The translations under genes and the position numbers were made by a program. Positions 1-56,055 of a stretch of DNA of 56,055 bases are shown here, one piece after another (positions within the stretch are counted from its first letter, which is position 1; each line of letters starts with the position of its first letter). The notes under the pieces were generated by a model. The model was not told the DNA's origin. It saw nothing but the letters and a program-made list of their open reading frames with translations, and did no database searches. Origin of the DNA: Methanobacteriota archaeon. Lineage in GTDB: Archaea > Thermoplasmatota > Poseidoniia > Poseidoniales > Poseidoniaceae. Location: assembly GCA_018659375.1 (NCBI GenBank), contig JABJMO010000023.1, positions 1 to 56,055 on the forward strand. Direction: 5' to 3'.

Positions 1-225
1 TAGTACGAGAGGAACGAGGGCTCGGGGCCACTAGTTTACCAGTTGTCTGACAAGGCAATGCTGGGTAGCCACGCCCTGAAGGATAAGAGCTGAAAGCATC
101 TAAGCTCGAAGCCACCCCATAGACGAGACACCTCAGAACGCTCGTAAAAGACGAGATGATAGACTGCGGATGTAAGTACGAAGCTTCGGCGACGTATTCA
201 GTCCAGCAGCACTAATGTTCGAGCA
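1..225 (+). rRNA. 23S ribosomal RNA, 3' end (partial)
   Basis: The window opens inside the 23S rRNA gene. The first 15 bases contain the universally conserved sarcin-ricin loop (AGTACGAGAGGAAC), followed by conserved domain VI sequence running to about 225. The 5' part lies outside the window. The exact 3' end cannot be fixed because its pairing partner at the 5' end is not visible. A 5S gene follows about 100 bases later on the same strand with no tRNA between. Confidence 0.95.
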
Positions 226-288
226 TCTTTATTTTCGTATGTATCCGCACCGCGAGTGCTCTTCGTCTTATAATTCATGCCAATTCGC

Positions 289-304
289 TGCGACAATAGT
301 CGCA
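289..304 (+). other. Hairpin in the 23S-5S spacer
   Basis: TGCGAC (289-294) and GTCGCA (299-304) form a perfect six-base-pair stem closed by the loop AATA. It sits between the end of 23S rRNA and the start of 5S rRNA, so a role in processing of the precursor is plausible but inferred. A second short inverted repeat (GCAC 247-250 with GTGC 256-259) lies upstream. The rest of the spacer holds nothing else I recognise. Confidence 0.45.
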
Positions 305-329
305 TCCATATCCGATTCGAGAGAAGATG

Positions 330-450
330 GGTGCACGGTCATAGCGGTGGTGTTTACCTGGTCTCATTCCGAACCCAGAAGTCAAGCCCATCTGCGTCTA
401 TCCCGATACTGTGGTACGAGAGTCCACGGGAAAGGAAGTCACTGTGCCCC
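330..450 (+). rRNA. 5S ribosomal RNA
   Basis: About 120 bases with the conserved 5S loop sequence CATTCCGAACCCAGAAG near 364-380, and terminal segments (GTGCACGG at the start, actGTGCCC at the end) that can pair as helix I. It follows 23S rRNA closely and is followed by a hairpin/T-tract. The ends are estimated to within a few bases from the pairing of helix I. Confidence 0.92.
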
Positions 451-481
451 TCTTCTTTCATTCGAATTCCTCTACTAAATC

Positions 482-513
482 GGCCGGTATCTTTTGGTGC
501 CGGCCTTTTTTTT
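482..513 (+). terminator. Hairpin plus T-tract terminator of the 23S-5S unit
   Basis: GGCCGG (482-487) pairs perfectly with CCGGCC (500-505) around a 12-base loop and is followed directly by eight T residues (506-513). This looks like a bacterial intrinsic terminator. Archaeal RNA polymerase generally needs only the T-run, so the hairpin may instead protect or help release the RNA 3' end. It separates the rRNA unit from aIF6. Confidence 0.75.
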
Positions 514-524
514 ATTTTATTTAT

Positions 525-532
525 TTATATTT
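525..532 (+). promoter_or_regulatory. Probable TATA box for the aIF6-purC unit
   Basis: TTTATATT lies in an AT-rich stretch right after the rRNA terminator and about 55 bases before the aIF6 ATG at 582. Archaeal transcription usually starts about 25 bases downstream of the box, which would give a leader of roughly 25 bases. Motif match only; the surrounding T-rich sequence makes chance matches likely. Confidence 0.4.
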
Positions 533-581
533 TCTAGAGGTCTTCCTTTTATGAGTTCATGATTTGGCGTGGTTGATTGCG

Positions 582-1244
582 ATGACTGTAGACTCCGCTG
601 ACATCTTTGGTAGCGACCAAGTTGGTATTCATTTGTCAGCTGTGGGTGGCTATGTATTCCATCCTCCTGAATTGAGCAAACCAATTAAAGAAAAGATCGA
701 TAACGTGCTTGGTTTAGAGTCAGTTGAACTAACCATCGGCGGTTCTAATCTTATTGGTGCCTTACTTTGTGGTAACTCCAAAGGCATGGCAGTTGCAGAT
801 ATTGCTACCGAATCAGATATCGACTTACTAACTTCTTACGGAGATGTCGTAGTCATGGAAGGTGGAGTAAATACTGCTGGTAATCTATTATTGGCCAACG
901 AAACTGGTGTTGTTGCTTCTCCAAGTATTCCAGAAGATGGTCTTGAAATTATATCGCAAGTTATGAAAGTGAATGTGGTTGCTACAACTATTGCTGGTCA
1001 AGATGTTGTAGGTAGCCTTGGAGTAACCAATGACCAAGGAATATTACTCCATCCTGATGTAACTCCAGAAGAAGTTATGCTTATTCAAGAAGTGATGAAG
1101 GTACCTCCAATGGTTGGTACTGCTTGTTTTGGCTCGCCATATGTTGGTGCGGGAATATGTGCTTCCAATGACGGTGCAATAACAGGTAATGAGACTACAG
1201 GTCCTGAAATGAATCGTATCGAAGACGCTTTAGGTTTCCTTTGA
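582..1244 (+). CDS. eif6: Translation initiation factor aIF6
   Basis: A 220-residue protein of the aIF6/eIF6 family, which binds the large ribosomal subunit and prevents premature joining with the small subunit. The full length shows the internally repeated pentein fold: the units NLIGALLCGNSKGMAV, NTAGNLLLANETGVV, VVGSLGVTNDQGILL and YVGAGICASNDGAITG are clear copies of one another. Length matches the family (about 220). The reading frame is open from a TTG at 564, but the ATG at 582 (MTVDSADIFGS) fits the usual aIF6 N-terminus and is chosen. The stop overlaps a possible TTG start of purC, so the two genes are probably co-transcribed. Sits just after the rRNA unit, which suits a ribosome factor. 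Confidence 0.95.
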   Translation: MTVDSADIFGSDQVGIHLSAVGGYVFHPPELSKPIKEKIDNVLGLESVELTIGGSNLIGALLCGNSKGMAVADIATESDIDLLTSYGDVVVMEGGVNTAGNLLLANETGVVASPSIPEDGLEIISQVMKVNVVATTIAGQDVVGSLGVTNDQGILLHPDVTPEEVMLIQEVMKVPPMVGTACFGSPYVGAGICASNDGAITGNETTGPEMNRIEDALGFL

Positions 1245-1255
1245 TTGCTTGTGAA

Positions 1256-2194
1256 ATGTTCAAAGACCTATTTGATTCAAAGGTAAACATGGGCGAGATG
1301 CTATACCAAGGGAAAGTAAAACAAGTTTGGTCAACCGATGATCCAGATATTTTAGAATTTAGATTTACCAATCAAATTTCTGTATTTGACCAAATCATAC
1401 CCTCCTTGATTCCTCGTAAGGGAGAATCTCTTAACAGAACTACCGCTCACTGGTTCAAACTGATTGAGCAAGAAGGCATCTGCGGCACTCATCTAGTGGA
1501 AGTAAATGCGGCTGACAGATGCTTGGTAAGGAAGGTAGAAGTCATCAAAGAACCAGGCGCAATCCCCCGGGATATGGAATGGGTATTTGTCCCACTCGAA
1601 ATAATCTGCCGACATTACCTTTCAGGTTCTGCGTGGCGTAGGTTCCAACGCGGTGAATTAACGTCAGAACAACTTGGTGTCTCAGCTGACTGTGAATACG
1701 GTGCTAAACTATCTAAACCATTTTTGGAAGTGACTACAAAGTTCGAAAAGTTTGATAGAAACATTACTAATGAAGAGGCCCTAGAGATTTCTAATATTAC
1801 ACCGGATGAGTTGAATGAAATATTTGATGTTGTGCTAAAAGTAGATGCTCTGATAGAAAGAGAGGCCGCAAAGAATGGCTTAATTCATGTTGATGGGAAA
1901 AAAGAGTTTGCGCTTGGACCTAATCGGAAAGTTGTGCTTGTCGATACTTTTGGAACTTTAGACGAGGACCGTTGGTGGGATGCTGCAGCATATGAAAGCG
2001 GTGAATGTATCGAACTGTCAAAAGAATTTGTTCGAACTCACTATATTGGAACTGGCCATCAAGCGCAATTAAAGCATGCCAGAGATACTGGTGCCGAGGA
2101 TATACCTATTCCAGAATTGCCACAGAGTGTCATTGATGAAACAGCCCAATTGTATGCTTCTATGTATGAGAGACTAACTTCAAAAGAGTTCTAA
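1256..2194 (+). CDS. purC: SAICAR synthetase (purine biosynthesis)
   Basis: Phosphoribosylaminoimidazole-succinocarboxamide synthase joins CAIR and aspartate using ATP in de novo purine synthesis. The family's ATP-binding start (MLYQGKVKQVW), first signature (PLEIICRHYLSGSAWRR, near residues 112-130) and second signature (VDGKKEFAL followed by VDTFGTLDEDRWW) are all present. Length of 312 is slightly longer than the compact bacterial form because of the C-terminal extension. Start is uncertain: TTG 1241 would overlap aIF6, ATG 1256 gives a short helical lead-in, and ATG 1289 (preceded by AAAGGT) gives the shortest form starting MGEMLYQGK. Its stop codon directly abuts the stop codon of the convergent gene at 2195. 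No other pur genes are in the window. Confidence 0.93.
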   Translation: MFKDLFDSKVNMGEMLYQGKVKQVWSTDDPDILEFRFTNQISVFDQIIPSLIPRKGESLNRTTAHWFKLIEQEGICGTHLVEVNAADRCLVRKVEVIKEPGAIPRDMEWVFVPLEIICRHYLSGSAWRRFQRGELTSEQLGVSADCEYGAKLSKPFLEVTTKFEKFDRNITNEEALEISNITPDELNEIFDVVLKVDALIEREAAKNGLIHVDGKKEFALGPNRKVVLVDTFGTLDEDRWWDAAAYESGECIELSKEFVRTHYIGTGHQAQLKHARDTGAEDIPIPELPQSVIDETAQLYASMYERLTSKEF

Positions 2195-2878
2195 TTATGA
2201 ATGCGCTCGATGCATGACACCAGAATCTCGACGTTCTGCTGCCTTTATCATCGATAAAAGATGTTTGATAGCATCTCTTATGCCACCATCAAGAGGCTCT
2301 TCTGACGCTACTGACCAATTACGTCCACCTAGTAATTTTCTCAACTCTACCACTTCTTCAAAATTTAGAAAACCGAGGATATTCATTCCTCCCCGTCCAC
2401 CAACATATCTTGGTGAGTCATAATTATCCAGTGTGTTAAATGAATTTAACTTGTTCAGTAAATTCAAAGTTTTATTATATCCTTCATTAGAGGATTTTAC
2501 CCTATTATTTGGTCTTAGAAATTCCAACACATAATCAATAAGTGATCCATTTCCATATGGGAATCTTCCAAAACGTTCCCTAGTCAAATTATCTCCTACG
2601 GTCATAGGTTTACCTTCTTCATCTAGATGAATTGAACAAGTAAATAATAACATGGAATCATCCCAAGTCATTTCTTCTAATGATAACGGTTCAACTAATC
2701 CTTGATCTACCAACCTATTGCGTATTGATATGCGATTTCGTAATAATTGTTGCCAATTCTCTTCTTTTGAGGGTTTATCATCTGATAAAATAGCAGTCAA
2801 TTCTCCTGCTACGTCGCCATCACATGAATGTAATGTATAGAATGCTGTTGTGGAATCATGGGCTTGGTCTAGGTCCAT
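2195..2878 (-). CDS. Unknown protein, 227 aa
   Basis: I do not recognise a family. The protein is soluble, mixed alpha/beta in appearance, acidic at its N-terminus, with no signal peptide, membrane segment or cysteine cluster. A glycine-rich turn (YVGGRGGMNILGFLNF) around residue 160 and a helical C-terminus are the most distinctive parts. It lies downstream of the giant surface protein on the same strand with a 38-base gap and may be co-transcribed with it. Its stop codon abuts that of purC with no spacer. The reading is supported by a long open frame, an ATG start and the end-to-end fit with purC. Confidence 0.7.
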   Translation of the reverse strand: MDLDQAHDSTTAFYTLHSCDGDVAGELTAILSDDKPSKEENWQQLLRNRISIRNRLVDQGLVEPLSLEEMTWDDSMLLFTCSIHLDEEGKPMTVGDNLTRERFGRFPYGNGSLIDYVLEFLRPNNRVKSSNEGYNKTLNLLNKLNSFNTLDNYDSPRYVGGRGGMNILGFLNFEEVVELRKLLGGRNWSVASEEPLDGGIRDAIKHLLSMIKAAERRDSGVMHRAHS

Positions 2879-2916
2879 GCTTTGCGGAATGCTCCGACTA
2901 AATTAATACCTTGTAA

Positions 2917-5900
2917 TCAATCTTTGAAGAAATCAGCCATTCTGTCGCCTAATGGTCTAGTATCTTTTGGTTTTTCATCTGATGTCATTTCATCTCTAAT
3001 CGATGCAAGTCTACCAGATGCTGTGTAATCGTCTTCTTTGTCAATTGTTGGTTCAACCGGTGGTGCCTCATCAATGTCGATAGGTGCAGTGACATCCGTT
3101 TCTTGTTCAAGTTCTAAACTGAAATCATCTATTTCACTATCGATATCTGTTACTTCTACTACTTTCTCAGTTGCTTGATTAGGAGTTGTAGGTTTAGTGG
3201 TTTCTTGTTTAGTTGGTTTTGGCTTGTTAGGATTTTTATTATTTAGTAATCCAACAAAATATGCCAGTGATAGTACAGCAACAGCTGTTAGTATTCCAAA
3301 GATAAAATCTGATTCCTCCAACGCACTGGTCTTGGCTGGTTGGAAAAATGCTTGAGCAGTATCGTCTTCTGAGTTATCGTCTATATCGTAAGGAATACTA
3401 CATCTTAACTCTGCCTTTACCAAGTCATCTTTATCCAATACACCAGGGTCGTCAATCTTGATAATAGGTGCATAATCGATACCTCCAATATCAATTACTT
3501 GTGTTTCACCTTCCCAACTACTACCTGGTGATTCAACAGTAAGTAAGCAAGTTATACCAACCAATCTCTGATAAGAATCTCTAGCAATTGAAATTCTAAT
3601 ATCACCATTTGCGCTAAGTTCAGAAATACCTATATTCCATCCGTTACTTCTAGCAATTACATCTTTGGTTGTGGATTGAATCTGGCGCCCATAAGAATCG
3701 ACAATCAACAAAGTTAGAGTTAATTCACCAGCCTCTGGTTTCCAGTTACTGGTGTTGACTGCAAAAGATTCGGTGGTGTTAGCAGATATGGAAAATAGTG
3801 ATTCATCTAATTCGACATATTCACCCATGCTAGTAATTAATATCACAGATCCACTAAATATTTCATTCTGGGTGGCTGCTAGGTTACAAGACGCGACATT
3901 GGTTGATAGTGTTGCCATACCTAATTGTTCTAAAGAATTAGAGTCAAAAGAACATGAAGCTGAAAATTGTGGCAATTGATATCCTGCAGAATGAATATGG
4001 TATTCTTGCCCACTATCGTCGTTAATAATTGAAATATTTTGTTTATTATTAGATAGTGTAACTACTAAATTTTGGTTAGATATTGTTACTGGCGAGTTAA
4101 TCGATATGTTTGTGTCTGAGACGCTAATTTGCCTTGTATCGCCGCTAACTCCGGAGATTACCGGTGTCGATTGAAAGACAAAACTAGAATCTTCTACTGA
4201 AAGGGTCATAGTTTGCATACCAAGTATTGGATGCAGTATCTCTATTGTAGCAGAAACAGGTGATTTATCCCAATTATTATCCGGTGCTAAACTGATTGGA
4301 ATTCCCATAACTTGACCTGGTGAAATAACCATACTTTGTGGGTGGTCAATTGACCACTGACTTGGAACACCCGATACTGAGATTTGCACCACTGCAATAT
4401 CATTGCCAGAGTTTACCAACCAGGCAGTTGGCATTCCGTTATCGGATTGATTAACCGCCCAAAACCCATTTGAATGTAATTCAATACTTGGAGATGTTCC
4501 AACTCTAACAGGTACTTCTTGTATAGTTTGACCTGAACCGTCTCCATCAGAAACTCTTAGTCGTAATACCCCTACTTCCCCTGCTCCAGCATTTTCTGGC
4601 GGGTTGACAAAGATTGTAACCGTTGAGGTGCCATAAGGATTGACTTCCACGCCATTTTGTGGGACTGTTATATTCCAACCGTCACCAGCCTTGGTATACC
4701 ATGGCTGTCTAGCAAGGTTGCCCAAATGCTCAACATTCAGTGTTAGATTTTGCCCATCAGGGTCAATTATCAAATTGGTGTCAGAGATGTTTAGTTTCCA
4801 ACCTGAAACTTGGATCACATTAAATGTTAATGAGATGTTGTCAACCAATAAGTCGTCAGAAAATAATTGTAGTGTTAAATCAGCAGTAGTCCCAGCCCAA
4901 GCATCTGCTGGGGTCGCAAATTGCAGTTGCATACTTACGCTCTCATTTACTTCAATACCAGGGAAATTCATTTCTTCAGCATGCCAAATACTGTTGTCTT
5001 GCCCAAAGTAACTAACTTCAAAGATTGGCTTTACTACTAAATCATCCACTGCATTACCTGAATTAATTACTTGGTAATCAAGATTGATTGACTCTGATGG
5101 GGTTACTTGGTGGTTAAGTCCTTGGCTGAACGAAGCCTCCCAATTATGATCCGGTTCTGCCTCGATCAATAAATCAACAACGGTGGACACTGTTTCATCA
5201 CCAAGAGAATTCCAGGTGAAACGAAGAGTAAATGGCTCTTGTGCAGGGGTATCCTCTGATAGCATAACATCTACAGTAGCGATTGTTGTTGCTAATGGTC
5301 CAAGTGTTCGTTGTGGGTTATAGGTGGTGAACTGTACTACCGGAGAACTACTCATCTCATTGTGTTCTATTACTTCTGCTGATAACAAAAATTCATCTTC
5401 TCCATTGCCAGGATTTTCTAGTCGTAATAGAATTTGGTTGGTTACTTCAACAAATAATGCTACAGGTTCGCCAATTTGATTTGGAGTTGGCTGTAATATT
5501 GTTGCATCGCTTCGGAACACTTGTAGTACCTGCATGGTGAAATCTAAATTGTGATTTGGGTCATTAGGGGAGTTAGTTTGGAAGTAGTGACGCTGCGGGA
5601 CCGCATTAACTGGCAAATCAAGATATATGTTCCCACTAAATGGTTCATCGGCTAGACCAGTTACCTCAATATTGCTGCCATTGATGGTCAAATCACCACC
5701 AGTACTCCATATCCAGTCTGCGTGAATCATGCTTGCCGAAGCGGTATTCCAAGAAATCTTTCCGTCATTTGGTATTATCCCATCAACTTGCCAATCTAAT
5801 GTCTGGTTGGGTAATGTTCTTTGATGAGTCGGCTGAATGGTCACAGCGGTTGCCGTAAGGTTGACCGATAATTCTTCACACAACGTATCTGCACCACTAC

Positions 5901-8631
5901 CAATGCACATTGTCATAGTGGATGTGGTTACTGAACTCAACTGTATATTTGGAGGTGTATTTAGATGAACAAACAATTCTTTTTGTTCACCAGGTGCTAG
6001 ATTCAGTGAGAAAATTTCTGTACCAGTTTGGTCATGTAACGTTGGTGTTCCACCCCATGAAGGAGCAGTCCAATCTATGGATGTGGTGGATTCAAAGGCA
6101 TTTCCAAGGTTTTCAACCATCATCCAAGCTGTGGCGATGTCTCCAGGTCTGCCGTAACCCAAAGTATTATCCAGGCCACTTGGTCCTACGATTGTCAATC
6201 CCCGAGTACGGAGTACTTCCAGTGGCAGGATTGTGTCAAATGTAATATTTGAATCTAGGTCTAGGGTCAATGTCATTATAACAAAGGAATTATCATCACC
6301 TAGTGCAGATTGTGGAATAGAGACAACAAAGTCAACATCTTTTTGAATCCCAGTAACTAATGTTGGATTTAGATCTTGGTTGGTGTCAGGGTTAATCGAC
6401 CAGCCATCTGGAAGGTTAGAATCATCCCATGTTAATGTCCAATCTTCAGTTTGAGAACCTGTTGAAAGCATAGATAAACTGACTATTTCACTGGTTCCTG
6501 GGTTGATGCGGGGTATATTGTTTGGAATATCAATTTGAGCAGCATAAGGTTCGACAATTAAGAGATTGATAGTTGCATTATTGTTATCTTTGCGAGATTC
6601 GCTTAAATTAGAATTTACATCAATAATTATCTCGAATGTGTGAATTCCTAATTCTGCCACTATGTCAACACTGAACGTATAGGGTCCACCATTGCCTGAA
6701 GGTGCTACAGGTTCAACATCAGTGAATCTCTGTCGTGATATTTCATTACCATTTTGTAAGATTGCCACATCTAAGTCATCTTGATTGTCTAAAGTTCCTA
6801 TGTTGCTAAATTGCCCTGTTACAGTAACTAAATTTCCCGGGTCTGGTTGACTTGGATTGAAACTAATTCCCCTGTTGTCACTTAGTGGGGCAAAATCTGC
6901 TACATGCTGAGATACTAGAGTATCACCAATCAAAATATCTAATGTCCCATCATTATCCATGTCAGCCACTGCAGGGGCGGACCACACCCGGTGGGGCATA
7001 CTGAGTGGAGATGACCACCCATCTGAAACTTCAGATGAGGTTCCATCAACTCCATCAAAGGCCCATAAACGCTTGCCAAATGGTACAATTATGTCGGCTA
7101 CGGAATCATCATTTATGTCCATCCATATCGGTGGAGCAACAGCAATTTCATCATTATCATTGCCGCTACCTCTCTGCATATCTTTAGACCATTCTTTAAT
7201 TGGAGGTTCCTCGGAAATATCATGACATCCTGCCATGCCTTTACGATTAAAATTGATACTGGATTCAGAGTACCATGTCACCCAGCAAAGTCGATCATGA
7301 ATTCCATCATCATCGGTATCGATTGGTAATGGTTGGGCATCAGCATATCCATTTGGTGTGCGAAATTCAAAGATTTCATCGGTTGATGTCATCTCCATAG
7401 CAACGAATCTAGCACCATTGCCCGGCGTTCGACCGTTAGAGTCTGTTGGAATAGTTAAGATCATTTCTGGAGCACTATCTGAATCTAGTTGAACTACTAC
7501 TGGGCCAGGGAGACGCAATCTAGGTGCATCTGAATCCGAATCGGTACCATCAACAGATACACGCTCCCAATCTAGAGACCCAGTAGCCCCATCGATTCGC
7601 CAAATCCACATATTTCCAGAGTTGGAATCAATTGTAGTCAACACAATTGCCGTTGTGTCATCATCAAGCATACCCCAAGCAGGGTCTGATGGGTGTGTCC
7701 CTCTATCAAGTACCACTTCCCAATCGAAGTCTGTGGGGGTTGACGTGCCTAGAGATAATGCAGCGACTGTTGGATTGTTTGAGTTACGGTCTACCAACGC
7801 CACTACTAATTCGGCATCTCCATCAAGATCTAAATCAGCAATTAGTGGCTGAGTTATTGATTTATGATCACTTTGAGAGGTTGCAAAATGGGGACTGTTA
7901 ATACCAATGCTATAATCAGAATCACTCATCGACCATAACTTCTCATTTTCGTGACCCGATTTGACCCATCCAGATTCTGAGCAACTAAGTTCAGGTGACC
8001 ATACTTCAACCTCAAATGTCGAATCAGTATCATAAGTGAGAATTATTTCAGGTTTCCCATCTTCATTAATGTCGGTTAGCATTGGAGTAGACCGGATCGC
8101 CTCAGTTAGTCCAATCTCTACTTCCCAGGCAATTTTTGCATCATTACCAGTTACAATACTCATTGTACTTGACCCCGTGTCGCTAGATATTATTACGGCA
8201 AATAACTCTCCTTGCCCACATCTTTCAATGGATGCAGGTGTCGAGGTGATTGAGGCGGAAAAATCACCAATAATTGACCCATAAGTATCCGCTCCGTCTA
8301 AATCATCCAAAGCTACCCAATTTATGGTGGGCGTATCTATTATTCCATAAGTGGATACTTCTGCGACGGTTCCAGTGCCTGGACCACCGTCCGGTGAATG
8401 TATTGGCATTGAGCCATTATGGGTTGGGACTCGGCCATATTGTCCCCATGGTTGAGCGGTAGGGTTCCAAGGTTCTGCGTCAATAACCAATGAAGGCTGT
8501 TTTTCTAACAGTTCTGTTTCGCTATTCATGGGGAGATTAAAGTTTGATAATGGCATCAAAAATAGGATTAATACCAAGAACAACGACGTCTTTACTCGCC
8601 ACTTATCTAAGGCAGTCGCAGATGACATCAT
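2917..8631 (-). CDS. Giant membrane-anchored surface protein, FG-GAP-like and Ig-like domains, about 1904 aa
   Basis: Begins with a signal peptide (basic DKWRVKTS then a hydrophobic FLVLILFLMPL). Residues about 90-620 carry FG-GAP/VCBS-like calcium motifs typical of beta-propellers: DINEDGKPEIIL, DLDLDGDAELVV, DTDDDGIHDRLCW, DMDNDGTLDILIGD. A CARDB-type Ig-like domain follows (GQFSNIGTLDNQDDLDV to VNSNLSESRKDNN), then many repeated Ig-like domains of the NPCBM-associated/NEW3 type (for example VTNQILLRLENPGNGEDEF, VINSGNAVDDLVV). A single transmembrane helix (FIFGILTAVAVLSLAYFVGLL, near 1775-1797) precedes a Pro/Thr/Glu-rich cytoplasmic tail of about 107 residues ending GDRMADFFKD. Most mass is outside the cell; a role in adhesion or substrate capture is inference. 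ATG 8631 or 8628 is preferred over TTG 8646. Confidence 0.9.
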   Translation of the reverse strand: MMSSATALDKWRVKTSLFLVLILFLMPLSNFNLPMNSETELLEKQPSLVIDAEPWNPTAQPWGQYGRVPTHNGSMPIHSPDGGPGTGTVAEVSTYGIIDTPTINWVALDDLDGADTYGSIIGDFSASITSTPASIERCGQGELFAVIISSDTGSSTMSIVTGNDAKIAWEVEIGLTEAIRSTPMLTDINEDGKPEIILTYDTDSTFEVEVWSPELSCSESGWVKSGHENEKLWSMSDSDYSIGINSPHFATSQSDHKSITQPLIADLDLDGDAELVVALVDRNSNNPTVAALSLGTSTPTDFDWEVVLDRGTHPSDPAWGMLDDDTTAIVLTTIDSNSGNMWIWRIDGATGSLDWERVSVDGTDSDSDAPRLRLPGPVVVQLDSDSAPEMILTIPTDSNGRTPGNGARFVAMEMTSTDEIFEFRTPNGYADAQPLPIDTDDDGIHDRLCWVTWYSESSINFNRKGMAGCHDISEEPPIKEWSKDMQRGSGNDNDEIAVAPPIWMDINDDSVADIIVPFGKRLWAFDGVDGTSSEVSDGWSSPLSMPHRVWSAPAVADMDNDGTLDILIGDTLVSQHVADFAPLSDNRGISFNPSQPDPGNLVTVTGQFSNIGTLDNQDDLDVAILQNGNEISRQRFTDVEPVAPSGNGGPYTFSVDIVAELGIHTFEIIIDVNSNLSESRKDNNNATINLLIVEPYAAQIDIPNNIPRINPGTSEIVSLSMLSTGSQTEDWTLTWDDSNLPDGWSINPDTNQDLNPTLVTGIQKDVDFVVSIPQSALGDDNSFVIMTLTLDLDSNITFDTILPLEVLRTRGLTIVGPSGLDNTLGYGRPGDIATAWMMVENLGNAFESTTSIDWTAPSWGGTPTLHDQTGTEIFSLNLAPGEQKELFVHLNTPPNIQLSSVTTSTMTMCIGSGADTLCEELSVNLTATAVTIQPTHQRTLPNQTLDWQVDGIIPNDGKISWNTASASMIHADWIWSTGGDLTINGSNIEVTGLADEPFSGNIYLDLPVNAVPQRHYFQTNSPNDPNHNLDFTMQVLQVFRSDATILQPTPNQIGEPVALFVEVTNQILLRLENPGNGEDEFLLSAEVIEHNEMSSSPVVQFTTYNPQRTLGPLATTIATVDVMLSEDTPAQEPFTLRFTWNSLGDETVSTVVDLLIEAEPDHNWEASFSQGLNHQVTPSESINLDYQVINSGNAVDDLVVKPIFEVSYFGQDNSIWHAEEMNFPGIEVNESVSMQLQFATPADAWAGTTADLTLQLFSDDLLVDNISLTFNVIQVSGWKLNISDTNLIIDPDGQNLTLNVEHLGNLARQPWYTKAGDGWNITVPQNGVEVNPYGTSTVTIFVNPPENAGAGEVGVLRLRVSDGDGSGQTIQEVPVRVGTSPSIELHSNGFWAVNQSDNGMPTAWLVNSGNDIAVVQISVSGVPSQWSIDHPQSMVISPGQVMGIPISLAPDNNWDKSPVSATIEILHPILGMQTMTLSVEDSSFVFQSTPVISGVSGDTRQISVSDTNISINSPVTISNQNLVVTLSNNKQNISIINDDSGQEYHIHSAGYQLPQFSASCSFDSNSLEQLGMATLSTNVASCNLAATQNEIFSGSVILITSMGEYVELDESLFSISANTTESFAVNTSNWKPEAGELTLTLLIVDSYGRQIQSTTKDVIARSNGWNIGISELSANGDIRISIARDSYQRLVGITCLLTVESPGSSWEGETQVIDIGGIDYAPIIKIDDPGVLDKDDLVKAELRCSIPYDIDDNSEDDTAQAFFQPAKTSALEESDFIFGILTAVAVLSLAYFVGLLNNKNPNKPKPTKQETTKPTTPNQATEKVVEVTDIDSEIDDFSLELEQETDVTAPIDIDEAPPVEPTIDKEDDYTASGRLASIRDEMTSDEKPKDTRPLGDRMADFFKD

Positions 8632-8871
8632 TTGTAGGTGTGTCAATGGGGTTGTTATGACTTATGGCAGTTCGAACAGGTTTTGCATCAAATTTGGGTA
8701 TTTCTGCTAAATCCCAAACTAGTCCGGAGTCAGTTAAATTCCGTTTCAATTAAATAGGGGTCGTTGGTGGATAGATTGACTACGGTCGATTCTATCCCGA
8801 GGTAATACCGGTGAAGGACAGGATAGCTTGCTATTCTTCCTCATTCCTCTGAATTGGCCAAAGGAAGTGAA

Positions 8872-9429
8872 ATGATGTACAAAGTCGTAACTAAAGAGGA
8901 TACAATACGTATTCCAGCAGAATACATGCGCAAAGGTCAATCATTAGATCAACATATAGACAGACTCTCAATGACTGCCTTTGAAGGTCGTTTTGATGAT
9001 AACAACAGATTTGTCTTGGTTACTTCCAACCACACAACACTAGGCCGTGGAAGAATTATTCACGGTGATGGAGCAATATACCAAAGAGTTAGATTCGACG
9101 CAGTATTGTTCTGTATGGATGATTATGAAGTTGTTGAAGGGGTAGTCTCTGAAGTCAATGAATTTGGCGCCTTCGTTAGAATTGGTCCAATGGAAGCTCT
9201 ATTACACAAATCACAGATCATGGAAGATAGCGTTGATGCCAACGTAGGAATGGGCTGGATTGAAGGAAAACAAACCGGGCGCAGACTAGCGATTGGTGAC
9301 TCTATTCGTGCAAGAATTGTTTCTCTTTCACCTGATACCAGTGACCCTCGAAGATCGAAGATTGGTCTTACCAGTAAGCAACCAGGACTTGGATGCCATA
9401 ACTGGATTGAAGAAGATAACAACGAGTGA
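8872..9429 (+). CDS. rpo7: RNA polymerase subunit Rpo7 (E')
   Basis: Archaeal counterpart of eukaryotic Rpb7, half of the Rpo4/Rpo7 stalk that binds emerging RNA and helps open the promoter. The N-terminal tip domain starts MYKVVTKEDTIRIPAEYM; the S1-like OB-fold follows (EVVEGVVSEVNEFGAFVRIG, about residues 83-103). Length 185 is normal. A good ribosome binding site (AAAGGAAGTGA, about 8860-8870) precedes the tandem ATG codons at 8872 and 8875; MYKVV from 8875 matches the family equally well. It opens the conserved archaeal cluster rpo7-spt4-rps24e-rps27ae, with short gaps or overlaps throughout, so the four genes form one operon. Confidence 0.95.
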   Translation: MMYKVVTKEDTIRIPAEYMRKGQSLDQHIDRLSMTAFEGRFDDNNRFVLVTSNHTTLGRGRIIHGDGAIYQRVRFDAVLFCMDDYEVVEGVVSEVNEFGAFVRIGPMEALLHKSQIMEDSVDANVGMGWIEGKQTGRRLAIGDSIRARIVSLSPDTSDPRRSKIGLTSKQPGLGCHNWIEEDNNE

Positions 9430-9439
9430 GGTGTCAAGT

Positions 9440-9658
9440 ATGGTAAAAAATCCGTTCGCTTGTTCTGAATGTAGCATGATTCTTCCAGACCCTGAAAAGA
9501 AAAAAGAAATTCCTCAGTGCAATCGTTGCCCGACAGCACAAGTCACTACAGATTGGCAAGGATATGTCATAATTATGAATCCAGAACGCTCTGAGATTGC
9601 CAAGCGATTGAATGTCGATAGACCTGGCAAATATGCCCTAAAGGTAAACATTAGATGA
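9440..9658 (+). CDS. spt4: Transcription elongation factor Spt4
   Basis: A 72-residue zinc-ribbon protein, formerly called RpoE''. It pairs with Spt5 to close the RNA polymerase clamp during elongation. Four zinc ligands are visible as CSEC near residues 8-11 and CNRC near 28-31, followed by the conserved DWQGYVIIMNPERSEIAKRL. The start at ATG 9440 is preceded by GAGGTG at the right distance; a longer open frame upstream overlaps rpo7 and does not look like Spt4. Ten bases after rpo7 and eleven before rps24e. Confidence 0.94.
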   Translation: MVKNPFACSECSMILPDPEKKKEIPQCNRCPTAQVTTDWQGYVIIMNPERSEIAKRLNVDRPGKYALKVNIR

Positions 9659-9669
9659 GGTGAATAAAA

Positions 9670-10008
9670 ATGCAAATTGTTGATAGAATGGAAAACAAAT
9701 TATTGAATCGTATCGAGATTAAATTCAGTATGAGGCATACAGGAAAAGCTACACCTTCAAGGAAAGATGTAATGGATTTAGTTAAAACATTAGAGCCAAA
9801 GTCTAATCCTGAACATATTGTAATCAAATACACCAATACAAGGTTCGGGCAACCGTTAACCACAGGTCTCGCTTACATTTACGGTGATGTTGACTCGATG
9901 AAGGTAGAGCCAGAATACATCCACAAGCGACATGAGGTTTTCAGAGCAGCAAAGGCTGAGCCAGCTGCTGCTGAAGAGCCTGCAAAGGCAGAAGGAGGCG
10001 ATGAGTGA
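9670..10008 (+). CDS. rps24e: Small-subunit ribosomal protein S24e
   Basis: A 112-residue archaeal/eukaryotic small-subunit protein. The conserved core is recognisable in [30 protein letters not shown] and [19 protein letters not shown]. After the core (about residue 95) comes a low-complexity Ala/Glu/Lys tail ([19 protein letters not shown]), an acidic extension likely to be disordered. A strong ribosome binding site (GAGGTGA) precedes ATG 9670. Its stop overlaps the start of rps27ae by one base (TGATG), so the two are translationally coupled. Confidence 0.94.
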
Positions 10009-10190
10009 TGGGAGACGGACCTAATTCAGCAGGCAAGTGGAATAAATACTCAGTTGGCGAAGATGGCAAACTGGAACGCAAAGCAGAATTCTGCCCACAA
10101 CCAAGTTGCGGCCCTGGTATATTTCTAGCAGTTCATAAGAACCGTATTTCTTGTGGTCGTTGCGGCTACACCAAAATGAATGATGAGTAA
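10008..10190 (+). CDS. rps27ae: Small-subunit ribosomal protein S27ae
   Basis: A 60-residue zinc-ribbon ribosomal protein. Zinc ligands are CPQPSC near residues 26-31 and CGRC near 46-49, matching the C-x4-C / C-x2-C pattern, with the conserved [21 protein letters not shown] 10008 is preferred to GTG 10005 because GGAGG sits nine to fifteen bases upstream and the ATG overlaps the rps24e stop. The stop TAA abuts the stop of the convergent gene at 10191 inside a perfect 12-base palindrome. Confidence 0.94.
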
Positions 10191-11123
10191 TTACTCTTCT
10201 TCTTGGGCATCAATAATGTCCCAAGTTCCATCATTACACAGATAAATACCCGATTTACTGTCAATGTGGACAGCGATTTCAGATAATTGTGTCCGAGACA
10301 TGGTTTTAGCTGATATGAATGCTAACTCACGCCAACCCGCTATATGCCAACCCTGATCGCTTTCACTCCATTCAGCGTAATTTATCGGCCCTGACAACTT
10401 GGCAGTTAGTTTTACTTCACCGGCTTCATAAACTGCAATTATAGAGTTATTTAATTGCAGTAAATAATGATCGTCATGCTTGAAAACTCCTTCTAGATAG
10501 CCATCTAGCGGTATTATTTTACTCTCAATAGTTTTTCCAGTTTTGATGTCAAAACGTATAATTCCCCCACCTTTAGACCACACCTCGTAATATTGCTCAT
10601 CGCAGGTAGTTCCAACAGTTTCCATCGCTCTAGGGATTTTAGCTAGTTTTTTCCAACTTGGTTCGGGTGCTCGCCAATTTTCAATTGCGTCAATGGATAG
10701 ATTGTAAATTCCTTTACGCCATAATACGAAGGTGAATGAATTCGCATTAGCGGTAAGAGAAAGTGGCTCAGCATCAAGTACGTGTGACCAAGTATTCCCT
10801 GCCGGGTGAATGGATTTTTCAATAGTCTTCCTTATTCTTAGATCTCCTCGCTTAACACCCTCTTCAAATTCATTATTGAGGTCTATAGCAGCCATCCTTG
10901 CAAGTAGAAGTTCTTGATCCAACCATGTTGCTACAAGCATATTTTCGATTATTGCTGCGTTCTTGATTGGTGTCGGAAACGGCCTTGTTTGTTGGCCTAC
11001 TAAATTTCCTTCAGAGTCTATCTTTTGTAATTCACCATCGACGCCAATGACAATATGACCACCCAAATAAGGCAAAACTTGTTTGGGAGTAAACCCAAGA
11101 TTGTCTGGAATTCCCCACGCCAT
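10191..11123 (-). CDS. Unknown protein, probable beta-propeller, 310 aa
   Basis: No confident family. The protein is a run of short beta-strand-like segments with regularly spaced tryptophan- and glycine-rich turns (HIVIGVDGELQKIDSEGN, YEVWSKGGGIIRFDIKTG, YLLQLNNSIIAVYEAGE, WDIIDAQ), which looks like a WD40/PQQ-type propeller scaffold. There is no signal peptide or membrane helix, so it is probably cytoplasmic. ATG 11123 (MAWGIPDN) is chosen; the open frame reaches 11174 but would then overlap the divergent dtdA frame. With ATG 11123 and dtdA at 11199 the 75-base gap can hold divergent promoters. Confidence 0.7.
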   Translation of the reverse strand: MAWGIPDNLGFTPKQVLPYLGGHIVIGVDGELQKIDSEGNLVGQQTRPFPTPIKNAAIIENMLVATWLDQELLLARMAAIDLNNEFEEGVKRGDLRIRKTIEKSIHPAGNTWSHVLDAEPLSLTANANSFTFVLWRKGIYNLSIDAIENWRAPEPSWKKLAKIPRAMETVGTTCDEQYYEVWSKGGGIIRFDIKTGKTIESKIIPLDGYLEGVFKHDDHYLLQLNNSIIAVYEAGEVKLTAKLSGPINYAEWSESDQGWHIAGWRELAFISAKTMSRTQLSEIAVHIDSKSGIYLCNDGTWDIIDAQEEE

Positions 11124-11198
11124 GACACGACGAGTTGATTGTGGTTTGTCAAATCTCGTATGGAAAGAAGTCAAAAATGTTCACCTGTACAGACTGTT

Positions 11199-12167
11199 AT
11201 GGCCAATGAGGTTGTATCTGTGTTAGCAGTCAATCAAGGTGACATTGCATCACATAATCAAGCCAAGGTATTACTCGATAAATTCAGTTGGCAGCAACTA
11301 GCTCCAGTTGAGGGTAAAACTGCCTATAAGTTTGGAAAAGCAAGGATGTGGATGTTTAGTGATGGGATTCTATTCGAGGATAATATCGATAAACGTTGGA
11401 ATCTGGCAACAGGAGAGATAGTGTCAGAAGTGATTTTTCCATCTAGGCATGCTGCTGCAAGTGGTAAACCCTCGTTGACTCTTCATCCAATTGGAGTGCC
11501 ACATTTAATCCGAGGCACAATACCACAATATGGCGGTAAAAGTGGTTATGCTCCGCCACCATCAACTAGGCTTGCATCATGGTGGAAGAAATTGACAAAT
11601 TCTGTTAACGGTACGCCACTAGCCGACCGGTTTGAACTTACTTTAGAAGTCACTCACCACGGCCCGTGGCTGGAAGTACCAGCACTATTCATAGAAATTG
11701 GTTCAACTGAGGAAACTTGGCCCGATGAACAAGCAGCAGAACACCTTGCCAATATTATTGCTGAAGGTCTTGGTTTTAATGGTGCAAAACAAGAGGGGGT
11801 TTGGGATCCAGTCGAACATTCTGGCGAACTTGTCTTGGTTACTTTAGGCGGTGGCCATTACGCGCCTAGGGCTAACAAATTAGCCTTACTTGACGGCGTT
11901 TGGCTAGGTCATATGTTAGCCACATATGCATTACCTTTCGAAAAATCTGAGCAGGAAGGGAGTTTACCAGGTGGTACATGGAGCCAATCAATAAGTCAGG
12001 CATTAACGGCAACCAAAGTTGCTTTTCCTAATGGGAACATAATCTGCTCCATGGATAAGAAAGCGTTTAGAGGATGGCAAAGACAAGCCATTAGAGATTA
12101 TCTATCTGGCAAGAATATCCCTCTACTTACCACTAAACAAATTCTTGAGTTGTTAGGCACAAAATGA
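11199..12167 (+). CDS. dtdA: D-aminoacyl-tRNA deacylase
   Basis: DtdA (DTD2/GEK1 family) hydrolyses D-amino acids mischarged on tRNA, protecting protein synthesis. Family landmarks are visible: NQGDIASHNQAKVLL at the N-terminus, LTLHPIGVPH near the middle, ELTLEVTHHGPWLEVPALF followed by EIGSTEETWPDEQAA, and LGGGHYAPR with the metal-site histidine. Length of 322 with ATG 11199 is in range for the archaeal enzyme (about 270-300) with a short C-terminal addition. The frame is open from 11139 but the extra residues do not resemble the family. Followed 43 bases later by proline dehydrogenase. Confidence 0.9.
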   Translation: MANEVVSVLAVNQGDIASHNQAKVLLDKFSWQQLAPVEGKTAYKFGKARMWMFSDGILFEDNIDKRWNLATGEIVSEVIFPSRHAAASGKPSLTLHPIGVPHLIRGTIPQYGGKSGYAPPPSTRLASWWKKLTNSVNGTPLADRFELTLEVTHHGPWLEVPALFIEIGSTEETWPDEQAAEHLANIIAEGLGFNGAKQEGVWDPVEHSGELVLVTLGGGHYAPRANKLALLDGVWLGHMLATYALPFEKSEQEGSLPGGTWSQSISQALTATKVAFPNGNIICSMDKKAFRGWQRQAIRDYLSGKNIPLLTTKQILELLGTK

Positions 12168-12210
12168 CAACCCTCATGAATCTCCTAGCAGACAGCGGTA
12201 TGGGGTAGTC

Positions 12211-13188
12211 ATGACTGGATGGTTCTCGAAAGTTGTTGTCGGCATGACCATTCGCATGCCAAAATGGTTTGTTGGTTGGGTTTCTAGGCGTTATGTTGCT
12301 GGGAATTCAATAGCGGATGCAGTGAAAGTTATGCAGCGTTTGAGCAAAGAGAACGCTTGCTTTACCGTTGATGTTCTTGGCGAGGAAATTTCTACCATGG
12401 CAGAAGCACAGTATTTCTACGATGAATATGCCAAACTCATATCGGCAATTATTGAACATGGTTTAGATTCAAATCTCAGCATCAAACCGACTGCCTTTGG
12501 ATTACTAATTAATCGTGAAAAGGGTTACCAAAACATTCGTAATTTGGTTAAGATGGCGGCACAAAACGATATGTTTGTTAGGCTCGATATGGAAGACCAT
12601 CGCGTAACTCAAGATACTATTGACGTAGTTGTGGATTTACACAATGAGGGCATCACCAATGTTGGTACAGTATACCAAGGAAGATTGTTTAGAACTCTTG
12701 GTGATATTGATTATCTAGAGCAGCAACTTGGACCGGGAGCAGATTATCGCATCTGCAAGGGAATTTATTTGGAACCAGAAGAAATATCTCATACGGGTTA
12801 CTCAGAGATTGTTGGAGCCACAAATGCAAGTATCGACAGGATGTTATCTGCAGGCGCTTATTGTGCTATTGCTTCACATGACAAACCGGTGATTGATCAT
12901 GCGTTATCAGCCCTTGAATCATATAAGATGGGCCCTGGTATAGAAGATCCTAGGGGGAATGCGGGTAAACCCCGTAATGGCAAAGGACCAGGATATGAAT
13001 TCCAAATGTTGCTAGGTGTGAGAGGTCCTTTACGCAGAAAATTAGCAGCCAAAGGTCACCGGACAAGAGTCTATATTCCATATGGTGAAAAATGGTATGA
13101 GTATAGCATTAGGCGGCTAAAAGAAAATCCAACAGTAGGGGCTCAGGTTGCTAAAGCATTTCTAATGCCTTGGACCAATAGACCTTGA
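12211..13188 (+). CDS. Proline dehydrogenase (PRODH, FAD)
   Basis: Stand-alone proline dehydrogenase oxidises proline to pyrroline-5-carboxylate and passes electrons through FAD to quinone. The beta/alpha barrel is recognisable with VRLDMEDHRVTQDT in the flavin-site region, the lysine of YRICKGIYLEP, ASHDKPVI, YEFQMLLGVR and the diagnostic C-terminal YIPYGEKWYEYSIRRL that binds proline carboxylate. Length of 325 matches monofunctional PRODH; no P5C dehydrogenase domain is fused and no partner gene is in the window. Proline use as a carbon and energy source suits a peptide-consuming heterotroph. ATG 12211 follows a GGGGTAGTC stretch. The stop abuts the convergent gene at 13189. Confidence 0.92.
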   Translation: MTGWFSKVVVGMTIRMPKWFVGWVSRRYVAGNSIADAVKVMQRLSKENACFTVDVLGEEISTMAEAQYFYDEYAKLISAIIEHGLDSNLSIKPTAFGLLINREKGYQNIRNLVKMAAQNDMFVRLDMEDHRVTQDTIDVVVDLHNEGITNVGTVYQGRLFRTLGDIDYLEQQLGPGADYRICKGIYLEPEEISHTGYSEIVGATNASIDRMLSAGAYCAIASHDKPVIDHALSALESYKMGPGIEDPRGNAGKPRNGKGPGYEFQMLLGVRGPLRRKLAAKGHRTRVYIPYGEKWYEYSIRRLKENPTVGAQVAKAFLMPWTNRP

Positions 13189-13956
13189 TTAGTTTCTTGG
13201 TTTCTTTTTCTTCCGTTTGTTACTCGGAGTTACCCGCTTTTTAGTAACTTCCTTAGGTAATTCTGGATTTGGATTATCCCCTAGACGACCTTCTTTCCAT
13301 GCTTGTCTTCTCTCCCGGGGTGTTTTTGGTTCAAAGTGTTCCAAATTCGGTGGCTCATGCAGGTAAATTCGTTTGATGTCTTGAGCCTCTACAGTTCCTT
13401 TCAAAGTTCTACCAGTTCCGGTGTGGATTGCTCTAATGCGCCAAACTTCCTCAGCATAATCCATCATTGTTCCTGCAGAGAATCTAGTTCCATAGTCGAC
13501 CAACATAGAGGTCGAATCTGAAAATTCCCCCCTAGTCATAGTTATTTTGACCCGAACCATATCAGTTCTAAGTGCGGAGATAATCGATGCATTAGTAGCT
13601 TTGATAGATTTTTTCTTTCGCCCAGATTTGTCGATTATCTGATTGACACTCCAAAGCATCTCTTCATCTTGAAACACATCGCCTAACAGAAATACCTCAT
13701 CATCATCGATATCTAATTCAACCCTTTTGGAGTTAGGTCCATCTGTTAATATGAAAGGTATTTTTATCGATAATGGTTCACGGATTTGAAGATTGTAAAT
13801 ATAATCACACTCGAGACACTTGACTAGTAAGTCTTTACCTGTTCCAACAGACTTTTCTTTTAGTACCTGATGCTCTGTATATTCATCACATTCGCTGCAT
13901 ACAGTCACATTTTCAACAACTTCTTCGGAGTCGTCTTCTGCTATGTCATCTGTCAT
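13189..13956 (-). CDS. HVO_0476-family zinc-finger protein
   Basis: Archaeal protein of unknown molecular role. An N-terminal zinc ribbon carries C-x2-C pairs VCSECDEYTEHQVL and VKCLECDYIYNLQI (about residues 20-60), followed by a beta-rich domain (VRVKITMTRGEFSDSTSMLV, AEEVWRIRAIHTGTGRTLKG) and a very basic tail ending NKRKKKKPRN. The tail suggests nucleic-acid or ribosome contact, which is inference. ATG 13956 (MTDDIAED) is preferred to GTG 13980. Length 255. Its stop codon touches that of proline dehydrogenase. Confidence 0.8.
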   Translation of the reverse strand: MTDDIAEDDSEEVVENVTVCSECDEYTEHQVLKEKSVGTGKDLLVKCLECDYIYNLQIREPLSIKIPFILTDGPNSKRVELDIDDDEVFLLGDVFQDEEMLWSVNQIIDKSGRKKKSIKATNASIISALRTDMVRVKITMTRGEFSDSTSMLVDYGTRFSAGTMMDYAEEVWRIRAIHTGTGRTLKGTVEAQDIKRIYLHEPPNLEHFEPKTPRERRQAWKEGRLGDNPNPELPKEVTKKRVTPSNKRKKKKPRN

Positions 13957-14049
13957 GCTATCGACTCTCCCACAGCCCACTAGGTTTCAAGTAATCGCAT
14001 GAAATATTTTGATACGAGAGTTCTTGAGAGGTGTACTGTAGGGTTAAGC

Positions 14050-14784
14050 ATGAGCGAAGATACCGATACGACACCTAGTCGTAAAGAGTTGCTCAGTCAT
14101 TTACTTTCCAAGGTTAGTGAACTGCCGCGGGATGAACCAATAATTGCTGCTAATATCAATGAGCAGTTGCAACACATGGGTCTTTCAACATGGTCATTAT
14201 CTGCCATTAGAAGAATTAGAGACACAGTATATCGGGTAAATCCACAGAGCATACTTGAAGTTGGTGGCGCTATAGGCCATCGTACAGCATGGTTGTTGGA
14301 TTTATTTGAACAACACAACCAACCTGAGAGATTTGATATTGTTGAGCAAGGCAATAAATTTGCCGTAATAATAAAGCGTTTAGTAGACAGATATGAGGCT
14401 CCTTCATGGACCAATATCGTGGTTGGCGAGTTTTCTACTCTATCTGCAGAGTCAATTGCTTGGAAAGCAGCCACAATTTCAGGTTTACAAGAGGGTGACT
14501 CACCTCTAGCACACAGTTACGATGTGATTATTGTCGACGAAAAGTTATCTAATTTAGCCAGCTACATGGAGAATTCTTTGCAATTATTATCTAAGAATGG
14601 AATTCTCTTGACTACAGAACCCCCTGTGCCTTCTGGAGATGTGGACGAGAATGATAAAGAAATGATGGCAATGGTCGATGGATTTAATTCATGGATAGAA
14701 CTTATCAAAAACTCACAAAATGATTATCATATCGCGTTTTGCCCGGTATTTGAAGCGACTATTGTGGCATTCTTGCCCAAGTAG
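14050..14784 (+). CDS. SAM-dependent methyltransferase-like protein
   Basis: A 244-residue protein with the fold of class I (Rossmann) methyltransferases resembling small-molecule O-methyltransferases. Motif I is ILEVGGAIGHRTAWLLDL (about residues 74-91), followed by a strand with an acidic end (FDIVEQGNKFAVI) and the motif IV-like YDVIIVDEKLSN, then a strand near LSKNGILLTTEP. The glycine pattern of motif I (EVGGAIG) is normal. The substrate cannot be inferred. ATG 14050 (MSEDTDTTPS) is preferred over the start at 13999. The stop TAG abuts the stop of the convergent subtilase gene. Confidence 0.7.
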   Translation: MSEDTDTTPSRKELLSHLLSKVSELPRDEPIIAANINEQLQHMGLSTWSLSAIRRIRDTVYRVNPQSILEVGGAIGHRTAWLLDLFEQHNQPERFDIVEQGNKFAVIIKRLVDRYEAPSWTNIVVGEFSTLSAESIAWKAATISGLQEGDSPLAHSYDVIIVDEKLSNLASYMENSLQLLSKNGILLTTEPPVPSGDVDENDKEMMAMVDGFNSWIELIKNSQNDYHIAFCPVFEATIVAFLPK

Positions 14785-15912
14785 TCAACTAAAACTTTCC
14801 AATAAATTGGCGATTTGGATCATCCCATAACCGTAGTCATCATCATGACCATCTTGAGTTGGCAATGGTTTTGCTGTATCCATTATTGCTTGCTTTATTT
14901 GTATTACAGTATCTTCTGAGGCTTGTCCACCATTAGTGCCTAGTTCAGGATTTTGCTCGAGTAATAATGCAATTGCTCCAGTCACGTAGACAGTAGCAGC
15001 ACTGGTGCCATCAACTAGTTGCCAAGTGCCTCGATTGTTGATTACCGGAACGGATTCGGCTGGAGCAACAATTTCAGGCTTTTCATGCGGTTGATTTCTC
15101 GGTAGAATTAGTGGGAATAAGTTGCCGTTATTGTCACCTGTAGATGATCCACTCCAGTGTTCACCAGTTTGGGTTGTTCCACCCACTGAGATTACTAGTC
15201 GTTCACTAGAAGGATGCGCCACATCACCATCATCATTAGTGCCTCCATCATTTCCAGCAGCGGCAATCACTACGATTCCTAAATCGATAGCATCGCTTGC
15301 TGCGTCAGAAGAATCTCTTCCTGAAAAAGGATTGAACGGAATTAATCCTGGTGCTCCACCGAGTGATAATGAGATTATTTGTACACCTTGGTCAACACAC
15401 CAATCGATTGCCTCTGCAACAATTGAATCTTCTCCACTACCATTTTCTGACAATGCTTTAGCAACCACCAACTCAACATTTGGCGCAACACCTTCAATGT
15501 ACCCATCTCCTACTAGGATTCCAGCCATACTAGTGCCGTGCCCTTGGTCATCATAAGGAGACGTTTGACTGCCGACAAAATCTCGCCATGCCACTAAATT
15601 AACGCCTGACAAATCAGGGTGGCTAGTATCTATTCCAGAGTCAACAATACATACTTTTACTCCAGTCCCATCACCACCAACCTCGTCGATTTGGACTAGT
15701 TCTTGATAAACTGATTGAGCCTCCAATGCCTCGGAAGTTGGTCGTATTCCAAACGGATTCTCTTCAATTACTAAAGCAATTAAGTATCCAGTCGCTAAAA
15801 TCACAGTTATGGCTAGAAGTATGCCTATTATTGGCCTAAGTGACTCATTATGTGATAGCAGATTCGCCTCGTGTATTTCATCAAGAGATTGGTTGTCACT
15901 GGTTGATTCCAT
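14785..15912 (-). CDS. Membrane-anchored subtilisin-like serine protease (S8)
   Basis: Residues 1-27 are cytoplasmic, one transmembrane helix follows (IIGILLAITVILATGYLIALVI), then a short linker and a subtilase domain facing outward. The catalytic triad is clear: Asp in VCIVDSGIDTSHPDL, His in DDQGHGTSMAGIL and Ser in VDGTSAATVYVTGA, with the oxyanion Asn in AAAGNDGG. The usual GTSMAxP sequence around the serine is changed (GTSAAT, no proline). No inhibitor I9 propeptide is evident, so activation may differ from secreted subtilases. Length 375. It is the last gene of a tight three-gene operon: the sufS stop and a possible TTG start at 15921 overlap, or ATG 15912 follows six bases later. Confidence 0.9.
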   Translation of the reverse strand: MESTSDNQSLDEIHEANLLSHNESLRPIIGILLAITVILATGYLIALVIEENPFGIRPTSEALEAQSVYQELVQIDEVGGDGTGVKVCIVDSGIDTSHPDLSGVNLVAWRDFVGSQTSPYDDQGHGTSMAGILVGDGYIEGVAPNVELVVAKALSENGSGEDSIVAEAIDWCVDQGVQIISLSLGGAPGLIPFNPFSGRDSSDAASDAIDLGIVVIAAAGNDGGTNDDGDVAHPSSERLVISVGGTTQTGEHWSGSSTGDNNGNLFPLILPRNQPHEKPEIVAPAESVPVINNRGTWQLVDGTSAATVYVTGAIALLLEQNPELGTNGGQASEDTVIQIKQAIMDTAKPLPTQDGHDDDYGYGMIQIANLLESFS

Positions 15913-15917
15913 AACTA

Positions 15918-17135
15918 TCAACTGAATGCTTCAACTGCTTCACAAAAGGTATCGGCAAAAAGTTTTACCTCTTCTTCTGTGTTGTAAAAGTAGGCTGAAG
16001 CCCGAAGAGAACCGTTTTTGATACCTCGTGAATTAAACCAAGAATGTACACAATGTTGACCGCTTCTTACCATGACTCCTGCGGCTTCATCAAGTAACAA
16101 TGCGATGTCGTGTGATGGTAATTCACCCATTAAGACAGAACAAATACCGCCTCTCTTACTAGCATCTTCTGGACCAATTATTTCAATTGATTCAAGATGT
16201 TTAATTCGTTCGGTAATTATTGAGTTTAACTTAATTTCATGTTCATGGACATCATCCATATTCAATTTACTCAGGTACTCAATAGCGCTGCCGCTAGCAA
16301 TCATGCCGGCAAAGTTACCTAGTCCGCCTTCAAACCGTGCTGGCGGTGCAGCCCACTTAACAGAGTCATAATGAGCCGTTTCAACGGTTTGTCCGCCTGA
16401 TTGAATCGACCTTAGATTGTCAAGTAATTCATACCTGCCCCATAGTCCACCCATGCCGGACGGGCCACACATTTTGTGGATAGAAAACGACAGGAAATCA
16501 ATGTCTAATGCTTGTACATCAACATTCATGTGTGGTGTCGATTGTGCGCCATCAACAGCAATCAATGCGTCATACCGATGGGTGATATCGGCTATTTTGG
16601 CAATTGGTATATCGATTCCATCTAAGTTGCCTACATGGCTAAGAGAGACCATCTTCAATCGTTCACCATGGTCGTCGCATAGTTGTTCAAAATTTTCCAG
16701 ATTAAATGTATTATCTTCATTAGATTTGACTATGATGTGTTCTATGCCTTGTTCTTCGGCAAGTTGTAGCCATGGGACTAGGTTTGAATTGTGTTCCCGG
16801 TCTCCGGTTATTATCACATCTCCTGGTTGCCAAGTTATCCCCTTGGCAATCTGATTAATTGAATGGGTAGTATTACGACTGAAAACTACCTCACTAACCG
16901 ATTTTGCGTTAATAAAATCAGCAACTGACTTTCGAGAGTTAGAAACTAATCTGGACACTTGAGTGCCATAACGGTGAACAGATCGTCCGCCACAACCTGG
17001 GTACATGCTGTAATAATCGCTAATGGATTTTATTACAGGATCAGGTTTTAATGTTACACAAGCATTATCCAAGTAAGCAGGTGGGTTTTCTTGACGTAGT
17101 GTCGGAAAGTCTTCTCGGAGGTTTGAATAACTCAT
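15918..17135 (-). CDS. sufS: Cysteine desulfurase, SufS type
   Basis: PLP-dependent class V aminotransferase-fold enzyme that removes sulfur from cysteine as enzyme-bound persulfide for Fe-S clusters and thio-modifications. The PLP aspartate lies in AVDGAQSTPHM, the Schiff-base lysine in FSIHKMCGPSGMGG and the persulfide-forming cysteine in VRSGQHCVHSWF, with the short active-site loop of group II (SufS/CsdA) enzymes. Length 405 is normal. The ATG at 17135 overlaps the stop codon of the upstream gene (TGATG), implying translational coupling. No sufE, sufU or sufBCD is in the window. Confidence 0.92.
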   Translation of the reverse strand: MSYSNLREDFPTLRQENPPAYLDNACVTLKPDPVIKSISDYYSMYPGCGGRSVHRYGTQVSRLVSNSRKSVADFINAKSVSEVVFSRNTTHSINQIAKGITWQPGDVIITGDREHNSNLVPWLQLAEEQGIEHIIVKSNEDNTFNLENFEQLCDDHGERLKMVSLSHVGNLDGIDIPIAKIADITHRYDALIAVDGAQSTPHMNVDVQALDIDFLSFSIHKMCGPSGMGGLWGRYELLDNLRSIQSGGQTVETAHYDSVKWAAPPARFEGGLGNFAGMIASGSAIEYLSKLNMDDVHEHEIKLNSIITERIKHLESIEIIGPEDASKRGGICSVLMGELPSHDIALLLDEAAGVMVRSGQHCVHSWFNSRGIKNGSLRASAYFYNTEEEVKLFADTFCEAVEAFS

Positions 17136-18262
17136 CACCAAGCCTCCGTATCAGGTATACTATCAACATAAGGAATATTTGTGTTACAAGATTGACAATT
17201 AAATCTTGAAGGATGTTCATCACCACAAGTTAGGCATACAGAACCTATTACGCCAAATGTTTCACATGCAGGGTTTTTACAAGGCACAGCTATTTGGCCG
17301 TCTAGTTGTAGGGACACTTCTACTGGAGAAGAGCATTCAGGACATTTAGCATCAGTAGCTAAATTCAACTGGCCTTGCTGCATTTCTATCTCGGCAGTTA
17401 ATGCGGCTGATGTGCTGATTTTGGTATTGATTCCTAACATTTTTTGTGGGTACCAAATAAGTCCAAGGAATAATGGAATTACTATGATTCCGGATGCTAT
17501 GTGAATAAATAAACCAAAAAAGTCATCATTATTCCTTGTAGCAATAAAATTAACCCCGCTCCATGCCGAAATAAAAGCAGCAGTAAACCATCCAATAAGT
17601 ACCGCTCCCCATCCATTCAATGAGTATTCATACATGTTTTGCTCCATTACTCGAACGTCTTCATGGACGTGATGTATTTGCACGTACAAGTCTCTAGTGT
17701 CACTAACTGCTTTCCAAAAGAAGTATGAAAAGAATATTACTACTAGCATGATTAAAGTACCATACATCATGTCTGACAATGAGGACCCTTGGGGGAAATT
17801 CTGATTGTTTTGGTGAAAGAATACGTTGGCTAATATCATACCATTCCATAACAACATCAAGGTAATTGAGTGAATGCGCATAACGGGAAATTCAACCCAT
17901 ACAAAGTACAGGAAGACTATCCATGCAGCAATAGAGAGTAACATTTGGAAGAAAGAAAACGATGCAACACCAAACAATCCATCCATTCCTCTAATGCTTG
18001 TGTCGCCACCGGAGATGACGTCAGTGGAAACAGATCCAAGCACAAATGCTAGGATGCCAAATCCAATCATCAAGTAGTATTCTCGCTTCCAACTACTAGC
18101 CGCAAGTATAATCATGAATTTACACTGCTTGCGAATTTCGTCAATTTTACTAAATATTGGGTGGATATTACTAGCCTGACGAGTTAAAGTAACATCTCGT
18201 AATTTGAACGGGACAGCATCAATGTCCTCAGCCACACCTGACTCAGCGGACGGCTCGCTCAT
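17135..18262 (-). CDS. Unknown multi-pass membrane protein with C-terminal zinc ribbons
   Basis: No family recognised. Residues about 60-290 hold some six hydrophobic segments (EYYLMIGFGILAFVLGSV, LLSIAAWIVFLYFVWVEF, ITLMLLWNGMILANVFF, YGTLIMLVVIFFSYFFW, GAVLIGWFTAAFISAW, IASGIIVIPLFLGLIWY), followed by a soluble tail with paired cysteines: CPECSSPV, CKNPAC, CLTCGDEH and CQSCNTNI, likely two zinc ribbons. It is the first gene of the operon with sufS and the S8 protease and is translationally coupled to sufS. ATG 18262 (MSEPSAESG) is chosen over the frame start at 18283. Confidence 0.78.
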   Translation of the reverse strand: MSEPSAESGVAEDIDAVPFKLRDVTLTRQASNIHPIFSKIDEIRKQCKFMIILAASSWKREYYLMIGFGILAFVLGSVSTDVISGGDTSIRGMDGLFGVASFSFFQMLLSIAAWIVFLYFVWVEFPVMRIHSITLMLLWNGMILANVFFHQNNQNFPQGSSLSDMMYGTLIMLVVIFFSYFFWKAVSDTRDLYVQIHHVHEDVRVMEQNMYEYSLNGWGAVLIGWFTAAFISAWSGVNFIATRNNDDFFGLFIHIASGIIVIPLFLGLIWYPQKMLGINTKISTSAALTAEIEMQQGQLNLATDAKCPECSSPVEVSLQLDGQIAVPCKNPACETFGVIGSVCLTCGDEHPSRFNCQSCNTNIPYVDSIPDTEAW

Positions 18263-18360
18263 ACTAGCCCCTAAGCAACTCACCTATGAGTTCTTTCGGT
18301 TTTCCGACTAAAATTTCTAGGCGAGAATGTTAAACGGGAAGTAGGCCACGGCGCAGATAA

Positions 18361-18446
18361 GCCGAGATCGCATAGCCTGGTAGTGCGCGCGACTGGAAAT
18401 CGCGTGGGATCTTCCCTCGGGGGTTCAAATCCCTCTCTCGGCGCCA
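18361..18446 (+). tRNA. tRNA-Ser (GGA)
   Basis: Class II tRNA with long variable arm. Acceptor GCCGAGA (18361-18367) pairs with TCTCGGC (18436-18442); the anticodon stem CGCGA/TCGCG encloses the loop CTGGAAA with anticodon GGA at 18395-18397; the variable arm GGGATCTTCCC is a hairpin; the T-arm holds GGTTCAAAT. Discriminator G at 18443, then CCA is encoded in the DNA (18444-18446). No intron. A TATA-like TTAAAC lies about 28 bases upstream near 18330. Confidence 0.95.
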
Positions 18447-18483
18447 AAACGATTACAATTGAATCAACAGATTGATTGTTAGG

Positions 18484-18558
18484 TGGAGCCACTGGCGAGA
18501 TTTGAACTCGCGACCTCCTCATTACCAATGAGGTGCTATACCCCTAAGCCACAGTGGC
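18484..18558 (-). tRNA. tRNA-Thr (GGT)
   Basis: On the minus strand the acceptor GCCACTG (from 18558) pairs with CAGTGGC near 18488-18494. The anticodon stem CCTCA/TGAGG encloses loop TTGGTAA with anticodon GGT. The T-arm is standard (GAGTTCAAATC). The discriminator is T at 18487 and CCA is encoded (18486-18484). No intron. The gene converges on tRNA-Ser with 37 bases between their CCA ends. Confidence 0.95.
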
Positions 18559-18583
18559 GCAAAGGCAGCGAAATGCAAGATGA

Positions 18584-18589
18584 ATATAA
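18584..18589 (-). promoter_or_regulatory. Probable TATA box for tRNA-Thr
   Basis: TTATAT on the minus strand lies about 28 bases before the 5' end of tRNA-Thr at 18558, the normal distance for an archaeal promoter. The tRNA gene is isolated, so it needs its own promoter. Motif and spacing only. Confidence 0.5.
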
Positions 18590-18638
18590 CGGTTCGTCAA
18601 ATATATCAGTTAGGGAAATGGCATTTTTTGTTCACTAT

Positions 18639-18697
18639 TAGCCTCAAAGATTAATAGGCTATTTTACTGAAAAGAGGATAAGGAAGGCAACTTCCTT
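18639..18697 (+). promoter_or_regulatory. Structured leader with two hairpins before the small gene
   Basis: Two inverted repeats precede the ATG at 18707. TAGCCT (18639-18644) pairs with AGGCTA (18656-18661) around an 11-base loop. AAGGAAG (18680-18686) pairs perfectly with CTTCCTT (18691-18697) around GCAA, a GNRA tetraloop. The 5' arm of the second hairpin contains a Shine-Dalgarno-like AGGAAG, so folding could hide or present the ribosome binding site. The pairing is seen; the regulation is inferred. Confidence 0.45.
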
Positions 18698-18706
18698 GGA
18701 TGGGAT

Positions 18707-18895
18707 ATGATGGGAATCAGTTTAGAAAACAAAGTAGACATGAAAAGTCGGATGAAAGAATTACAATCACAAGTAGACGAACTAAAAGAGCTCGTAAATA
18801 CTCTACTCAGTGTTATTTGTGAAGAGCCAGATGGAGTGCACACCGGTGCTGCACCAACCATACCTGGTCAATCACACACTAAATTCTGTATGTGA
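18707..18895 (+). CDS. Small unknown protein, coiled coil, 62 aa
   Basis: An open frame of 62 codons with tandem ATGs at 18707 and 18710. Residues about 5-40 have heptad-like leucine/valine spacing (SLENKVDMKSRMKELQSQ then VDELKELVNTLLSVI) and look like one coiled-coil helix; the rest is short and polar and ends in FCM. No family recognised. Support for a real gene comes from the coherent coiled coil, a structured leader upstream and a stop codon one base from the stop of convergent rtcB, matching every other convergent pair in the window. It could dimerise or act as a small adaptor, which is inference. Confidence 0.6.
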   Translation: MMGISLENKVDMKSRMKELQSQVDELKELVNTLLSVICEEPDGVHTGAAPTIPGQSHTKFCM

Positions 18896-18896
18896 T

Positions 18897-20390
18897 TTAG
18901 CCTTTTATTACAATATTTGGACGCATTCTAACCACAGGTCTTGCTAGACCTGCACGGCTGGTTAAATCGATTACTTCATCAACGTCTTTGTAAGCCTCAG
19001 GGGCCTCTTCTGAAAGTACGTTTGGAGTCGAAGCATGGATCCGTATTCCCGCAGCTTCAAGACGTTTCTTGAGCGCTTTTCCATCAATAGTTTTCTTGGC
19101 CTTAGTTCTTGACAATGCCCTGCCTGCGCCATGGCATGATGAACCAAACGCTTGGTTCTGACCCGTTTGCGGCCCAGCCATAATCCATGACCCTGTACCC
19201 ATGTCACCAGGAACCAATACTGGTTGGCCTGTTTGTTGGAAACTTGCTTCAATATGTCCACTATCTCCAGCAAATGCTCTAGTAGCACCTTTGCGATGAA
19301 CGGCACATTGACAGTTTTTGCCGTGTAAATTATGGGTTTCGATTTTAGCGATATTATGAGCAACATCATACAAGGTTCTTGCTTCACCATCAATGCCCAT
19401 TTCCAATTTCAAAACCTCTCTTAGTCGATGTGCTAAAGCACTACGATTAGCGAACGCAAAATTTGCTGCCGCATTCATTTGGTTAAGATAATCTTGTCCG
19501 GCTTTTGAGTGCATAGGCGCACAAGCTAATTGTCGGTCCGACAAAGTAAATCCGTATTCCTCAGAGTGCCACCCTTCGGCAGTCTTACGATATTTTTGCT
19601 CTAGTTTTCTAGAATGCTCACTGCATACTTGATGGCCTAGTCCTCTTGAGCCAGAGTGAATCATGGCCAATAACTGCCCTTCATACAAGCCCCATTGTTT
19701 GGCAGTTTCTTGGTCAACCACTTGTTCAACAGATTGTAATTCCATGAAATGGTTGCCACTGCCTAAAGTTCCTAGTGCTCTAAGGCCCCGTTCTAGAGCT
19801 CTTGATGAAAGGTCGTTGTCAGCTACTTCTAGTAGTCCATTTGATTCCAGTACGGCAAGGTCCTCATCATAGCCAATTCCTAACTCGACAGCTGCTTGAG
19901 CACCACCTTGAGTAAGTTGTCTAATTTCTGCCATATTGATATCAAGTCCACCCTTGCCTGAAGCACCTGCAGGGATTCTTCCAGCAATTCTACCGCCGAG
20001 TTTTTTGATATTTGGCACATCATCGATAGTTGCTTCTAAGGCTAGAACCCTGACTCCGCAATTAATGTCAAATCCTACCGCACCTGGTGAAATTGCTCCA
20101 CCATTGTCGCCATAATCTACGTCAGTGGCAATCACGCCGCCAATTGGCAATCCGTAGCCAAAATGCCAGTCTGCCATTGCCCATGCTTCACCAACTATCC
20201 CTGGCAATTCTGCTGCGTTAACCAACTGTTCTGGACCCCTGTCATCAATATGGTTGCTGAGATGTTGTTGGTCAGTAACAATTCGAGCATCTACATTCAT
20301 TTTTCCATGGGCTTTTATTCTGACCGTTCCGTCATCTAGCGATTCAAGATGCTCTCGCCAGTCCTCGCCCATGGATGCGGGTGTCTGCAT
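18897..20390 (-). CDS. rtcB: RNA-splicing ligase RtcB
   Basis: GTP-dependent RNA ligase that joins 2',3'-cyclic phosphate and 5'-OH ends, the archaeal enzyme for joining tRNA halves after intron removal. Conserved metal and guanylylation residues are visible: Asp/Cys in GFDINCGVRVL, His in GSGNHFMEL, His in HSGSRGLGHQV, His in LYDVAHNIAKIE and the GMP-accepting His in FGSSCHGAGRALSR. Length 497 is typical of archaeal RtcB without an intein. The ATG at 20390 is preceded by AAAGGT; an internal ATG at 20372 is possible. Divergent from alaS. Its stop lies one base from that of the small gene. Confidence 0.96.
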   Translation of the reverse strand: MQTPASMGEDWREHLESLDDGTVRIKAHGKMNVDARIVTDQQHLSNHIDDRGPEQLVNAAELPGIVGEAWAMADWHFGYGLPIGGVIATDVDYGDNGGAISPGAVGFDINCGVRVLALEATIDDVPNIKKLGGRIAGRIPAGASGKGGLDINMAEIRQLTQGGAQAAVELGIGYDEDLAVLESNGLLEVADNDLSSRALERGLRALGTLGSGNHFMELQSVEQVVDQETAKQWGLYEGQLLAMIHSGSRGLGHQVCSEHSRKLEQKYRKTAEGWHSEEYGFTLSDRQLACAPMHSKAGQDYLNQMNAAANFAFANRSALAHRLREVLKLEMGIDGEARTLYDVAHNIAKIETHNLHGKNCQCAVHRKGATRAFAGDSGHIEASFQQTGQPVLVPGDMGTGSWIMAGPQTGQNQAFGSSCHGAGRALSRTKAKKTIDGKALKKRLEAAGIRIHASTPNVLSEEAPEAYKDVDEVIDLTSRAGLARPVVRMRPNIVIKG

Positions 20391-20481
20391 TTACCTTTGA
20401 GGATTGTCGATAAACTGGCAGATTACCCGTAGGGTTCAATACATTGTTTATGTTGGCAAGATTGTCCAGTAGGTGACTTCC

Positions 20482-23331
20482 ATGGTTATGGCTCCCATCG
20501 ATTTAGCAGTCTTTCATGAGAATGGCTACATCCGAAAACAATGTCGAGTAACTGGCTTATGGTTTTGGACTTCAAATCACGATCGTGATACTTGTGGTGA
20601 TACTAATGAAGATGAGTACACCTTTATTGGCAGTCCACTAATTAGTGGTTTTGATATGCGGGGAAAGGAACTAAAAGATGCCATGCGAGAAGCATTTCTC
20701 GGGTTTTTTGAAGAACGTGAACATACTCGAATAGAACCATATCCGATTCTGGCAAGGTGGCGCGATGACATTCACTTGACCATCGCATCTATTGCTGATT
20801 TCCAACCACATGTTACGTCTGGTCTAGTAGACCCGCCGGCAAATCCTTTGACCATTTCACAGCCCTGTATTCGATTAACAGATGTTGATGCAGTCGGGCG
20901 TAGTGGTCGCCATTTGACTACTTTTGAGATGATGGCTCATCACGTTTTTAACCGACCTGATGAGGGTAGAATGTATTACTGGATGGAAGAATGTGTCAGG
21001 TATTGTCATGAAATGTTTACCCAAACATTCGGTATAGATTCTAATGAAATTACCTACGTGGAAAACCCGTGGTGTGGTGGCGGTAATGCAGGCCCTGCAG
21101 TCGAAGTCATTGTTGGTGGGCTTGAATTAGCAACTCTAGTATTCATGAACCTTCATGAAGATGAAAATGGTGATGTTGAAATAAAAGGCGACAAGTATAG
21201 CGAAATGCCACTGCAAATTATTGATACTGGGTATGGACTAGAAAGGTTTTGTTGGGCTGCGGCAGGTACTCCAACAATTTACGAAGCAATTTATCCTCAA
21301 ACTGTGGCTTGGCTCAAGGACTTAGCAGGTTTTGAGGGAGTCGCAAAACAATGGCCTAATTTAGACCTTGACAAAATTCTTGGTGAAATGAGTCGGCTTA
21401 ATGGGATTATGAATATCGAAGCGGGTGTTGATGGTGAAGAACTGTTAGCCACCTTTTTACAAAGGCTGGCTCAACGTGGCATCGATATTTCTAGTGAGCA
21501 ATTCACCGCTATTACCGACCCACTGTCTAGGATTTATGCTATACCAGACCATCTTCACGCGTTATGTAACATGTTAGGTGATGGACTTGTACCATCTAAT
21601 GCTAAAGCAGGATATCTGGCAAGGATGATGGCACGTCGAACACTTAGAATGCGTGATGAACTTGGCATAGATGTATCACTAGCTGACTTAGCACTTCACC
21701 ATCTAGAGGTCAATTTGGGCAATAAAACCATGAAACAAACTCACGATGGTATTGCAACAATACTCAACCTCGAGGAAGCAAAATATGTTGAGATGTTACG
21801 TAAAGGGGAACAGGTAATCAAGACTATGCTGAGTGGGGTCGATAAGTCAACTGAAACTATTGCGGATGAGTTACTGTTTTCGCTCAATGATTCACACGGT
21901 ATCGCTCCGGAAATTGCGGTTTCATTGGCCGTACGTTCTGGCTGGAAATCAGTATCTCTTCGAACTGGATTTACCGCAGAGTTAGCGGAACGACATGCCA
22001 AGATGGCCAAGGATGCTGCCAAAGAAAATACCGAATCAACATTGATTGACGGAATTGAACATCTACCACCAACAAGTCCACTTTATTATGACGATGTATA
22101 CCAATTTGAGTTCGATGCAAGTGTCCTGTTTTGTGCAGAAATAAACCAGGAAGGTCTGCCTAAAGGTATCACCCACGGTGTAATTCTAGACCGTACTTGT
22201 TTTTATCCTGAAGGAGGAGGTCAAGAAGCTGATTTGGGCTTCTTGTCAACTGATTCTGTCCATTGCCAAGTTTTGCACGTTGCAAAGATTGGCAATCACA
22301 TTGTTCATCTTACCGATGGTCCGCTTAGTAACGGGGATTTAGTCCATGGTAGTCTTGATTGGAATCGTCGAAAACAATTGATGGATCATCACACCTCTGT
22401 ACATATTGTTGGTGGTGCAGTAAGACGAATTTTAGGCCCGCACATATACCAAGCAGGTGCTAACAAAGCAGTGGATTCAGCAAGACTAGATATCACTCAC
22501 TTCAACCGCTTGACTCGACAAGATTTAGACTCTATTGAAAAGATGGCTAATGAGGTGATAGTTCAAGTTCACAAAACAGAGAAAACTATTCTTAATCGTA
22601 AAGATGCTGACCGTAAGCATGGTTTTGATTTGTATCAAGGCGGCGCACCTAAAGGTAATACAATTAGAGTGTTGAGGATTTCAGATCACGATATTCAAGC
22701 TTGTGGCGGCACACACCACGATGAACTCGGGCAAATTGGCTCAATCCGTCTAGTCCGTTCCAATGCTGTGCAAGATGGAGTTGAACGATTACACATTGTT
22801 GCCGGACAAGCAGCGCTTGATTATGCAAGGGGCCAGGATGGAATCTTGCGTCAGACAGGCGAAGTGTTTGGTGTCAACGTGGCTGATGTCCCAAAAACCG
22901 CAGAACGATTCTTTGGCGAGTGGAAAGAACAGCGAAAGAGGATTGAGGCATTAGAGGCTGAAATCGTTCGTCTCAGAACTAGTGGTGGAGATGATTCCAG
23001 TGTATCTAAAGACGGAGTGAGGATTGTTATCATGGAATCAGACGGCGGGCTGAAAAACATGTCGAAAATGCTGAAAGAATTAACTCTAGATGATTCACAA
23101 CCAACCCTAGCGATATTAGGCTCGAAAGAAGGTGGTGGAAAATTAATGGTTGCAACTACAGAAAATTCAATCGCTAGTGAGAAGTATAACGCAATAGAGA
23201 TACTTCAAGGAATTATTCCACATATTTCCGGAGGGGGTGGTGGAAGGCCAACTTTTGCTCAAGGAGGAGGCTCAAACCCTGAAGGTTTGCAAAACTCATT
23301 CGATGCTGCTAAGGCTATGTTAGGAATCTAA
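20482..23331 (+). CDS. alaS: Alanyl-tRNA synthetase
   Basis: Class II synthetase of the archaeal AlaRS type, 949 residues. The archaeal N-terminal extension (RKQCRVTGLWFWTSNHDRDT) precedes the catalytic core (ISQPCIRLTDVDAVGRSGRH, TTFEMMAHHVFN, GYGLERFCW). The editing domain that removes mischarged Ser/Gly has the metal-site HHTSVHIVGGA and CGGTHHDELGQIG. The C-terminus is the glycine-rich ISGGGGGRPTFAQGGG found in archaeal AlaRS. AGGTG at 20471-20475 favours ATG 20482 over GTG 20473. The TAA stop overlaps the stop of the convergent Nudix gene by four bases. Confidence 0.96.
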   Translation: MVMAPIDLAVFHENGYIRKQCRVTGLWFWTSNHDRDTCGDTNEDEYTFIGSPLISGFDMRGKELKDAMREAFLGFFEEREHTRIEPYPILARWRDDIHLTIASIADFQPHVTSGLVDPPANPLTISQPCIRLTDVDAVGRSGRHLTTFEMMAHHVFNRPDEGRMYYWMEECVRYCHEMFTQTFGIDSNEITYVENPWCGGGNAGPAVEVIVGGLELATLVFMNLHEDENGDVEIKGDKYSEMPLQIIDTGYGLERFCWAAAGTPTIYEAIYPQTVAWLKDLAGFEGVAKQWPNLDLDKILGEMSRLNGIMNIEAGVDGEELLATFLQRLAQRGIDISSEQFTAITDPLSRIYAIPDHLHALCNMLGDGLVPSNAKAGYLARMMARRTLRMRDELGIDVSLADLALHHLEVNLGNKTMKQTHDGIATILNLEEAKYVEMLRKGEQVIKTMLSGVDKSTETIADELLFSLNDSHGIAPEIAVSLAVRSGWKSVSLRTGFTAELAERHAKMAKDAAKENTESTLIDGIEHLPPTSPLYYDDVYQFEFDASVLFCAEINQEGLPKGITHGVILDRTCFYPEGGGQEADLGFLSTDSVHCQVLHVAKIGNHIVHLTDGPLSNGDLVHGSLDWNRRKQLMDHHTSVHIVGGAVRRILGPHIYQAGANKAVDSARLDITHFNRLTRQDLDSIEKMANEVIVQVHKTEKTILNRKDADRKHGFDLYQGGAPKGNTIRVLRISDHDIQACGGTHHDELGQIGSIRLVRSNAVQDGVERLHIVAGQAALDYARGQDGILRQTGEVFGVNVADVPKTAERFFGEWKEQRKRIEALEAEIVRLRTSGGDDSSVSKDGVRIVIMESDGGLKNMSKMLKELTLDDSQPTLAILGSKEGGGKLMVATTENSIASEKYNAIEILQGIIPHISGGGGGRPTFAQGGGSNPEGLQNSFDAAKAMLGI

Positions 23332-24050
23332 AGCGTGGCTTGCAGCGCTTGTGAATCAAAGAATGATACTGCATTTTCTAATGCTTCCTTTGGACTGAAC
23401 CATAATGCTTCTTCTATTTCTTCAGTTTGTAGTACCAATTGGCTGAGATCTCCATTCCATGCTGCTTGGTAAGTAAAGGAGACAAATGAAATACCTTCAT
23501 CATTAAATATTTTTTGAGTTATTACTGGTTTTATATCGTTTAATTGGATGTCAATACCTAATTCTTCCATAGTCTCTCTTACACAGCCGATTGATGGGTG
23601 TTCATCATGATCCATATATCCACCTGGTAATGTCCAAAAGCCAGTAAAATGACCACGTTTGACCTTAGCCAACAATACCTGTCCTGATTCATTTCTAATT
23701 ATTACCTTAGATACTAGTCGGTGAATACTTCGATAAATCGATTCTCTGGCTACTGGATGTACTGAATTATCCGAAATAACACTATCTTTCCATGCCCAGT
23801 CTTCAGGCCATGAAATTTTTGGATAGGCTTTGATTACTTTGATTACTTGGTTACCAAAAACAATTCTAATAGTTAGCTTAGCATCATATTCAATGCCTTG
23901 GTTAGCAACTTCTTCAATGGTAGGGAAGCGTAAAATCTCTTGGTTACTAACTCGACCTTTGATAGGTTTTTGCGGTCCGTTACCTTGTTGGTCAACCAGC
24001 AATACTTTGCCGTCGTGTTCAAGATACACAACAACATCAGGGTGGCTCAT
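23328..24050 (-). CDS. Nudix hydrolase with N-terminal extra domain
   Basis: The C-terminal half contains a perfect Nudix box, GYMDHDEHPSIGCV followed by RETMEELGI (pattern G-x5-E-x7-R-E-U-x-E-E-x-G-U), in the setting VIIRNESGQVLLAKVKRG and FWTLPGG. Such enzymes cleave nucleoside diphosphates linked to another group; the substrate is unknown here. The first about 105 residues are unusual: VVVYLEHDGKVLLVDQQGNG resembles the first strand pair of a Nudix fold without a Nudix box, suggesting a degenerate duplicated domain. Length 240. Divergent from the MBL-fold gene; its stop overlaps that of alaS. Confidence 0.88.
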   Translation of the reverse strand: MSHPDVVVYLEHDGKVLLVDQQGNGPQKPIKGRVSNQEILRFPTIEEVANQGIEYDAKLTIRIVFGNQVIKVIKAYPKISWPEDWAWKDSVISDNSVHPVARESIYRSIHRLVSKVIIRNESGQVLLAKVKRGHFTGFWTLPGGYMDHDEHPSIGCVRETMEELGIDIQLNDIKPVITQKIFNDEGISFVSFTYQAAWNGDLSQLVLQTEEIEEALWFSPKEALENAVSFFDSQALQATL

Positions 24051-24119
24051 ATCTGTTCCTATATCCCATTATGTTTAATCATTGACAATAACATCCAAGA
24101 CATCGAAATTATAGAATAA

Positions 24120-24845
24120 ATGCTTCTAGACCTATCTATGCAGATGCAACAATTGAATACTGAGGGATGGGCTAAAACCTACTTAATCTGGGATGACGAA
24201 TCAAAGGAAGCGGCTATAATAGATCCGGTTTATGATTTTACTAATTCCTATTTATCGACTATTGAAAAAATGGACTTGACATTAACAATGTGTATTGCAA
24301 CTCATACGCATGCTGACCATATTACTGGCTGTTTTACTATTGCTGAGTCTGTGGGCTGCCATTACGTCATGTGGCATTCTACACCGTCACTTGGTGTGTC
24401 CAAATTCGTGAATTCTGATAGTGTTTTGAGTATTGGAAATCATTCTATGACTTTTTATCATGTTCCTGGCCATACCGAAGATTCGATGCTTGTAGTTACT
24501 TCAAAGCATGTTTTTACTGGAGATTTTCTGTTTACCGGCGATGGTGGTGTGGGACGAGATGATTTACCCAGTGGTCGAGAACAGGCACACTGGGATTCAC
24601 TTCAAGTCATGAACCGATTGTCCGGAGATTTACTAGTCTGTACTGGTCATGAAGCACCTGATGTCGAAATGCAAACATTGGATTGGAATAGGGATAATAA
24701 TCCAATACTCAATATGAATAATTTCACTGAGTATGCTGTTTGGCAAAAGTCTACAACAGAACAACTTGGTTATGTTTCTAAAATCAAAGTAGCCCTCCCA
24801 GCAAATATTTTTGCTGAGATTCCTGATGAAATTCCTTGGATGTAA
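24120..24845 (+). CDS. MBL-fold metallo-hydrolase, ETHE1/glyoxalase II-like
   Basis: A 241-residue metallo-beta-lactamase-fold protein. Metal ligands: ATHTHADHITG (HxHxDH motif, about residues 60-70), VPGHTEDSML, FTGDFLFTGDGGVGR and a final His in CTGHEAPD. The arrangement HADHITG and GDxLFxGGxGR is that of the ETHE1-like persulfide dioxygenase/glyoxalase II branch. A persulfide dioxygenase would oxidise glutathione or CoA persulfide; archaea mostly lack glutathione, so the substrate is open. ATG 24120 is used; ATG 24138 is also possible. The stop is four bases from the convergent membrane protein gene. Confidence 0.82.
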   Translation: MLLDLSMQMQQLNTEGWAKTYLIWDDESKEAAIIDPVYDFTNSYLSTIEKMDLTLTMCIATHTHADHITGCFTIAESVGCHYVMWHSTPSLGVSKFVNSDSVLSIGNHSMTFYHVPGHTEDSMLVVTSKHVFTGDFLFTGDGGVGRDDLPSGREQAHWDSLQVMNRLSGDLLVCTGHEAPDVEMQTLDWNRDNNPILNMNNFTEYAVWQKSTTEQLGYVSKIKVALPANIFAEIPDEIPWM

Positions 24846-24849
24846 TGGC

Positions 24850-26001
24850 TTATTTTATCGGGTTCTTGGGGATAATTCCGTTATTTTGACTCTTTGGTAA
24901 TGCTTGTAAATCAGCAAATGTCAGTTGCTTTGTTGGTGTTTCACTAATTTGTGTTAATCTTTCATCCATGGACATTTGAGCAATGAATTCTATCCTACCT
25001 CTGGTTCTTGTCAAATCATATGACAAGGGTTCAAGATTTTGGACTATTTGATGCTCAAATTCGTCCTTGACTTTTTGTCCTCGCCAGACCGAGTAGCCCC
25101 ATCGGTAGGCAATTCCAACAATTGCCGCACCGTAAAGCAATAACAATATTGTTGCAGCAAATACCACTGGGTTACCATCTCTTGCTTGGTCTAATAAATT
25201 CCTAGCAATCAAAAAGAGCAAACCGATTCCTACCACTGGTTTTAGAATGCTTTCGAGCCACTGATCTACCGGTACCAATCTACCCTTCGCAGGGTCAACA
25301 AATACCAAATCTGATTCAAACGCAGTGTTTAGTACGCCTAGGATTCCAAGCATTATGATATAAAGTCCTGAAGCAATAATGAATTCACTTGGGTTAGATT
25401 CTAATTTGAAAATCCAATGAACGATTAACCAGGCAAATAATCCCAAGAAAGCCCCCTGTGGCACATAATTAAAATGTATGACATGGTTAGAAAATTCGTT
25501 AACTTTGCCTGATTCTTCTATTGAACCTCTGTGTGGTTTAGGAATATGTATGACTTGCCAATGTAGTACTTTTTCCATTTGCTTGAGAGTATTAATGAGT
25601 AACTTCTTCTTGATTAATAAATACTCAATCAAAATTAGTATTGGCAACCCTAGAACTATTATTGGGAGAGCCATGATTACTGCCAGAGGAAAAATAATCA
25701 AAGTTGGTAGTAAAATAAAATGTGAAAGTGTTAGTGGATGAAATAAATCTGCTTCAATTAAGCGCTGCTTTGATGGTTTTATCTTTAGGCCCCTTGCTAA
25801 GTCATTTAGTGTTGTCCTGAACGGAGAGACTTGACGCCCTGCATCAATAATTTGTCTTACTGAGTTACGATACTGAGATTCTTCATGACCAATTCCAATA
25901 AAGAAACTCCAAGCTAATCTCATTGGCAAGGCCATCACTATTGGTATTGACAGGATTGCTGTAGCCCACAGCAGTCCAGATACATCTAGTTCCGCAGCCA
26001 T
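24850..26001 (-). CDS. Unknown multi-pass membrane protein, 383 aa
   Basis: No family recognised. About seven hydrophobic segments are visible: LLWATAILSIPIVMALPM near the start, two adjacent ones in FILLPTLIIFPLAVIMALP and IIVLGLPILILIEYLLI, then GAFLGLFAWLIVHWIF, IIASGLYIIMLGILGVL, VVGIGLLFLIARNLL and VVFAATILLLLYGAAIVGI. A polar loop (about residues 135-185) and a charged C-terminal tail of about 80 residues are cytoplasmic by the positive-inside rule. Divergent from serA across 99 bases holding a palindrome. Function not inferable. Confidence 0.75.
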   Translation of the reverse strand: MAAELDVSGLLWATAILSIPIVMALPMRLAWSFFIGIGHEESQYRNSVRQIIDAGRQVSPFRTTLNDLARGLKIKPSKQRLIEADLFHPLTLSHFILLPTLIIFPLAVIMALPIIVLGLPILILIEYLLIKKKLLINTLKQMEKVLHWQVIHIPKPHRGSIEESGKVNEFSNHVIHFNYVPQGAFLGLFAWLIVHWIFKLESNPSEFIIASGLYIIMLGILGVLNTAFESDLVFVDPAKGRLVPVDQWLESILKPVVGIGLLFLIARNLLDQARDGNPVVFAATILLLLYGAAIVGIAYRWGYSVWRGQKVKDEFEHQIVQNLEPLSYDLTRTRGRIEFIAQMSMDERLTQISETPTKQLTFADLQALPKSQNNGIIPKNPIK

Positions 26002-26051
26002 GTCCCGCTCAAACTAGTCTAACTGCTAATCCGGTTTGAATAGTTTGGCTG

Positions 26052-26065
26052 ACAATTAAAATTGT
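26052..26065. repeat. Palindrome in the divergent promoter region before serA
   Basis: ACAATTAAAATTGT is a perfect inverted repeat (6-bp arms, 2-bp centre) midway between the starts of the divergent membrane-protein gene (26001) and serA (26101). AT-rich palindromes here may be regulator sites or overlapping divergent TATA elements. Only the symmetry is observed. Confidence 0.4.
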
Positions 26066-26100
26066 GTCAAGTTTATCGACCATGGGGGTTTCCCGAATAT

Positions 26101-27084
26101 ATGGGCAGAATTGCGGTAACAGACGGTATTTCTGAGGAAGCAAAATCTTTGCTCGAGAAAAGCGGTCATGAAGTTGTAGTGAAATTCTATTCAATGGATG
26201 AGTTGCTAGATGGTGCGTTGGCAAATTTTGATGCGGTAATTGTCAGAAGTGCTACTAAAATTACCGCTGAAGTCATATCAGCTTCCAAGCCCGGAATCTC
26301 AGTTATCGGAAGGGCTGGCGTAGGTGTCGACAATATAGATCTCCAGGCAGCCGGTAAGGCTGGAATATCAGTTGTTAATGCACCTAGAGCTTCTACCCAG
26401 TCAGTGGTTGAATTGACCATTGGCCACCTTTTATCTTCAGTTCGTAAAGTCCCTAAATCAGACAGGTCACTTAGAGACGGACAGTGGGCAAAAAAAGCCA
26501 TGAAGGGTTCGGAACTGTCTGGGAAAACTCTAGGTTTAGTCGGATTTGGCAGAATTGCCCAAGGTGTTGGGGCAATTGCCCAAGTTTTGGGGATGACTGT
26601 CCACGCATTTGATCCATATTTGCCTCCTAAGGTTGCCAAAAGTCAGAATACTAGGTTGCACAAATCAGTTGAAGACCTTTTTTCTAACTGTACACACATA
26701 TCGATTCATTGTAATTTAACCGAGGAAACTCACCACTTAGTCAATTATGAGATGATTAATAAAATGCCAGGCAAATCTCCAGATGGGGTGAAATGTGGCA
26801 ATCATATAGTCAACTGTGCACGTGGTGGTATAGTCAATGAAGCCGATGTTCTCAAGGCGCTTAATGATGAATCCCTGACTACTGCGGCATTAGATGTCTT
26901 TGAGGTAGAACCTGTTAGGGCTGATTATGAGTTATGTCAACATCCAAACTTTCACGGTACTCCGCATATAGGAGCAGCTACAATAGAAGCACAGCGAAGG
27001 GTAGGGACTGACATTTCTAAAAATGTAATGTCTGTTTTGAAAGGCAAGAAGTGTGACTATATTGTTAACAAAAAGTATCTTTGA
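26101..27084 (+). CDS. serA: D-3-phosphoglycerate dehydrogenase (short form)
   Basis: D-isomer-specific 2-hydroxyacid dehydrogenase of the SerA branch, making 3-phosphohydroxypyruvate for serine synthesis. The NAD-binding motif is GLVGFGRIAQGVGAIAQ; catalytic Arg lies in NCARGGIVNEADV, Glu in DVFEVEPV and His in TPHIGAATIEA. Length is 327, so the C-terminal ASB and ACT domains that give serine feedback control are absent; this is the short form. ATG 26101 (MGRIAVTDGIS) fits the family; the frame is open from 26062 but those residues do not belong. glyA, which acts on serine, is also in the window. Another hydroxyacid substrate is possible. Confidence 0.85.
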   Translation: MGRIAVTDGISEEAKSLLEKSGHEVVVKFYSMDELLDGALANFDAVIVRSATKITAEVISASKPGISVIGRAGVGVDNIDLQAAGKAGISVVNAPRASTQSVVELTIGHLLSSVRKVPKSDRSLRDGQWAKKAMKGSELSGKTLGLVGFGRIAQGVGAIAQVLGMTVHAFDPYLPPKVAKSQNTRLHKSVEDLFSNCTHISIHCNLTEETHHLVNYEMINKMPGKSPDGVKCGNHIVNCARGGIVNEADVLKALNDESLTTAALDVFEVEPVRADYELCQHPNFHGTPHIGAATIEAQRRVGTDISKNVMSVLKGKKCDYIVNKKYL

Positions 27085-27137
27085 TAACCTTAATTTCAAT
27101 AACCATTGGTGACATGAATTACATATAGTGTGGTACT

Positions 27138-28253
27138 ATGAATGAACCGAGGATCATAGTTCATTGTGACCTTGATGCATTTTATGCGGCTGTTGAAACC
27201 TTACATCATGGTTTTGACGAAGCGATTCCTCTGATAATTGGGTCAGATCCTGAAGGCGGTAGAGGAAGAGGAATAGTATCTACTTGTAACTATGCTGCGC
27301 GTAAGTTTGGAATCCGTTCTGCCATGGCAATTAGTGAAGCGTGGCGCAGATGTCCGGGAGTGCCATATGGTACTGGCACTTACATTAGAGGTAGTAGAGG
27401 CTTATACTCGAGAGCATCTCGTAAAGTCATGCAAATTTTACAAAAACCAGCGGAATATTTTGAGCAAGCAAGTATAGATGAAGCCTACCTGGATATTACT
27501 AATTGCGTATCTGGAGACTGGGACGCAGCCGTGGCTTTATGTCGGGTTTTACAAGAACAGATTATCAAAGAAATAGGATTGTCAGCTTCGTTTGGTATTG
27601 CGCCAAATAGAATATTAGCAAAAATGTCTAGTGAAGTCAACAAACCCAAGGGTATTTTTCGAATTCTTCCCGACGAAGTGAGTCAGTTTTTCGAATCAAG
27701 AGATATCAGAGAAGTACCCGGAATTGGTAAGAAAAGAGCGACTCAGTTGGCTGAATGGGGTATAACAACAGTCGATGAAATGTATGGTTATGGAGAAATT
27801 GCTCTTGCCAGAATTACTGGTGAAAGATTTGCCAACTGGATTATGATGGTTTATGAAGGAAAAACATCGAGTGAAATTAGTCCACTTCGGAGTAGAAAAT
27901 CAATTGGCAAAGAACATACCTTCGATTTTGATAAAGAGGACCATGAGATAGTTCTTGAATCATTACTTAGTTTAGTGCGTAGAGTAATGAAATCATCAAG
28001 GGAATCTGGAGTTTCTGGGCGGTTGGCAGAAGTAAAAATACGCTACACTGGTTTTGAAACACATACTCACGGTAGATCAATACCAGTAGCAATGGATGAT
28101 GATGAGGTATTTACTGGCCTAGCAAAGCGTTTGTTTGCCAATAATGCACAACAAGATCGGAATATAAGGTTAATTGGTTTTAGGCTAGGCCAACTTGATA
28201 CACCAAAAACTAAACAAACACGTTTGTTAAATTTATTTAGTGAGGAAGAATAG
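27138..28253 (+). CDS. dinB: Y-family DNA polymerase IV
   Basis: Translesion polymerase of the DinB/Dpo4 type. Catalytic carboxylates lie in VHCDLDAFYAAVE (about residues 8-20) and ASIDEAYLDIT; the nucleotide-binding palm shows SFGIAPNRILAKMSS followed by EVNKPKG. A helix-hairpin-helix follows (VPGIGKKRATQLAEWG), then the little-finger domain. The last residues, QTRLLNLFSEEE, resemble a PCNA-interacting motif (Q-x2-L-x2-L-F). Length 371 is typical. The TAG stop directly abuts the stop of the convergent valS gene. Confidence 0.95.
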   Translation: MNEPRIIVHCDLDAFYAAVETLHHGFDEAIPLIIGSDPEGGRGRGIVSTCNYAARKFGIRSAMAISEAWRRCPGVPYGTGTYIRGSRGLYSRASRKVMQILQKPAEYFEQASIDEAYLDITNCVSGDWDAAVALCRVLQEQIIKEIGLSASFGIAPNRILAKMSSEVNKPKGIFRILPDEVSQFFESRDIREVPGIGKKRATQLAEWGITTVDEMYGYGEIALARITGERFANWIMMVYEGKTSSEISPLRSRKSIGKEHTFDFDKEDHEIVLESLLSLVRRVMKSSRESGVSGRLAEVKIRYTGFETHTHGRSIPVAMDDDEVFTGLAKRLFANNAQQDRNIRLIGFRLGQLDTPKTKQTRLLNLFSEEE

Positions 28254-30734
28254 TCATTCTAAACTATGCATTGATGTAAGTATATTTGAGAATCCATGTA
28301 GACTCTCTGGTATGACAATACCAGAAATTGGCTGATTTAGAGATATACCATTCTCCTTCTTCGTGGCCCAAACATCACCATTGAAGGCTTGTAAGTCTAC
28401 TGTGGCAGACCTCAATTCTTCATCCCGTAATTGATTTGAAGTAGCAGCACTAGGAAATGCATCAACATCAACAGCAGATTTGCCATAGATGGTGCTACTG
28501 ATATGGTGAGTAAAGAATGGACATATAGGGCTAAAAGCACTCATAAAATCTCTAACTACACGATGTATAGTCCATGCTGCAGCAGTATCATCATCATATA
28601 ATCTAGACTTCACCATCTCAAGGTAATGACTTGGTAATATTCCCGTGCCAAATGTTTTCAAATTTTGTGTGGCTGTGTAAATATCTAAATTAGCCCATGA
28701 TGTCTTTACTTCAGACATCATTAGGTTAAACTCTGATAATATCCATTCGTCTTCAATATTCAAGCTCTCAGGCTTAGTGTCTAGGTCGCTTGGAACATCA
28801 AATTGGGAAGCAAATCTAGCGACATTAAATAATTTAGTTAATACTCCAAAATATCTCTTTTCAATTTCTTCAGGATTAATATGGAAATCATCACCGACTT
28901 GGGCATCACAAGCTTTCCACAAACGGAAACATTCACTACCAATTTTATTCGCTTTTAAGCTAACAGTTTTTTCTGGTCCTTTGACTTTCCATGAACCAGT
29001 ACGGCCACCTGCGCCGCATTCAAGCACAGAATCAGCATCAATGCCATTGCCTAATGATTTACTCATTTTTCTGCCCCATGGGTCCATTCCTAAACCATCA
29101 ATCCAAACATGGTTGAAGCCTGGTTTGTCGAGTAAGAGGGCAGACTTTAGTAGCGTGTAGTAAAGCCAAGTTCTGACTATCTCTTTGCCCTGCGGCCGCA
29201 ATGCTGTGGGGAATGATTTCTCAAATACCTCTGGTTGGTTTAGATATCCACTGACAAACAAATTAGAATTTGATGAATCCATCCATGTATCGAATACTTT
29301 CTCTTCACCGATAATATTGCCCATGTCTGTAGTCAATTCTGAATAAGCACCGATATCTTGACGAGTGTCGCGATTTATTACGCGACTGCCTGCAGGTGGT
29401 GATTCTCTCCATGGTTGAACGTAAGTTCCAGATGGTGGAACTATGATGTGTTTAGTATCCTCACTGTACCATATCGGTATTTCGGTATGATACCATCTGC
29501 GACGAGATATTGGCCAATCGATACTTATGTTATCCATCCAGTCAAGTAGAAATTGACGGTTTCTGTGTGGATGAAATTTAATATCCTCAATTAATTCTTT
29601 CATTCTACCCTGAATATGAGTTTGCCTGACATACCACTCTTTTAGTAGAATGATTTCAACAGGATTCTTCCCTCTTTCAGATACTGGTACTTCTTGATCT
29701 CGCTCTTCAATTTTGGCAACTTTGCCATTTTCATTAAGGTACTCAATAATAGAGTTGCGTGCTTCAATCACTGTCATATTTGACCATTGGCCTGCGATTG
29801 TGGTCATCCGCCCTTCCAAATTAATGGCTTGAAATGGAGTTAGCCCGAGTTCACGAAACACTGCAACGTCATTTTGATCGCCAAAGGAACAAACCATCAA
29901 AACACCTGAACCAAAATCAGATTTTACAGATGGATGGGTCAGGATTTCTACAGTATTATCTCGACCATCAACAGGTAACGGCAGCGAGATTGTTTTGCCA
30001 ACTAAATGTCGATATCTGTCATCATCTGGATGAACAACAATAACTCCACATGCACAAATTAACTCAGGTCTAGTTGTAGAGATAATTATCTCCGTTCCAT
30101 CATCTAATTGCCACTTAACATCTACGAGTTTTGTTTTGCGTGGTAGTCTTTCTACTTCTGCATCAGCAATTGTAGTGCCTTCGACTGGGTCGTAGATATT
30201 TGGTCGTAAATCCTCAATAATAGTACCGTTCTTGAATAATTCTACAAATATTGCTTGTGTGACTGCGCGATAATTTGGTGCATCTGTAAGATACTCTTTG
30301 TCAAAATCACAGGACAGACCCACTCTCTTAGCAGTATTTCTCATGGCTTGTGTGAATTCTTCGATGGTCTCTTGACATAACCTTAAGAATTCAGCACGGT
30401 CATAAGTTTTCATCTTTCTCTTGGTGTTTTTTTCAACAGTAAATTCTATGTTAATTCCGTTACGGTCCACGCCCCAAGGAAAGTATACTTCCTTGCCGAG
30501 TAATCTTTGTGACCTAGCAATTACATCAATCATAGAGTATTGTGCAACAGCTCCAATATGCCAGGTCCCAGAGGGATATGGTGGTGGTGTGTCAATAACA
30601 AATATCTCTTTTCCGGAGTCTGGATTAAACCCGTATCTCTTGGAATATTCTGTTGCATCAGACGAATGCTCGGTCTGAATTTTCTTCTCTAGGTCTACTG
30701 ACCATCTTTTCTCATTCAATCTTGGAGTTGGCAT
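28254..30734 (-). CDS. valS: Valyl-tRNA synthetase
   Basis: Class I synthetase of 826 residues. The first nucleotide-binding signature is PPPYPSGTWHIGAV, where the last His of HIGH is replaced by Ala; the second is GRKMSKSLGN and is intact. Next to the first is FPWGVDRNGINIE, the substrate-binding loop. The CP1 editing domain begins ISTTRPELICACGVI and contains VCSFGDQNDV, which resembles the ValRS sequence rather than IleRS or LeuRS and supports the assignment. The anticodon-binding helical domain follows. ATG 30734 is preceded by GGTGAGG and is preferred to GTG 30752. Divergent from the RND transporter gene. Confidence 0.92.
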   Translation of the reverse strand: MPTPRLNEKRWSVDLEKKIQTEHSSDATEYSKRYGFNPDSGKEIFVIDTPPPYPSGTWHIGAVAQYSMIDVIARSQRLLGKEVYFPWGVDRNGINIEFTVEKNTKRKMKTYDRAEFLRLCQETIEEFTQAMRNTAKRVGLSCDFDKEYLTDAPNYRAVTQAIFVELFKNGTIIEDLRPNIYDPVEGTTIADAEVERLPRKTKLVDVKWQLDDGTEIIISTTRPELICACGVIVVHPDDDRYRHLVGKTISLPLPVDGRDNTVEILTHPSVKSDFGSGVLMVCSFGDQNDVAVFRELGLTPFQAINLEGRMTTIAGQWSNMTVIEARNSIIEYLNENGKVAKIEERDQEVPVSERGKNPVEIILLKEWYVRQTHIQGRMKELIEDIKFHPHRNRQFLLDWMDNISIDWPISRRRWYHTEIPIWYSEDTKHIIVPPSGTYVQPWRESPPAGSRVINRDTRQDIGAYSELTTDMGNIIGEEKVFDTWMDSSNSNLFVSGYLNQPEVFEKSFPTALRPQGKEIVRTWLYYTLLKSALLLDKPGFNHVWIDGLGMDPWGRKMSKSLGNGIDADSVLECGAGGRTGSWKVKGPEKTVSLKANKIGSECFRLWKACDAQVGDDFHINPEEIEKRYFGVLTKLFNVARFASQFDVPSDLDTKPESLNIEDEWILSEFNLMMSEVKTSWANLDIYTATQNLKTFGTGILPSHYLEMVKSRLYDDDTAAAWTIHRVVRDFMSAFSPICPFFTHHISSTIYGKSAVDVDAFPSAATSNQLRDEELRSATVDLQAFNGDVWATKKENGISLNQPISGIVIPESLHGFSNILTSMHSLE

Positions 30735-30891
30735 ATGCCTCACCGGCCCCACGCTCGTTAATAGTACGGGTCCAACCTGCCCAATACTTACCTGCTATCA
30801 AACCAACGGATGGTCTGGTATTATCATTAACTTTAGTCATATAGTCGGTAAACATTAGAAGAGAGTACTCTTGGGATAGCATGGGAAGACA

Positions 30892-33800
30892 ATGTCGGAA
30901 GGGAAAGATAATCCTGAACCTTCTATGGAAAGTCGTAAATTTTCCAAACGAATTGGGGCTTTGGCTGAATATAGTCGTTCCAAAATTCAAACAGGTGCAG
31001 TTGATTTGACTGCAAGAGTCAAGGATTTTCGCGCTAAATCTGCTATTGATGCGGTTTTAGATGCACCAGACCGCTTCAAGCGTGAGTGGCAAAAAAGTGG
31101 TGCAACTGGTGCAATTACTAGATATCCTGTAGCGGTAATTACCATATTTCTGTTACTTACGGCATACTTTGTAACTCAATCCGGTTTCCTTGATGATACG
31201 CGTTTTGATGACGATTTAGATAACCCTGCACTGAATGTTAATGGGGATATGGAAGTTTATTTGCCTGAGGGAAGCCAAGTAGCAGAACTAATTGCGTTAG
31301 TTGAAGAAGATTGGTCTACCAACGTGATGATTATTTATGTCGAATCAGGTACAAGGAATATTACTGACCAAAGAATCTTACAAGAGATGAGTTATGTTGA
31401 AAAAGAACTTAATCCGTATCTTTCAGACTCTGAAAACGATAGGGTCATTTACATTCTTTCATTATCAACAGTACTCAAAGAAGTTAATTCAAGTGCTCCA
31501 AGAGTAAGAGAGGCGTTCGTTACTGAACTTGGCCAACTAGGATGTGCTCCTGGTTTAGATGAATGCGCAACTGCAGATGCTGCTGAAGCAATTAACACGG
31601 TATTTGCTGAGACAGATGACCAGTTTGGCGGTTCATATGAAATTCCTAGTCAGACTACAATTGACTTAGTAATCAATGAAATGTATGAAGAAGACGGAAC
31701 TCCTACGCCGGGTTTAGACAAATTGGCCAGAGATGTTTGTACTGGTGGTGATGGAGATTGTGGTGGTCCAGATGGTTTACTTGATCGAGCCATTATGGCA
31801 GTAGCAGTTGTCGAAGACCCAAATTATCCAGCTAAAAAATTAATAGAAGATACTCAGAAACAATTAGATCAACTTCGCACCCAAGAAAGGTATTGTGATG
31901 ATACCAATGGTGACGGAATACCAGATCCTGAATCTGGTCTATGTGATTGGGATGATTTGAACCTAACAATGACATTAACAGGTCCTGTTCCAATTACCAA
32001 TGCTGTCACAGAATTTTCCTTCAAGTTGTTTTGGGAAATATTCCCAACTGCAATTGTCTTAGTTGCGCTTGGATTATTCATATTCCACTCTGATTTATTG
32101 CAGACAGGTATTACAGGAATGAGGCCCATACAGGGTATGAAGGTGGTGATTATTGCAGGTCTGCCGACGTTATGCTCGGTATTTTGGACGCTGGGTATTA
32201 TTGGGGCGTCGAATTATGAAGTTACGATGACTGTTATCATTGTTGGTCCCATTTTACTTGCTTTAGGAGTATCATATGGATTGCACATAACTAATCGATA
32301 TGCCGAGGAAGATGGTACTAAGTCGGAAAAAATGCGGGCTTCCCTATCATCGACTGGGAAAGCAGTATTTTTATCTGCAGTTACAACGGTAATAGGATTT
32401 ATTTCTCTAGTTTTCACCCCTATGGCTCCAATACAGACAGTTGGAATAGCACTTTCGGGAGGAATCATTGTTGTTTACATCCTTACGATGTTCATGGTTC
32501 CTAATCTGACATTATTACTTGATTTACGTAAACCTAAACACCCTCCACTCAAAGCTTTCGAAATATTGGTTGAGGCTCCGATAAAATATAGTAAAGCAAT
32601 TATTGGAGTATTTATACTGCTAATATTGCTATCTGCTACAATAGGTCAAGCAAATGTAAGGGAAGATATTGACTTGCTAGGTATGGCTCCAGAAGGCGAA
32701 GACCCGGTAATCAAGATGAAGCAATACTCTGATGATTTTAATGCTGGTCAAATCGGTATGGTGCTTATCCACGCAAATGTTACTGGAGATACTAACGATG
32801 CTGATACAGGAAATGATGACCCTGCTGAGAACTTAAAGCGGATTGATCAATTGGAAAGCAAATTAAATACAGTCAAAGATACTTCAGCAGTTTCAATAGT
32901 CTTTTTGATGAAATCGACCGGTTTTGCACCAACTGTATCAGGAGCACAACTCTATGAATTCGTCAATTTAACTCCCTTGCCTGACGACATTAAAGAAACT
33001 GCTGAAGTTCTACTAAACCAAGAGGTTACTGCAGACGCATCATTCTGGGATTTGCTAATCCAACCAGATAATTATGGTCTGCCTGGTACCACACAATCTC
33101 AGATATTCTTACTCAATGTATTCTACGCTTCCATTACGGATGAAACCAGAGAGATTTTCATCAATGAAGATTTTGATAGAACCTTGATTTATGTTGACAT
33201 GCCGTTTATACCTGTTGCAGAAACAGCATCAAGTGTTGAAGAAGTCAATCAACATGCGGATTCATTTAGGTCTGTAGATAGCGGCAGAGCCGAACATCTC
33301 ACGGGTGTTGCAGCAACAGCAATTGAAGTAAACGAACTAATTGTAGGATCTCAATATACCTCGCTGGCATTTGCTATTATCTTGACTCTAATTGTTTTAG
33401 CAGTTGTATTCAAAGATATCAAGTACTCCTTTTGGACTACTTCCCCTGTTATTGCCACAGTTGCTTTGCAATGGTTAGTTATGTGGCAAATGGATGTCAC
33501 ACTTTCATTAGTAACGGTAATGATTGGTTCTATCTTAGTTGGAGTCGGTGTTGATTTCTCTATTCACATATCTAATAGAATCAGGGAGCTAGGTGGCGGC
33601 ATAAAAGCCATCAGGACAGCTGCAGTAGGTACTGGTATGTCGTTGTTTGAGGCAGCAATAGTCACTTCTTTGGGTATGATAACCGCTTACCAAATCCCAA
33701 TACCGGAAATCAAACCGTTCATCACTGTAATCCTAATTTTGTTATGGGTTGCGGCTGCAAGTGCGCTGATATTATTACCAGCAATATTTGTCACTTTAGA

Positions 33801-33930
33801 TAAAATGGGCATTGGTGCTGTTAGTAGTTCAACAGGCATGGCGAGAAAGTTGGGGCTAATATCTGGCCAAAAATCCGATGTTGATGTATTAGATGCCGCT
33901 ATTTCTAACGAAATTAAAGATGCATGGTAA
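30892..33930 (+). CDS. RND/MMPL-family transporter, 1012 aa
   Basis: Two-fold repeated membrane transporter of the RND superfamily (MMPL/HpnN-like). About 80 charged cytoplasmic residues precede TM1 (VAVITIFLLLTAYFVTQ). A large outward loop follows (about 100-375), then five helices (about 378-545). TM7 is near 566-583, the second outer loop about 584-820, and five more helices run from about 822 to 980, including VTVMIGSILVGVGVDFSIH. The two halves align (LALGVSYGLHITNRY and LVGVGVDFSIHISNR). The first outer loop has three short cysteine pairs and a Ca-type motif, DTNGDGIPDPESGLCDWDD (about 336-354). Substrate unknown; related proteins export lipids or hydrophobic compounds. Confidence 0.87.
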   Translation: MSEGKDNPEPSMESRKFSKRIGALAEYSRSKIQTGAVDLTARVKDFRAKSAIDAVLDAPDRFKREWQKSGATGAITRYPVAVITIFLLLTAYFVTQSGFLDDTRFDDDLDNPALNVNGDMEVYLPEGSQVAELIALVEEDWSTNVMIIYVESGTRNITDQRILQEMSYVEKELNPYLSDSENDRVIYILSLSTVLKEVNSSAPRVREAFVTELGQLGCAPGLDECATADAAEAINTVFAETDDQFGGSYEIPSQTTIDLVINEMYEEDGTPTPGLDKLARDVCTGGDGDCGGPDGLLDRAIMAVAVVEDPNYPAKKLIEDTQKQLDQLRTQERYCDDTNGDGIPDPESGLCDWDDLNLTMTLTGPVPITNAVTEFSFKLFWEIFPTAIVLVALGLFIFHSDLLQTGITGMRPIQGMKVVIIAGLPTLCSVFWTLGIIGASNYEVTMTVIIVGPILLALGVSYGLHITNRYAEEDGTKSEKMRASLSSTGKAVFLSAVTTVIGFISLVFTPMAPIQTVGIALSGGIIVVYILTMFMVPNLTLLLDLRKPKHPPLKAFEILVEAPIKYSKAIIGVFILLILLSATIGQANVREDIDLLGMAPEGEDPVIKMKQYSDDFNAGQIGMVLIHANVTGDTNDADTGNDDPAENLKRIDQLESKLNTVKDTSAVSIVFLMKSTGFAPTVSGAQLYEFVNLTPLPDDIKETAEVLLNQEVTADASFWDLLIQPDNYGLPGTTQSQIFLLNVFYASITDETREIFINEDFDRTLIYVDMPFIPVAETASSVEEVNQHADSFRSVDSGRAEHLTGVAATAIEVNELIVGSQYTSLAFAIILTLIVLAVVFKDIKYSFWTTSPVIATVALQWLVMWQMDVTLSLVTVMIGSILVGVGVDFSIHISNRIRELGGGIKAIRTAAVGTGMSLFEAAIVTSLGMITAYQIPIPEIKPFITVILILLWVAAASALILLPAIFVTLDKMGIGAVSSSTGMARKLGLISGQKSDVDVLDAAISNEIKDAW

Positions 33931-33967
33931 TCCAAATCTCAAAAGAGCGGGAAGTTTTGGAAGTATC

Positions 33968-34447
33968 ATGGCCGGCTATTGGTTAATGAAGTCAGAACCC
34001 CATGTGTACCCTTACGAGCAATTAGTTGCAGACGGTTCTACTCACTGGGATGGTGTTAGAAATTATCAAGCTAGAAATATGATGAGGGATGATATGAAAA
34101 TGGGCGATTTAGTGTTATTTTATCATTCCAATCACAAACCTCCTCACATTGCGGGAATAGCCAGAGTTTGCAAAGAAGGATACCCAGATTTTACTGCTCA
34201 AGATACTAATTCTAAATATTTTGATGAAAAAGCTAATCCTGAAAATCCACGATGGATGATGGTGGATATTGAACCAGTGATGGGTTTGAAAGAAATTATA
34301 CCGCTAGATGCAGTGAGGAATAATCCAGAATGTGATGGGATGTTACTTGTTAGAAAAGGTCAGAGACTTTCAGTTCAACCGGTCGAAGAAGAACACTTTT
34401 CTGCGGTATTGCGAATGGCTAAAATGACACTTGAGGATTTGAGTTGA
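33968..34447 (+). CDS. EVE-domain protein
   Basis: A 159-residue single-domain EVE/PUA-like protein. The family signature YWLMKSEPHVYPYEQL begins at residue 4; further marks are HWDGVRNYQARNMMRD, GDLVLFYHSNHKPPHIAGIA and a VDIEPV strand. EVE domains bind modified bases in DNA or RNA. Stand-alone forms are common in bacteria and some archaea; no restriction or defence genes lie near it here, so a housekeeping role is likelier. ATG 33968 fits the family start; the open frame from 33893 overlaps the transporter gene and is not used. Followed four bases later by an aminotransferase gene, probably in one operon. Confidence 0.9.
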   Translation: MAGYWLMKSEPHVYPYEQLVADGSTHWDGVRNYQARNMMRDDMKMGDLVLFYHSNHKPPHIAGIARVCKEGYPDFTAQDTNSKYFDEKANPENPRWMMVDIEPVMGLKEIIPLDAVRNNPECDGMLLVRKGQRLSVQPVEEEHFSAVLRMAKMTLEDLS

Positions 34448-34451
34448 GATA

Positions 34452-35666
34452 ATGGCCAGACCACAAGTTCCAGTTGCTGCAAGAGCTGCTAATATTGAAT
34501 ATGCGATACGTGATGTAGTTGTACCAGCAAGCAAACTAGAAGCCGAAGGGCATGAAATTTTAAAACTCAATATTGGTGATCCAATTGCCTATCCTGGATT
34601 GCCAACTCCAAAACATATGGTTGAGGCATATGTGCAAGCGTTGCGAAACGGCAATAATGGCTACTCACCGTCCTATGGTATTTCTGATTTGAGGTCCTCA
34701 ATTGCCCAAGACGAAAGGCGCAAAGGTTGGCCAGCAAGACAAGAAGACATCTATGTATGCCACGGTGTTACAGAAGCATTACAAATTATATTTGCTGCAA
34801 CTTTAGAGTCGGGTGATGAAGTACTTGCTCCAGGTCCGCATTATCCTCCATACATGGCTTATCCTCAGATGTATGGCGCCCAAACAGTGGAATACAAGTT
34901 GAATCCAAATGATGGTTGGAAATTGGATTTTGATGACATAGAAGCAAAAATGTCAGATGATGTCAAACTTCTAGTTTTGATTAACCCAAATAACCCATGT
35001 GGTGCAGTAGTTGGCAAAGACGAAATTTTTCGTTTGCTATCAATTGTTAGAAAATATCCCAATTGTATCGTGATTGCCGATGAGATATATGATGGATTAG
35101 ATTTCACAGGGGAGCAAAAAAGCGTGGCAAGTCTTTCACCAGATGTACCAGTCTTAGTTTTAAATGGAGTCTCTAAGGTATTTTATGCACCAGGGTGGAG
35201 AATTGGCTACCTTGGAATACATGATCCCAAAGCAAGGCTAACATTAGTGCGAGATGGTATTGAGCGACTATTACGTTCAAGACTGTGTGCGTCAACTCCA
35301 GCACAACTTGGCTACTTAGCAGGACTTGATTCTGACCGAGCTTGGATGAAATCATATTCGGAGAAAATTATCACACAAAGGAACCTGTGTGTCGATAGAA
35401 TTGCTAAGATAGAAGGGTTAGAAGTCCAATCATCAGGAGGAGCGTTCTATATGTTTGTCAAATTACTTGATGATAGATGGGCAGAAAACGATAAGGATTT
35501 TGTCCTTCAATTATTACATGAAGAACACGTTCTAGTAGTACATGGGAGCGGATTTTCAGCTGAACTTGGCAAGGGTCATTTTAGGATTGTCTATCTGCCA
35601 AATATTGATGTCTTGAATGATGCATTCGACCGAATAGAGCGATTTTTAATTCGTCATAGAGTCTAA
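34452..35666 (+). CDS. Class I/II aminotransferase (alanine/aspartate-type)
   Basis: PLP-dependent fold-type I aminotransferase of 404 residues. Landmarks: LNIGDPIAYPGLPTP at the N-terminus, YSPSYGISDLR, LVLINPNNPCGAV, IADEIYDGLDF, the PLP lysine in LNGVSKVFYAPGWRIGY and the carboxylate-binding Arg in KGHFRIVYL. The IGDP...TP start and SKxFYxPGWRxGY motif resemble archaeal and bacterial alanine aminotransferases (AlaA-like), but aspartate or aromatic substrates cannot be excluded. It follows the EVE gene by four bases. Confidence 0.88.
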   Translation: MARPQVPVAARAANIEYAIRDVVVPASKLEAEGHEILKLNIGDPIAYPGLPTPKHMVEAYVQALRNGNNGYSPSYGISDLRSSIAQDERRKGWPARQEDIYVCHGVTEALQIIFAATLESGDEVLAPGPHYPPYMAYPQMYGAQTVEYKLNPNDGWKLDFDDIEAKMSDDVKLLVLINPNNPCGAVVGKDEIFRLLSIVRKYPNCIVIADEIYDGLDFTGEQKSVASLSPDVPVLVLNGVSKVFYAPGWRIGYLGIHDPKARLTLVRDGIERLLRSRLCASTPAQLGYLAGLDSDRAWMKSYSEKIITQRNLCVDRIAKIEGLEVQSSGGAFYMFVKLLDDRWAENDKDFVLQLLHEEHVLVVHGSGFSAELGKGHFRIVYLPNIDVLNDAFDRIERFLIRHRV

Positions 35667-35706
35667 TCACCGAAGTATTCATTTGCAGAGAATCCGCCGC
35701 TGGTTT

Positions 35707-38700
35707 ATGGATAAGAAGAAAATTGGCTTGCTGCTCCTTTTTTCTTTGATATTTTTCCAACTATTTTCACTGTCAGTATCTGCTGAGGGTTCTGGACAGG
35801 CAGGATTTGAAATTATGTATTTAGCGCCGGTTTTTCTTGGATTTTTCGTCGCCCTTATAATGTGGAAATGGTTTATACCAATTCAGTTGGCTAACCTACA
35901 AGTTGCATTTGAAATTGATGATAATTTGTATGAAGTGCATCGTGTAACCAAGGATAATGAAGATGCCAGAGATTTACTTTCAGAAGGGTCCGTGGGATAT
36001 GGGCTAGGTCTCTACATGATGGGTATGACTGGAGTATTGATACTAATTGGTGAGTTCCTTTTTGACCCAGATTATTTTTACACTCCTAATCTTTATCTAA
36101 TTGCCGTATTGGTTGGAATTCCAATTTTGATTTCGCCTTGGGAAACAATGAATGCTCAGCTATCCAAGAACCGTAGCCAAGTTAACAAGAGTGCGATAGT
36201 TGGTTTCTTTCGGCGTACTTTTACGCTTTTCATTTTAGTTGGAATCACCATTGCTTCGCTATTGTATGGTCTGCAAGAATCAGATGGAGGAGTAATCGAA
36301 CCATTTTGGTTGGCACTTGCAATGTTAGTATTTATGTCTCCAACAATTTTTGCCTATGGTCGGATTATGGGTGCTTCTTGGAATATGCTGCTTATCGGGA
36401 AATGGCGTACTGCTAACGGCAAGAAAAACCCAATCGACCCTGACAAGCCAAGAATATTAAATAGATTCTTCTCGTTACTGCTAGTTATCTTTCTAATAAC
36501 TATGCCTATTACTGCACTTAATGGCATAGTGACCGTCTTACACATTTTACTCAATAATCCTGATAACTCTGCGGAAGTCCTCAACTATGGTGGTATTATT
36601 GGGTATTCAATATACGAAAGAATTGACCTGATATCAGAAATCTTATTCCATTGGGAATTTATCAAAAGTATGCCTCAGTTCCTATCGCTTTACTTGTCGT
36701 TAAATATAGCAATCGTAGGACTTGCTTTCATTTTTGAATTGACTAGAAACCTTATGCTTGGTGGCCAAAGTTTCGGCGGAGTGTTTGGTGTGATAATAGA
36801 TAATCCGAGAGATATTAGATCTGAAGTTGCCGCTCAAACCCGGCAACTGAAATTTGCTTTTGCAGGATTCTCTGGGTACACAGTCTTACTTTTGTTACTT
36901 GTTTGTTACAAAGAATTTGGTAGTTTAATGCCTTTTACCGATACCCTCGAAAAGAATAATTTTGATGAAGGTATGCGTTTACTGGCAACCTGGATGTTTA
37001 TTGCGGTGGGACAATTTGTGTTCTTACTTACATGGTTGGTATCAATAATCAGATTTGGTCACTTGAAAAATTTAAAGTTTGACCTCAATCCTGACGAAAG
37101 GCGTGAAGGTGCCGTAAAGATAGCTGGTGGAGACTGGATGAGGACTTTAGTCGACGAGGCAGCACTGGAAGAGGACCTTGATTCACTTATTAGATTCCAA
37201 CGCCGTAGTCTTACGGGTGACGAATCTGTAATCCGTTTCGAGAAGGGACGTGCTAGGATGTGGGAATTGGCTTTGAGAGGTCTTTGGCCTTCTGCTATAG
37301 AAGAAGCAAAAAAAATACTTGCTCAATCTGGTGGTGATGATGATGTCGCTAGAATGATTATCGCAACTGGTCACATGGCTTCACGTAGACTTGATGCAGC
37401 TAGAGATGCACTATATGGTCTCGAGCAACCTGAAGGATATGATGAACCAGAACTACTTGCTTTTGTTTGTGAATGGTTGGACCCATGGAGTGGTAATGTC
37501 TCAGAAGACGATTTCTGGGACTGGGAAAATAATTCTTGTATCAATCATTTACAACATTTAACTCAAATGATTAGAGGTTGGAATCCTAAACCTAATAATG
37601 ACTTCTTAAACAAAGATAGGCTCTCTAGAAATGCTCAATTGTCCATGATTTCACTAATGCGAGCGCAAAGAATGCATGACGATGCGTTAGAAATTTCTCT
37701 AAAATTAGTTAGGGCAGATCCAACGGGAGTGCGACCTAGGATTGCAGCTTCATTATGCTTAATCGACAAAGGTGACTGGCACAGTGCTCGTTCAATAATG
37801 GCAGAACTTAATGAAAGTGACAAATATGATCCAAGAGTCATGGCACTTTCAGCAATTCTTGGCCAGCCAGTTGATGCAGATGAGTTTGAGGTAGCATTAG
37901 TTAACGGAGAAGGTAAGTCAATGAAGAAATGGATTAATCAAGCACCTTGTAATTCCGTAGCGGCACTTGATGTTAAAGGCGGTGTGGATGAGGCAATTAA
38001 TGCTAATCTATTGATTACTGCTCATGAAGCAACAAGAAAGCAAATGACCCCCCGGTATCAATCTGGAAAATTATCATTTGTGTTTAATTTCTTTATACTT
38101 GTACCGTTTTGGTTCCTGCTTGGCATATACATATTCACAGAAATTGGTCAAGTGGAAGGTTTAATCTCCACTGCTATACTACTCACTACCCATTCGACCA
38201 GTCGCAGAGTTTTACGGCAACAGAGGAAATTAATTAGACACCGAGATCAAAAGGCCATGGTCGCTTATGCCAAGCGAATGAAACGCTTCAAAGTAGTTCC
38301 TAAAAGAGATAATATCCCAGTTGGAACTCACTTACTTTTGTCTGGTATATTAGTGTCGGTGAATGGAGTAGTGCTAGATATCGGACTTCCGGGATGGATG
38401 ACCGAACATTTACCCAATGAGCCAGATAAAGCGATTAAATCAAGATTGAAAAGACGCAGCAATAAATTGGTGAAATCCCGCCCTCCAAGACTAAAACCAT
38501 TAGGTGATGGTTGGTGGTTAAAGCGTCCTAAAGAAGACGAATCAGATATTCCAGTATTGGAACGATTAATTGGCAAGGTGGCTTATCGCGGCAGAGCAGG
38601 ATATATCGATCGAAAGAAGGGAGTGGGGGCGAGACCAACCGGCAAGATACCAGGAAAAGCTCGTCCTGCCCATACTTTAGATTTATCAAAACGAGGTATT

Positions 38701-38811
38701 CCAACTAATACAATCATCTCAGAAAGGAATTCGAGCAAGCCAAAATTTGAACCTAAATCAAAAGTTCAAACTTCTAGGAGACCACCATCTCGAAGGAAAA
38801 AAAATAATTAA
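35707..38811 (+). CDS. Unknown large membrane protein with helical repeat domain, about 1034 aa
   Basis: No family recognised. A signal peptide or first helix (KKIGLLLLFSLIFFQLFSLS) is followed by about nine more hydrophobic segments up to residue 460, for example MYLAPVFLGFFVALIMW, LYLIAVLVGIPILIS and FSLLLVIFLITMPITAL. Residues about 470-770 form a soluble alpha-helical region resembling TPR-like repeats (LALRGLWPSAIEEAKKIL, MIIATGHMASRRLDAARDAL, LMRAQRMHDDALEISLKLV). One or two hydrophobic segments follow (FNFFILVPFWFLLGIYIF), then a strongly basic tail of about 190 residues ending SRRPPSRRKKNN. ATG 35707 is used; the frame is open from TTG 35683. Sits 44 bases before glyA. Confidence 0.75.
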   Translation: MDKKKIGLLLLFSLIFFQLFSLSVSAEGSGQAGFEIMYLAPVFLGFFVALIMWKWFIPIQLANLQVAFEIDDNLYEVHRVTKDNEDARDLLSEGSVGYGLGLYMMGMTGVLILIGEFLFDPDYFYTPNLYLIAVLVGIPILISPWETMNAQLSKNRSQVNKSAIVGFFRRTFTLFILVGITIASLLYGLQESDGGVIEPFWLALAMLVFMSPTIFAYGRIMGASWNMLLIGKWRTANGKKNPIDPDKPRILNRFFSLLLVIFLITMPITALNGIVTVLHILLNNPDNSAEVLNYGGIIGYSIYERIDLISEILFHWEFIKSMPQFLSLYLSLNIAIVGLAFIFELTRNLMLGGQSFGGVFGVIIDNPRDIRSEVAAQTRQLKFAFAGFSGYTVLLLLLVCYKEFGSLMPFTDTLEKNNFDEGMRLLATWMFIAVGQFVFLLTWLVSIIRFGHLKNLKFDLNPDERREGAVKIAGGDWMRTLVDEAALEEDLDSLIRFQRRSLTGDESVIRFEKGRARMWELALRGLWPSAIEEAKKILAQSGGDDDVARMIIATGHMASRRLDAARDALYGLEQPEGYDEPELLAFVCEWLDPWSGNVSEDDFWDWENNSCINHLQHLTQMIRGWNPKPNNDFLNKDRLSRNAQLSMISLMRAQRMHDDALEISLKLVRADPTGVRPRIAASLCLIDKGDWHSARSIMAELNESDKYDPRVMALSAILGQPVDADEFEVALVNGEGKSMKKWINQAPCNSVAALDVKGGVDEAINANLLITAHEATRKQMTPRYQSGKLSFVFNFFILVPFWFLLGIYIFTEIGQVEGLISTAILLTTHSTSRRVLRQQRKLIRHRDQKAMVAYAKRMKRFKVVPKRDNIPVGTHLLLSGILVSVNGVVLDIGLPGWMTEHLPNEPDKAIKSRLKRRSNKLVKSRPPRLKPLGDGWWLKRPKEDESDIPVLERLIGKVAYRGRAGYIDRKKGVGARPTGKIPGKARPAHTLDLSKRGIPTNTIISERNSSKPKFEPKSKVQTSRRPPSRRKKNN

Positions 38812-38855
38812 CGGGTAATCAATTTGTTCAAAGACCTAGTTGCCTACCCCGGTCT

Positions 38856-40169
38856 ATGACTGATATACCGGGTGCTTGGAAACCCAAAAATGAAACATTA
38901 GCTAAAGCCAACACAGTAATGGAGGCTGCTAAAGCAAGCGGTGATTTATATAGAAATGGCCTTGGTATGATTGCGTCTGAAAATATAATTTCTCCAATGG
39001 TGCAAAAAATAGTTTCTAGTGACTTACACGGTAGATATGCTGAAGGTTTGCCAGGTAAAAGGTATTATCAAGGCTGTGATGACTTTGATACCATTGAAAG
39101 TTTAGGGATTTCTTTAGCGAAACAAGTCTTTGGCGCACAATTTGTTAACATCCAATCAACTTCAGGAACGGTTTCTAATATTGCAGCTCTAAAGGCGCTT
39201 GCCAAACCAGGCGACAAGATTACAGCAGTCTCTACGGCAGATGGTGGCCACATTTCCCATGCGAGAATGGGGGCTGTCGGATTAAGAGATCTAGATTTGT
39301 CTACCTATCCTTGGGATATTGACCGTATGGAACCAGATATTGACGGAGCATGCAAATTAATTCGTGAAATCAGTCCTAAAGTTTGCCTGATAGGTCAGTC
39401 TGTATTTTTATTTCCTACTCCGCTTAAAGAAATCGCCGCTGCCGCACATGAAGTTGGAGCATCCGTAATGTATGATGGTGCCCACGTACTTGGTCTGATT
39501 GCTGGAGGTCAATTTCAAGATCCCCTCCGAGAGGGTGCAGATATAATGACTGGTTCATCGCACAAAACTTTCCCTGGTCCGCAAGGAGGTTTCTTACTCT
39601 CCTCATCTGAGGATGAAAAAATGCAAAAGAAACTCAATAATGCGATTTTTCCAGGTGTTTGTTCATCTTATCACTTACATCACGTGGCTGGAAAAGTAGT
39701 CGCTCTAGCAGAATTTGAGGAATATGGTGAGGCATATGCCAAAGATATTGTGCAGAATTCTCGAGCATTGGCTGAATCATTGGCTGCTGAAGGATTTGAT
39801 GTACTTGCTGAATCAAGGAATTATACCGCTTCACATCAAGTTCTGACTAGACATGGTGATACAGACTCTGGTGCGGGTGCTAAAGCTGCCAAAACCTTAG
39901 AAGACGTTGGTATCATTACCAACATGAATATGCTCCCAGGTGATACTAAAGCCATGACTCCATCTGGATTAAGACTTGGTGTTCAAGAGTTAACCAGAGT
40001 TGGAATGGGCAAGACTGAGATGGCAGAAGTTGCTAAATTATTTGCTAGAGCCCTTATCCATGGTGAGGATTTGAATCGTGTCAAACAGGATGTTAAAAAC
40101 CTTAAATCTGGTTTTCAAACAATACGATATTGCTTTAACGAAGAAGAGCAATCTGGCTATATTTTATGA
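38856..40169 (+). CDS. glyA: Serine hydroxymethyltransferase
   Basis: PLP enzyme interconverting serine and glycine with transfer of a one-carbon unit to a pterin. Key segments: MIASENIISPMVQ, GLPGKRYYQGCDDFD, VMYDGAHVLGLIAGG and the Schiff-base lysine in TGSSHKTFPGPQGG. Length of 437 is in the normal range. Archaeal enzymes may use tetrahydromethanopterin or folate; the sequence does not tell which. The gene starts at ATG 38856 after a gap of 44 bases and is followed by two small unknown genes reading the same way. Confidence 0.95.
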   Translation: MTDIPGAWKPKNETLAKANTVMEAAKASGDLYRNGLGMIASENIISPMVQKIVSSDLHGRYAEGLPGKRYYQGCDDFDTIESLGISLAKQVFGAQFVNIQSTSGTVSNIAALKALAKPGDKITAVSTADGGHISHARMGAVGLRDLDLSTYPWDIDRMEPDIDGACKLIREISPKVCLIGQSVFLFPTPLKEIAAAAHEVGASVMYDGAHVLGLIAGGQFQDPLREGADIMTGSSHKTFPGPQGGFLLSSSEDEKMQKKLNNAIFPGVCSSYHLHHVAGKVVALAEFEEYGEAYAKDIVQNSRALAESLAAEGFDVLAESRNYTASHQVLTRHGDTDSGAGAKAAKTLEDVGIITNMNMLPGDTKAMTPSGLRLGVQELTRVGMGKTEMAEVAKLFARALIHGEDLNRVKQDVKNLKSGFQTIRYCFNEEEQSGYIL

Positions 40170-40178
40170 TGTGTAATT

Positions 40179-40460
40179 ATGCCACTTGTAGAGGATAATA
40201 TCGACACTCATGATGAACACTTAACCGTAACATTTTGGGACAGGTTTAGTCTTCAGAAGTCAGGTGGGATTATCGATGATAACGGAAATACATGGGTCAT
40301 ATTCCATGAAGATGAGTTTAACATGCTCATCTATCACTATGAATCAATAATCTCATCACCAGTCGGTAGAATATTGCATAATTCTGCAGCCGATTCGTTG
40401 GAATTGATAAACGCTGATTTGCATACTATTAGGCGGAAATTTTTCGGCAGAAAAGATTGA
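40179..40460 (+). CDS. Unknown protein, 93 aa
   Basis: No family recognised. Acidic start (MPLVEDNIDTHDEHLT), then a likely beta-rich part (VTFWDRF, GGIIDDNGNTWVIFHEDEF) and a helical end with a basic finish (ADLHTIRRKFFGRKD). No cysteine, signal peptide or membrane segment. It begins nine bases after the glyA stop and its TGA stop at 40458 overlaps a possible TTG start of the next gene, so glyA and both unknown genes look like one transcription unit. Confidence 0.65.
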   Translation: MPLVEDNIDTHDEHLTVTFWDRFSLQKSGGIIDDNGNTWVIFHEDEFNMLIYHYESIISSPVGRILHNSAADSLELINADLHTIRRKFFGRKD

Positions 40461-40465
40461 ATAAA

Positions 40466-41254
40466 ATGCTGATAGATGCTTGGAAATTATGTGGCTGGGG
40501 AACAAATAGTTTTCATGACTCTACTATCAAAACCAATGTTTTTGCCTCAGTTGCCGCAGGATTTTATTTATCAACAGTAGAATTACTGGAAAGCTGTCGC
40601 TACAAACTTGAATGGTCACAGCAATCTAATCATATAATTAATTTTAATCGCCTAACAGCAAACAATGAAATGCCTCCTCCCAACTTGCTCAAGTCTATTC
40701 CATGGGCTTACCAAAATGATTTATCAGGTGGCATAATTGATAGTGAGGTAAAACTCGAATCGCATGAATTGGGTTGGTCTATCGAAGGGCGTACATCGTT
40801 TCTATTGCCTTGCGATTTTTTTAATCGAGTGATATTCAATTCCTCGGGCTTTGTTAAGCAGTTTCCTCAAAATATACTAGAAAGATGGGATTTAGTTGGT
40901 TTTGACATGGTATACTCAAACGGATTAATCGCTATGCTTGAGGCTTCAAAAGAGGTCTTTCTTTCAAATGATAATTTCGTTTACCTTAGGGATGAAAGAG
41001 ATTGGAGTAAAACAATTGCCAATCATATGACATACTTTGGCTATGCTGCTCCAATGCTTACTAAACAAGACCAATCTTCAACGAATTTCGAAATGAATTT
41101 AAGTCCTAGTCTACCATTGTCTCTAGGCAAACTAGTAGGTCTTTGGGAAAGAGCCAACGGGAAGACTGCGAAGTGTCGAATAGTGTTGTCTAGCCAAAGC
41201 GTAAAACTTGAAATATCTCCTTTGCTAACATTTGTTTTGGAAGATTCAAATTAG
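40466..41254 (+). CDS. Unknown protein, 262 aa
   Basis: No family recognised. Begins MLIDAWKLCGWGTNSFHDS; mixed alpha/beta with aromatic-rich segments (LKSIPWAYQNDLSGGIID, FLLPCDFFNRVIFNSSGFV, FVYLRDERDWSKTIANHM). No transmembrane helix or clear nucleotide-binding motif. The start at ATG 40466 is used; TTG 40457 would overlap the upstream stop. Read with the 93-residue protein it may form a two-component unit of unknown function, possibly a pair of interacting proteins; this is inference from overlap only. Confidence 0.65.
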   Translation: MLIDAWKLCGWGTNSFHDSTIKTNVFASVAAGFYLSTVELLESCRYKLEWSQQSNHIINFNRLTANNEMPPPNLLKSIPWAYQNDLSGGIIDSEVKLESHELGWSIEGRTSFLLPCDFFNRVIFNSSGFVKQFPQNILERWDLVGFDMVYSNGLIAMLEASKEVFLSNDNFVYLRDERDWSKTIANHMTYFGYAAPMLTKQDQSSTNFEMNLSPSLPLSLGKLVGLWERANGKTAKCRIVLSSQSVKLEISPLLTFVLEDSN

Positions 41255-41270
41255 GTCAAGTATGGTTAAC

Positions 41271-41287
41271 CTCTATAACCCATAGAG
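41271..41287. repeat. Inverted repeat upstream of the TSP3 surface protein
   Basis: CTCTAT (41271-41276) and ATAGAG (41282-41287) form a perfect six-base-pair repeat around AACCC, about 40 bases before the ATG at 41327. It may be an RNA hairpin at the end of the upstream unit or an operator; no T-run follows, so a terminator is less likely. Confidence 0.35.
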
Positions 41288-41326
41288 TTAGACCTTGGTA
41301 TACCGGCGCTCAGCCAAGTGATTGTC

Positions 41327-44300
41327 ATGTCTTTGAATCCTAATCAGATGGCCTATGTTGCGATTGTCTCAACCCTAATATTTGGCTCGATATTTGTTGG
41401 TGTTTCAGGGGTACTACAAACCAGCGAGGGTTTGGGTAACTTTGATAGTGCAGTGGAGGAAGATATCATCGGTGATGGAATTACCACCAATGAAGCCGAA
41501 GACTTTGACGAAGATGGCCTTGCTGATATTTTAGAAAGAACTCAATACGGTACAGATCCAACAAATAAGGATACAGATGGTGATGGAATGTCTGATGGCT
41601 GGGAAGTCGAACATGGTTTAAATCCTTTAGATGACGGTGAATCTGACCCACTTGAACAAGATCCTGGTGAAGCTGATATCACTGATGCAGAACAAGAGAA
41701 TGAAACAGATTCTTGGCCAGACCCAAATCAAGGGCCAAATGGTGACCCAGATAACGATGGGCTAACTAATCAACAAGAACAGGAATTAGAAACAGATCCT
41801 CAGCGTTCTGATACAGATAACGACGGACTGAACGATAAGTGGGAGTCAGTCTTTATGACTGAAGTCGAAATCCCAGGTGGTTCATTTACCTTATTTGACC
41901 CACTGAATGGAAACTGGGATTGTGTTTTGCTGACTGCAGATATCAAAATAATGCTAACAGAAAAATATAATCTAGATGAGACGACTCCAACTTGGGAAGA
42001 ATTGGGTAATAGTTTTGATCAACACTCATGTGATAATGTTTTAGATTTTGACAATGACGGTTTGGCTAATTTCCAAGAAGAAACCTTCGGAACAGACCCA
42101 ACTGCTCAAGATTCTGATGGTGATTTATTATCCGATGCAGAAGAAATATCGCGAGTAAACTTACAACTGACTAGAGCTGTAGGGATTTTCAAGAGTTTTG
42201 ACCGGAATGGTCAAGATATATACCGAAATTGTAATGAACAAATTAGGGAAGACAACAGTCAAACGTTTGAATTCCCCGCACCGTTTATGGATAAAAATAA
42301 CTCATGGTTTTATCTTGATGACGATAATGATGGATTATTAAATGGTCCGTCTGATTGGGATTCTGATGGAGATGGAATGCCAGACGGATATGAATACTGT
42401 TATTCGATATATCCTGAACAAAATGTCATCACTGCCCTTAAACTAACTTCGCTGGAACAAGGTGATGTACTTAGTCCTAGCAATCCGTCAGATGGTTTCT
42501 TTGATTGGGATGATGACGGTCTAAATAACTTAGAGGAATATGGCTCTGCACTAATATTTGGGGCAGAGAACTTCACCTCACCGTGGCAAGAGGATACAGA
42601 TATTGATGGTATGCCTGACGGATGGGAAACGAACAATGGTTTGAACCCGAGAGACAGCAGTAACGGCGATAAAGACCCAGACATGGATGGATGGGACAAA
42701 GACGGTGATGGCTCTGCAGTATACGAAAATTTAGTGTTTAACACTAGAGTCACTCAAATCAAGAAAACCATTGGCGACACTGTTGCTGAGGGTGAAACAG
42801 TAGTTAGAGCTGAATATACTAAAGCAGGTGGCCAAACTGAACCAGTTAACATAAAAGCAACATCATCCGGTACTATCTACCAAATGTATGTATCAGTAGA
42901 TCAAATAATAACATCTAGAGATACTGTGTGGTTCGTTGTAGTAGAGGATAACGAGCGATTTACTAATCAGGATGAATACGAGGCTAAGTTCAAGAACAAC
43001 GAGCCGTTTGATGAAAATGGTCAACCAAATTTGATTATTGGACGTTCAACAGACCCTATGGATTCAGATACGGATAATGACGGATTAATAGACGGTATTG
43101 AAGTATTTGGCTGGGAAATATTGGTGGTTAATCGCGGTGTTGAGATAACACTTGTAGTATCTGACCCCGGTCTTGCAGACACAGATTCAGATGGTTTGTC
43201 TGATTTCTTAGAGTATTCTTCACTGTGTGACTCAGGCTCAAATGCTTCTAATCCAGATACCGACGGTGATGGTTTAGACGATCAATTTGAAGCAACCGGT
43301 GGTGGAGGTACATTACAATGGCCAGTTGGTGGTGGAGATGCATACACTACAAGTCCGTGTGCCTTTGACACAGACAATGATGGTTTGGAAGATGGTGAAG
43401 AGGTAATCGTTGGGAAAGATGGATTTTTGACCCATGCTAATAATTCAGATACAGATGGTGATGGTCTAAAGGATGGTAATGAAGTTCTTTACATTCCACG
43501 CCCATTCCAAGAGCAAACTCATCCACTGCTAAACGATACAGATGCAGATGGCATGCTTGATGGATGGGAGATGCAAGTTCAATCTGAGGAAGATAATACC
43601 AATTCCCACAGTTTGTGGGTCGCAACGAGTTCTTGGAATCTTCCTAACTGTGTCCCAACTCAAACCAACAATTGTGCGAAGAGCCCAGGTGGTTACATTT
43701 GGATTAATACCTTGGGTGGCTTCATACAAGAGAAACAATTTGAGATTTCGGAAATGAATTTATCTGGATTTAGTGTTCCTAATAATCTATTATGTGATTG
43801 TAATGGAAGGTGGGCACTTGACCCGTCCGACCAGTCCAGTATAAGTCGACTTCCTGATGCTACTTACGATATTGACAATGATTCACTCATGAACGGTGCT
43901 GAGGCGCCAGATAAATGGAATACAAATCCTGTAGACAAAGACTCTGATGGCGATTTATTGTTTGATGGCTGGGAAGTAAAATATTCACAGTATGCTATTG
44001 AATCTGGATTGGTTGATAATGCTAGTTTAACGGCTTTCGGTGCTAGAGGAGTCCTAGATCCATCCATGATTGACAGTGACCTAGATGGTGTAGATGACGG
44101 TCAAGAAGACCCCGATGATGATGGTTTGAACCAAACTGGCTTACTAAAGCGATATTGCCCAGGGTATAATGATCCTTCCAATGCAGAATGCCACATCGAC
44201 ATTAATACTCCAGACGGTAAGCAATTCTATGACAATCTAGCTAATTACACAAATTATGAGGAGATGCAAAATAATACCAACCCAGTATCCAATGACACTG

Positions 44301-44533
44301 ACGGGGATGAATGGAACGACGGACCGGAGGTATATTTCCAAGACCATGATGATGATGGAATGGCTACAGGTTGGGAATATCATTTTGATTTCGATCCATA
44401 TGACGGCGCTGATCGTATGTTTGATACCGATGGGGATGGACATGTAAACTATTGTGAATACAAGTGGGATACTAATCCTAGGGATCCAGTAAGTTTCCCT
44501 GGCCAAGGTGAACTTTGTGATCCGTTTGCTTGA
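41327..44533 (+). CDS. Secreted or N-anchored calcium-binding surface protein, TSP3-like repeats, about 1068 aa
   Basis: Starts with a hydrophobic signal or anchor helix (MAYVAIVSTLIFGSIFVGVSG). From about residue 60 the protein is a chain of thrombospondin type 3-like Ca-binding motifs of the form DxDxDGxxD: DTDGDGMSDGWEVEHGLNP, DNDGLTNQQEQELETDP, DSDTDNDGLIDGIE, DTDGDGLDDQFE, DTDGDEWNDGPEV and others. Between two repeat blocks (residues about 467-545) is a different segment that looks like a lipoyl/HlyD-type barrel-sandwich fold (IKKTIGDTVAEGETVV to IKATSSGTIYQMYV). No C-terminal anchor or sorting signal is visible (ends GELCDPFA). Strongly acidic. Followed 52 bases later by another surface protein. 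Start ATG 41327 preferred to GTG 41318. Confidence 0.87.
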   Translation: MSLNPNQMAYVAIVSTLIFGSIFVGVSGVLQTSEGLGNFDSAVEEDIIGDGITTNEAEDFDEDGLADILERTQYGTDPTNKDTDGDGMSDGWEVEHGLNPLDDGESDPLEQDPGEADITDAEQENETDSWPDPNQGPNGDPDNDGLTNQQEQELETDPQRSDTDNDGLNDKWESVFMTEVEIPGGSFTLFDPLNGNWDCVLLTADIKIMLTEKYNLDETTPTWEELGNSFDQHSCDNVLDFDNDGLANFQEETFGTDPTAQDSDGDLLSDAEEISRVNLQLTRAVGIFKSFDRNGQDIYRNCNEQIREDNSQTFEFPAPFMDKNNSWFYLDDDNDGLLNGPSDWDSDGDGMPDGYEYCYSIYPEQNVITALKLTSLEQGDVLSPSNPSDGFFDWDDDGLNNLEEYGSALIFGAENFTSPWQEDTDIDGMPDGWETNNGLNPRDSSNGDKDPDMDGWDKDGDGSAVYENLVFNTRVTQIKKTIGDTVAEGETVVRAEYTKAGGQTEPVNIKATSSGTIYQMYVSVDQIITSRDTVWFVVVEDNERFTNQDEYEAKFKNNEPFDENGQPNLIIGRSTDPMDSDTDNDGLIDGIEVFGWEILVVNRGVEITLVVSDPGLADTDSDGLSDFLEYSSLCDSGSNASNPDTDGDGLDDQFEATGGGGTLQWPVGGGDAYTTSPCAFDTDNDGLEDGEEVIVGKDGFLTHANNSDTDGDGLKDGNEVLYIPRPFQEQTHPLLNDTDADGMLDGWEMQVQSEEDNTNSHSLWVATSSWNLPNCVPTQTNNCAKSPGGYIWINTLGGFIQEKQFEISEMNLSGFSVPNNLLCDCNGRWALDPSDQSSISRLPDATYDIDNDSLMNGAEAPDKWNTNPVDKDSDGDLLFDGWEVKYSQYAIESGLVDNASLTAFGARGVLDPSMIDSDLDGVDDGQEDPDDDGLNQTGLLKRYCPGYNDPSNAECHIDINTPDGKQFYDNLANYTNYEEMQNNTNPVSNDTDGDEWNDGPEVYFQDHDDDGMATGWEYHFDFDPYDGADRMFDTDGDGHVNYCEYKWDTNPRDPVSFPGQGELCDPFA

Positions 44534-44585
44534 TTCCTGAACATACAGAGAGAAACTTCTTGACTGTTACTGATTGGTTTAATTT

Positions 44586-46061
44586 ATGCGCAAGCGTATT
44601 GTAACGGTGACTTGTACAATCTTGCTTGTCATTTCTATGCTAGTAAGTAATACATCCGCCGTACCTAGTAAAGGTCACCATCATGGCACTGAAAAGTTGA
44701 CCATAGACCAACCTAATGGACAACAGTTTGTTGAATATTTGAACTTAAGTGGGACATCGATTTTCCCAGCTAGTGAATTGAGTTGGTCTATCAGTGAGAT
44801 TATACCAGAACTTGTAGGTAATCATAACATTATTAATCAATCTAACATATTTGAGCAAGTCACTGTTGAAGATAACGTGTGGCATTGGGAACTCTCTATT
44901 TACATTGGTGACTTAAATTGCAGTTGCGACTTTAGCATAATTCATCAACATAATGACAACTCTCATCAAAGTAACATTTTAGTATACCTCGGTGAATCTA
45001 ACCATTTCCCAATTATTGAACATATTCCATCTTTCCAATCACCTAATGATGATTCTGATGTAGTTCTCAAATACGCTGTGACTTGGCCGTCTAATGATAA
45101 TGGTTTAATTGAGGGATTAAATATTTCATTATTCAAAGCAGAAATTTGCCTATATTCAGGTGAGGCATGTGTAAGCAATCCATTTAGCATTGAATTACCT
45201 TATTCAGTACAAAATGATGGATTTTATATGATACAAATTAATCAAGAAGAAATACAAATTAGCGATGGGAATTGGTTATTTAACATCATTTATCGAGATT
45301 CATATCTAAGAACTTCTAATTTACATAGTAAAGTTTTGACTTTTGACTCAAACCCGCCCAATGTGACTATTTTTGGAGATCAGAATACCACTGAAATGAG
45401 TCAAACCATATACTCAGTTTTGGTAGATGATGGCTACGATAGTTCTTCTATCGCAATTACTTGGACACTGGCCAATCCAGATGGTGATATTAGGGCATTG
45501 TTTAGTAGTGAAATTATCGATGATTATAGTGCTAAAATCTCTTTTAACAAATCTGGCAGCTGGAGTATTAGCGTATTGGCTATTGATTCAGTAGGTCACT
45601 ACACTAGAATTTCTCATGTTGTGGATGTAGAAAACACTCCCCCAACTATATCCATTGATTCCATTGATGAAATTAATTCTGATATGACTTTTGATATTTC
45701 CAGTGATTGGTACCTTGATGCTTCAAATTCTGTTGATACAGAAAATGATCATGCAAATTTAATTTTCCAATGGTATGTTGATGAATCAATGATTTACAGT
45801 GGTATGAATCTTTCACAGAATGTATTGTCTAAACCAGGCTCTTATGAAATTAACTTAATTATCACTGATGACGATGGTGATAAAGATGAATACCAATTTT
45901 TATTGACTCTAGAACAATATTCTGAGACAACCGAGAATGCTGCTTTTAGTCCTGTGATTGTTGGTTCGATTTCATTTATTGCAATTCTAATATTGGTGTC
46001 GCTAATTTTTACCTTAAAGAGGTCCAATGGTGAGTTTAAATTACCAAAGTGGAAAAATTAG
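44586..46061 (+). CDS. Surface protein with Ig/PKD-like domains and C-terminal anchor, 491 aa
   Basis: A classical signal peptide (MRKRIVTVTCTILLVISMLV, then SNTSA) is followed by a His-rich mature start (KGHHHGTEK). The middle of the protein is all-beta and includes Cys pairs (DLNCSCDF, EICLYSGEACV). Residues about 255-345 and 350-450 look like Ig/PKD domains (SNPPNVTIFG and ENTPPTISIDSI starts; YEINLIITDDDGDKDEYQF near the end). One C-terminal helix (VIVGSISFIAILILVSLIFTL) and a short basic tail (KRSNGEFKLPKWKN) anchor it in the membrane. Same strand and 52 bases after the TSP3 protein, so the two may be exported and act together. Confidence 0.82.
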   Translation: MRKRIVTVTCTILLVISMLVSNTSAVPSKGHHHGTEKLTIDQPNGQQFVEYLNLSGTSIFPASELSWSISEIIPELVGNHNIINQSNIFEQVTVEDNVWHWELSIYIGDLNCSCDFSIIHQHNDNSHQSNILVYLGESNHFPIIEHIPSFQSPNDDSDVVLKYAVTWPSNDNGLIEGLNISLFKAEICLYSGEACVSNPFSIELPYSVQNDGFYMIQINQEEIQISDGNWLFNIIYRDSYLRTSNLHSKVLTFDSNPPNVTIFGDQNTTEMSQTIYSVLVDDGYDSSSIAITWTLANPDGDIRALFSSEIIDDYSAKISFNKSGSWSISVLAIDSVGHYTRISHVVDVENTPPTISIDSIDEINSDMTFDISSDWYLDASNSVDTENDHANLIFQWYVDESMIYSGMNLSQNVLSKPGSYEINLIITDDDGDKDEYQFLLTLEQYSETTENAAFSPVIVGSISFIAILILVSLIFTLKRSNGEFKLPKWKN

Positions 46062-46103
46062 ACTTAAGCAAGGATTGAATAGGGTAAAACCGGTGGGAGT
46101 ATT

Positions 46104-47474
46104 ATGTTTGAGAAGATGTTTGCAGTGCTTGGTAAAATGCCTGAACCGATCTCTATTGATGAGTATACCGCAAGACAAAATCAACTATATTCGACTTTTG
46201 AAGAATCTGACGTGTTAATTCTATGCTCATCTCCAGAAACAATTCATTCAAACGATGTGCATCATCCATACCGAACGCAAAGTAACCTGCTATATTTGAC
46301 TGGGTGGACTGAACCAGAATCTGTAATGTGTGCTACTATGTCCTCAGGGACTTGGAAAACTCACCTTTTTGTTCAACCAAAGGATACACTGAAGGAAATT
46401 TGGGAAGGCAGAAGACCTGGTTTAGAGGGTGCAGAAAAAGATTGGCCTGTTGACCATGCCCATTCTATTGAAGAGGTTGAGTCAACATTGATTGATATGC
46501 TTTCAAACGCTAATCGAGTATTTCACCGAATGGGTATTATGTCGTCCATGGATGACTTAGTAGTTTCTTCGATAAAGAATCGTGACAGAGCTAGACAAAG
46601 ACTAGGCACTGGTCCAATTTCAGTAGAGGACCCAAGTAACAAAATCGCTGAGATGCGGTTAATCAAATCCGATGCTGAAATCGAGCAAATGAAATTTGCG
46701 TCTGATGTGTCTAGTTTGGCTCATATTGCTGCAATGCGTCATGGTGGTAAAAATGCCACTGAAAATCAACTACAGTCTGTCATTGAAGGATTTTTTAGAT
46801 ATGCTGGAACATCGGGTTGGTCATACCCCTCTATTGTTGGTAGTGGAGAAAATGCGACAATTCTCCATTACAAAGAAAATAATTCACCGTGTACTAACGG
46901 CGATGTAGTTTTGATTGATGCTGGTGCAGAGTTTAGAGGCTATGCCGCAGATATTACCCGTTCTTGGCCTACCGATGGAACTTTTACAGAACCACAAAAA
47001 GAACTCTACCAGATTGTATTAGACGCCCAAATTGCGGCAATAAACGAATGTGTTCCAGGAAATCCATATACCGCTCCACATGAAGCTGCCAGGAAAGTTT
47101 TGGCAGAAGGTTTGATAAAAATAGGAGTCATAACTCAAACACTAAAGGAAGCATTAGATAGCAAATCTGGTCAATTAAAAGATTGGTATATGCATAATAC
47201 CAGTCATTGGATTGGTCTAGACGTTCATGATGTTGGAATATATTTGCCAAATGGTGAACCAAGAACATTACAGCCAGGAATGTGCTTGACTATTGAACCT
47301 GGATTATACTTTGGCGCATGGAGGCCAGACGTTGATTGCCCTGTGCGTTACTCAAATATTGGGATCAGAATAGAAGATGATATTCTAGTTGGGGAAACTG
47401 GTCCAATCGTATTAACTGAAAGGTGTCCTAAAACAATCACTGAAATAGAATCGATTGTTGGTAAGCCTGTCTAA
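46104..47474 (+). CDS. Xaa-Pro aminopeptidase (M24B)
   Basis: Two-domain aminopeptidase P-like enzyme of 456 residues. The N-terminal creatinase-like domain (about 15-150) includes PYRTQSNLLYLTGWTEPES and VQPKDTLKEIWEGRRPG. The C-terminal pita-bread domain holds the five metal ligands: VLIDAGAEFRGYAADITRSW (two Asp), HWIGLDVHDVG (His), TIEPGLYFG (Glu) and GIRIEDDIL (Glu). It removes N-terminal residues before proline and so releases proline-containing products that the PRODH in this window could use. A strong GGTGGGAG ribosome binding site lies before ATG 46104. Adjacent to mqnC (nine bases), same strand. Confidence 0.92.
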   Translation: MFEKMFAVLGKMPEPISIDEYTARQNQLYSTFEESDVLILCSSPETIHSNDVHHPYRTQSNLLYLTGWTEPESVMCATMSSGTWKTHLFVQPKDTLKEIWEGRRPGLEGAEKDWPVDHAHSIEEVESTLIDMLSNANRVFHRMGIMSSMDDLVVSSIKNRDRARQRLGTGPISVEDPSNKIAEMRLIKSDAEIEQMKFASDVSSLAHIAAMRHGGKNATENQLQSVIEGFFRYAGTSGWSYPSIVGSGENATILHYKENNSPCTNGDVVLIDAGAEFRGYAADITRSWPTDGTFTEPQKELYQIVLDAQIAAINECVPGNPYTAPHEAARKVLAEGLIKIGVITQTLKEALDSKSGQLKDWYMHNTSHWIGLDVHDVGIYLPNGEPRTLQPGMCLTIEPGLYFGAWRPDVDCPVRYSNIGIRIEDDILVGETGPIVLTERCPKTITEIESIVGKPV

Positions 47475-47483
47475 GTGGTCGCT

Positions 47484-48680
47484 ATGCTTTGGAAGTCTAT
47501 TCTTCAACATCAACAAGGATGGTCTAAAGATAATAGTTCTTCATTTAGGCTTTCTATTGATGAAGCTGCGGAATTATATGAAAATGCACCGTTACATGAA
47601 CTTACTTTTGCAGCAAACTTGAGGCGGCAACAAATATTCCCCAATGGTGTGGTAACATATTTGGTTGATCGAAACATAAACTACACCAATGTTTGTACGA
47701 TCAATTGTCAATTCTGCTCATTTTATCGACCTCCTGGTCATGACGAGACTTATACTCAATCATACGATGAGATTTCACAGAGGGTGACTGAATTAGAACA
47801 AATTGGCGGATCACGCATCTTGATGCAGGGCGGCGTAAACCCCTCACTAGAGTTTGAGTGGTATGAGTCCTTGATCAAGCACCTTGTAGAACACCACCCA
47901 AGTATTGATTTAGATTGTTTTAGCCCGATAGAAATTGAAGGGATTGCCGAGGTTGCTAACCTATCAATTCTTGAAGTTTTGACTAGACTTAGTGACGCAG
48001 GGATGGATGGGCTTCCCGGAGGTGGAGCGGAAATGTTAGTCGAGGAAATAAGAACTGATATATCACCGAAAAAAGGTTCTCCAGATAATTGGCTTAACGT
48101 TATGGAAACAGCCCAATCGTTGGGGATGACTACTAGTGCAACCAATGTTTTTGGGTTTGGAGAAACGCTACGTAATAGAGTACAACATATGGATAGAATA
48201 AGAGCACTCCAAGATTCATCATTGCATAAATATGAAAATGGATTTACTTCTTTCATCGCTTGGCCTGTTCAACTTGAAACTAATACCTTCGGGAAACGAA
48301 ATCGTGGCCAAAATAAGTATGTCTTAGGAGCTGGACCAACTGAGTATATCAGGCATATTGCAATTTCAAGGCTATTTTTTGATAATATCGATAACATACA
48401 AGCCTCTTGGCCTACCATGGGCTTAGGTATCGCCCAAATGGCTTTACTTGCAGGCGCCAACGACGCTGGATCAACTATGATGGAAGAGAACGTTGTCTCG
48501 GCTTCAGGCACGACAAAATTATCCGCATCCGAAATTGAATTACAAAATACGATAATCCGTTCTGGCTTTATACCGTCTAAGCGTGATAGTAAATACAATC
48601 ATTTACCCACTTTAATCAATGATAATAACATCAAAGAATACCCCTCTCCAATACCGTCCCAAGTCACTTCAACTAAGTGA
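47484..48680 (+). CDS. mqnC: Cyclic dehypoxanthine futalosine synthase (MqnC)
   Basis: Radical SAM enzyme of the futalosine pathway of menaquinone synthesis. The sequence fits MqnC rather than its relatives MqnE, CofG or CofH: YLVDRNINYTNVCTINCQFC gives the cluster Cys triad (CxxxCxxC), ILMQGGVNPSLEFEWYE, DGLPGGGAEMLVEEIR, TSATNVFGFGET, FTSFIAWPVQLETNTF and GANDAGSTMMEENVVSASG follow the MqnC order. Length 398. ATG 47484 preferred to GTG 47475. No other mqn genes are in the window, so pathway completeness cannot be judged. Its 3' end overlaps that of the convergent gene by 12 bases. Likely shares a transcript with the upstream peptidase. Confidence 0.92.
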   Translation: MLWKSILQHQQGWSKDNSSSFRLSIDEAAELYENAPLHELTFAANLRRQQIFPNGVVTYLVDRNINYTNVCTINCQFCSFYRPPGHDETYTQSYDEISQRVTELEQIGGSRILMQGGVNPSLEFEWYESLIKHLVEHHPSIDLDCFSPIEIEGIAEVANLSILEVLTRLSDAGMDGLPGGGAEMLVEEIRTDISPKKGSPDNWLNVMETAQSLGMTTSATNVFGFGETLRNRVQHMDRIRALQDSSLHKYENGFTSFIAWPVQLETNTFGKRNRGQNKYVLGAGPTEYIRHIAISRLFFDNIDNIQASWPTMGLGIAQMALLAGANDAGSTMMEENVVSASGTTKLSASEIELQNTIIRSGFIPSKRDSKYNHLPTLINDNNIKEYPSPIPSQVTSTK

Positions 48681-49823
48681 CATTGGATGGTTTGTTTCGG
48701 TGCGTCCGCTATTAACGGTTGCAGTTGTTTCTGTGTAGTTAGAAGAGTGTTTTACTTTCAGTGGCTGTACCCATAGCAGTTCTGATTGATTTTCCCTTTC
48801 AATTACCACGATTAATTCCCAATGAATTCTAATTAGTGAAGAAAATATTGTGCCAGGCCATTTACCGTTTGGTGGTGATATAGTAGTGGTGTCATTTTCT
48901 AAAGGGATCATTTCCGACTGATTCATTATACGCATTGGTTTCAAAAACAGACCTCCTTTTATCTTATTATTATGCATTGGTAAATCTTCTCCACCACCAG
49001 TTCCATCATCAAGGTCAACAGTCCAATGGTGCGGTAACTCTGTGGTCAATCCAGGAGCAGGTTGTCCGTTGGCATCGCGACCTAAAATTTCCATAAGTCT
49101 GTCTCTGCGAGGCGGTAAAACACCAACACGCCATAACACGTGTTTCTTCCCCCAGTTTTCATACTCTTCTGGAAATTTAATACCAACGACTAAATTTTCC
49201 CCAGAAGTTGTGTCAGAATGAAAGGTTATTTTTGGCTCAGGTGGCGGTGAAGTGAGAAAGTTTCTTTGTTTGATTAAATCAGAGAAGTTAGCACCCACTC
49301 TCATTATTATTGGAACAAACAATATGGGTACTACTATCACGGCTAGTAGTGGATAATCAAGTAGTCCAAATCGAACTCTTCCGGTGCCAATACTAGGGAT
49401 TCCCCAAATACTCAATATGGGTTCAAAAAATAAATAAGATAAGGCAACCAATAGAATGATGACTGAAAAGTTCATTATTTTTCTAGCTTGAACATGTATT
49501 ACATTAGGAGTCAAATACCAACCAGTTCTCTGTTTGTGAACTACTGAATCTTTCGGGACTGCTTCATTCATTTCTTGGTTATGCGGTTTATCTAACTTTA
49601 ATGTCTTGCCTTGGTAGATGTATCTTCGCTCAACTAACCATGATTTTTTATCGCCAATTCTAAATGGTGGTGGCATATCACCAACTATCTTGTCTGCTTC
49701 TTCTCTAGTAATTTGACTAGATATCTCTGTTCTTGCTATACCAATTGGTAGTAATTGTGGTTGGAATCTATAACTTTCAAAAGGGGGATACCTTATTCGT
49801 TCCTCGAGTAGTAAGTCATTCAT
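48669..49823 (-). CDS. Unknown membrane protein, 384 aa
   Basis: No family recognised. The N-terminal 110 residues are soluble (PFESYRFQPQLLPIGIART, SWLVERRYIYQGKTLKL). Two hydrophobic helices follow (FSVIILLVALSYLFFEPIL and YPLLAVIVVPILFVPII), then a soluble C-terminal domain of about 190 residues, beta-rich and tryptophan-containing (VLWRVGVLPPRRDRLMEIL, HHWTVDLDDGTGGGEDLP). It lies just downstream of the geranylgeranyl-reductase-family gene; ATG 49823 is used, as GTG 49832 directly abuts that gene's stop. Co-transcription with the lipid enzyme is likely. A membrane function is inferred from topology only. Confidence 0.7.
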   Translation of the reverse strand: MNDLLLEERIRYPPFESYRFQPQLLPIGIARTEISSQITREEADKIVGDMPPPFRIGDKKSWLVERRYIYQGKTLKLDKPHNQEMNEAVPKDSVVHKQRTGWYLTPNVIHVQARKIMNFSVIILLVALSYLFFEPILSIWGIPSIGTGRVRFGLLDYPLLAVIVVPILFVPIIMRVGANFSDLIKQRNFLTSPPPEPKITFHSDTTSGENLVVGIKFPEEYENWGKKHVLWRVGVLPPRRDRLMEILGRDANGQPAPGLTTELPHHWTVDLDDGTGGGEDLPMHNNKIKGGLFLKPMRIMNQSEMIPLENDTTTISPPNGKWPGTIFSSLIRIHWELIVVIERENQSELLWVQPLKVKHSSNYTETTATVNSGRTETNHPMSLS

Positions 49824-49832
49824 TTGAGTCAC

Positions 49833-51059
49833 TCAACTAAATATTAACTTCATTCCTGCTTTCAGCGCCATTTTTCTAAACGCTGGTACTTTTCTCAACA
49901 AAGCCATTCCCAGTGGGACGGGTTTTTCGATGTCACCAATTTGATTTATCAAATTAACAATCTCAGGTTTGGCGAACTGTTCAAAGTTATTGTCTAAGTC
50001 TACATCCTCACAGTCACTCACTAACAAATTACGTAGTGCTCTCGCTCTATTCTGATCTTTTTTCATCTTTTCAAAATGTGATTTAGCAATATGCTTTATG
50101 TTAGATTCTGTCAAATTATCAGAATCAATTGCCAATGATAATTTATCTACGATTCCAGTTATCTGCTCAAAACCGGGCCCAATGCCACCACCAGTAGTAG
50201 GTTTAGCCATTCCAGCAGCATCGCCAAGTAGTAGTACGCGATTTTTGTACGGCTTTTTTACCATGCCACTTGGGACTGGACCGCAATACCTCGCAGTTTC
50301 CTTGATATCTGCAAATCTATCTTTCCACAATGGATGGTTTAGTAGTGAATGGTAGCACTCCTCAATACTTTTACCATCCAATCGTTCTGCTGTAGACCAC
50401 AATCCAATTCTACAACTATCGTTGCCTGATGGTATTACCCAAGCAAAGAAACCGGGAGCAATCGCGGATCCTGAATACATTTCTAACCAACGTTTCCGGT
50501 TTTTGTACCCAACTACTTCGGTTTGAAATCCGATCATCAATTCCTTTGGTTTCCCCATCTTGAAATGTCTACGAGTCCATGAGTGTGCACCATCACAACC
50601 GATCAAAAGTTTAGTCTTGATTTCAGTCTTAATACCATCTTTTGATAATTTAACAATTACACAATCATCATTTGCTTCAGCATTAATTGGTTTGGAATTT
50701 AACCAAAGTGTGGCGCCTGACAACATTGATTGTTTTACTACTCCTTCATCAAACAGTTTCCTACAAACCACGTATGTCCTTACTTTACCACTGGTTCCAA
50801 CGGGAACCAATGTCCCAGACGGACCATGGATTAAGGCGCCATCAACTTCTTCTAGAATTGTATCAAATAGTCCAACTTGCTTCATTGCGTTGGGTGTTAC
50901 TAGGCCTGCACACTGAAATGGTCTACCAATTTCAGAATGCTCTTCCAATAATAAAACCCGTTGGCCTCTCTGAGCAAGTAGGTTGGCAGCATGGCCGCCA
51001 ACAGGTCCAGCACCAACGATTACCACATCCCAGTCTGTGCTCGACTGACCATCGTCCAT
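49833..51059 (-). CDS. Geranylgeranyl reductase family FAD-dependent oxidoreductase
   Basis: A 408-residue flavoprotein that resembles archaeal (di)geranylgeranylglycerophospholipid reductases, which saturate the isoprenoid chains of membrane lipids. The N-terminal FAD motif is VVIVGAGPVGGHAANLLAQ, followed by the family's PFQCAGLV active-site segment (Cys near residue 50), DGAHSWTRRHF and the second FAD motif LLLGDAAGMAKPTTGGGIGPG. It may instead act on other polyprenyl groups such as quinone side chains. ATG 51059 fits. Co-directional with the gene below it (stop and start nine bases apart or less). Confidence 0.88.
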   Translation of the reverse strand: MDDGQSSTDWDVVIVGAGPVGGHAANLLAQRGQRVLLLEEHSEIGRPFQCAGLVTPNAMKQVGLFDTILEEVDGALIHGPSGTLVPVGTSGKVRTYVVCRKLFDEGVVKQSMLSGATLWLNSKPINAEANDDCVIVKLSKDGIKTEIKTKLLIGCDGAHSWTRRHFKMGKPKELMIGFQTEVVGYKNRKRWLEMYSGSAIAPGFFAWVIPSGNDSCRIGLWSTAERLDGKSIEECYHSLLNHPLWKDRFADIKETARYCGPVPSGMVKKPYKNRVLLLGDAAGMAKPTTGGGIGPGFEQITGIVDKLSLAIDSDNLTESNIKHIAKSHFEKMKKDQNRARALRNLLVSDCEDVDLDNNFEQFAKPEIVNLINQIGDIEKPVPLGMALLRKVPAFRKMALKAGMKLIFS

Positions 51060-51115
51060 GTCATGGTGTGAAATCCGGTGCGTTTTATTGTTGTGGATTA
51101 AACTTGGCCAATCAA

Positions 51116-53869
51116 TTACTTTTTAGCAAATTTGTATCCAACCGACTGATTTTTCTTTAAGTAAAGGATTGCGGTAAAGTTTTTGTTGGTTTTCTTAGAG
51201 ATAAAATCATCATAAGGTCCAATTTCGCCTTTTTCGACGAGTGTTTTTGCTTCTTCTCTAGTTATTTCACGCTTGGACATTTCTCTAGCAATCTGAATTT
51301 TGCAATCAGTTCCATTTGTCGCAGGTTGGAAAAATGTCGATGTTTCTATGATTTCGATTTTACTTTTGGGACAGATTGCTACTACGCCCTCTGTAACAGG
51401 GAATTTCTTCGCATTTGCTGCTGCCTCTCTAGGGGGGAATTCAAATTTGACACGATTGCCATCAAGGGTTAAAAATGCACTAAATGGTCTACCTTTCTTT
51501 GACGTAAAGTCTTCCAATAATGATGACTTACCCTTGGTCAAAATAACTTTAGCTTCTTCTTCTGTGATTTTCCTTTTACACATTTCATGGGAGATACCTC
51601 GGAATTTGCACTCTTGATTGTCACAGGCATACATTGTGGAATTGATTCTAATTGTTCCATGGCTACAATTTGGACAAGCACACAACTCTGCGTCTTCTTC
51701 TGATGATGTGGATTCCCCACCACCGATGAATTCAACTGTTCCAGACTCTAACATTTTGATGCTGGCTGTGTATGGTTCACCACTTCGATTGAAGAAGCCA
51801 TGTAAATCATTGATAGATTTGTGTTCTAAAATCCTAGCAGCAGTTTTTCGATCAAACCATCTTCCACTGGAATTTTTCCAAAAGACGAAATCACATCCAG
51901 TATCTCTGCCGGTATTTTCACAGCAGATGTAAGATAACACGGTTTCTTTTAATGTACTTTCACAAATAGGACATGGTGCAATGGTTTCGACATCTTTGAA
52001 TAGTTCATTTCTATCATGATTTTTGATTTTTTGAACCATTTCATTAGCAATTTTAAACACGAGATCCATATATTCTTTACGAGAATAATCCCCAACCTGT
52101 ACTGACGAAAGTTTTGCTTCCATATCACCTGTTAATTCCGGAGAAGTAATCCATTCAACAGGAATTGCTCTAAGTAATAATATCAATTTTATTCCACCAG
52201 GCGTAGCGCGCAAACTACCTGAACGTGCTCTTTGAATGAAGTTACGTGAAATTAGTTTTTCAATTGTCTCCGCTCTTGTAGCCGGTGTGCCTAGTCCCTT
52301 GCCCTTCATGGCATCAGCCATCTCATCGTCATCGATGCTTCGTCCAGCATTTTCCATTAATGACAACAATTTAGCTTCTTTCAGTCTATTTGTAGGCTTA
52401 GTGAATTCTTCTTTGAATTTATGTGAAGTGATATCTGTTTCAGCGGGATTAGAAGCTAGTTTATTCCATTTTTCCGGAATGGAATTACTCTTTGGTTTAA
52501 CTTCTCTCCATCCCGGAGTCTTTAAGATTCTAACTTCTTTAACAAAATCATTTTCTGATTTAGTCGTAGTTCTCGTCTGAACATCCCAAATCGCTTCTGA
52601 ATGGAATGAGGCAAAGAATTGGCGACAAATTAGCTCATATAACCTTCGAGCATCATTACTTAGGTTGCCTTGCGGTAATTTACCAGTTGGAATTATTGCG
52701 TAGTGGTCTGATACTTTGGCATTGTTAAAGTTTCTAGTTACATTTTTTAAACCATTTTTGGTTAATCTTTCACTGTGAGCAGACAAAAACTCTTGGGCAC
52801 CAAGTTGTTTGATTGTTTTACTAATTGATTCGATCATATCTTCGGGGAGGTGTCTAGAATCAGTTCGTGGATATGTAGTTAATTTATGTGTATCGTATAA
52901 TTCCTGCGCAACAGATAGAGTTCTTCTTGATGTCCAAGACCAAGTGCTATTTGCCTCACGCTGTAGAGTAGTTAAATCAAAATTTAATGGTGGGTTTTCT
53001 TTTGAATCCCGATGTTTTTGTGTTGTAACATAACTACCGGCATCGCCAATTATTTTTTCGAGCATCTTTTTCTCTGTTTCCAAGGTTATTCTATGAGCTT
53101 TGGTTAAAGGATCTTCTTTGTCTTCGACATTGTTTCGTCGCTCCCATCTAGCAGTCCAGAGGCAATCTCCAGATTGAAATTCAGCCTCTAATTCCCAGAA
53201 CGGCTTCGCGTCATGGCCTAGAATCTCTAACTCTTTATCAACAATCATTGCCAATGTTGCTGTTTGAACTCTACCAAGTGACATTGAAGTGCCATCATTT
53301 CTACCAGTACGTAGGAAAGTAGAAGCAATTCTAGAACCATTCATCCCAATAATCCAATCTGCTTCCGCTCTGCTTACAGCAGCATCCCTCAGTAATGAGT
53401 AACTTTCAGCATCTTGTCTTCCATCATAGGCTTTTAGGATGGAATCTGGAGTCATCGATTGGAGCCACATTCGGGTCATTGGAACTTTTGATTTAGCAAA
53501 TTCAATTATCCGTCGGAAAATAAGTTCACCCTCTCTTGCTGCGTCACAAGCATTTACTATTTCGGTGCAACTTTTAGGGGAAATTAATTTTTTGATAGCC
53601 GTAAGTTGCTTTCTATTATTTCCTCTTCCGCTATTTGGTTTTAATTCAAATGATGAAGGAATGAAGGGTAATAAATCTACACTTTTTCTCCAATCTTTCA
53701 AGCGGTCGTCATATTCTTCTGGAGTTTTTAGTTCTAACAAATGACCTACTGCCCATGTGATAACTATGTCGTCAGAGAGCCAGTGAGTGTCGGTTTTTTG
53801 ATTAACACCCAATACTTTGGCAATATCTTCAGCAACACTAGGTTTCTCAGCGATGATTACAACTGCCAT
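51116..53869 (-). CDS. topB: Type IA DNA topoisomerase (topoisomerase III-like)
   Basis: A 917-residue type IA topoisomerase close to bacterial TopB. The Toprim domain starts VVIIAEKPSVAEDIAKVLG and contains VNACDAAREGELIFRR with the metal carboxylates; RAEADWIIGMNGSR and SLGRVQTATLAMI follow; the catalytic Tyr lies in LTTYPRTDSRHLPE. The C-terminus has zinc-ribbon elements (CPICESTL with CCENTGRDTGCDF; CPNCSHGTIRI with CDNQECKFRG) alternating with three topoisomerase C-terminal repeats (WFDRKTAARILEHKSI, RKITEEEAKVILTKGKSS, REITREEAKTLVEKGEI). The last zinc element seems to have lost cysteines (ICPKSKIEII with GTDCKI). It probably came by transfer from bacteria at some time. The gene lies alone behind a hairpin. 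Confidence 0.93.
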   Translation of the reverse strand: MAVVIIAEKPSVAEDIAKVLGVNQKTDTHWLSDDIVITWAVGHLLELKTPEEYDDRLKDWRKSVDLLPFIPSSFELKPNSGRGNNRKQLTAIKKLISPKSCTEIVNACDAAREGELIFRRIIEFAKSKVPMTRMWLQSMTPDSILKAYDGRQDAESYSLLRDAAVSRAEADWIIGMNGSRIASTFLRTGRNDGTSMSLGRVQTATLAMIVDKELEILGHDAKPFWELEAEFQSGDCLWTARWERRNNVEDKEDPLTKAHRITLETEKKMLEKIIGDAGSYVTTQKHRDSKENPPLNFDLTTLQREANSTWSWTSRRTLSVAQELYDTHKLTTYPRTDSRHLPEDMIESISKTIKQLGAQEFLSAHSERLTKNGLKNVTRNFNNAKVSDHYAIIPTGKLPQGNLSNDARRLYELICRQFFASFHSEAIWDVQTRTTTKSENDFVKEVRILKTPGWREVKPKSNSIPEKWNKLASNPAETDITSHKFKEEFTKPTNRLKEAKLLSLMENAGRSIDDDEMADAMKGKGLGTPATRAETIEKLISRNFIQRARSGSLRATPGGIKLILLLRAIPVEWITSPELTGDMEAKLSSVQVGDYSRKEYMDLVFKIANEMVQKIKNHDRNELFKDVETIAPCPICESTLKETVLSYICCENTGRDTGCDFVFWKNSSGRWFDRKTAARILEHKSINDLHGFFNRSGEPYTASIKMLESGTVEFIGGGESTSSEEDAELCACPNCSHGTIRINSTMYACDNQECKFRGISHEMCKRKITEEEAKVILTKGKSSLLEDFTSKKGRPFSAFLTLDGNRVKFEFPPREAAANAKKFPVTEGVVAICPKSKIEIIETSTFFQPATNGTDCKIQIAREMSKREITREEAKTLVEKGEIGPYDDFISKKTNKNFTAILYLKKNQSVGYKFAKK

Positions 53870-53924
53870 GATTAATGCGGCAGAACCGACGATACTTGAA
53901 CCCTCTCTTAAACTTAGATTTGTA

Positions 53925-53942
53925 TAGATACTTTAGTATCTA
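53925..53942. repeat. Inverted repeat between the 53962 gene and topB
   Basis: TAGATAC (53925-53931) and GTATCTA (53936-53942) are perfect arms of seven bases around TTTA. The site lies between the end of the unknown gene (53962) and the start of topB (53869), both on the minus strand. Read on that strand it could end the upstream transcript or serve as an operator about 55 bases before topB. No long T-run follows on the minus strand. Confidence 0.45.
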
Positions 53943-53961
53943 GTTAGATTTTACGGGTAAA

Positions 53962-54462
53962 CTAATCAGTTATTTGCCTTACCGAATTCCTAAATTTTCT
54001 TTCATCCCACCGTCCTTCTTGGATTGAGTCATCACATCCGATACAGCCAGGATATCCAGCATTAAGTAATTGTAAACATGATTCCATTACTGCAGCAAAT
54101 CCTATGTCTCCAGTCATTTGGACCCAACATACCTTAATATCTGGCTCGTTATTACCTATCTCTATTATTAGTGTATTAGTATCTCCACTTTTGTCGAAAA
54201 CTCGGATAGTATTTTGATTACACGTTACATGTTGAGGAAAAGTAGTACGTTGTGGTAGGTGATCTGATATTTTATTTGATAATTCATAGATATCAGCACT
54301 AAATTGTTGTTCTGCCCAAATTTCTAAATTTTCTATTCTTACCATTCTTCTTGCGGCCTCCCTGACAACTGGCCACAGAGGGTGATTCATCCGCACATTT
54401 GGGCCAATGAGGGGTAAGTCTTGAATGATACCGTCATTGTGAGGTGACCATGGGGTTACCAT
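53962..54462 (-). CDS. Unknown protein, up to 166 aa
   Basis: No family recognised. Soluble, with a helical N-terminal half (HPLWPVVREAARRMVRIE, LEIWAEQQFSADIYELSNK), a beta region (QHVTCNQNTIRVF, NTLIIEIGNNEPDIKVCWV) and a Cys pair in YPGCIGCDDSIQ. The longest start (ATG 54462) overlaps the pyrD start at 54450 on the other strand by 13 bases; an internal ATG at 54390 (MNHPLWPVV, 142 residues) would remove the overlap and leave 59 bases, in line with the other divergent pairs here. Both are possible. Confidence 0.6.
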   Translation of the reverse strand: MVTPWSPHNDGIIQDLPLIGPNVRMNHPLWPVVREAARRMVRIENLEIWAEQQFSADIYELSNKISDHLPQRTTFPQHVTCNQNTIRVFDKSGDTNTLIIEIGNNEPDIKVCWVQMTGDIGFAAVMESCLQLLNAGYPGCIGCDDSIQEGRWDERKFRNSVRQITD

Positions 54463-55580
54463 ATCGCTTGTTTATCCGCCCCATGTTAAAGTTTCAAGAT
54501 TCTGAAAAAGCACATCATAGGTCGCTATTTTATCTTAAGAAATTGTCATCTTTTTCCGTGTCTAGATTCGCTTTGAGTACGCTTTACCAAAATAAACAGG
54601 ATTTACCTGTTGAACTCTTTGGCCACACTTTCAAACACCCGTTTGGTCTTGCTGCAGGCATGGATAAAAAAGCCGAAGGATTACTTGGATGGCAAGCAAT
54701 TGGTCTTTCTTTCGCTGAAATTGGCGGTGTTACAATGCTAGAACAGCAAGGTAACCCAAAACCTAGAATGTTTCGTTCAGATAAACATAAAGCATTGATT
54801 AATAGAATGGGATTCAACAATCCTGGTTCAGAAAAAGTCTCACAGACTTTAGATTTACATTTCAAAAAATATGGCACTCCAAAGATACCTGTTTGGGTTA
54901 ATCTAGGTAAATCTAAACTTACTGACAACTCGGATGCTCATATAGATTATTCAACAACTATGGATCGACTGTGGGAGTATGGAGATCTGTTCGTTATTAA
55001 CGTCTCATCACCCAATACTCCTAATCTTAGAGATTTGCAAAATCAAGGCGATTTGTCCAAAATCATCGCTTCCTGCATGGCGATTAACGAAAAGAATTCA
55101 AAAACACATCTATGCCCAAGTAAACCAATTTTGGTTAAGGTAGCCCCCGATATGTCGCTGGCGCAATTGGAGATGATAGTAAAGACCGCTATTGACTCAG
55201 GCTGCTCAGGCATAGTAGCGACCAATACAACAGTTTCACGAGTTGAACCTGTTAATGGTAAAGAGGCTAAGACTATGGCCGAAACTGGTGGGATGAGTGG
55301 CCTTCCTTTAGTTGACACATCAACAGAGTTCATTCGAATGATATACAAAATAACTGATGGTAAATTTCCAATTGTTGGTGTTGGCGGAATTATGAACGCT
55401 GAACACGCTTGGCAGAAAATTACAGCGGGCGCATCATTACTACAGGGTTATAGTGCATTTGTTTTTCAAGGACCCAGTATTAGCAAAGATATCGTTAAGG
55501 GTCTTGCGAAGAAATTACGCGAACACAAACTTACGTCAATTAAGCAAGCTATTGGGTTGGATCATAGAGGAGATGATTAA
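54450..55580 (+). CDS. pyrD: Dihydroorotate dehydrogenase (quinone), class 2
   Basis: Oxidises dihydroorotate to orotate in pyrimidine synthesis and, in class 2 enzymes, hands electrons to membrane quinone. The N-terminal helices (LPYRLFIRPMLKFQDSEKAH) that form the quinone-binding, membrane-associating region of class 2 are present. Other marks: HPFGLAAGMDKKAEG, INRMGFNNPG, the catalytic-base Ser in VINVSSPNTPNLR, ILVKVAPDMS, IVATNTTVSR and VGVGGIMNAEHAWQKI. Length 376 is slightly above the bacterial form. ATG 54450 fits the E. coli-type start and has GAGGTG just before it. The stop TAA is followed immediately by the GTG of the CcmE-like gene. Confidence 0.93.
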   Translation: MGLPYRLFIRPMLKFQDSEKAHHRSLFYLKKLSSFSVSRFALSTLYQNKQDLPVELFGHTFKHPFGLAAGMDKKAEGLLGWQAIGLSFAEIGGVTMLEQQGNPKPRMFRSDKHKALINRMGFNNPGSEKVSQTLDLHFKKYGTPKIPVWVNLGKSKLTDNSDAHIDYSTTMDRLWEYGDLFVINVSSPNTPNLRDLQNQGDLSKIIASCMAINEKNSKTHLCPSKPILVKVAPDMSLAQLEMIVKTAIDSGCSGIVATNTTVSRVEPVNGKEAKTMAETGGMSGLPLVDTSTEFIRMIYKITDGKFPIVGVGGIMNAEHAWQKITAGASLLQGYSAFVFQGPSISKDIVKGLAKKLREHKLTSIKQAIGLDHRGDD

Positions 55581-55958
55581 GTGTTTACTCGAAGAACTCG
55601 ATTACTAATTACAGGTGGATTGTTAACGCTAATATTAGTTGGAGTAGTAATATTACAATCTCCAGAACCAACAAGAACAGTCGACGAGGTTATGGATTCA
55701 CCATCAAAATATGTAGGTGATGAAATCTCGATTAGGGGTGAAGTGTTGGATGGTAGTATTGACAACTCTACTATGACGTTCATTTTGCACGGTAATAACA
55801 ATCAAATTTTGGTAGAATTTACAGACGCTTCGGTCTCAAATGGGCTAGATGACAACCGAACTGTATATGCCATGGGAGTGTTGAAATATATTAATTCAGA
55901 ATATGTTTTTGAGGCAGAAATAATCAAAACATCATGTCCTTCAAAGTATGAAGAATGA
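55581..55958 (+). CDS. CcmE-like haem chaperone, CXXXY type
   Basis: A 125-residue membrane-anchored OB-fold protein. After a basic start and one transmembrane helix (LLITGGLLTLILVGVVIL) come the CcmE-like segments TVDEVMDSPSKYVGDEISIR, a beta-barrel and the end VFEAEIIKTSCPSKYEE. In cytochrome c maturation CcmE binds haem covalently and hands it to the cytochrome; bacterial forms use a His in HxxxY, while archaeal and some other forms use Cys in CxxxY. CPSKY here fits the second type. The start is GTG with GAGGAG eight bases upstream. No other ccm genes are in the window. A general OB-fold protein is the alternative. Confidence 0.75.
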   Translation: MFTRRTRLLITGGLLTLILVGVVILQSPEPTRTVDEVMDSPSKYVGDEISIRGEVLDGSIDNSTMTFILHGNNNQILVEFTDASVSNGLDDNRTVYAMGVLKYINSEYVFEAEIIKTSCPSKYEE

Positions 55959-55979
55959 GTATTACGCATAACCGTTCCG

Positions 55980-55987
55980 TTAAAATA
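55980..55987 (+). promoter_or_regulatory. Probable TATA box before the SRP RNA
   Basis: TTTAAAAT-like sequence (TTAAAATA, 55981-55988) sits about 25 bases before the expected start of the RNA at about 56005-56010, in a region with no other gene. Spacing fits an archaeal promoter; the match is short. Confidence 0.4.
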
Positions 55988-55999
55988 CCAATCATGGCA

Positions 56000-56055
56000 G
56001 GGCGTAGTGGGATAGGTGGGGAGCTAGGCGTACCCTGTACCACAAATCGTCTTCA
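56000..56055 (+). ncRNA. Signal recognition particle (7S) RNA, 5' end (partial)
   Basis: The sequence GGTGGGGAGCTAGGCG, then TACCCTGTACCACAAATCG (about 56016-56050), resembles the 5' Alu domain of archaeal SRP RNA, in which a GCTAGG...CCCTGTA element forms the conserved loops. The window ends about 45 bases into it, so the rest of the RNA, including helix 8, is not visible. No open reading frame covers the region. The exact 5' end is not known. SRP RNA targets secretory and membrane proteins with SRP54 and SRP19. Confidence 0.65.

Follow-up and report, generated by a model that had tools for sequence, protein, structure and literature searches.

In a marine archaeon of the Poseidoniales (Marine Group II), convergent protein genes usually end in contact or nearly so, and in the genome analysed here (G000; 1.9 Mb in 80 contigs) the commonest distance between two opposing stop codons is exactly zero. 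This contact of convergent ends is a real habit of the lineage. In the window, which is the whole stretch of 56,055 nucleotides that was analysed, and in a sample of the genome, convergent 3' ends overlap or nearly touch, and the class with a 4-base overlap and shared stop letters is enriched (10/69 pairs). Most likely the spacer was worn away, rather than the contact having a function. The best explanation, in our judgement a fairly probable one, is that a dispensable convergent spacer decays under a deletion bias until it reaches its floor, while the overlaps are added by stop capture. Directly observed are the peaks in spacing, which recur in part in relatives, an excess of spacer deletions in the family, the absence of a flank motif, a hairpin or an extra T-tract at the G000 junctions, and the presence of an aCPSF1 gene.

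Convergent junctions of the window

The window opens inside an archaeal 23S rRNA gene, and the 5S rRNA gene is next (331-450). The gap is defined here as the stop-to-stop distance, a negative gap is an overlap, and a slash between two stops stands for exact contact. Nine junctions of convergent protein genes are present, and at least one gene at each of them has a Pfam match. The stop coordinates given in a preliminary description were re-read from the sequence and are correct: five gaps are 0, and the others are +1, +4, -4 and -12. Orthologs were searched by tblastn with both genes of each pair, and the gap was taken from the next in-frame stops. The 230 loci include G000's own copies for some pairs, and the collections were not deduplicated against each other.

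SAICAR synthetase (+, 1241-2194) and a gene without a Pfam match (-, 2195-2878) meet as TAA/TTA (2192..2197), and the gap is 0 in 20/36 loci. A small ORF that stops at 10190 encodes ribosomal protein S27a (+, about 10008-10190; Pfam Ribosomal_S27, E 1.3e-17), and it meets another gene without a Pfam match (-, 10191-11174) as TAA/TTA (10188..10193). In this case gap 0 is found in 17/56 loci, and the rest reach up to 151. A long spacer of 36-151 bases is present at this junction (10008-10191 and relatives) in 13/56 loci, which indicates that spacers can grow too. Proline dehydrogenase (+, 12211-13188), whose best matches in Poseidoniales contigs reach 98% identity, and a CPxCG zinc-finger protein (-, 13189-13980) are in contact as TGA/TTA (13186..13191), with gap 0 in 68/74 loci and +1 in 6/74. 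The contact between an O-methyltransferase-like gene (+, 13999-14784) and an S8 peptidase (-, 14785-15921) is TAG/TCA (14782..14787); 13/65 loci have gap 0, and the range is -26 to 10. TAG/TCA is also found (28251..28256) between a Y-family (impB/mucB/samB) polymerase (+, 27138-28253) and a class I aminoacyl-tRNA synthetase (-, 28254-30752), where the gap is 0 in 11/29 loci.

Four junctions depart from zero in the window. A conserved small ORF (+, open from 18671) ends in TGA, one base away from the TTA of RtcB (-, 18897-20390), so that the gap is +1 (18893..18899). This ORF (18671-18895, 75 codons) has no Pfam match; its relatives converge on RtcB in 37 loci, and the six printed have -CM at the C-terminus. 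The two members that look weak, namely the S27a frame and this 75-codon frame, are genuine genes. An alanyl-type tRNA synthetase (+, 20473-23331) and a NUDIX protein (-, 23328-24050) share stop letters in CTAA (gap -4, 23328..23331), and their orthologs show -4 in 11/47 loci and 0 in 8/47. At 24843..24852, TAA, 4 bases and TTA (gap +4) lie between a metallo-beta-lactamase fold protein (+, 24120-24845) and a gene without a Pfam match (-, 24850-26001), with -4 in 6/23 loci and 0 in 3/23. Among these three pairs, zero is the commonest ortholog gap in one (RtcB, 26/37 loci); in the other two -4 leads, and zero comes second, alone or in a tie. Finally, a radical SAM CofH-like gene (+, 47475-48680) and a gene without a Pfam match (-, 48669-49832) overlap by 12 bases (48669..48680). 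Both genes of this pair were matched in only 3 loci (-12, 174 and 396), and no ortholog has gap 0.

According to the preliminary description, all convergent pairs touch or nearly touch. This is true of the protein genes; a tenth convergent pair, tRNA-Ser (+, ends at 18446) and tRNA-Thr (-, 3' end at 18484), keeps 37 bases between the two genes (18361..18558). The divergent spacing of about 70-240 bases described there agrees with a median of 124 and quartiles of 88-165 (69 divergent pairs in a 560-kb sample). The reported lack of 3' untranslated room between touching stops is borne out, as the spacer is absent. Thus, the RNA 3' ends must lie within the opposing gene, or the RNAs must overlap. 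To call convergent ends fixed in contact was too strong, because orthologous pairs show many gap values.

Stop-to-stop spacing in the genome and its relatives

Our own simple gene finder was applied to 640 kb of the 1.9 Mb of G000, of which 584 kb lies outside the window. The genome is small and dense, and the coding share of the sampled sequence is 92%. Outside the window 69 convergent pairs were found, and 59 of them have gaps within -33..+23. The commonest gap is 0 (12/69), and the next is -4 (10/69). The other pairs comprise 13 with other negative gaps, 21 with +1 to +6, three with 12 and 23, and 10 with 40 or more; a spacer of 7-30 bases is thus found in only 3/69 pairs. Against a flat distribution over 0..6, the 12 zeros among 33 gaps give a binomial p of 0.0014. 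With stricter gene calling the zero peak persists (10/63 pairs, p 0.007). The gene finder can miss small genes; S27a was skipped, and that junction was scored 182 rather than 0. Such misses bias the count against zeros and can hide some of them.

The window is rich in zeros relative to its own genome, as the chance of at least 5/9 at the rate of 12/69 is 0.011. The five exact zeros in nine had been taken as evidence against a loose distribution. Zero is a true peak, but in the genome at large it is reached by about one pair in six, a lower rate than "five of nine" would suggest. A wider survey of stop-to-stop distances had also been proposed, and in the G000 sample the spacing is not smooth around zero and has a peak there. 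When G000 (without the window) is pooled with four other genomes of the phylum, 30 of the 77 gaps of 0..6 are zero (p 9e-8).

Taken one by one, the relatives share the zero peak in part. Zeros number 7/60 in G012, a member of the same genus as G000, 5/28 in G031, 4/35 in G027 and 2/33 in G039, with p values against a flat 0..6 of 0.029, 0.0023, 0.01 and 0.26, respectively. Zero exceeds the flat expectation in three of the four genomes and is the single commonest value in only one (G031). In G012 it is level with +2 (7 each), in G027 it is below -4 (4 vs 8), and in G039 it is below +2 (2 vs 4).

An annotation artefact was considered as a source of the zero peak and rejected: the same finder gave only 1 zero among 36 pairs in 250 kb of E. 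coli, and the peak in G000 survives stricter calling. According to the RefSeq annotation of 250 kb of E. coli K-12, counted by eye and leaving out pairs with an annotated pseudogene or RNA between the two genes, there are 35 convergent pairs. One has gap 0, five have -4, three have other overlaps, 26 have 31 or more, and none has 1-30.

The history of the gaps was followed in the orthologs. In sister pairs at 80-99% nucleotide identity, the gap is kept in 58/61 cases, including 32/32 at zero. These results indicate that gaps are static over short times. On the ortholog trees, parsimony counts about 38 departures of the gap from zero and about 7 arrivals. From this excess of departures zero looks old in this family, although both the selection of pairs and the method favour that outcome.

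Termination signals at the junctions

The preliminary description had offered a shared termination or processing site as a cause of contact. The search for signals speaks against it: no flank motif is found, none of the hairpins listed lies near the ends, and T-richness is at the generic antisense level. At 17 sampled zero junctions of G000, the flanks contain 5.65 bits of information versus 6.92 +- 1.00 in chimeric gene-end controls. The zero junctions of two relatives (7 and 5 junctions) likewise have no motif beyond the chimeric controls. The palindromic stop hexamer was rejected as a motif, since only 3/17 zero junctions of G000 are TAA/TTA and the rest pair unlike stops. As for the pairing of stops, TGA is paired with TAA in 11/17 zero junctions of G000 and with TGA in 0/17, while G012 has TGA with TGA in 5/7. 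This contrast may be due to chance or base composition.

Hairpin-plus-T sites in the window number 45, versus about 39 in shuffled sequences (15, 16 and 14 vs 14.4, 13.3 and 11.6). None of the terminator-like hairpins listed falls in the first 100 bases behind any of the 18 convergent gene ends. The strongest intrinsic-terminator-like site among those listed is located just behind the 5S rRNA gene, where a 10-pair hairpin is followed by eight T (482-505, +).

In G000, T-rich octamers are present within 80 bases after 52/133 convergent stops. The frequency matches that in the antisense of ordinary gene ends (132/305, p 0.46) and that behind genes with long co-directional spacers (28/84), and it exceeds that behind operon-internal stops (27/132, p 0.0012). 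Since the convergent T-richness is the generic antisense level, the opposing gene gives T-rich sequence for free. Of the five genomes tested, G027 alone has convergent ends with a T-richness above that of the control antisense (40/51 vs 59/105, p 0.008), so terminators may be written into the opposing genes there.

The CPxCG zinc-finger protein has a lysine/arginine-rich C-terminal tail in the loci printed (13189-13230, -), and on the opposite strand the tail is pyrimidine-rich DNA directly after the proline dehydrogenase stop. This lysine-rich tail raised the idea that C-terminal tails serve as terminators of the opposing genes. The idea was rejected for G000, where the frequency of A-runs in the last 60 bases is 0.13 at convergent ends versus 0.12 and 0.15 at co-directional ends. 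In distant relatives there are hints of a higher frequency, namely 0.45 vs 0.21-0.30 in G027 and 0.46 vs 0.31-0.40 in G039, though the T-richness of G039 has a p of 0.84.

G000 encodes aCPSF1 (family TIGR03675, 824 bits, above the curated cut-off). Archaeal termination by means of a U-tract and aCPSF1 is described in the relevant part of PMC8716108. In Methanococcus maripaludis depleted of aCPSF1, the pertinent section of PMC7515710 reports read-through into convergent units, whose abundance is not markedly affected. This result fits a spacer without a job.

Origin of the contact

Spacer indels were counted in 100 triplets of close relatives. There were 19 deletions versus 7 insertions, removing 56 and adding 9 bases. 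The deletions and insertions are 12:2 in divergent, 6:5 in co-directional and 1:0 in convergent spacers. As only 1 of the 26 indels is in a convergent spacer, the deletion bias is borrowed from the other spacer types. A birth-death model of spacer length fed with these 26 events gives a probability of 0.52 for gap 0 among gaps 0..6 (bootstrap 0.19-0.84), and the observed values are 0.36 (12/33) in G000 and 0.39 (30/77) in the pooled genomes. Between +1 and +6 the observed shoulder falls off less steeply than the model's point estimate. As modelled, neutral indels would yield the zero peak without selection on contact.

The decay of the spacer would proceed as follows. The 3' end of a protein gene in this lineage seems to need no private spacer. 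A polymerase that passes the stop would enter the antisense strand of the neighbour, which is already about as T-rich as the DNA that follows genes with long spacers. Termination in archaea acts on U-rich stretches, with aCPSF1 as the nuclease. Spacer indels would be near neutral and deletion-biased, and the spacer would shrink until the stop codons meet. Zero would be the natural floor, because any further deletion would cost a stop. After such a loss, the frame would continue and would often be caught at stops with shared letters (-4) or deeper (-8, -12). In this scheme we infer that termination occurs inside the opposing gene, that the convergent spacer is neutral, and that it shares the deletion excess, which comes mainly from divergent spacers. 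The one convergent tRNA pair, which retains its spacer, is a supporting case. Against the scheme, an equilibrium model does not predict the parsimony excess of departures over arrivals. The excess may come from ascertainment, as 5/8 pairs are zero in G000, and from the bias of parsimony. The single convergent indel, the flat shoulder, the relatives in which zero does not lead and the T-rich convergent ends of G027 also count against it.

Stop capture, in which loss of a stop lengthens the gene as far as the following stop in frame, often near or inside that of the neighbour, was the ratchet suggested in the preliminary description. The neutral stop-shift model is that of Kingsford et al. 2007, as cited in a passage of PMC3887535, and of Lillo and Krakauer 2007 (PMC2174442); the portions of these two articles concerned with overlap origin treat stop shift as a main source of convergent overlaps. 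In agreement with capture, -4 overlaps are frequent in G000 and in E. coli (5/35), and gaps of -1, -2, -3 and -5 are absent in G000, as the sharing of letters demands. Capture was simulated on 58 real G000 junctions, those of the window among them. With a frame shift as the trigger, the expectation was 0.8 zeros, whereas 12 were seen, and 3.5 at -4, whereas 9 were seen; reading on after a lost stop gave 0.5 zeros. The spacing thus does not follow random extension to the next stop, and the overlaps fit better than the zeros. Stop capture can account for the overlaps and a part of the -4 peak, but as the sole cause of the zeros it fails in this simulation, and as the main explanation it is improbable.

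Selection could act on the length of the genome or on the contact itself. In nutrient-poor sea water, selection for an economical genome (streamlining) could have removed the spacer in place of a mutational deletion bias. Such selection suits a dense genome of this size, and it would lead to the same final state with the same peaks in spacing. However, the indel excess between close relatives would suffice for the peak, and divergent and many co-directional spacers are still long; we regard this possibility as rather unlikely. Alternatively, the contact itself would be selected, because a shared termination or RNA-processing site or a regulated 3'-3' overlap of messages needs the stops to meet. 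In favour of this, zero is the commonest gap in G000, it is very long-lived at some junctions (68/74 loci), and 0/32 sister pairs at zero changed. These features are outweighed by the absence of a flank motif (17 junctions), a hairpin and an added T-tract, by the drift of orthologous gaps and by the few arrivals at zero under parsimony, and selected contact is very improbable. There is only a slight chance that Poseidoniales keep the contact by selection as a fixed boundary between opposing transcripts, with the spacing and not the sequence as the signal. An example of such a boundary, equally doubtful as part of the same reading, would be a zone of aCPSF1 cleavage that serves both strands.

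Deletion-biased decay can be compared with known systems. Known convergent overlapping genes have in common with G000 the convergent pairs, the -4 overlap with shared stop letters and the neutral stop-shift origin. Unlike the systems of the capture model, G000 has exact contact as its leading value, which capture as simulated does not give. Streamlined and reduced genomes lose intergenic DNA without a job, and they resemble G000 in density and in the excess of deletions. The loss in G000 is orientation-dependent, however; the convergent spacers are mostly gone, and the median length of the divergent ones is still 124 bases. Convergent overlaps are most common in archaeal clades, as stated in a part of PMC2174442. 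The bidirectional intrinsic terminators of convergent bacterial genes, treated in a section of PMC1852404, resemble the present junctions in that two genes are ended at one place, but the G+C hairpin and T-run are not found here. In the same section, high-confidence terminators are given for 11% of robust tail-to-tail regions as the mean over 27 archaeal genomes.

Among the matches listed, which are mostly general literature, no earlier description of convergent spacing that peaks at exactly zero is present, and Kingsford et al. 2007 on near-overlapping spacing may contain one. The kind of feature is already known, and the prominence of the exact zero is a useful refinement. Here nature offers an example where the floor to which spacers decay reads as a number. 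The position of the peak tells the two processes apart, since deletion-driven decay puts it at exactly 0 and stop capture at -4. With no spacer between them, convergent genes of these archaea must have their transcripts ended inside coding DNA, or the transcripts must be allowed to overlap.
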